Shown here piece by piece: positions 1-25,047 of a DNA stretch of 25,047 nucleotides. Origin of the DNA: a virus. Made by a program: the position numbers and the translations under genes. Location: the IMG/VR virus record IMGVR_UViG_3300009537_000160, positions 1 to 25,047 of that record; one strand, given 5' to 3'. Within the stretch, counting starts at the first letter, position 1. Each line of letters begins with the position of its first letter. A model generated the notes under the pieces. It saw only the letters and a list, made by a program, of their open reading frames with translations. It did no database searches and had not been told where the DNA came from.

Positions 1-71
1 AAGTTGCGGAAAGACAAGTTGCGGAAAGACAAGTTGCGGAAAGACAAGTTGCGGAAAGACAAGTTGCGGAA
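1..71. repeat. 15-bp tandem repeat at the left edge
   Basis: Four perfect copies of the 15-base unit AAGTTGCGGAAAGAC fill positions 1-60, and a fifth copy stops after 11 bases at 71. The array begins at the first base, so its true length is unknown. Reading through it gives a low-complexity Lys/Arg/Asp peptide that is unlikely to be a real protein. It could be a minisatellite in the phage, a host sequence next to the phage, or a contig-end artefact. Confidence 0.95.
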
Positions 72-81
72 TCCGCAGCTT
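61..81. repeat. Inverted repeat closing the tandem array
   Basis: The last repeat copy (AAGTTGCGGA, 61-70) is followed after one base by TCCGCAGCTT (72-81). This is its inverse complement apart from one position that would be a G-U pair in RNA. The result is a near-perfect palindrome exactly where the direct repeats end. It could form a hairpin or be a dyad protein-binding site. There is no T-run after it, so a terminator is unlikely. Confidence 0.6.
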
Positions 82-124
82 CTGATGGCGTTCCGTTCAG
101 CTATCCTTTGGAGACGTTCGGGCG

Positions 125-322
125 GTGAAGCTCAAGGACGTTTTTGTTATTGTCGTTGTTTTGGGTCTTGTCTTATACACCGTCTGGAAGGATTGGCCGA
201 AGAACGATCCTTCGGGGTTGAACGTTCAGAAGCTGGGAAGCAGGTACATCGTTTCAGGGCCTAAATCGGCTTTTGAGAACCTGACTTCGGAACAGTTCGA
301 CAAATGGGATAAGGAACTCTAG
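125..322 (+). CDS. Small single-span membrane protein
   Basis: This 65-residue protein of unknown function has one strongly hydrophobic N-terminal segment (about residues 6-21, Val/Leu/Ile-rich) preceded by MKLK. A polar tail of about 40 residues rich in Lys and Asp follows. There is no small-residue AxA site after the helix, so it is more likely a membrane anchor than a cleaved signal peptide. The start is GTG with a GGAG about 11 bases upstream. The stop overlaps the GTG of a tiny downstream reading frame by one base (TAGTG). No family is recognised. A small inner-membrane phage protein is the simplest reading. Confidence 0.6.
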   Translation: MKLKDVFVIVVVLGLVLYTVWKDWPKNDPSGLNVQKLGSRYIVSGPKSAFENLTSEQFDKWDKEL

Positions 323-405
323 TGGATAACTATCAAGGAATGATGGAGTTCTCGGACAAGTGGTATGCGAAAAGGAAGTTCTGGAGCTTTTATAGTTTGA
401 ACTGA
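322..405 (+). CDS. Possible 27-residue coupled peptide
   Basis: A short frame runs from GTG at 322, overlapping the previous stop by one base, to TGA at 405. AAGGA at 311-315 sits six bases before the GTG, a good ribosome-site distance. The product would be aromatic and basic at its end (KRKFWSFYSLN) and has no recognisable domain. Internal ATG codons at 340 and 343 are alternative starts. The evidence is only the start geometry, so it may not be translated. Confidence 0.35.
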   Translation: MDNYQGMMEFSDKWYAKRKFWSFYSLN

Positions 406-424
406 GTAAGTTCAGAGAGTGAAC

Positions 425-640
425 ATGGTTGAGATCACCTTGGAAGGAGAGCGAGTCAAACATTCTTGCGGTATGCCCATGTTAGGTTTGGCTCTCTTGA
501 TAGGTTCCGAGGCAAAACACAAGTTAATAGATGAACATTTTCCAACTATGGCTTGTCGGGATTTGCACGAAGCTCATTGGGAAGAGGAAAAAGAATACCG
601 TTATGGAAGGATGAAGTATGCCGCTGACCAAAAAGGGTAA
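425..640 (+). CDS. Hypothetical protein, 71 aa
   Basis: This small soluble protein of unknown function has a His/Cys-containing middle (HSCGMP early, then DEHFP, CRDLHEAHW) and an acidic, charged C-terminus. The His and Cys residues could bind a metal, but no known zinc-finger spacing is seen. I prefer ATG 425 because AGAG at 413-418 is at a normal distance. An in-frame GTG lies at 419. Its end overlaps the next gene by 23 bases, which suggests coupled translation. The region is lower in GC than the head genes (23 of 60 bases for 361-420). Confidence 0.55.
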   Translation: MVEITLEGERVKHSCGMPMLGLALLIGSEAKHKLIDEHFPTMACRDLHEAHWEEEKEYRYGRMKYAADQKG

Positions 641-821
641 GAAGGTGCTCAGGGCAATGCGGCATGAATACGGAGCCGGGAAAGGCAGGCAAGTCTTTTA
701 TGCTTCCGTGAATAAAGGAACCCTTAAAGGCGTTCACAAACGGCATCATTCTCCTGAAGCGGCCCTTTCTCCGGGAAGTATCGTTTTGGAGGGGGACATG
801 GCGAAAGTCTTTTCCAGGTGA
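618..821 (+). CDS. Conserved small phage protein (MPLTKKGKKV type)
   Basis: This 67-residue basic protein starts MPLTKKGKKVLRAM and continues with a YGAGKGRQVFYASVNKG segment. I recognise this pattern from many environmental phage genomes: a short Lys-rich start followed by (Q)VFYAS.NKG. Its biochemical role is unknown to me. ATG 618 is well supported by GGAAGG at 605-610. It lies directly before the large terminase and overlaps it by four bases (GTGA). The position would suit a small terminase, but no small-terminase HTH or oligomerisation domain is visible, so I do not call it one. Confidence 0.75.
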   Translation: MPLTKKGKKVLRAMRHEYGAGKGRQVFYASVNKGTLKGVHKRHHSPEAALSPGSIVLEGDMAKVFSR

Positions 822-2602
822 AGTTTTTCGAGGGGCTCCCGAAGCTGAGGGAAACACTGGCCTTTAAAAACCGGTTGTTTCAGGAAGCTTTCGAGGGGGC
901 TTCCCCCGAACAGAAAGGGGAGATCAGGAAGGAGCACATCCGCTGGCTTCTGAGGAACGATTTGTGGTTTCTCGCTAAAGCCACGGGGCATACGCTGCTC
1001 GTGGAGCGGTTTCACCGGCCCTTGTGCGAGTGGACAAGCTTCCAGAACTGGCAGGTCGTGCGGTATTTGAATTTCACGCCTTCCCGGGGCATGCCCGAGC
1101 CCGGGGAAGTTTTAGACCCGGAAGACGAAGCGTGGGAGCAGGTACAAAGAGTGTGGCTGTTGTTCCGGGCCGCGTTCAAGACGACCCTGATTACCAAGCT
1201 GCACACCGTCCAATTGCTTCTAAACTTCCCCGATTTGAGGATCGCCCTGACCCACTTCAAGCAGGACATCGCTTCCCAAAGGCTTGTTTCCATCAAGGAA
1301 CTCTTTCAGCAGGACCTTTTGAAAACCTACTTCCCGGAGTGCGTCCCTCAGGGGAAGGAATGGGGCACCAAGACCCAAGTCTCCCTGGCCAGCCGAAAGC
1401 CCACGACCCAGGATGAAGCCTCACTCACCGCGATCGGCGTCGAGACCACGGTAACAGGGGCGCACTTCGATCTCTTTAAAGACGACGATATTGTGACCGA
1501 CAAAAGCGTGACGACCGAGGAGCAAATCAGGCAGAGCGCGGATTGGCTCGACCGGACCATTTCTTTGTTTACCAACCCCACCGTGAGGCTGCGGGACACC
1601 GTGGGGACGCGGTATCACTACGCAGACGCTTACAGCAAAATCAAAGCCAGGCCGGGCATCTTCCTGTGCGAAGTGCCCCTGCTTACGGGAAAGAACCCCG
1701 TGACCTCCCGGGGGGAAGTCGTGGGGGAGAGCATCCTGCCCGAGCGTTTTCCCAAGCGCAAAATCCAGGACTTGATTAACCAATTAGAAGGGGGCCAGTG
1801 GGAGTTTCAGTGCCAGTATCTGATGAACCCTTCGGACCCCGCGCAGAACCACTTCCATCCCGACCAGATCGCTGTCTATGAAGAGCTTCCCGGACGGATG
1901 AACGTCGTCCTCACCGTCGATCCCGCTTCAAGCCGCAAGAAAACTTCGGATTACACGGTGATTAAAGCTTTCGGTATCGACGAAGGGGGCCGGTGGTTTA
2001 TTCTGGACGCCGTGCGCGACCGCCTCGACACCTTCGAGCGCATCCAGGCGGTGTGTGATATGCTGGAGCGGTGGGGACCGTTGTCTCAAAACCGCGTGAA
2101 AGTCCTCTACGAAGCCATCGGGTTCCAGCACTCGGACGTGGATTTCTTTCACCGTTTAAGGGCCGAGCGGCAGTTAAGATGCGAGACCGTGGAAATCAAG
2201 GCCCACACCAAGCGCAAGGGAGACCGCATCCGGGGCCTCATCCCCAAGTACCAGCGCCACGAAATCCTCTGGCCGAAGACGCTGGTGCGCTACTCCAAGA
2301 CCGAGGGCCGGAACGTCGACCTCATCGAAGCCCAGCGGCTCGAATTCCTGAAGTTTCCCCTCTCCGAGCACGACGATCTTCTGGACGCCGAAAGCTTTTT
2401 ACTTATGGCCGAAGTGCTGACGCCGGACGCGCAGGTGGAAACGAAGGACATTTCCGGGACGTGGAAAGACGCCCATAACAAACTCAAGCGGTTCCAGGTT
2501 TTGAGAGGCAGCCCCGCGCGCGACGGGATGAGCGATTTGGAAGTGTGGCAGGAAGCCTATGGCGAGGAAGCCCTGGTGGGGGTGAGCGAGCGCTATGCCT
2601 AA
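818..2602 (+). CDS. terL: Terminase large subunit
   Basis: This is the ATP-driven DNA-packaging motor and headful or cohesive-end nuclease, acting in the cytoplasm at the portal. The 594 residues fit the family. The ATPase half has a variant Walker A around residues 117-123 (R-A-A-F-K-T-T), a Walker B-like stretch near 217-224 (FDLFKDDD), and a GTRYHYAD segment near 263-270. The C-terminal RNase H-like nuclease has VDPA with Asp368 and SDYT with Asp378, a probable Glu432 (YEAIG), and HDDLLDA at 518-524. The GTG start overlaps the preceding stop by four bases and the end overlaps the portal gene by eight. No small terminase is recognised upstream. Confidence 0.95.
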   Translation: MKFFEGLPKLRETLAFKNRLFQEAFEGASPEQKGEIRKEHIRWLLRNDLWFLAKATGHTLLVERFHRPLCEWTSFQNWQVVRYLNFTPSRGMPEPGEVLDPEDEAWEQVQRVWLLFRAAFKTTLITKLHTVQLLLNFPDLRIALTHFKQDIASQRLVSIKELFQQDLLKTYFPECVPQGKEWGTKTQVSLASRKPTTQDEASLTAIGVETTVTGAHFDLFKDDDIVTDKSVTTEEQIRQSADWLDRTISLFTNPTVRLRDTVGTRYHYADAYSKIKARPGIFLCEVPLLTGKNPVTSRGEVVGESILPERFPKRKIQDLINQLEGGQWEFQCQYLMNPSDPAQNHFHPDQIAVYEELPGRMNVVLTVDPASSRKKTSDYTVIKAFGIDEGGRWFILDAVRDRLDTFERIQAVCDMLERWGPLSQNRVKVLYEAIGFQHSDVDFFHRLRAERQLRCETVEIKAHTKRKGDRIRGLIPKYQRHEILWPKTLVRYSKTEGRNVDLIEAQRLEFLKFPLSEHDDLLDAESFLLMAEVLTPDAQVETKDISGTWKDAHNKLKRFQVLRGSPARDGMSDLEVWQEAYGEEALVGVSERYA

Positions 2603-4469
2603 GTTGAAACCCGATGACGTCAAGATGTGGCAGGGGTTGGTTGACTTGTGGGAGAAGAAGCGTTCGGACCTCCACGACCCCCGTGTGCAGAGGAACTGGG
2701 CCTTGTACCAGGGCAGAGTCTTTCCGAGGCCCTACAAGGACGTGGAAGGCAGCCTCATCAACATCAACGTCATCCACGCCAACAAAAAGATCGAAAAACC
2801 TTCCATCTTCGTCCGAGATCCCAAAATCTATGTGAAGGCCAAGAAGTCCCGGATTCCGACGGGAGCGTTTGACCTGGCCGGGACGGAAGTGGTCCTGGAC
2901 GGCAACCGCCTCTCGCGCACCCTGCGGGAAGGCCACAACAACCATTTCGGCGAGAACCGCGTCAAATACCAGATCGAACGGGTGCGGGATGACGCTTTGA
3001 TCGGAAAGTACGGCGTTCTGTACGTCAACTACAACGCGGAAATCGGGATTGACGACGAGGAGAACCCCTTTATCCAGGAAGAGCAGATCATCAACATGTG
3101 GCTGCCCCCCGACCGTTTCATTTACGACCCCGAGCTTTCGGACTTCGATCTGTCTTACGCCCGGTTCTGCGGACGGATTATCGACATGCCCCTGGAGGAC
3201 GTTTTAGACAACACGGACTACTACGAAAACCTCAAAGGGCTCGAAGACACCGCGTTTTTCTCCAAGGAGCTCCTGGGAGACGAGGCGCTGCACGCCCAGG
3301 CTTCTTCACTGAAAACGCCTTCCCAGGAGCACAGCCTCCAGGATTATACCTATCTCAAAAAAGTCCGGTTGTACGAGCTGTGGATTAAACCCACTTTGAA
3401 GGAAAAGAAGGACCGCAGGAACCCTTACCGCCGGGGCAAGGTCCTTGTGCTCGCGAAAGGATACGACCGCGCCCTGCGCGTGGACCGCTGGCTGCCTAAA
3501 ATCGACGGGTTTCCTTTCGAAATTCTCACCTTTAACCGCATCAACGGGCAGTTCATGCCCCTCTCGGACATCGAAATTTATGAACATCTTGCCGCGGAGA
3601 AGAATTTGTTAAGGACGTATCAATTAGAACAAGCCAAAGTCGCGGGCAACTTCAGGATTTTCTACGACACCGACAAGATCGACTCGGGCGACATCGAGAA
3701 GGCCCGCAAGGCCGACAACCAGTTTATCGGCGTCAAAGGCTCTTTGAAGGATGCGTTCTTTTCCTTAACGCCCGGCAGCGTCTCGGGGGAATACTACACC
3801 GCCGACAGCAAGGTCGACCGGGACTTTGAAGTGGTTTCGGGCCTGCCCGACATCCGAAGAGGCATCGCCTCTTCCAGCGAGCGCAGCGCCACGGAGACCG
3901 CGCTGCTCGACCGCAACTCGGGGAGCATCTCGACGGAACGCCTCGGGACCCTGGTTGATTTTATCCGCAGCGTCGTCAAAAAGAACACCCAATTGATGAA
4001 GCAGTATTACGACCGGGACAAGATGCTGGAGTTAACAGGTCTGCCCGAAGAAGACCTGGAATGGCCGGACAGCTGGAACGAAGAGGCGATTAAAGACGAC
4101 ATGCAGGTCGAGATCGACGTTCAAAGCATGGTGCCCATCTCCGAAGCCGTGGTCCGCAAGCAAGCCTTGGACATTATGATGCACCTGATTAATATGATTA
4201 ATTCCCCCGCGGTGATGCAGAAGCTGGCCGATGAAGGGGTTACCCTTTCGCTCACCGAGGCGCTCAAGGAATTCAAAGACGCCTTCCAGATTAAAAACGA
4301 GGACATTCTCCAGTTTCTGACCCCTGAACAGAAGTCAAAGCTTGAAGAACGCCTGGCGTTGGAGCGGGGCCAGGCGCCTTCCAGCCCTTCGGGAGGTGTC
4401 CCCACGGAAGCGAGTGAAACGAGCCGGGCGCACCGCACGGGCGCCCAGGCCCTCCAGGGGGTTGTATGA
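2595..4469 (+). CDS. Portal protein
   Basis: This is the probable dodecameric portal at the DNA-entry vertex, docking terminase and later the neck. The length of 624 residues, the position straight after the large terminase, and the sequence style support it. The style includes an N-terminal W/Y-rich helical region, a PPDRFIYDPELSDF segment near 180, a mixed alpha/beta middle, and a SSERSATETALLDRNSGS stretch near 440 typical of the portal stem/wing region in podovirus-type portals. A long acidic helical C-terminus follows. The last about 35 residues are low-complexity (Pro/Ser/Ala/Arg). It overlaps both neighbours (8 bases upstream, 4 downstream). Confidence 0.88.
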   Translation: MPKLKPDDVKMWQGLVDLWEKKRSDLHDPRVQRNWALYQGRVFPRPYKDVEGSLININVIHANKKIEKPSIFVRDPKIYVKAKKSRIPTGAFDLAGTEVVLDGNRLSRTLREGHNNHFGENRVKYQIERVRDDALIGKYGVLYVNYNAEIGIDDEENPFIQEEQIINMWLPPDRFIYDPELSDFDLSYARFCGRIIDMPLEDVLDNTDYYENLKGLEDTAFFSKELLGDEALHAQASSLKTPSQEHSLQDYTYLKKVRLYELWIKPTLKEKKDRRNPYRRGKVLVLAKGYDRALRVDRWLPKIDGFPFEILTFNRINGQFMPLSDIEIYEHLAAEKNLLRTYQLEQAKVAGNFRIFYDTDKIDSGDIEKARKADNQFIGVKGSLKDAFFSLTPGSVSGEYYTADSKVDRDFEVVSGLPDIRRGIASSSERSATETALLDRNSGSISTERLGTLVDFIRSVVKKNTQLMKQYYDRDKMLELTGLPEEDLEWPDSWNEEAIKDDMQVEIDVQSMVPISEAVVRKQALDIMMHLINMINSPAVMQKLADEGVTLSLTEALKEFKDAFQIKNEDILQFLTPEQKSKLEERLALERGQAPSSPSGGVPTEASETSRAHRTGAQALQGVV

Positions 4470-4813
4470 GGCGGCGGTGGATTCAAGACCCCGCGACGGG
4501 ACGGTTGGTTCCCGAAGCCGAGTGGGCGGGGGAGGTCCAAAGGCCGTTGACGGTGATCGGCGACATCCCCGAAGAAATCACCGAGCATTTAGGGACCGAA
4601 CGGGACCCAGGCCTGAGGCGCTGGACGGGCCGGCGGTCGCGGAAGCGGCTGATGAAAGAAGCGGGCGTCGTGGAATGGTGCCCCGGGATGCAGAAGAAAC
4701 GTCCCAGGTACGTCCCTGACCCGATGGTAACGACCGAAGTGCGTTCGGGGCGCACTCCGAAAGAAGTCCGCGCCGATCTTGAGAGGCGCTGGAGGGACTA
4801 CCACCGTGGCTGA
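4466..4813 (+). CDS. Hypothetical head-region protein, 115 aa
   Basis: This basic, Arg-rich protein starts RRRWIQDPATGRLVPEAEW and contains VIGDIPEEI followed by RRSRKRLMKEAGVVEW. The order (W.QDP.TG.L.P, then a DI motif, then an R..R..L...G.VE motif) resembles small proteins often found beside phage portal genes, but the match is loose. Function is unknown. It starts on an ATGA overlap with the portal stop, so it is probably co-translated with it, and it overlaps the following gene by eight bases. Confidence 0.65.
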   Translation: MRRRWIQDPATGRLVPEAEWAGEVQRPLTVIGDIPEEITEHLGTERDPGLRRWTGRRSRKRLMKEAGVVEWCPGMQKKRPRYVPDPMVTTEVRSGRTPKEVRADLERRWRDYHRG

Positions 4814-5174
4814 GTTGTCCGCCCAGGAGCTTTCGGAAATGAAGCAGGGCGCGGTGCCTGCGGTCAAGATGAAGCCGAGGGAACGTCCCGTTCGGACGAA
4901 CGGTCCGCTTAAGTTCTGTCCCTCCTGCGGCGCGGATTTGTCTTCGTTCGTTCCCCGGGAAGGCCCCGTTCCGCTTCCCAAGGTCAGGCGCCTGGAAGAA
5001 CGCCGGGATTACCGTTACATCAAACCCGAGTTTTTAGAAGGTTTGGCGGAAATGCCGGAGGAGGAGAAATCCCCGCCGATTCCTTCGGTGATTGAAGGGA
5101 CGGGAGAGTACGGCAACGGCACCGTGCGCCTCGGGGAAGGCGTCACGGAAACGGGAGCGAAGTTTATTCAATAA
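4806..5174 (+). CDS. Hypothetical protein with a CPSC motif, 122 aa
   Basis: I choose GTG 4806 because GGAGGGA at 4791-4797 lies eight bases upstream. An in-frame TTG at 4779 lacks such a site. The protein is charged and Pro-rich and holds one CPSCGADL knuckle near residue 40. That is half of a zinc ribbon, with no second Cys pair, so metal binding would need a dimer or a partner. It lies between portal and scaffold in a run of small unrecognised head-region genes. Confidence 0.6.
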   Translation: MAELSAQELSEMKQGAVPAVKMKPRERPVRTNGPLKFCPSCGADLSSFVPREGPVPLPKVRRLEERRDYRYIKPEFLEGLAEMPEEEKSPPIPSVIEGTGEYGNGTVRLGEGVTETGAKFIQ

Positions 5175-5191
5175 CGACAAGGAGTTTTGAC

Positions 5192-5401
5192 ATGCACCCC
5201 ATTCAACCCACTGCACCCCTTAATGAAAAGCACAGGGGAGAGTTCACCCGTTCCTTAAAGCCCATGAAAGGCGTGGGCAGTGTTCCCCGCGCGGGACGGC
5301 CTCCCCAAGGGTCAGGAGAAATGAATATCCGTAAGCTGAAAGGGACTTCCGCGGACCGCATCCTGCGCCGTGCCCACGGGAGCATGAAAGGAGGGTTCTG
5401 A
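5192..5401 (+). CDS. Hypothetical basic protein, 69 aa
   Basis: This small protein of unknown function is rich in Lys, Arg, Pro and Gly and has no hydrophobic core segment, so it may be largely disordered. The ATG follows a clear AAGGAG site. Its stop overlaps the next start by one base (TGATG), and an AAAGGAGGG ribosome site for the next gene is embedded in its last codons. Its strong initiation signals argue for a real gene despite the low-complexity product. Confidence 0.6.
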   Translation: MHPIQPTAPLNEKHRGEFTRSLKPMKGVGSVPRAGRPPQGSGEMNIRKLKGTSADRILRRAHGSMKGGF

Positions 5402-5664
5402 TGCCGCGCCTGGTTCTGCCTTTGAGGGAATTGCGCCATGTGCCCGCCCAGCCTCAAATCGGGGATGTCTACGACGTCCGTGCGACGGTTGAAGTGACGG
5501 GCGTGCATTTGGACGAATACGAGAACGAGCAGATGGTTTCCGTTAACCTCTATGCCCTTTCCGTTTCCGATGAAAACCATGATCCCCTGAGAGCTATCAC
5601 GCATGCGATGAATGACGCTTTAGAGAGAAGTCCCGTGTCTCAACCCATTCCGAGTCCTAGTTAA
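5401..5664 (+). CDS. Hypothetical protein, 87 aa
   Basis: This is a small soluble protein with predicted alternating beta strands (DVYDVRATVEVTGVHL, then QMVSVNLYALSVS) and a short C-terminal helix ending in a Pro/Ser tail. No family is recognised. The GGAGGG ribosome site and one-base TGATG coupling with the preceding gene support translation. Its place between portal and scaffold suggests a head-assembly accessory role, which is inference only. Confidence 0.6.
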   Translation: MPRLVLPLRELRHVPAQPQIGDVYDVRATVEVTGVHLDEYENEQMVSVNLYALSVSDENHDPLRAITHAMNDALERSPVSQPIPSPS

Positions 5665-5679
5665 AAAAAGGAGCTTCCG

Positions 5680-6630
5680 ATGCCCGAAGAACCCGTTGTT
5701 TTAACCCCTGAGAAAGAGGAGGAAGTTATCTACTCAAGCGCTGGCCCCCGGCGCGTCTCCCGTCCCCCTCAGAAGAAGGAAGAAGCTGTGGCAAAGGGGA
5801 AGGAGCCTGAAAAAGCGGAACCGTTTCCCGAAGCGCCTGAAACCGGTTTGGGGGAGGACGCCTATAACGAAGCGTTGAAAGCCAAGGGCATCGATCCCGA
5901 CCAGGCGCCCGAAGAAGTCAAAAAGCATATTCAGGAAACCCGCGCCGTATTTCTTGAAAAGACCCAGGAGCTCGCGGAACTCAAGAAAAAGATGGCCGAG
6001 ACTTCGGGCACGAAGCCCGTCACGGCCCAGGACATTCTGACGAGCCCCGAATTCCTCGAAGTGCGCCGCGAGCTGGAAAACAATCTCAAGCGCGATTTAT
6101 CTCCCCGGGAGGCCGCGCCCGACCTTGAATCGATGACCGAAAGCGAGCGCATTAACTACCTCGTGGACAAAAAGTTACAAGAACAGCTGAAACCGATGGA
6201 ACAGGAGTACCTCTCCTTTAAGAAGCAGGTCGCGACAAATCTTCTCAATCAGGAGCTGGCTAAAGGCGAGGAAGCGATTGCCAAGGAGTTCGGCGAGGAC
6301 GAGCTGAAAACCCACAGGGATTCGGTGCGAAAACTTCAGTATGAATTTCTGCGTAACCGCAACGCCCTCATGGCGGATGAAGCGTACTGGCTTTTGAACC
6401 GCGGCGCGATCTTAAAGCGTGAGCGGGAGAAAGCCTACCGCGAAGGCTATGAGAAGGCACGCGGCGGGACGCAGCGTAAAATGGAAGCGGCACGGCCCGG
6501 CGGCATGACCCCAAGCACTCCGGCCACGACCCCCCGCGATTACAGCGGGTGGGACGGCCTGGAACGCGCTTTCGAGGACGCCCAAAAGACGCATGGTGTC
6601 CGCTATGAGGACGTAGCGGGAATGGATTAA
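5680..6630 (+). CDS. Probable capsid scaffolding protein
   Basis: This 316-residue, highly charged protein lies immediately before the major capsid gene, the classic scaffold position. The N-terminal about 60 residues are Glu/Lys/Pro-rich and probably disordered. Coiled-coil-like helices appear around residues 80-105 (LEKTQELAELKKKM) and 160-260. The C-terminus is Gly/Pro-rich, then acidic. There are no Cys residues and no protease motif, so it is unlikely to be a protease fusion. A strong AAGGAG site precedes ATG 5680. Scaffold identity rests on position and composition rather than a recognised domain. Confidence 0.72.
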   Translation: MPEEPVVLTPEKEEEVIYSSAGPRRVSRPPQKKEEAVAKGKEPEKAEPFPEAPETGLGEDAYNEALKAKGIDPDQAPEEVKKHIQETRAVFLEKTQELAELKKKMAETSGTKPVTAQDILTSPEFLEVRRELENNLKRDLSPREAAPDLESMTESERINYLVDKKLQEQLKPMEQEYLSFKKQVATNLLNQELAKGEEAIAKEFGEDELKTHRDSVRKLQYEFLRNRNALMADEAYWLLNRGAILKREREKAYREGYEKARGGTQRKMEAARPGGMTPSTPATTPRDYSGWDGLERAFEDAQKTHGVRYEDVAGMD

Positions 6631-6644
6631 CCTAGAGGTGCACG

Positions 6645-7622
6645 ATGGCTTTTCTCACGAGTAATCTCTACTCGCAGTTTACGCGCGCGCGTGGGGACGA
6701 TATCTTTACCACGACGCTCTTAAACGTCCGCAGGGAGATCATTGACCAAGTCTTCAACGACTTCGTCACATGGTTTTGGCTGCGGGAGAACAACCGCGTC
6801 CGTATCTTGGACGGAGGGGAAATGATTAAGGAGCATCTCTCCTTCCAGAAGAACACGACCGCGGAGTTTTATTCGATGTACGGGACGCTCACGACGACCC
6901 CGATCACGCCGCTCACGTCCGCGCTGTACGAGTGGAAAGAGGCGGCAGTGACGGTGGCGATCGCGCGCAAAGAGGAGCGGCAGAATTCGGGCAAGCATCA
7001 GATTCTGCCTCTGCTTCAGGCCCGCATCGATAACGCACGCATGTCCTTGGTGGATGTGTTTGCAGCGGCGCTGTATGCCACGACCCAGGTTACGAACACC
7101 ATTGAAAGCCTCGATATTCTGATCGATGCCACTTCGACGGTGGGCGGAATTGACCGCACGGGCACGGGCAACGGCTTTTGGCAGGCGACCGTGACGGCGT
7201 CCGGCAGTGCCGCGGCTCAGCTGTTGAGCGACATGCGCACCGCTTATAACGACGCTTCGAGTTCTGCCGCGAGCGATGCGCCGGACCTGATTACCACCAC
7301 GCAGTCGGTGTATGAGTCGTATGAGGGGCTGTTGACGCCTCAACAGCGGTTCAGCGATTCGAAGCTTGCCGCGGCGGGGTTTGAGTCGCTCAAGTACAAG
7401 CAGGCGGCGATGGTATTTGATGACAAGATCGCCACGGGACGGATGTATTTCATCAATTCCAAATACATTCATCTCAACGTGGACAGCATGACGGATTTTG
7501 CCATCTCACCGTTCGTCAAACCGTATAACCAGGTGGCGCGCTGGGCACAGATTCTCTGGATGGGTAACGTTACGACCAACCGTCCGGGGCGTATGGTGAA
7601 GCTCACCGGCATCACCGCTTAA
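6645..7622 (+). CDS. Major capsid protein
   Basis: This is the probable shell-forming capsid protein, presumably of HK97 fold. The 325 residues match the common size. I recognise the family style: an N-terminal helix, then a GGE-type turn with hydrophobic strands, SALYEWKEAAVTVAI.RKEE.QNSGK near 95-120, long helix ARIDNARMSLVDVFAAAL, VGGIDRTG.GNGFWQA near 165-180, DLITT..VYESYE near 220, and a C-terminal beta-rich part. There is no N-terminal delta domain or protease site, which fits a separate scaffold just upstream. No Cys and no signal peptide are present. The ribosome site is GAGGTG before ATG 6645. Confidence 0.9.
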   Translation: MAFLTSNLYSQFTRARGDDIFTTTLLNVRREIIDQVFNDFVTWFWLRENNRVRILDGGEMIKEHLSFQKNTTAEFYSMYGTLTTTPITPLTSALYEWKEAAVTVAIARKEERQNSGKHQILPLLQARIDNARMSLVDVFAAALYATTQVTNTIESLDILIDATSTVGGIDRTGTGNGFWQATVTASGSAAAQLLSDMRTAYNDASSSAASDAPDLITTTQSVYESYEGLLTPQQRFSDSKLAAAGFESLKYKQAAMVFDDKIATGRMYFINSKYIHLNVDSMTDFAISPFVKPYNQVARWAQILWMGNVTTNRPGRMVKLTGITA

Positions 7623-7633
7623 GGAGGGGACTC

Positions 7634-7900
7634 ATGGCGATTACGGTCACTGACTTAGGCGGGTTGGGAAACTACAAAGTGAAGCACCTGGCGGTCACGG
7701 CGCTGACGACCGCCCGCCAGGCGCAGAAGTTAGGGACTCGTATCTTCGGAGCGTGGGGCGTCAACACGAACGACACCCAGGCTGTGAAGGTCGAGAAGAA
7801 CATCGACAGCACGGGTGCTGCGGCCAGCGGAACGGTGGCAGTCGCTAATGCGGATGCAGGACCGGACACGGCAGACGTGTTCGCGCTTGTGGTCGAGTAA
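7634..7900 (+). CDS. Small head-associated protein, 88 aa
   Basis: This is a soluble, Ala/Thr/Val-rich beta-type protein directly after the capsid gene, with a strong AAGGAGG site. The sequence has repeated short strands and no Cys, charge cluster or membrane segment. The place and composition suit a capsid decoration or stabilising protein, but no family is firmly recognised. Unlike the next gene it has no signal peptide. Confidence 0.65.
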   Translation: MAITVTDLGGLGNYKVKHLAVTALTTARQAQKLGTRIFGAWGVNTNDTQAVKVEKNIDSTGAAASGTVAVANADAGPDTADVFALVVE

Positions 7901-7914
7901 CTAGGAGGGGCAGC

Positions 7915-8415
7915 ATGAAGAAGAGTCTGTTTCTCCTGGTGGCCGCGCTCCTCTTAGTGGGAATGGGTCATCAGGCTTATGCGTTAAACGCGCCGGCGGA
8001 TACTGCGGAAAATCAGCAGGAGCAGTGGTTCGTCAGCGTGACCAACAATTCGGGAGGCAGCCTGAGCCACGGGCAGACCGTGGTTTGGAATGTCGACTCT
8101 GATTCGGGAGAAGTTCTGGGGGAGAGCGTGAAAACCCAGGCTTCGGCCAACCTGGAGATTGTTGCCGGGGTGGTTCCCGGAGCGCCCTATCTGAACACGC
8201 GCGGTCCTATTTTGGACGGCGAACGGTTTAAAATGCAGATTTGGGGCTATCACGGTTCTGTCGTGTCCGGTGCTTCGGCCGCGGAAGGGCAAGCCTTGGG
8301 AACCGCCGCTGCCTTGGGGGTGGCGGACGACGGAGACGGGTTAGGTGTGGCTTTGGTGGCAGATGCGGGCGGAACGGTTCAAGCCTTCATCAACGTCAAC
8401 GGAGGCGCACTGTAG
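7915..8415 (+). CDS. Signal-peptide-bearing beta protein, possible decoration protein
   Basis: The 166-residue product begins with a classic Sec signal: MKK, a Leu/Ala/Val core, and GHQAYA with likely cleavage after residue 23. The mature part is Gly/Ala/Val/Asp-rich and beta-predicted (WFVSVTNNSGGSLSHGQTVVW, then VAGVVPGAPY and a Gly-rich C-terminus) with no Cys. Its position after the capsid genes is typical of decoration or head-completion proteins, where a signal peptide is unexpected. The start has GGAGGGG upstream. It could instead be an envelope protein expressed late. Secretion is predicted from the sequence, and the virion role is inferred from the operon. Confidence 0.75.
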   Translation: MKKSLFLLVAALLLVGMGHQAYALNAPADTAENQQEQWFVSVTNNSGGSLSHGQTVVWNVDSDSGEVLGESVKTQASANLEIVAGVVPGAPYLNTRGPILDGERFKMQIWGYHGSVVSGASAAEGQALGTAAALGVADDGDGLGVALVADAGGTVQAFINVNGGAL

Positions 8416-8418
8416 TTT

Positions 8419-9441
8419 ATGTGGGTCTGGACACCTTGGGCGGCTTTACTGCTTCCCAAGGTGCCCGACCTTTTTTTGACTCAAACGGCCCTGGCGGCGG
8501 CCACCATCTTGGCGTGGTGGGGCTGGCATTATTATAAAAAGAACCTTCTGGATGTGCCCAAGTGGTGGCAGGCGTTCTTTCTCATAGCGGTTTTACTGCT
8601 TTTAGGCCATTGGTGGAGCGGGCACTTCAACGGGCAGTTCCGGTGGTGGCCTGTCTGGAGCGCGTTTTCACTTCTTTTGTTTACTTTGTGGCTCGCCGTT
8701 CCCCTGGACGTGAAACGGACTTCCCGGTTTATCGCTTGGATGGCGCTCTCGATTTCGCTGCACGTCCTTTTGGCCGAGGCGGGCGGGGTACAGTGGATGA
8801 AAAGCCTGCTTTCCTTCGGTTCGGTGTTCGGCAACCCCACGAATATGGGTGTCTGGCTCGTGCTCACCCTGCCGTGGGTCTGGAAAGCGAGGTTGTTTAA
8901 AGGATGGAGCGTCCTTCCCGTAGGGGCCGCGATTTACTTCAGCCACAGCGCGGCGGCGTACCTCGGGGCGGGATTGGCTTTCGTTTTGGTTATGCCCCGC
9001 AAGTCTTTTCAGATCGGGGCCGCGTGCGCCTTGGCCGCAGCGCTTGGATTCGGGGCCTATGCCCATCCTGATTTTTTCAGCTTGGGGGGGCGGCGGGAAA
9101 TGTGGAGCGCGCTTCCGAGTGTGTGGTACACGCACCACCTGACGGGGATCGGGTTCGGGACGTTCCGCCTGCTTGAGCTTCATAACATCTTCTCCTACAA
9201 CCAGGTGTGGGGGCATCCCTGGAACCTGCTCATCCGGTTAGCGGTGGAAGGGGGAGCCATCGGGGTAATGGGCGCGGTGTGGGGCGCTTGTTACGCGCCC
9301 TGGAAGGCATGGTGGCGGGTGCGGGAGACCCGCATGGCTTTGGTCTTATTTTCTTTAGTCTGTCTTTTAAGCTTGGGCGGAAGCGATTTGACCACGCTTT
9401 TAATCGGCACCTGGTGGATGAATCAAGGAGGCTGGACATGA
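8419..9441 (+). CDS. O-antigen polymerase/ligase-like membrane protein (Wzy/WaaL type)
   Basis: This 340-residue polytopic inner-membrane protein has roughly eight or nine hydrophobic segments and much Trp. Its motif order matches the O-antigen polymerase/ligase superfamily. FGNPTNMGVWL lies at about 137-147 with the family GN(P)-N pattern. A periplasmic-type segment GGRREMW..L at 223-231 runs into HLTGIGFGTF at 240-249, and HPWNLLIRLAVEGGAIG follows at 266-282 (usual pattern R..W, G.G.GtF, HN/H..N, E.G). Family members join or polymerise lipid-linked O-antigen in the periplasm. At 340 residues it is slightly short. It sits three bases after a head gene and shares an ATGA overlap with the next one, so it belongs to the structural operon. 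Confidence 0.75.
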   Translation: MWVWTPWAALLLPKVPDLFLTQTALAAATILAWWGWHYYKKNLLDVPKWWQAFFLIAVLLLLGHWWSGHFNGQFRWWPVWSAFSLLLFTLWLAVPLDVKRTSRFIAWMALSISLHVLLAEAGGVQWMKSLLSFGSVFGNPTNMGVWLVLTLPWVWKARLFKGWSVLPVGAAIYFSHSAAAYLGAGLAFVLVMPRKSFQIGAACALAAALGFGAYAHPDFFSLGGRREMWSALPSVWYTHHLTGIGFGTFRLLELHNIFSYNQVWGHPWNLLIRLAVEGGAIGVMGAVWGACYAPWKAWWRVRETRMALVLFSLVCLLSLGGSDLTTLLIGTWWMNQGGWT

Positions 9442-9785
9442 AGGGAACGATAGGTTTGATTCTTTTATTTTTGCTGTGCGCGTCCCCCGCTTCTGCGGAG
9501 CTTTCCGTGGGCGGGACCCGGATTTCCGAGGACAGCGTCATCGGGCCGAGCGGGAAACCCGTGTTGTTGTACGGCTGGTGCATGGTCTCCGGCGGCACCG
9601 CGGGCCAGGTGATCTTCCGGGACGGCACCTCGACTTCGGGTACGGCGCAGTTGACCGAAAACGGGACCGCGAGCCAGGGCGACACCGATGACCTGGGCGG
9701 CGCGGGCTTGATCTTTCCGAACGGGCTGTTCGCTGATATTGACGCCAATGTGTCTACGCTTGACGTGTATTACAAAAAGCGATAG
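9438..9785 (+). CDS. Exported small beta-sandwich protein, 115 aa
   Basis: ATG 9438 is set by GGAGG a few bases upstream and by the ATGA overlap with the polymerase-like gene. A signal peptide covers residues 1-20 (Leu-rich core, ASPASA, cleavage before ELS). The mature about 95 residues show the pattern of small phage beta-sandwich proteins: strands ending in QVIFRDGTSTSGTAQL, then GLIFPNGLFADIDANVSTLDVYY. I know such sequences as small virion-associated or decoration-like proteins of unknown precise role. The Cys in the signal region is not in a lipobox (LLC rather than AGC/GC). Confidence 0.7.
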   Translation: MKGTIGLILLFLLCASPASAELSVGGTRISEDSVIGPSGKPVLLYGWCMVSGGTAGQVIFRDGTSTSGTAQLTENGTASQGDTDDLGGAGLIFPNGLFADIDANVSTLDVYYKKR

Positions 9786-9794
9786 GAGGACAGA

Positions 9795-9941
9795 ATGGGC
9801 GGAGTGTACGTCAGTTATGGATCGGGTTTGAAGTTTCTCAAAGATTCCAAGGAACATCAAGCGTATCTGAAGACGTTGGGAGTCAAATCGGGAAAGCGGG
9901 CGGATAAAAAAAAGAAGCCCTCCAAGAAAAGGAGGAAGTGA
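9795..9941 (+). CDS. Lys-rich 48-residue protein
   Basis: This short gene begins at ATG 9795, five bases after AGGAGG. Its first half is ordinary (GGVYVSYGSGLKFLKDSKEH) and its end is strongly basic (KSGKRADKKKKPSKKRRK). That end could bind nucleic acid or acidic protein surfaces. It ends one base before the next ATG, with that gene's GGAGGAAG site embedded in its last codons. Function is unknown. Confidence 0.65.
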   Translation: MGGVYVSYGSGLKFLKDSKEHQAYLKTLGVKSGKRADKKKKPSKKRRK

Positions 9942-9942
9942 T

Positions 9943-10242
9943 ATGCCTCAGTGGGTTCATAAAGTCCAGGAAGACGGGACGGTACGGCGTTACCCTGCTT
10001 CCCCGGAAGCGAAAGTGATCGTTCAAGACAGGGGGTTCAAGCATTTAGGCTATATCCCCGTCCCGCCCTTGGGTGAAGGGGGCGCCGTGGCCGTGCATCC
10101 TTCGGGGCATCCCGTGGTCGAAGGCCCCGTGCACCAGTTCGCGCCCGAACCGAAAGAAAAGCCGCTTCAGGAACCTATGGAAGCCCCCGCTTCCAGCGCC
10201 CTGCCCAAGCGCAGGGGACGCCCGCCCAAGCCGGTGGCCTAA
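9943..10242 (+). CDS. Hypothetical protein with AT-hook-like tail, 99 aa
   Basis: The first 45 residues look folded (WVHKVQEDGTVRRYP, then a VIVQDRGFKHLGYI segment). The rest is Pro/Glu/Ala-rich and ends KRRGRPPKPVA. RGRP within a basic-proline context is the core of the AT-hook minor-groove DNA-binding motif, though such tails also occur in small phage head-tail proteins without proof of DNA binding. It has a strong ribosome site and ends exactly where the adaptor gene starts. Confidence 0.6.
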   Translation: MPQWVHKVQEDGTVRRYPASPEAKVIVQDRGFKHLGYIPVPPLGEGGAVAVHPSGHPVVEGPVHQFAPEPKEKPLQEPMEAPASSALPKRRGRPPKPVA

Positions 10243-11250
10243 ATGGCGCTTTTTGCAAACCTCGTCGCCCAGGTCAACCGCGACCTGAACAAAGTAGGCG
10301 CGGGAGGTGTTCAGACGACCCAGGCCAAGTTTTGGGTCAACCGTTCCCTTCACACGCTCCGCGGAGAAGCCCGGTGGGCGCCTTTAAGACGCAAACTGAC
10401 CTTAAGCACCGTGGCCTCCCAGGAAGAATACCGCCTGCCCATCGAGTGGGGAGACATAGGGCTTATGTGGCACGAGGGGTTCGGATATCCCTTCACCCTT
10501 GAGAATATCTCAGACCACTCTTTTTACGGCTTCGGGTTTGATCTGGACGTAACAGGCACTCCTAAATTTTACAGGCTTTGGGGCGAGAGCGGGGTCGAAG
10601 CCCAGCCTTCTTCGGCGAGTGTTATCACCGTGGTTTCAAGCGCTTCGAGCGGGGATAATACGCAGACCATCCGTATTCAGGGCATCGTGGGAGGCGTCCC
10701 GGACTTTGAGAATATCTCGCTCAACAACGACACCTCCGTCAACGGAACCAAATCCTTCACGCGCGTGGACCGGATTTCCAAGTCCGGTTCCACCAAGGGC
10801 CGCGTGACGGTAACTTCAAATGCCGCGGCGGTCACTGTGGCGACTTTCCCGGCGGGCGGTATTTATGACAGCTTAAGCTTCTTTTTAATGCAGCTGTGGC
10901 CCATTCCCGACGCAGTGCTCACCCTAAACGCCGAAACCTACCAGCGCGTTTACGACCTGGTGGACGATAACGATGTTTCTCCCTTCGGTCCTGAATTCGA
11001 CCAGGCAATCGTGATTTACGCGGATTACCTGGGCTCCCTTCAGGCCACCGTTACCAACCCCAACGCATCCGTTACCGCGGACGGGTTTTACAAGGCTTAC
11101 CTGCGCGAAGTGTCTCGCCTGAGAAGCCTCTTTGAGCGCAACGAGGACCGGGTGTTCGCCCTCCAGGAACGGGGCACGCCTCAAGCTTCCCGTTCCCGGG
11201 GGAGGGACTTCCTGTCCTTTGGACCCGGCTTTCCGAGGGTTTTTAGGTGA
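10243..11250 (+). CDS. Head-tail adaptor (neck) protein with beta-sandwich insert
   Basis: This 335-residue protein resembles podovirus neck adaptors in its parts: N-terminal helices (FANLVAQVNRDLN, FWVNRSLHTLRGEARWAPL), a strand pair ending YRLPIEWGD near 63-71, and a conserved C-terminal block with LTLNAETYQRVYDLVDDNDVSPFGPEF near 226-252 followed by helices. Between about residues 123 and 203 lies an Ig-like beta-sandwich insert (TQTIRIQGIVGG...ENISLNN...GRVTVTS). Adaptors of this kind bind the portal and close the head. There is no signal peptide and no Cys. It is followed by a four-base GTGA overlap with the tail protein gene. Confidence 0.72.
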   Translation: MALFANLVAQVNRDLNKVGAGGVQTTQAKFWVNRSLHTLRGEARWAPLRRKLTLSTVASQEEYRLPIEWGDIGLMWHEGFGYPFTLENISDHSFYGFGFDLDVTGTPKFYRLWGESGVEAQPSSASVITVVSSASSGDNTQTIRIQGIVGGVPDFENISLNNDTSVNGTKSFTRVDRISKSGSTKGRVTVTSNAAAVTVATFPAGGIYDSLSFFLMQLWPIPDAVLTLNAETYQRVYDLVDDNDVSPFGPEFDQAIVIYADYLGSLQATVTNPNASVTADGFYKAYLREVSRLRSLFERNEDRVFALQERGTPQASRSRGRDFLSFGPGFPRVFR

Positions 11251-12827
11251 GAGGCTTCTCTTTTCTCGCTGGTTTGCTTTTAATCGCTTCGCCGCTTTCG
11301 GCTCAGACGTCAGTTTCCTACGACTTCATCAACAACAACGGCGGCCTGAACACTTCTTCCAGCCCCCTCCAGGTCAAGCCCAACGAATCACCCGATCTTG
11401 CTAACGTCAACCTGACCCCGTTCGGTTCCATTATCAAAAGAAGTGGAAACACCCAACTGAACACTTCCGCTTTTTGCGGCGGGAACAGGTGGACGGGAAT
11501 GTATGATTACGTTCAGAAAGACGGAACTCATTACCTGATCGGCACCTGCGGGACGAAGTTCGGGAAAATGGATTCCCTCGACGGGACGTGGGACGATGTG
11601 ACGGGTTCCGTCACGATCACGGCGGGCAGTCTTTCCGACTTCGCGACCTTTAAAGACACGGTGCTGGTCACCAACGGCACGGACGCGCCGTTTCAATGGA
11701 CGGGTTCGGGCAGTGCCACGGCGATGACCGTTCCCACGGGCCTGACGCAGGCGAAGTTCATCGCTGTGTTTAAAAGCTATGTATTTTTAGCGAACGTGAC
11801 AGTCAGCGGTACAGCCCATCCTTCCCGTTTTTACTGGTCGCACGTGGACACGATTGACACCTGGACCGCAACGGACCTTGATGACATTGAACCCGATAAC
11901 GGCCAGACGATCACGGGCGTTGAAATCCTCGGGGACCGCCTGGTCTTTTACAAGGAGCAGACGATTTACAACACGATGTTCACGGGCGACGCCTTCATTC
12001 CTTTTATCACGCAGAAGTCCGATTCGGATGTGGGGTGCGTTTCAGGGTATTCCGTTCAGAACGTCAAAAATATCCATGTATTCGCCAGCCAGGACGGCAT
12101 CTATATTTATGACGGGGTGATCGCCACCAAGATCAGCGAGCGTATCAACACCGAAATCGATTCCTACAACAAGAACCTGTTCCCCGAAATTTCTTCCGCG
12201 GTATACCGCACGCTGAACCAGGTGTGGTTTACCTACGCCACTTCGGGTTCCTCGCAGACCGACCGCGTCATTATTTGGGACTACTTCCACAACGCCTGGC
12301 TGCGCCATCAGGGTATGGCGGTAAGCGTTCCGGTGCGGGTCTTTACCTCGGGCGGGGTGGAACGGCTTTATTGGGGGGACTACTCGGGGTTCGTGTACCA
12401 GGCGAACAGCGGAACGAAGGACACGCCCGGGGGCACGGATACCGCGATCACGTCTTACTACGTTACCAAGTGGTTTGATTTCGGGGATACGGCGTTTGCA
12501 AAGCGTGTCCCGAATCTTTATCTTTATATGGATGAGGTGGGGGATTATGACCTTTCGGTAAGCATAGCCCGCAATTTCCAGACGGGAACTTTTGAGACCC
12601 TTGCGGTCAGCATGTTTCAATCGGGGGGAATTGTGGGGACGGCGGTTGTCGGGACCGATACCGTGGGCGGTCAGGACGGCCTGGTCCGCAACATCGCCTG
12701 GCCGTCGCCCCTGACGGGGCAATTTTTGAGGTTCCGTTTTGAGAACTCCGTGATTAACGAGCCTTATGAACTGTTCGGGTTCCGGCCCGTGGTCGAGACT
12801 TCGGGGCTCGGGCGGCCCGATTTATGA
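11247..12827 (+). CDS. Putative beta-propeller tail (nozzle-type) protein with signal peptide
   Basis: The 526-residue protein carries the N-terminal signature of podovirus tail-hub/nozzle proteins: NNNGGLNTSSSPLQVKPNES, then a DLANVNLTPFGSIIKRSG stretch (usual pattern GGLN.. P..i..gEs..l.N....p.G.i.+R.G). A long run of repeated beta blades follows (WTGMYDYV, FATFKDTVLVTNG, VFLANV, FYWSHVD, IWDYFHNAWLRH). Unexpectedly it starts with a signal peptide (GTG start, Leu/Ala core, ASPLSA, cleavage before residue 20). Three Cys are present, near residues 77, 101 and 259. The gene overlaps its neighbours by four bases on both sides. Propeller and nozzle assignment comes from pattern and gene order. 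Confidence 0.72.
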   Translation: MRGFSFLAGLLLIASPLSAQTSVSYDFINNNGGLNTSSSPLQVKPNESPDLANVNLTPFGSIIKRSGNTQLNTSAFCGGNRWTGMYDYVQKDGTHYLIGTCGTKFGKMDSLDGTWDDVTGSVTITAGSLSDFATFKDTVLVTNGTDAPFQWTGSGSATAMTVPTGLTQAKFIAVFKSYVFLANVTVSGTAHPSRFYWSHVDTIDTWTATDLDDIEPDNGQTITGVEILGDRLVFYKEQTIYNTMFTGDAFIPFITQKSDSDVGCVSGYSVQNVKNIHVFASQDGIYIYDGVIATKISERINTEIDSYNKNLFPEISSAVYRTLNQVWFTYATSGSSQTDRVIIWDYFHNAWLRHQGMAVSVPVRVFTSGGVERLYWGDYSGFVYQANSGTKDTPGGTDTAITSYYVTKWFDFGDTAFAKRVPNLYLYMDEVGDYDLSVSIARNFQTGTFETLAVSMFQSGGIVGTAVVGTDTVGGQDGLVRNIAWPSPLTGQFLRFRFENSVINEPYELFGFRPVVETSGLGRPDL

Positions 12828-13108
12828 AGTTTCTGACGGGGTTGGCGGCTGGAATTCTGCTCTCGGTGCCCCTGGTTTCTTTCGCGGATTTCGTGGTCAA
12901 GGATTTTCACCTGGAGAACCGCAGAGCGGATTGGTTCCTCGATCAATTAGTGAACCGGGTGAATGATATGACTAAAGTGAGCACCTATACGGTGACGAAC
13001 GGAACCACGGACCGGACGTATGACGCGGACGCGACGGGTACGGCGGAATTGGCGGACGTGCTTTCAACTTTGATCTCGGATTTACAAGGGGCTCAGGTGC
13101 TTAAATGA
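12824..13108 (+). CDS. Exported small tail-region protein, 94 aa
   Basis: A signal peptide spans residues 1-21 (VPLVSFA, cleavage before DF). The mature about 73 residues end in YTVTNGTTDRTYDADATGTAELADVLSTLISDL. That block is frequent in short phage tail proteins or at the N-terminus of fibre proteins, where the usual version has no signal peptide. It has ATGA overlaps with both neighbours, so it is tightly coupled to the tail genes. A role as a fibre adaptor or trimeric connector is plausible but unproven. Confidence 0.7.
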   Translation: MKFLTGLAAGILLSVPLVSFADFVVKDFHLENRRADWFLDQLVNRVNDMTKVSTYTVTNGTTDRTYDADATGTAELADVLSTLISDLQGAQVLK

Positions 13109-13938
13109 AAAGAAATCTTTTGGTTCTGTTTGCGGCTTTGGCTTGGATAAATATGGGCGCGGCTTCGGACTACGTCCGGCAGACGACGTGGAGCACCGGA
13201 GATTTGATTACCGCCAATAAACTGAACGCCGACCCCGATGAGACGGCGCGTATCTTCGGCACCAACTCCAACGGAATAATCGCTAACGGCAACATCGCTT
13301 CGGGTGCCGCGATTGCCGAAAGCAAAATCGCCTTCTCGACCACGGGCCACGATCATGACGGGACGGATGATGCCTGGATTGTCGACGGCCAAGCCAAGCT
13401 TTCCCATGTCACGAGCAATATCTGGACTATCGGGGACGGCAACGACGTGGACCATCGTTTTCGGGTCAACAACGGGGACGCTGCGCTGCCTGAAATCCGT
13501 TACAATGCGACTGACAGTGATTGGGAATTTTCTAATGATGGTTCTACTTTTACAAACATCAGCGCAGCGATTTCCCAGGCTGTCCAGGCCGATATTGAAG
13601 CGGAAACGAATGAAGATACCTATATTCCTCCTGATCTTGTAAAACATTCTCCCGGGGCAGCAAAAGCATGGTGCAGTATTCTCGCGGCTGGAACGCTGGA
13701 AAGCCCAAGCTATAATGTCACAAGTGTTACTGACACAGGGACTGGAGATCGTACCATTGTATGGGCCACTGATTTTTCAGGGGCAGTCTATGTGATGGCA
13801 GCCTCGGTCATGCAGGACACGGAAGTTTTCCCACACTTTGATTCACTGGCTGTGGGAAGCGTCCGGCATGCCATCACCAATTCTTCCAGCACTTTAGTCG
13901 ATATTGCCACTGCCGTAGCCGCTTTTGGAGATCAATAA
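13105..13938 (+). CDS. Tail-fibre-like protein with signal peptide
   Basis: This 277-residue fibre-like protein has an N-terminal hydrophobic signal (MKRN, Leu/Ala core, about residue 20), then W.TGDLITANKLN (29-41), repeated NG/ASG/AESKI turns and GHDHDG at 81-86, all typical of tail-fibre shafts. The C-terminal part (about 160-277) has HSPGAAKAW near 181-189 and YNVTSVTDTGTGD near 203-215, a C-terminal fibre domain I recognise from other phages. Base composition drops sharply near nucleotide 13,500 (residue about 132): 35 of 60 bases are G/C in 13441-13500 against 21 of 60 in 13501-13560. This suggests a mosaic join between shaft and tip. Confidence 0.78.
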   Translation: MKRNLLVLFAALAWINMGAASDYVRQTTWSTGDLITANKLNADPDETARIFGTNSNGIIANGNIASGAAIAESKIAFSTTGHDHDGTDDAWIVDGQAKLSHVTSNIWTIGDGNDVDHRFRVNNGDAALPEIRYNATDSDWEFSNDGSTFTNISAAISQAVQADIEAETNEDTYIPPDLVKHSPGAAKAWCSILAAGTLESPSYNVTSVTDTGTGDRTIVWATDFSGAVYVMAASVMQDTEVFPHFDSLAVGSVRHAITNSSSTLVDIATAVAAFGDQ

Positions 13939-13939
13939 C

Positions 13940-14533
13940 ATGAAACATTTTTTCATACTTCCACTCTTTCTACTCCTTGCCTTTTCCGTTCAGGCCCAAG
14001 AGTGTGCTATTTTTACGACTGCAGACGGAAAGGTAGGCCGTGTTACCTTTGATTCTCAATCTGCTCAATCTAAGACCGAAGTGATCCGAGCATCTATCAA
14101 AGCGGTCAATAAAAGTATTATGGGAAACGCCTTTGATCCCGTAGTTCATTTAGACCATGTGCCCTTTACATTGTTGGATGACTCTCAACTCCCCATGTGG
14201 TTCAGAGGGGACGCAACGGTGAAAGATCGCTTTGAAAACTTTCGTGACGCGGCTGAATGGGATGGCGTGAAAATCAAGATCAATATGGACAAAGCGAAAA
14301 TCATCCATCGGGACCGGATTTTAAAAGCGCAATCCTATGAGTTAAAAAGACTTAAGAACGATTTCATAGATGCGCTTCAAGTCGGGGATACGGTGGAGCA
14401 GAACCGGTTGAGCACGCTTTCGCAGAAAGTGAAAAACGCTCAGATACCAGATATGTCTCAGGTGACTACGGTGAGCGAGTTGAATGCTGTGTGGCCCGCG
14501 GATGTGCCACCAGACCCGGATGCGCCCCAGTAG
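13940..14533 (+). CDS. Exported protein of unknown function, 197 aa
   Basis: I start at ATG 13940, nine bases after GGAG, which gives a clean signal peptide (MKHFFILPLF, then SVQA, cleavage before QE). The mature part begins ECAIF and is mixed alpha/beta, with several helices (KTEVIRASIKAVNK, SYELKRLKNDFIDAL, NRLSTLSQKVKNA). It ends in an acidic proline tail. No family is recognised. GC is low compared with most of the window (24 of 60 in 14041-14100), continuing the dip that begins inside the fibre gene. It may be a fibre chaperone or a receptor-related accessory brought in with the fibre tip, which is inference. Confidence 0.68.
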   Translation: MKHFFILPLFLLLAFSVQAQECAIFTTADGKVGRVTFDSQSAQSKTEVIRASIKAVNKSIMGNAFDPVVHLDHVPFTLLDDSQLPMWFRGDATVKDRFENFRDAAEWDGVKIKINMDKAKIIHRDRILKAQSYELKRLKNDFIDALQVGDTVEQNRLSTLSQKVKNAQIPDMSQVTTVSELNAVWPADVPPDPDAPQ

Positions 14534-14556
14534 ATACGGGGTTCATTTTTGAAATC

Positions 14557-14859
14557 ATGCGTTTTGAAAACGATCCGAAAGACCACGGCACGCGGCTGAA
14601 CTATTATGAAGAGGGCGTTCAGAAAGGCACTTTGGTATATGACTGGGTCACCTCGCTTCTGGACATCTGGCTCTGTGACCACAAGGGCGTAAAAACGAAG
14701 GGAGACGTTTTGTACATTTCCGACCTTGAAATTGAACCGGGAGACCCGAAAAGAATCTGGCGGTTCAAGAAAATGCTTCCGAGACACCAATGGATTTGCG
14801 GTTTGAAGGATAAAACGTATTTAATCGCACCGTATGGGCTTCCCGAGGGCTTCATCTAA
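14557..14859 (+). CDS. Hypothetical protein, 100 aa
   Basis: This soluble protein of unknown function starts MRFENDPKDHG and contains YEEGVQKGTLVYDWVTSLLDIW, VLYISDLEIEPGDPKRIWRFKKM and a Gly/Pro C-terminus. The ATG at 14557 lacks a strong ribosome site. A GTG at 14491 in the same frame would overlap the preceding gene and add a Cys/Pro-rich, unlikely N-terminus. Its stop overlaps the next ATG by one base (TAATG). GC returns to about half here (30 of 60 in 14581-14640). Confidence 0.55.
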   Translation: MRFENDPKDHGTRLNYYEEGVQKGTLVYDWVTSLLDIWLCDHKGVKTKGDVLYISDLEIEPGDPKRIWRFKKMLPRHQWICGLKDKTYLIAPYGLPEGFI

Positions 14860-15842
14860 TGGGTTCTAAAAACGTTGTTCAACCGACCCCACCGACTTTT
14901 CCAGAGCCTTCTGCTGAGGAACGGGAACAGCAGACGCTTATCAATGAATTCCTGAGGACCAATATCCCCTTAGAGACCCAGTTGCGCCAGCAGGAATTGG
15001 AGCAGGTGTCTCCCGTTTTGACAGCGGCACGCAAGAAGGAAGCGGAGCAGTTTTTAGAGCTGGCGCCCGAGCTTCAAAAAACACGCAGGGCGGAACTGGG
15101 GTTCCTGACGCCCATTCTTCAAGGCCAGGCCCCCACGGGCATCTTCGGGCAGTTGACTCAACCGGTTCAGGAAAGCGCTGCTTTTGAACGTAACCGCAAA
15201 AGGCTGATGACTTCTCTGGCCAGCGCGGGGCTTTTGGACAGTGGCATCCGCGCGGAACTTGAAAAAGACCTGGCGGTTGAAACGGCGGCAGCAACCCAGG
15301 CAACGGAACAGGCTAATCTTTTTAACCTGCTCCAAATCGCTCTAGGCGGTACGGGCAGCGCCCTCGGACGGGGGATTTCACCCATCCTGGGAGGGCCGGG
15401 GGTCATCGCTCCGGGTCAGACCACAGGCCAGCTCGCCCAGGGAATTCAGCAGTTTCAGGCCCCAAGAATGGCCCAGGCAGGATTCCAGCAGCAAATCTTC
15501 CAAGGTCAACTCGAAGCGGCTACCGCGGAACGGGCTTCGCGCCGCAAGATGATCTCTGATATTTTCGGAAGCATTGGAAGTATTGGAAGTATGGGAGCTA
15601 CGTCGGCAATGATGTGTTGGGTCGCTTCCGAAATCTTTGGAGGCTGGTTCGCGCCTAAAACAATTCAGGCACGGTGTTATATCACGTATCTAGCGCCTCC
15701 CTGGTTCAGGAATTTTTACATCCGGCACGGAGAAAAAATGGCTCACTTCATTTCAAACAAACCCCTCTTGAAAATCCTTTTGAGACCGCTCTTTGAATAC
15801 TTTGCCTGGCGAGGGCGTTTAGAACAGGTGACCCATGCCTAA
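14859..15842 (+). CDS. Internal virion/ejection-type protein, 327 aa
   Basis: This is a Gln/Glu/Ala-rich, mainly helical protein with coiled-coil-like segments (residues about 20-70 and 110-160), then Gly-rich stretches and a small GSIGSIGSMG repeat encoded by three 9-base units at 15567-15593. Its C-terminal about 75 residues begin MCWVASEIFGG near 252 and continue with LAPPWFRNFYIRHGEKMAHFI and KPLLKILLRPLFEYF. I recognise this CWVA.E..G...P.W..Y..HGE.+A.FI..KP.LK domain from the ends of phage internal or tail proteins. No signal peptide is present. It is probably packaged in or under the neck and ejected with DNA. Confidence 0.68.
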   Translation: MGSKNVVQPTPPTFPEPSAEEREQQTLINEFLRTNIPLETQLRQQELEQVSPVLTAARKKEAEQFLELAPELQKTRRAELGFLTPILQGQAPTGIFGQLTQPVQESAAFERNRKRLMTSLASAGLLDSGIRAELEKDLAVETAAATQATEQANLFNLLQIALGGTGSALGRGISPILGGPGVIAPGQTTGQLAQGIQQFQAPRMAQAGFQQQIFQGQLEAATAERASRRKMISDIFGSIGSIGSMGATSAMMCWVASEIFGGWFAPKTIQARCYITYLAPPWFRNFYIRHGEKMAHFISNKPLLKILLRPLFEYFAWRGRLEQVTHA

Positions 15843-16713
15843 CGATCAAAGAAATGTTTTCGCCCAGCTGATTCAACTCGCGGCTTCCGCCTATAAAGCC
15901 GATGAGCGCAAGCAGAAAAGCCTCGAAGAAGCGAAAGTGCTGGGTGAGCAATATGTAAACGAACCCATGCAAGGGTTGGTTCAGGGAATGGGCGGGGGCG
16001 CTCAAGGTGCTTTGGACGTGGGGGGGGTTTCACTCGGCGCGGGCGCGGCGAAGCGATCTCCCCGGGAGATGCTCTCCGCGGCGCTTCAGGGCGCTCTCGC
16101 GGGCGCGGGCGCTCCATTTCAGGCGGGCCGCCTGGGCGCGGAATCCTTGTTTCCGTCCCAAGCTGTGGCGGCTCCTGAAGTGCCCACAGAGCCTACGGAT
16201 ACAACGGAACCCCGTTCCCGTCTTTCCCAGGCGTTAAGAATGTTGTTTTCGCCTGCCGCGTTTAAAATCGGCGCGCCGCTCGCGTTGGCCAAGTTCGGGG
16301 GAGAGACGGGCCTTGCGGCGGGGGCGGGGCTGGCTAAAGGCTTCGCGGACACCGCCAAAGAGAAACGGGAAGCGGCGGCGGAAGCGAAGAAGAGAGAATT
16401 GACGGATAAAGACCTGTTGGAACTTTCTACCAAGTCCGTAGACCCTCTCGGCACGCCCGAAGAAAAAGCGGCTCAGATACAATCCAACTTTGAAACCTTG
16501 AAAGCCCTGGCGGAGCAGCTGCGCGCCAAGCCCGAAGCGAGCACCAAGGCGATCCAGGAGAAGATTCAGGAGTTTACGGGACAGCAAACCGGTGCTTTCG
16601 CGGCCCGGAGGAAGAAAGCCGAACAAGCGGCGGCGTTTGCGTCTCAGCTCACTCAAGAAGGCGTTTCAGCGGAAGAAGCCAAGCGCCGCGCCAAGGCGAA
16701 GTTCGGACTGTAA
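15835..16713 (+). CDS. Internal virion-type protein, Ala-rich, 292 aa
   Basis: The product is very rich in Ala, Gly, Lys and Glu. An N-terminal helix (VFAQLIQLAASAYKADE) is followed by a Gly/Ala-rich central region with two weakly hydrophobic helices (about 50-110 and 145-175, including APLALAKFGGETGLAAGAGLA). A charged coiled-coil C-terminus follows (about 175-290). Amphipathic Gly/Ala segments of this sort are common in ejection proteins that cross the host membrane. The family is not firmly recognised. It overlaps the previous gene by eight bases and lies three bases before the giant internal protein. Confidence 0.62.
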   Translation: MPNDQRNVFAQLIQLAASAYKADERKQKSLEEAKVLGEQYVNEPMQGLVQGMGGGAQGALDVGGVSLGAGAAKRSPREMLSAALQGALAGAGAPFQAGRLGAESLFPSQAVAAPEVPTEPTDTTEPRSRLSQALRMLFSPAAFKIGAPLALAKFGGETGLAAGAGLAKGFADTAKEKREAAAEAKKRELTDKDLLELSTKSVDPLGTPEEKAAQIQSNFETLKALAEQLRAKPEASTKAIQEKIQEFTGQQTGAFAARRKKAEQAAAFASQLTQEGVSAEEAKRRAKAKFGL

Positions 16714-16716
16714 GGC

Positions 16717-19700
16717 ATGGCTCAAACTTTTACCGCCGAGGATTTTTTAGATACGAAAGCGCCTGCATTTACCGCCGAGGACTTTCTTCCGAAATCCGCT
16801 CCCCAAACCTTCACCGCCGAAGATTTTCTCCCTCAACAACCTACTGTGTTTACTTCCAGCGATTTTATGACGTCCCGGGACCGGAAGTTCCAGACAAACT
16901 TCGGAGCGTGGATGGACCGTCTCCTGAGAACCCAGTACGCTTCGGCCAACACCGCGCGGGAATTCCTTGCCGCGGCCCGGGAAGGACGGGACCCCGATGT
17001 CTCAGGAGCCATCCGCAGGGGGCTGACGGGCGAGGAGAAAGGTTCCTATAGCCAGGTTTTGGAAGATATGGGTGCCGGGGGAGTGCCTGCCTCGGTGCTG
17101 GGGTTCGTGGGAGACGTGGTTTTCGACCCCCTGACGTATCTTGGAGGGCCTATTTTGAAGGCGGGGACTAAAGGGGTCAAACTGACCGCCCAGGGTGCCG
17201 TAAAAATTCCCGAAGTGGGAAAAGTGGTTTCCACCGCTCAGAAAGCTTTGGAACCCATTACCACCGCGTACAGGAGGTTGTTTGGGACAACCACGGGAAT
17301 TAAACCTTTGGATGACTTGATGCGTTCTCATAACCTTAATGCGCGGTTTAAGATAGGAGAAGCTTATCAAAAAGGATATAAGATACGGTCCCTGGTGGAA
17401 AGGATGGCCAAGCGGTCCGGGAAAACAGTGGAGGACATCGGGAAAGAAGCAGCAAACACCGTGGAAGCTCTCGGGGGCAGGCAAAAAATCAGCGTGATGA
17501 AAGTAACCCCTGAAGGTAAAACCATCCAGGTTTTAAAAGACGTTCCTATGGATTTGCCCCAGGTGAGCGACAAAGCGGTGTTACCTTTAGCGCGCACCCT
17601 CCGTTCCATGTTTGACACCCAGCTTTCCAAAGAAATCAAGGCAGGCGTTCAAGTCGCGGCCCTGGGGACGGGGCGCAGCGTGCGGGTTCAGGAGATACGC
17701 CGCGCTTTAAACGTGATTCGCGTCCGCACGCAAAAGGAATTGGGGAACGCGCGCCAGGTTTTAAAACGGTCCTTGGAGGAACTCGACCGCATTTCGGTCA
17801 CCAAGCAAAAGAAGGCCATTACGTCCGAAGCCGAGGCGTTGAAGGTCCGCGCGCAGTTGGTCAACAAAAACAAAGTCAAGGAGCTGATCGCGCGCACGGA
17901 TTCCCTGAACGAGCAGTTGAACCTTTTAGAACAGCAAAAGCTGATTGCGCGCCAGAAAGGGCTTCCTTTTAAAGCGATTGAACGCAAAATCGCCCGGCGT
18001 GAAAACGATTACTGGTATCATACGGGAGAGTTGGCCGAACGCCTCCAAGATATCCCCGAACTCGCCGAAGGAAGCCGCTTTATCGCGAGGATTCAATCTT
18101 TGGAGGATGCCTTGAAACAGGTGGAACCGATTCGGGGACAAGCGGGATTGTCTTTGGAGCGGCGCTTGGATTTAGCGGAGGCCGCCGAAGCGGTTCCGAA
18201 AGGCGTCAGAGCCCGTTCGCTGTTTCGGGAAATCACGGAACTCCGGGCCAAGCGGGAACTCGGTTACTTTCCCCGCATTACGACGGAAGAAGCCAAGCAC
18301 TACCTGAAAAAAGCCCACATCGGAAGCCGGAAGGTCTGGAACCCGAAGCTGGCAAACGCGCTCAAGCGCCGGACGGAAGATTTTACCTTGGAAGAATGGA
18401 ACCAGTTCGCCCGGGAGAACGGGATTGAAAGCCTGGGGGGAAACAGCGTCGAGAACTTCTTTGTCTCCCATCCCGCGTATGCGACCGCGACGCGCCTGGC
18501 GCGCGGCGAACGGGCCATATCCCATTCCGAATTTTTAATGGACGCCGCTCAAAAGTTCGGGGTGAAGGCCGAAGAGGCCGTGACGGGTATGGTCGAAGCC
18601 CCCGAAGCGTTGATTAAACTGGTTCCGAGCCTGCGGGGAAGATTCTTTGAACCCGGTGTTTTGGATGAAATCACGCGGGTCCATGAAGCGTTTTTTAACC
18701 CCAAGACGGCTAAAGATTTTATTCAAACTTATGACAAATGGCACAACGCCTGGAAGTTATGGACCCTCGCTCCTTTTCCGGCGTATCACTTCAGAAACGC
18801 GGTGGGAAATGTTTGGAACAACTATCTCGCGGGGGTGGTGGACCCGCGGGTCTACAACGAGGCCCGGCGCCTTCAGGTCTTGGCTGCCAAGGGGCTCTTA
18901 AAAGGTGAAGATGCGAAAATCTTCAGAATAGCCCGTGAACTCGGAGTCGTGGACATTGACCGTTTTGTCATGGAGCAGTTTACCGGAAGGCCCACAGACA
19001 TGCTGTGGGAGCGCGTGGTGGGGGAGAACCGGGTAATTAACCTCGGTAAAAGAATAGGGAACGCTGTCGAGAACAACGCGCGCCTGGCGCATTTTCTGGA
19101 TAAGACGGGCAAAGGGTTTTCCCCGGACGCCGCCGCCCAATCCGTCAAGCGGTATCTTTTCGATTACCTTGACTTGACTCCTTTTGAACAAAACGTGATG
19201 AAACGCCTGGCGCCGTTTTACACCTGGAGCCGGAAGAACATCCCCTTGCAGGCCCAGGAGCTGTTCCGGCAGCCCATGAAGTATGTCGGCATCGAGAAAC
19301 TAAGGCGGGGGTTCAGCGGGGAGCAGGAAATACCAGAAGACATAAGTCTTCTGAAACGCACCCGTCCCTTTCTCTACGAATCGCTTCCCATCCGGGCAGG
19401 AAAGACCAAGGGAGGCATCGCGACCTTCTTTCCCTTGGAGACCTGGATTCCCGCGGCAGACCTGGCAAAGCTTTTCCGGCCGGGGGAGATTATTCTGGAG
19501 CAGATGACCCCTCTTCTGAAAGCGCCTTTGGAACAGGCGGCCAACTACAGCTTCTTTTTCGAGAAGCCCATTCAGGAGTTCCCGGAGCAGAGACGTTTGT
19601 TTCTCGGGCTTGATCTTCCCCCGCGCGTGCATCACCTCTTATACAATTTCAGAGTTTTAACCGAAGTGAACCGGATGCTCACGCCGTCCCAAGGCCGCCC

Positions 19701-19911
19701 CGAAGATTTGACTGGGTTTGAAAAGATGGTCAGACTTTTTACGGGGATTAAACTTTACCGCTTTAACGTGTCGGAATTGAGGCACCAGGTCAGAACCGAG
19801 CTTATCCGGGAACGGTCTTTAATCAAACGCGAAATGCGGCGGGCGAAACGCCAGGGCCGGAACAAGGAAGCTCAGCGGTTGAGGGAAGCTTTGCATGAAA
19901 CCCGGAATTAG
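16717..19911 (+). CDS. Large internal virion (ejection-type) protein, 1064 aa
   Basis: The longest gene encodes a polyvalent, mostly helical protein. Residues 4-51 contain four copies of an FTAEDFL-type motif (starting at 5, 18, 32 and 45, the last as FTSSDFM). A FDPLTYLG segment (136-143) follows a Gly-rich linker, with long coiled-coil stretches at about 330-460. Near residues 688-709 lies FRNAVGNVWNNYLAGVVDP, and at about 815-852 DYLDLTPFEQNVMKRL followed by PFYTWSRKNIPLQ. These blocks are known from large phage proteins of internal-virion or polyvalent type, often adjacent to podovirus tail genes. No Cys, signal peptide or protease motif was seen. It probably forms part of a DNA-translocation channel on infection. 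Confidence 0.75.
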   Translation: MAQTFTAEDFLDTKAPAFTAEDFLPKSAPQTFTAEDFLPQQPTVFTSSDFMTSRDRKFQTNFGAWMDRLLRTQYASANTAREFLAAAREGRDPDVSGAIRRGLTGEEKGSYSQVLEDMGAGGVPASVLGFVGDVVFDPLTYLGGPILKAGTKGVKLTAQGAVKIPEVGKVVSTAQKALEPITTAYRRLFGTTTGIKPLDDLMRSHNLNARFKIGEAYQKGYKIRSLVERMAKRSGKTVEDIGKEAANTVEALGGRQKISVMKVTPEGKTIQVLKDVPMDLPQVSDKAVLPLARTLRSMFDTQLSKEIKAGVQVAALGTGRSVRVQEIRRALNVIRVRTQKELGNARQVLKRSLEELDRISVTKQKKAITSEAEALKVRAQLVNKNKVKELIARTDSLNEQLNLLEQQKLIARQKGLPFKAIERKIARRENDYWYHTGELAERLQDIPELAEGSRFIARIQSLEDALKQVEPIRGQAGLSLERRLDLAEAAEAVPKGVRARSLFREITELRAKRELGYFPRITTEEAKHYLKKAHIGSRKVWNPKLANALKRRTEDFTLEEWNQFARENGIESLGGNSVENFFVSHPAYATATRLARGERAISHSEFLMDAAQKFGVKAEEAVTGMVEAPEALIKLVPSLRGRFFEPGVLDEITRVHEAFFNPKTAKDFIQTYDKWHNAWKLWTLAPFPAYHFRNAVGNVWNNYLAGVVDPRVYNEARRLQVLAAKGLLKGEDAKIFRIARELGVVDIDRFVMEQFTGRPTDMLWERVVGENRVINLGKRIGNAVENNARLAHFLDKTGKGFSPDAAAQSVKRYLFDYLDLTPFEQNVMKRLAPFYTWSRKNIPLQAQELFRQPMKYVGIEKLRRGFSGEQEIPEDISLLKRTRPFLYESLPIRAGKTKGGIATFFPLETWIPAADLAKLFRPGEIILEQMTPLLKAPLEQAANYSFFFEKPIQEFPEQRRLFLGLDLPPRVHHLLYNFRVLTEVNRMLTPSQGRPEDLTGFEKMVRLFTGIKLYRFNVSELRHQVRTELIRERSLIKREMRRAKRQGRNKEAQRLREALHETRN

Positions 19912-20054
19912 TCCCTCATCCAATCCATGTAACGGCCGCCCGACTGATGAGGCCGTCCGTAATCGGGCGCGTTTTTACGCTGGTTCATAAACCACAGTAG
20001 GAAAAGGGCCGAGAGGAGCAAGCCGATGACCAGGTTCCGAGTTTCCTTGTCCAT
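19908..20054 (-). CDS. Possible leftward 48-residue membrane protein
   Basis: Reading leftward from ATG at 20054, the product is DKETRNLVI followed by a clear transmembrane helix (LLLSALFLLWFM, within about 7-23) and a polar tail ending GGRYMDWMRD. It fills the otherwise empty gap between 19911 and 20026, overlaps the large gene's end by four bases and the next gene's start by 29. There is no ribosome site before the ATG, and it runs against the late transcript. If real it could be a holin-like or regulatory membrane peptide. The protein-like sequence is the only support. Confidence 0.35.
   Translation of the reverse strand: MDKETRNLVIGLLLSALFLLWFMNQRKNAPDYGRPHQSGGRYMDWMRD
19937..19976 (+). 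terminator. Possible rho-independent terminator
   Basis: A seven-base stem, CGCCCGA at 19937-19943 and TCGGGCG at 19963-19969, is followed by CG and TTTTT at 19972-19976. It lies about 25 bases after the large internal-protein gene. The loop is long (19 bases) and the stem short, so termination would be partial at best. The same bases also code part of the leftward small frame 19908-20054, so the palindrome may be incidental. Confidence 0.4.
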
Positions 20055-20349
20055 AGGGTTTATGATACTTTTCCTGATGCTTCCCGTCAAGGCATGGGCG
20101 ACCACTTCCACTCAGGTTTCCTGCACTTCGACTTCCTCTACGGTGCTGAGTCCCGACAGTTCCAGGAAGGTGGCTGTTTACCTTAATCAAAGCACGACAG
20201 ACGCTTACGTCTGCTGGGCGGCAACCTGCACGACCGCATTAGGAACCCGTTTCCAGGAAAACCAAGGCTTTGTGACCGAGCAGTATAAAGGCGTCATCAC
20301 CTGTATCACGTCAAGCGGAACCGCAACATTGGGTATTTATGCGCAGTAA
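20026..20349 (+). CDS. Exported Cys-rich small protein, 107 aa
   Basis: The N-terminal signal (MTRFRV, a long Ile/Leu/Phe core, VKAWA, cleavage after about residue 25) is followed by an about 82-residue beta-rich mature part. It has four Cys: one in QVSC, two in YVCWAATC and one in VITC. An even number of Cys in a predicted periplasmic protein fits two disulfides. The Thr/Ser-rich pattern with RKVAVYLNQSTTDAYV and YKGVITCI resembles small phage surface proteins of the adhesin-base or decoration type. GAGGAG at 20013 supports the start. The end overlaps the fibre gene by 11 bases. Confidence 0.7.
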   Translation: MTRFRVSLSIGFMILFLMLPVKAWATTSTQVSCTSTSSTVLSPDSSRKVAVYLNQSTTDAYVCWAATCTTALGTRFQENQGFVTEQYKGVITCITSSGTATLGIYAQ

Positions 20350-21982
20350 GGTTATTTTAGGCATCGGGCTTTTGCTTTTGGCTTCCACGGCCCATGCGGA
20401 TATGTTTATCGGGGGGGGAGGCGGCGGCGGGGACGCCGACACCCTGGACACCCTGGACTCGACGCAGTTCCTGCGAAGCGACGCCTCCGACTCCTACACC
20501 TCCGGGACGCTGACGTTTGACGCGACGACCACCCTGGATGTGGACGGTTCCACAGCGCTTGCCCTTCCCTTGACTCTAGCCAACAGCGAATTGATTCAAA
20601 ACTCAACAGATGACATGGTGGAGTTCATCGGCGCGGGGGGGTCGGACAACACCGATTTGAGGATTGATTTGGATGGGGCTTATCCTGTTCTTACCTCTCC
20701 TACCGACAGCGCCATTCAAGTGGCGGAGGATTTCATTGTAGACGGTAAGGTGGACATCGGGGGCACCGTCTCCGGCGCGGCTTACAACGTCATTGCCGAT
20801 GCCTCCACCGCGTCCTCTGCGATTATTGATTCTGACGACGACCTCTACATCGAGGGGTCTTTGGAAGTAGGCCAGTCCACCGTCCTCAATAAAATCGCCT
20901 ACACCTGGCCTTCTGCGGACGGGAGCAGCCTTCAAGTTCTGCACACCGATGGGTCAGGCAGCCTTACCTGGGACGATGACGACACGGGCGCGGGGGGAGG
21001 CGATCCCGTCTTGATTGACGGCACTGCGGTTTCTGACGCCGCCGGGGTGGACATTCAAAGCGGGGCGGGGATTGCGATCACCTTCAACGCAGGGGTTTCG
21101 CCTGATACCGCTTCCATTGCGATTGACGCGACCGGGGATTGGACGGGGACTTTGGATTCTATTGAAGGGGCGTCTTTTCTCCGCTCCGACGCCTCCGACT
21201 CCTACACCTCCGGGACGCTGACCACTGCCTCCACCACTATCTTGGACCTAGACGGCTCCACCACTTTTGCGCTCCCGTTGACTTTCGCAAACGCTGAGTA
21301 TTTGACCAATGCCTCGGATGGGTTCGTCAGCTTTGTGGGCATCGGGGGCGACCCCACGGATTTGAGGATTGATTTAGATTGGACGTATCCTGTTTTGGAC
21401 TCTCAGACGGATTCGGCGATTGGGTTCGGTGAGGATGTTGTTATAGTTCAGAAAGTGGACATCGGGGGCACGGTTTCCGGTGTCGCGTACAACGTTATCG
21501 CCGATGCTTCGACCTCCTCCCGTGCGGAACTCAACTCAGACGATGATCTCTACATCGAAGGGAATTTGAACGTCGGGGGCACGGTTTCAGCCGGAACGGT
21601 TGAAATTGCCGCCGATTCCATCACGCACGCGCAGATGGCCGACGCGGATCAAGCCGATACGAAATGCCTTTGGTTTGAGAACCCCACAGCGACGGATGAC
21701 TTCAAATCTATTTGGGCAAACAAGACGGCGAACGATTTTCTCCTTACGGAAATTTGGGCGGAAAGCGACCAGACCGTGACGTTCATGCTTCAAGTGGACG
21801 ACGGGACACCGGCGGACGTGGACAGCGTGGACTTGGCGCCCGCCGCAGGAGAAGCCGAGGATACGTCTCTGAACGGAGATACCACGGTGGCGGCGGGAGA
21901 AGAACTTGACCTGGCCATTACTTCGGTCGCCAACACGCCGACGTGGGTTTCAATTTGTTGGACGGGGAATTGGGTAGATTGA
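20339..21982 (+). CDS. Tail-fibre-like protein with internal duplication and signal peptide
   Basis: The 547-residue protein starts with a signal peptide (residues 1-20, STAHA then DMF) and a Gly-rich linker. It holds two similar blocks about 236 residues apart (starting near 47 and 283). Each runs FLRSDASDSYTSGTLT, DGST..ALPLT.AN, a TDLRIDLD..YPVL stretch, KVDIGGTVSG..YNVIADAS and DDDLYIEG, typical of structured phage fibre shafts. The last about 105 residues from CLWFENPTATDDF form a separate C-terminal beta domain (VTFMLQVDDGTPAD, EELDLAITSV) that probably contacts a receptor or a partner fibre. Two Cys are present in the C-terminal domain. It overlaps the previous gene by 11 bases. Confidence 0.78.
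   Translation: MRSKVILGIGLLLLASTAHADMFIGGGGGGGDADTLDTLDSTQFLRSDASDSYTSGTLTFDATTTLDVDGSTALALPLTLANSELIQNSTDDMVEFIGAGGSDNTDLRIDLDGAYPVLTSPTDSAIQVAEDFIVDGKVDIGGTVSGAAYNVIADASTASSAIIDSDDDLYIEGSLEVGQSTVLNKIAYTWPSADGSSLQVLHTDGSGSLTWDDDDTGAGGGDPVLIDGTAVSDAAGVDIQSGAGIAITFNAGVSPDTASIAIDATGDWTGTLDSIEGASFLRSDASDSYTSGTLTTASTTILDLDGSTTFALPLTFANAEYLTNASDGFVSFVGIGGDPTDLRIDLDWTYPVLDSQTDSAIGFGEDVVIVQKVDIGGTVSGVAYNVIADASTSSRAELNSDDDLYIEGNLNVGGTVSAGTVEIAADSITHAQMADADQADTKCLWFENPTATDDFKSIWANKTANDFLLTEIWAESDQTVTFMLQVDDGTPADVDSVDLAPAAGEAEDTSLNGDTTVAAGEELDLAITSVANTPTWVSICWTGNWVD
20479..20514 (+). repeat. 36-base direct repeat, copy 1
   Basis: A 36-base stretch coding SDASDSYTSGTLT in the first fibre block is repeated base for base 708 bases downstream at 21187-21222. 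Other parts of the two blocks have drifted (the IGGTVSG region is 705 bases apart). The identity here therefore points to recent duplication or gene conversion between the blocks. Confidence 0.9.
21187..21222 (+). repeat. 36-base direct repeat, copy 2
   Basis: This second copy is identical to 20479-20514 and lies in the same reading frame within the second fibre block. Such a long perfect repeat inside one gene could drive deletion or expansion of the fibre shaft by recombination, and could also cause assembly collapse in short-read data. Confidence 0.9.
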
Positions 21983-21998
21983 TTACCAGGAGGTTCAA

Positions 21999-22289
21999 AT
22001 GAAAACTATGGGAGTTGCCGTACTGCTTTTTGTTTTGATGGGTCTGCCCTATGCGGAGGCCGTAACCTTCACAGTCCGCGTGGACGACGCGTCCGCAAAG
22101 ACGACCTTGAAGGAGGCGTGCGCGTCTTTCGGGGCGTTTTCCCTGACCGATGCAGACTGCCAGGCGCGTATTCAGGAGGAACTGGTGAACACCGTGCGTT
22201 TGTGGGTGACCCAGGGACGGGACGCGCTGGTTTTTAAGAACGAGAAAGATTCAACGGCATCGGATGTGAATGTGAAGGTCACGCCCTGA
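21999..22289 (+). CDS. Exported small protein, 96 aa
   Basis: The protein has a signal peptide (MKTMGVAVLL core, PYAEA, cleavage near residue 21). A mature domain of about 75 residues follows, starting VTFTVRVDDASAKTTLKEAC, with a second Cys in TDADCQARI, then an amphipathic helix and a C-terminal VNVKV strand. The two mature Cys could pair in the periplasm. A textbook AGGAGG lies before ATG 21999. The stop overlaps the next start by one base (TGATG). No family is recognised. Confidence 0.65.
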   Translation: MKTMGVAVLLFVLMGLPYAEAVTFTVRVDDASAKTTLKEACASFGAFSLTDADCQARIQEELVNTVRLWVTQGRDALVFKNEKDSTASDVNVKVTP

Positions 22290-22318
22290 TGAGGCGAAAT
22301 AACGCCCTGATGAGGCGA
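22281..22318 (+). repeat. 17-base tandem duplication over a start codon
   Basis: ACGCCCTGATGAGGCGA occurs at 22281-22297 and again at 22302-22318, separated by four bases. Each copy contains the TGATG stop/start overlap, so the downstream gene has two identical in-frame start contexts, ATG 22289 and ATG 22310. The 21-base period keeps the frame. Confidence 0.95.
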
Positions 22319-23032
22319 TCCCTGGTTTTAGCGGGAAGCCTGTGGTTTGTCCTGACGGGGACGGCCCAGGCCGCGGTTGCCCAAGCCTCTGGGCAGACCA
22401 AGCAGGGAGCCGCGTCTTCGAGCGCCACGTCCCTTCAAATCACCTTCCCGCAGAACGTGGTGTCGGGCAACACGGTGGTCTGCGGGGCGAAATACCGCAA
22501 TGGAACCCCCTCGTTCAGTGACAGTTTAGGGAACACCTGGGCGACTGATATTAACGATCCTAATAATGACATGGGAACGATGATCGGAAGCATCAAGAGC
22601 ATTACGAACGCCGGGAGCATGACGGTGACGTTCGGAACGACCACCTCCGCAACTAAAATCGGTCTTTCCTGCATGGAGTATTCCGGGTTTACGGGCGGGG
22701 CCGCGCTCGATCAGAGTAATACCAGCACGGGGTCGGGCACGGCGTTTTCGAGCGGTTCGGTTACGACCACAGCGGCCAATGAACTCCTGTTTTGCGCGGT
22801 GTCGGATTCGTTTAATGGCACTCCCTACTCCTGGACGAGTTCTTTTACGCTTCTCACGGAAGGCGCCAGCGGTACCAGCCGCGCCAGCTTCGCCGACCGT
22901 ATTGTGACCTCGACCGGAACTTACACCGCAACGGCCACGATGAGTTCAACGGCCAATTATCGCAGTACGATTGCGACCTACAAGGAAGTGGGAGGAGGCG
23001 GTGCGGCCCGCCGGGTATTCGTGGTGCATTGA
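22310..23032 (+). CDS. Exported adhesin-like beta-sandwich protein
   Basis: The start could be ATG 22289 (247 residues) or ATG 22310 (240 residues) because a 21-base duplication has copied the start. The shorter form gives the cleaner signal peptide (MRRSLVLAGS, then TGTAQA, cleavage after about 21). The mature protein is Ser/Thr/Gly-rich and beta-predicted: TFPQNVVSGNTVVCGAKY, FSDSLGNTW, KIGLSCMEYSGF, ANELLFCAVSD. This pattern is known from secreted surface or phage appendage domains with a DS.GNtW motif and a C.EYSG strand. Three Cys are present. It probably forms a fibre or appendage head domain. Function is inferred from pattern and location only. Confidence 0.65.
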   Translation: MRRSLVLAGSLWFVLTGTAQAAVAQASGQTKQGAASSSATSLQITFPQNVVSGNTVVCGAKYRNGTPSFSDSLGNTWATDINDPNNDMGTMIGSIKSITNAGSMTVTFGTTTSATKIGLSCMEYSGFTGGAALDQSNTSTGSGTAFSSGSVTTTAANELLFCAVSDSFNGTPYSWTSSFTLLTEGASGTSRASFADRIVTSTGTYTATATMSSTANYRSTIATYKEVGGGGAARRVFVVH

Positions 23033-23283
23033 TGAGCGTCTGGCTTAAGAACGGGGTGGTCGTAGGGCTTATCGGGTTAGCCGCCGTGTTCCCCTTCCGC
23101 ATGAACGCGGTCGAGAAGAAGGCGGATGAAACCGGGAAGAAGGTCGAAGCGGTACAAACCGAGCAGGTGGAATTCGAGAAGTACGTCATCGAACAACGGG
23201 CGTTCAATGAAAAGATCACAGACCGTTCCGACCTCCAGTACGAGAGCCTGAAATCTCTCATAGAGGTTTTGAAGGAGAAATGA
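23032..23283 (+). CDS. Small membrane protein with coiled coil, 83 aa
   Basis: One transmembrane helix lies at about residues 7-21 (NGVVVGLIGLAAVF). A long charged coiled-coil-like segment (about 26-80, Glu/Lys-rich) follows. An N-terminal anchor followed by a coiled coil is the layout of i-spanin-type lysis proteins, but the same layout occurs in unrelated small membrane proteins. The start is ATG 23032 (a TTG three bases earlier is possible) in a TGATG overlap. It is the first of three consecutive tiny membrane proteins. Confidence 0.6.
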   Translation: MSVWLKNGVVVGLIGLAAVFPFRMNAVEKKADETGKKVEAVQTEQVEFEKYVIEQRAFNEKITDRSDLQYESLKSLIEVLKEK

Positions 23284-23522
23284 CACGGAGCATCCATGCG
23301 CGTATTAACGGGGTGGGAATTTGGATGCGGTTTGTTACGCCACTCCTCATAGGAATCCTCTTGATGATGGGAAACATGATCTTGGGACGATTGGCAAGTT
23401 TAGAGGTGGCTATCAGCCAGTTGAATGGGGCTTTAAGTAATCATCTCCAGCACGACGTCTCCGAACTCAGGGAGCGTTTGGCCCGGATTGAAGAACGCCT
23501 CCCTGCAAGAAAGGCCCCATGA
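23280..23522 (+). CDS. Small membrane protein with coiled coil, 80 aa
   Basis: A basic N-terminus (MTRSIHARINGVG) precedes one transmembrane helix (about 17-36, PLLIGILLMMGNMIL). An amphipathic coiled-coil tail follows (LASLEVAISQLNGALSNHL, then SELRERLARIEERL). It could be an i-spanin-like partner or a membrane-bound scaffold of the lysis cassette. It has four-base ATGA overlaps with both neighbours. No sequence family is recognised. Confidence 0.6.
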   Translation: MTRSIHARINGVGIWMRFVTPLLIGILLMMGNMILGRLASLEVAISQLNGALSNHLQHDVSELRERLARIEERLPARKAP

Positions 23523-23725
23523 CCTTTCCCGACTTGACGCATTTAGCGTTTACCCGAAGGCTGATTGCGTTAGGGGTTACGTTCACGTCCTGCGCGGGCT
23601 TCCTGCAGGGCAAAGTCCCCGCCGAGGCGTTCATCGCGCTCGTCTCCATGATTATCACGTTTTATTTCACGAAAGCCCAGGTCAACGAATTGCTGCGCAG
23701 TGAAAACAAGGAGGAACTCAAATGA
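23519..23725 (+). CDS. Holin-like two-span membrane protein, 68 aa
   Basis: Two hydrophobic segments, about residues 13-29 (RRLIALGVTFTSCAGF) and 34-51 (AEAFIALVSMIITFYF), are joined by a short Gly/Lys/Pro turn, with a charged C-terminal tail (RSENKEELK). Size and hairpin topology match class II-type holins, which make pores in the inner membrane at lysis. Its place after two coiled-coil membrane proteins supports a lysis cassette, but no endolysin was recognised nearby. ATGA overlaps link it to both neighbours. Confidence 0.6.
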   Translation: MTFPDLTHLAFTRRLIALGVTFTSCAGFLQGKVPAEAFIALVSMIITFYFTKAQVNELLRSENKEELK

Positions 23726-23991
23726 AGTGGATCAGTGTGTTGTTTGTCGGACTGCTCTTGTGTGCCCCGCTCGCGTGGGCGGGGGACTTTGACGACTTCT
23801 TCGATGAAGGCGTGCGGGGCAACAGCTTCGGCGTTCAGGTAGACGCCCCTAACCTCGTGAAAGTCGCAGGGGTCGCGGTGGGCGCGGAAGTCACTAAAGA
23901 TTTAAGGCAGGAGCGGTGGGAAGGGTACACCCTGCTTGCTAAAGTGACCCTGCCCTGGACGGTGCTGGATTTCACGAAAAAGGGTGAATAG
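23722..23991 (+). CDS. Exported small protein, 89 aa
   Basis: The protein has a clear signal peptide (residues 1-20, WISVLFVG core, PLAWA, cleavage before GDFDDFF). The short mature part begins acidic and continues NSFGVQVDAPNLVKVAGVAVGAEVTKDL, ending in WTVLDFTKKGE. The signal-region Cys is not in a lipobox. Function is unknown. It shares an ATGA junction with the holin-like gene and precedes the DUF1353 gene by a few bases. Confidence 0.62.
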   Translation: MKWISVLFVGLLLCAPLAWAGDFDDFFDEGVRGNSFGVQVDAPNLVKVAGVAVGAEVTKDLRQERWEGYTLLAKVTLPWTVLDFTKKGE

Positions 23992-23995
23992 CTGA

Positions 23996-24397
23996 ATGAG
24001 TTCGTTCACGCGGGAGCTGGTTTTAAAGTACGACCCCAAGACGAACTTATGGGAAACGGCGCGGGCCTTCAGTTACTATGTCGGCTCGGAAGACAGCGAG
24101 GACGAAATCCGGGTCGAGAAAGGGTTTAAAACCGACCTGGCCAGCGTCCCCTGGCCCGCGACGTTATTCATCCCCAAAAGCGGTTCGCCGAACCAGGCCG
24201 CGGTGCTCCACGATCATTTGTATTTTCATCTAGGCGACGACCCGAAAGGAACGCACCGGACGCGCAAGGCGTGCGACAGGATTTTCATGGAAGCGATGAA
24301 AGTCCTGGGCGTTCCCTGGTGGAAGCGCACGACGATGTACGCCGCCGTCCGCGTGGGGGGATGGGCGGCTTGGAAAAAAGGATTCCCGCCTGCGTAG
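23996..24397 (+). CDS. DUF1353 family protein
   Basis: The 133-residue protein has the DUF1353 signature: FKTDLASVPW at 44-53, AAVLHDHLYFHLG at 68-80, then a conserved Asp94 with F97 and EAM (99-101), and a C-terminal RVGGWAAWKKG. The family is common in tailed phages, often near lysis genes. Its biochemical activity is not established to my knowledge. The conserved Asp and His could bind metal. It has no signal peptide. It is the last gene before a good terminator, so it probably ends the late operon. Confidence 0.88.
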   Translation: MSSFTRELVLKYDPKTNLWETARAFSYYVGSEDSEDEIRVEKGFKTDLASVPWPATLFIPKSGSPNQAAVLHDHLYFHLGDDPKGTHRTRKACDRIFMEAMKVLGVPWWKRTTMYAAVRVGGWAAWKKGFPPA

Positions 24398-24418
24398 GGC
24401 GGGGGCTAGGACAGCCGG

Positions 24419-24459
24419 GAAAGCGGGGGCGCAGTGGAACGCAGCCTCCGCTTTCTTTT
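24419..24459 (+). terminator. Rho-independent terminator of the late operon
   Basis: An 11-base stem, GAAAGCGGGGG at 24419-24429 and CCTCCGCTTTC at 24445-24455, pairs fully with one G-U, encloses a 15-base loop and is followed by TTTT at 24456-24459. It lies 21 bases after the DUF1353 stop. No T-run follows on the other strand, so it acts rightward. It marks the probable end of the late transcript. Confidence 0.75.
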
Positions 24460-24654
24460 ATGCGCTCTTATCAAGACCTTTTACGGGAAAACGGAGCCTT
24501 GTGGCGCCTGGTGCGGGTGGTCATGGGCTATATCGAGGGAGGGTATACTTTGAAGGACGTGGTGGAGTCTTTAAACACCGTCTTTGAAATTCTAAACCAC
24601 CCTCAACAGCAGGGCGATCAGCACAAGAATCATCACCACCAGCCCCGTCAGTAG
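24460..24654 (+). CDS. Doubtful 64-residue frame after the terminator
   Basis: The frame begins at the ATG directly after the terminator T-run and has no ribosome site. Its first about 45 residues look protein-like (RSYQDLLRENGALWRLVRVV, then YTLKDVVESLNTVFEIL). The last 18 are Gln/His-rich and lie opposite the leftward 25-residue membrane peptide, so they are probably an antisense effect. It would need read-through or its own promoter to be expressed. Confidence 0.35.
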   Translation: MRSYQDLLRENGALWRLVRVVMGYIEGGYTLKDVVESLNTVFEILNHPQQQGDQHKNHHHQPRQ

Positions 24655-24669
24655 AAAACTATCTTTCAT
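24592..24669 (-). CDS. Leftward 25-residue membrane peptide
   Basis: From ATG at 24669 the leftward strand encodes MKDSFLL followed by a Val/Leu/Ile-rich transmembrane helix (LVVMILVLIALLL) and RVV. It overlaps the end of the HTH gene by 11 bases, so coupled translation is possible. It is shorter than most annotated genes, but the clean anchor layout resembles real membrane micro-proteins. The convergent frame on the other strand covers part of it. Confidence 0.45.
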   Translation of the reverse strand: MKDSFLLTGLVVMILVLIALLLRVV

Positions 24670-24823
24670 CCCTATTCATCCAGCGTTCCACTTCCGCTTC
24701 GTCGAAACGGTACAACCGGCCTATCTTGAAGAACGGAATCCCCCTTTTTTGAATGAGCCGGTAAAGGGTGGCTTTGTTTACCCGGAGCCAGTGCGCGGTT
24801 TCCGCAAGGGTGAGGAGGGTCAT
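24659..24823 (-). CDS. Excisionase-type HTH DNA-binding protein, 54 aa
   Basis: This leftward gene encodes a short winged-HTH of the MerR/excisionase type (HTH_17): LTLAETAHWLRVNKATLYRLIQKRGIPFFKIGRLYRFDEAEVERWM. It has the A..L.V...T+Y+.+..G.iP..+iG+..+F. pattern and an EVE.W end. I start it at ATG 24823 because this overlaps the upstream stop as ATGA, the commonest junction in this genome. An ATG at 24838 in frame is an alternative with a GGGGAG upstream. It may repress or activate the leftward module or serve in excision or recombination. No integrase is visible in the window. Confidence 0.82.
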   Translation of the reverse strand: MTLLTLAETAHWLRVNKATLYRLIQKRGIPFFKIGRLYRFDEAEVERWMNRDER

Positions 24824-24969
24824 TTCCCCTGCAGCCATAGACTCCCCACCGTAATCAGCGAAGCGCCCAAGTAGATAAGTGACCACGGCCACACCCTAAG
24901 CACCGCAAACGACACCGCCGCTCCCACGTTCAGAAGCAAGAGGCAGGACATGAACCAAATCGGAGTCAT
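24820..24969 (-). CDS. Leftward two-span membrane protein, 49 aa
   Basis: Read leftward from ATG 24969, the product MTPIWFMSCLLLLNV continues with GAAVSFAVL, a short RVWPW loop and a second hydrophobic segment SLIYLGASLITVGSLWL, ending QGK. Two transmembrane helices in 49 residues fit a small membrane peptide such as a holin-like or regulatory subunit. Its TGA overlaps the HTH start by four bases. There is no clear ribosome site. Its frame differs from the HTH gene, and the ATGA junction supports both calls. Confidence 0.5.
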   Translation of the reverse strand: MTPIWFMSCLLLLNVGAAVSFAVLRVWPWSLIYLGASLITVGSLWLQGK

Positions 24970-25047
24970 TTCATTGGTTTAAAATGACTTTTATCATCTT
25001 GCCACGAAATTTCACACCAAATAGCACACCCCTCACATCTATATTTC
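24970..25047 (-). promoter_or_regulatory. AT-rich leader of the leftward module
   Basis: This is the most AT-rich non-coding stretch in the right part and lies just upstream of the leftward genes. Read leftward it contains TTGGTG and, 19 bases later, GATAAA. The spacing is too long and the match too weak to call a sigma-70 promoter with confidence. No gene was found in it before the window ends. Confidence 0.25.

Follow-up and report, generated by a model that had tools for sequence, protein, structure and literature searches.

Tailed phages are held to assemble wholly in the cytoplasm. Filamentous phages do make their coat proteins with Sec leaders, but these phages are non-tailed and extruded through the membrane, whereas the group considered here, which shares Sec-leadered virion proteins with them, consists of dsDNA tailed podoviruses. 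For tailed-phage structural proteins, we found no report of Sec leaders in the open-licence literature.

The leaders described below accompany a membrane protein of the Wzy_C family (PF04932), for which bacteria offer two comparisons. PglL genes usually adjoin the gene for their exported target (PMC3643930), and PglL and PilO/TfpO resemble our locus in that a PF04932 membrane protein, of a family acting at the periplasmic face, is encoded beside a Sec-exported protein; here, however, the enzyme is phage-encoded, its proposed targets are tail and capsid-associated proteins, the PglL_A model is absent (no match to PF15864 at E up to 1 among eleven family members), and the catalytic His is missing in 4/11. 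WaaL (7tpg) is the sole PDB match of a profile of the phage Wzy_C family (E 3e-6) and the top Foldseek match of the AlphaFold model of our protein, a poor model with pLDDT 53; it differs in that the acceptor proposed here is a protein rather than lipid A-core, and in that the phage gene lies in a virion operon.

Among phages, the glycosyltransferases that modify mycobacteriophage virions are reportedly cytoplasmic. As far as the citing paper relates it, virion glycosylation in mycobacteriophages (Freeman 2023, as cited in PMC11256854) is likewise a phage-encoded modification of virion proteins, but it is attributed to phage glycosyltransferases and involves no export. Phage-encoded Wzy_C proteins are described from D3 and VarioGold as O-antigen polymerases/ligases causing seroconversion (PMC9658991); the VarioGold copy, however, sits in a separately oriented moron-like cluster and not beside the capsid gene, and D3-type seroconverters, which are temperate, carry theirs in a lysogenic-conversion region, unlike the structural-operon copy examined here.

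Leader-bearing genes of the window

The window (the whole stretch analysed, 25,047 nucleotides of IMG/VR record IMGVR_UViG_3300009537_000160) contains an SU10/P22-like podovirus tail module (portal, adaptor and nozzle) within a structural operon. Its relevant genes, named below by their starts, are:

818..2602, +, terminase large subunit (phrog_38, E 2e-59), without leader
2595..4469, +, portal protein of SU10/P22 type (PF23899, E 5e-11; PF16510), without leader
6645..7622, +, major capsid protein (phrog_9953, E 1e-56), without leader
7634..7900, +, 88-aa protein in the gap between the capsid gene and 7915 (by synteny), without leader
7915..8415, +, capsid-adjacent protein, Sec leader, predicted AYA↓L (strict call, PWM 13.9)
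8419..9441, +, polytopic Wzy_C (WaaL/Wzy/PglL superfamily) membrane protein (PF04932, E 2e-6, 21.9 bits, below the curated cut-off)
9438..9785, +, 115-aa protein, predicted Sec leader ASA↓E (strict call, PWM 15.0)
10243..11250, +, head-tail adaptor of SU10 type (PF24175, E 4e-8), without leader
11247..12827, +, tail nozzle (stabilisation protein), predicted Sec leader (phrog_3287, E 3e-47)
12824..13108, +, small protein directly 3' of the nozzle, predicted Sec leader (strict call, PWM 12.7)
13105..13938, +, fibre-like protein, predicted Sec leader (phrog_11355, E 2e-6)
13940..14533, +, 197-aa protein, predicted Sec leader VQA↓Q (strict call, PWM 13.6)
14859..19911, +, three large ejection/internal-virion-like proteins (14859, 15835, 16717; position, weak matches), without leaders
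20026..20349, +, 107-aa protein with four cysteines, leader-like N-terminus AWA↓T (h-region 2.8, charge +2; sub-strict score)
20339..21982, +, distal fibre-like protein, predicted Sec leader AHA↓D (strict call, PWM 14.7)
21999..22289, +, 96-aa protein, leader-like N-terminus AEA↓V (PWM 6.5, below the strict cut-off)
22310..23032, +, 240-aa protein, predicted Sec leader AQA↓A (strict call, PWM 12.4)
23722..23991, +, 89-aa protein in a lysis-like region, predicted Sec leader AWA↓G (strict call, PWM 14.2)

The nozzle assignment is solid, given the phrog_3287 match and the position of the gene behind an SU10-type adaptor; 13105 and 20339 are less securely assigned as fibres (the latter matches phrog_21412 at E 9e-4 and is related to leadered proteins of contig L020). 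The 7915 product, whose AlphaFold model is poor (pLDDT 47), is a candidate exported capsid-decorating protein. Family matches gave no known role for 12824, 13940 (phrog_20196, E 6e-7, a family of unknown function), 20026, 21999, 22310 or 23722. The 14859 product matches phrog_21132, 'DNA ejection' (E 7e-4), and a similar leaderless trio of large proteins is present in the leader-bearing relatives. The capsid protein shows 34% to that of Mx8 and 39-42% to those of the leaderless relatives L086, L089, L093, L094 and L095; at the position of 7634, L086, L089 and L093 carry a 77-79-aa gene, with no sequence match detected to the window product.

Leaders were scored by a cleavage-site weight matrix combined with hydrophobic core and n-region charge, the matrix having been built from 36 E. 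coli leaders (30/36 pass in leave-one-out). That eleven late proteins begin with Sec-type N-termini, as originally predicted, is confirmed: all eleven ORFs are present at the starts given, with a basic n-region, an uncharged hydrophobic core and small residues at -3/-1 in eight strict and three borderline cases. The strict calls (8 of 33 window genes) are 7915, 9438, 11247, 12824, 13940, 20339, 22310 and 23722; 13105, 20026 and 21999 possess n- and h-regions yet fall below the strict threshold for cleavage or score, and the same scorer made zero strict calls in the remaining 22 window genes. Because the scorer makes 20 strict calls among 1511 ORFs of related phages without leaders (a background of 1.3%), the probability of eight or more among 33 is about 1e-8, which rules out a chance origin. 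The products of 23029, 23280 and 23519 have a hydrophobic N-terminus alone and resemble lysis or spanin proteins rather than substrates of Sec.

Gain or loss of leaders on homologous proteins

Translation of the nozzle starts at a GTG (11247) that overlaps the adaptor stop, and from the leader to the conserved domain there is no ATG or GTG, the one TTG lying within the hydrophobic core; for these reasons the leader is not an annotation error, and a wrong start codon was ruled out. Its cleavage site is A-x-A-like by eye (LSA↓Q), the scorer's pick lying two residues further on. The 9438 start overlaps the upstream stop as ATGA, and a GTG sits just past its leader.

Single-protein scans of viral contigs with the nozzle, capsid or terminase found no relatives, and profiles were needed; these brought to light a further 12 contigs whose nozzles are leadered (L020, L021, L024, L031, L035, L074, L077, L085, L113, L114, L115 and L119). 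The Microcystis phage MaAM05, which appears to be a bacterial contig, was excluded from the counts. In these relatives the capsid-adjacent protein, nozzle and fibres are leadered and the capsid, portal, adaptor and ejection proteins are not, the adaptor lacking a leader in every relative inspected. The large gene adjacent to the nozzle has a leader in 12/12 leader-bearing loci versus 1/62 leaderless loci. Six of the contigs (L020, L024, L074, L077, L085 and L119) have both a leadered 92-107-aa protein at the position of 12824 and a leadered member of the 7915 family with a Wzy_C neighbour.

Leaderless homologues exist for several of these proteins. All 79 leaderless nozzle homologues start at the conserved domain; those of 9438 (35-45%; L059, L064, L066, L069, L086, L093 and L094) begin at the window's cleavage site; 7915 has two (L086_5842 and L093_4292, E 1e-5) and 20026 has one (L066, 33%), and the N-terminal domain of 13105 is common to leaderless fibres. 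Since the leaderless homologues of the nozzle, fibre, 7915, 9438 and 20026 start where the window leader ends, the leaders must have been gained by, or lost from, ordinary virion proteins. Such homologues had been named as potential counter-evidence; they do occur, yet without overturning the observation: they belong to phages without Wzy_C, and a downstream start does not apply to the window nozzle, which has no alternative start after its leader. Both this switching and the recurrence of leaders on the same genes in the 12 further contigs strongly support the proposal that virion proteins are routed via Sec.

A Wzy_C gene beside the capsid gene

PF04932 is found in all leadered-nozzle records that span the place (11, including the window and L119) and in 0/104 leaderless virus records. 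In all 11, the Wzy_C protein (8-10 TM) is encoded directly 3' of the leadered capsid-adjacent protein, an arrangement that holds wherever a record covers the whole region, and the order of capsid gene, leadered protein and Wzy_C gene persists in the L031 group, whose capsid protein looks different. The nozzle tree contains at least three leader-state changes on well-supported branches, and the Wzy_C state agrees with the leader state in 3/3 independent pairs, although a sign test falls short of significance because there are only three independent changes. The restriction of nozzle leaders to phages with Wzy_C beside the capsid gene suggests that the outer parts are exported to receive a sugar coat outside the cytoplasm, a route that is not known for tailed phages. 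Leadered distal fibres or small proteins also occur in leaderless-nozzle phages without Wzy_C (L019/L022, L064, L070/071, L080/081, L082 and L090), which means that some leadered proteins do without Wzy_C.

By hhalign the window protein matches five phage homologues at 95%; of these, four exceed the PF04932 cut-off, and that cut-off is exceeded in L020, L024, L031, L035, L074, L085, L113, L114 and L119. With R215, R288 and H338 of E. coli WaaL, required in WaaL/PglL, as reference, the R288 equivalent is kept in 10/11 phage proteins, the His is present in 7/11 (lost in L077, L085, L119 and the window, which has W), and the R215 position is basic in 5/11. Conservation of the catalytic residues is partial.

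In four leaderless relatives with capsid proteins that rank among the closest to the window's (L086, L089, L093 and L095), the interval from the 7915 homologue to the adaptor holds glycosyltransferases and methyltransferases, not Wzy_C. Predicted cytoplasmic glycosyltransferases thus occupy the Wzy_C slot, with Pfam confirmation in L093, a sub-cut-off GT2 match in L086, GT2 in L089 and resemblance in L095. Across records, GT2 (PF00535) exceeds its cut-off in 0/9 with leaders versus 21/37 without. An 8-TM protein of L070 looks GT-C-like by eye, with zero matches in the libraries.

Proposed export, glycosylation and late assembly

The leaders, their toggling, their association with Wzy_C and its exchange for cytoplasmic glycosyltransferases in the same slot are demonstrated at the level of sequence. 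We propose that distal virion parts are exported by Sec, O-glycosylated by the phage Wzy_C protein and joined to heads late. The outer, late-added parts (7915, nozzle, small nozzle-adjacent protein and fibres) would cross the inner membrane by Sec; the capsid, portal, adaptor and ejection proteins would remain in the cytoplasm. Relatives of Wzy_C act on the periplasmic side, where they pass lipid-linked glycans to acceptors, and the putative O-glycosyltransferase at 8419-9441 would modify the exported proteins there, which would be why the outer parts are exported. Should nozzle and fibres pass the membrane beforehand, the last step of assembly would have to be periplasmic or occur at lysis: DNA-filled heads would meet the exported parts in the periplasm, or once lysis opens the inner membrane. 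As far as we know, the literature searched describes no such pathway. We give this explanation, under which the window leaders are genuine Sec/SPase I signal peptides and would be cleaved, a probability of roughly 0.5. That the combination forms a lineage-crossing module, finishing the particle outside the cytoplasm and replacing cytoplasmic virion glycosylation in the same slot, we hold to be slightly short of an even bet. The original suggestions included periplasmic or membrane-linked assembly, maturation by SPase, decoys and tethers; export to the periplasm fits, but the likely reason, Wzy_C, was missed; a decoy or exclusion role would not explain why the nozzle, which belongs to the core of the tail, has a leader, and the decoy-only reading is rejected for that protein. 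The exchange of glycosyltransferases for Wzy_C, with nozzle leaders only in the Wzy_C state, makes virion glycosylation directly testable, and leader plus Wzy_C offers a genome signature for exported virion proteins elsewhere. The Ser/Thr content of mature leadered nozzles is not raised and gives no glycosylation signature.

A less likely explanation, though one with some claim, is that export of the distal parts serves periplasmic assembly as such (protease protection, disulphides or lysis timing), the Wzy_C-like protein helping in assembly or docking instead of working as a transferase. The leadered set does consist of distal, late-added parts, leadered distal fibres occur without Wzy_C, and several members, among them the window protein, show erosion of the WaaL-type catalytic residues; but neither the glycosyltransferases in the same slot elsewhere nor the glycan-transferring family of the associated membrane protein would then be explained, and the disulphide version is opposed by Cys content, which is lower, not higher, in leadered nozzles and gives no disulphide signature.

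Somewhat less probable still is that Wzy_C alters the host surface against superinfection as an O-antigen polymerase/ligase, as in D3, with the leaders unrelated. The window protein belongs to the WaaL/Wzy superfamily, and the D3 and VarioGold proteins are read in this way, but its gene lies inside a structural operon beside the capsid gene and not in a moron cluster, Wzy_C tracks the nozzle leaders perfectly, and a tyrosine integrase is found in 0/9 leader-bearing records (the window and others being incomplete). We regard as improbable that the N-termini stay uncleaved and serve the virion as membrane anchors or membrane-active segments: a few leaders (20026, L021 and L035) combine a long core with a weak cleavage site, but the majority resemble SPase I substrates in their short n-regions and evident A-x-A-like sites, and these features persist while leader sequence varies. 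Slightly less credible again, secreted surface or exclusion proteins outside the virion could account for the six leadered proteins without a structural match, but not for the nozzle, the nozzle-adjacent fibre and the 7915 and 9438 families, which are leaderless in the structural operons of relatives.

As a separate observation on composition, acidic residues are more frequent in leadered than in leaderless mature nozzles.

Sec leaders in the window and its relatives

The window, a linear IMG/VR virus record of 25,047 bases, carries the late genes of a podovirus that is distant from the nearest deposited phages (e.g., its capsid protein is 34% identical to that of Mx8).

Features of the window late region
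Terminase
Portal, PF23899/PF16510
Capsid protein, phrog_9953
Adaptor, PF24175
Nozzle, phrog_3287
8419-9441, polytopic protein
23996-24397, DUF1353 protein 3' of the lysis-like genes, 42% identical to its counterpart in the leadered relative L114

The sole clear minus-strand gene, at the contig end (24659-24892), encodes a 77-aa excisionase-like helix-turn-helix protein. The contig opens (1-70) with a short repeat that one frame translates as reiterated RKDKL, perhaps an assembly artefact.

Eleven late proteins had originally been predicted to carry Sec leaders. A scorer trained on 36 E. coli leaders (30 of the 36 pass leave-one-out) upheld eight of these, with those starting at 13105, 20026 and 21999 falling slightly under the cut-off, and passed none of the 22 remaining window genes. 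Because the same scorer passes only 20 of 1511 ORFs from leaderless related phages, eight of 33 window genes would be expected by chance with P of about 1e-8.

Profile scans for the nozzle recovered 33, 66 and 8 partly overlapping loci, plus one locus on a MAG contig. Besides the window, two groups of relatives (numbered L records) have leadered nozzles.

Leadered-nozzle relatives
Group 1: L020, L021, L024, L074, L077, L085, L119
Group 2: L031, L035, L113, L114, L115

By a permissive test, nozzle leaders occur in 12/12 of these loci versus 0/79 others, and the next large gene is leadered in 12/12 versus 1/62, the lone exception being rejected as an internal-start artefact. The leadered classes are consistent across these phages (i.e., the capsid-adjacent protein, the nozzle and the fibres), with a small leadered protein 3' of the nozzle as a feature of group 1; none of their capsid, portal, scaffold-like, adaptor or ejection proteins has a leader. 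L119 (JASEHY010000001.1), the only genome match, is a 30-kb contig in a Planctomycetota MAG and may be a virus binned there, possibly a host clue or a mis-binning. Family phrog_5107 is labelled 'amidase' (as is Mx8 p52), yet its matches in L085 and L114 are nozzle/stabilisation proteins, and the label looks wrong.

Leaders as additions to ordinary virion proteins

The original prediction named homologues that lack leaders and start downstream as grounds for its refutation. Such homologues exist, in phages without Wzy_C, and do not refute it. They begin at the window's predicted mature N-terminus: this holds for the nozzle, for the proteins starting at 9438 (35-45% identity), 20026 (33%) and 7915 (the capsid-adjacent protein; profile E 1e-5), and for the nozzle-adjacent fibre, whose homologues share its N-terminal domain. 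In this sense the leader is an add-on to all five proteins. The window nozzle itself has no later start: it begins at GTG 11247, overlapping the adaptor stop, and the only start codon between leader and conserved domain is a TTG within the hydrophobic core.

A Wzy_C gene accompanying leadered nozzles

The gene at 8419-9441, like its counterparts in relatives, comes immediately behind a leadered gene that is itself 3' of the capsid gene. In nine records the syntenic protein scores above the curated threshold of Pfam Wzy_C; the matches in the window and L077 fall under it. A profile of five relatives aligned with the window protein at 95% probability, and the only PDB match of the family profile was the WaaL O-antigen ligase (E 3e-6). 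Wzy_C is present in 11 of 13 leadered records (the window, L020, L024, L031, L035, L074, L077, L085, L113, L114 and L119), the other two being 4-6 kb fragments that end short of its place. Among 105 leaderless records the single match is in L002 (MW495066, Microcystis phage MaAM05), a 274-kb record, and is separated from its nozzle homologue by about 39 kb; deposited as a phage, MaAM05 is probably a bacterial contig. The bacterial housekeeping genes ftsH, proS, lepA and pgcA surround its nozzle homologue.

Since the group 2 capsid protein bears no evident likeness to the window's, the arrangement of leadered protein and Wzy_C crosses lineages. The nozzle tree requires at least three changes of leader state, each forced by starred branches, and fits either gain of the leader in the window or loss in its 27 leaderless sisters. 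Wzy_C agrees with leader state in 3/3 independent pairs, which is consistent and too few for a sign test; phylogenetically naive P values for the association are not to be trusted.

Proposed export and glycosylation of virion proteins

We read this coupling as glycosylation mainly because of what replaces Wzy_C. In L086, L089, L093 and L095, four leaderless phages whose capsid proteins share 40-42% identity with that of the window, glycosyltransferase and methyltransferase genes occupy its place. Their 7915 homologue, recognized by profile in L086 and L093 and from its location and similar sequence in L089 and L095, is leaderless, and in three of the four a 77-79-aa gene separates it from the capsid gene. 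No such glycosyltransferase/methyltransferase gene fills the slot in L094 (capsid 39% identity). Across 46 records, GT2 exceeds its cut-off in 0/9 leadered versus 21/37 leaderless. Glycosyltransferase/methyltransferase blocks also lie between the capsid and adaptor genes of two leaderless relatives, L124 (MW202524) and L081.

The sequences themselves show the leaders and where they occur, their presence or absence on homologous proteins, the link with Wzy_C and the replacement of Wzy_C in its slot. Under the model inferred from them, leadered virion proteins would be exported by Sec and cut by SPase I, Wzy_C would pass them a lipid-linked glycan, and the glycosylated nozzle, fibres and 7915 product would then join heads that already carry the adaptor, either in the periplasm or in the lysate. 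Tail parts can attach to heads outside the cell, as in the in vitro complementation of P22 and T4. We found no description in the open-licence literature searched of Sec-exported structural proteins in any tailed phage. Bacterial PglL genes usually adjoin the gene of an exported target (PMC3643930); phage Wzy_C genes described so far (e.g., VarioGold) belong to surface-conversion clusters (PMC9658991); and virion glycosylation is known in mycobacteriophages (as cited in PMC11256854).

Several points weaken the model. The window, L077, L085 and L119 lack a counterpart of WaaL H338, six family members lack one of R215, and the PglL-specific Pfam model matched none of the phage Wzy_C proteins. 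Eight leaderless-nozzle phages (L019, L022, L064, L070, L080, L081, L082 and L090) have leadered distal fibre-like or small proteins and no Wzy_C; leadered fibres thus extend beyond phages with the nozzle system. L070, which has three leader-like fibre proteins, also encodes, just upstream of its adaptor (7375-8802), a 475-aa protein without a match in Pfam or NCBIfam and with about 8 TM segments.
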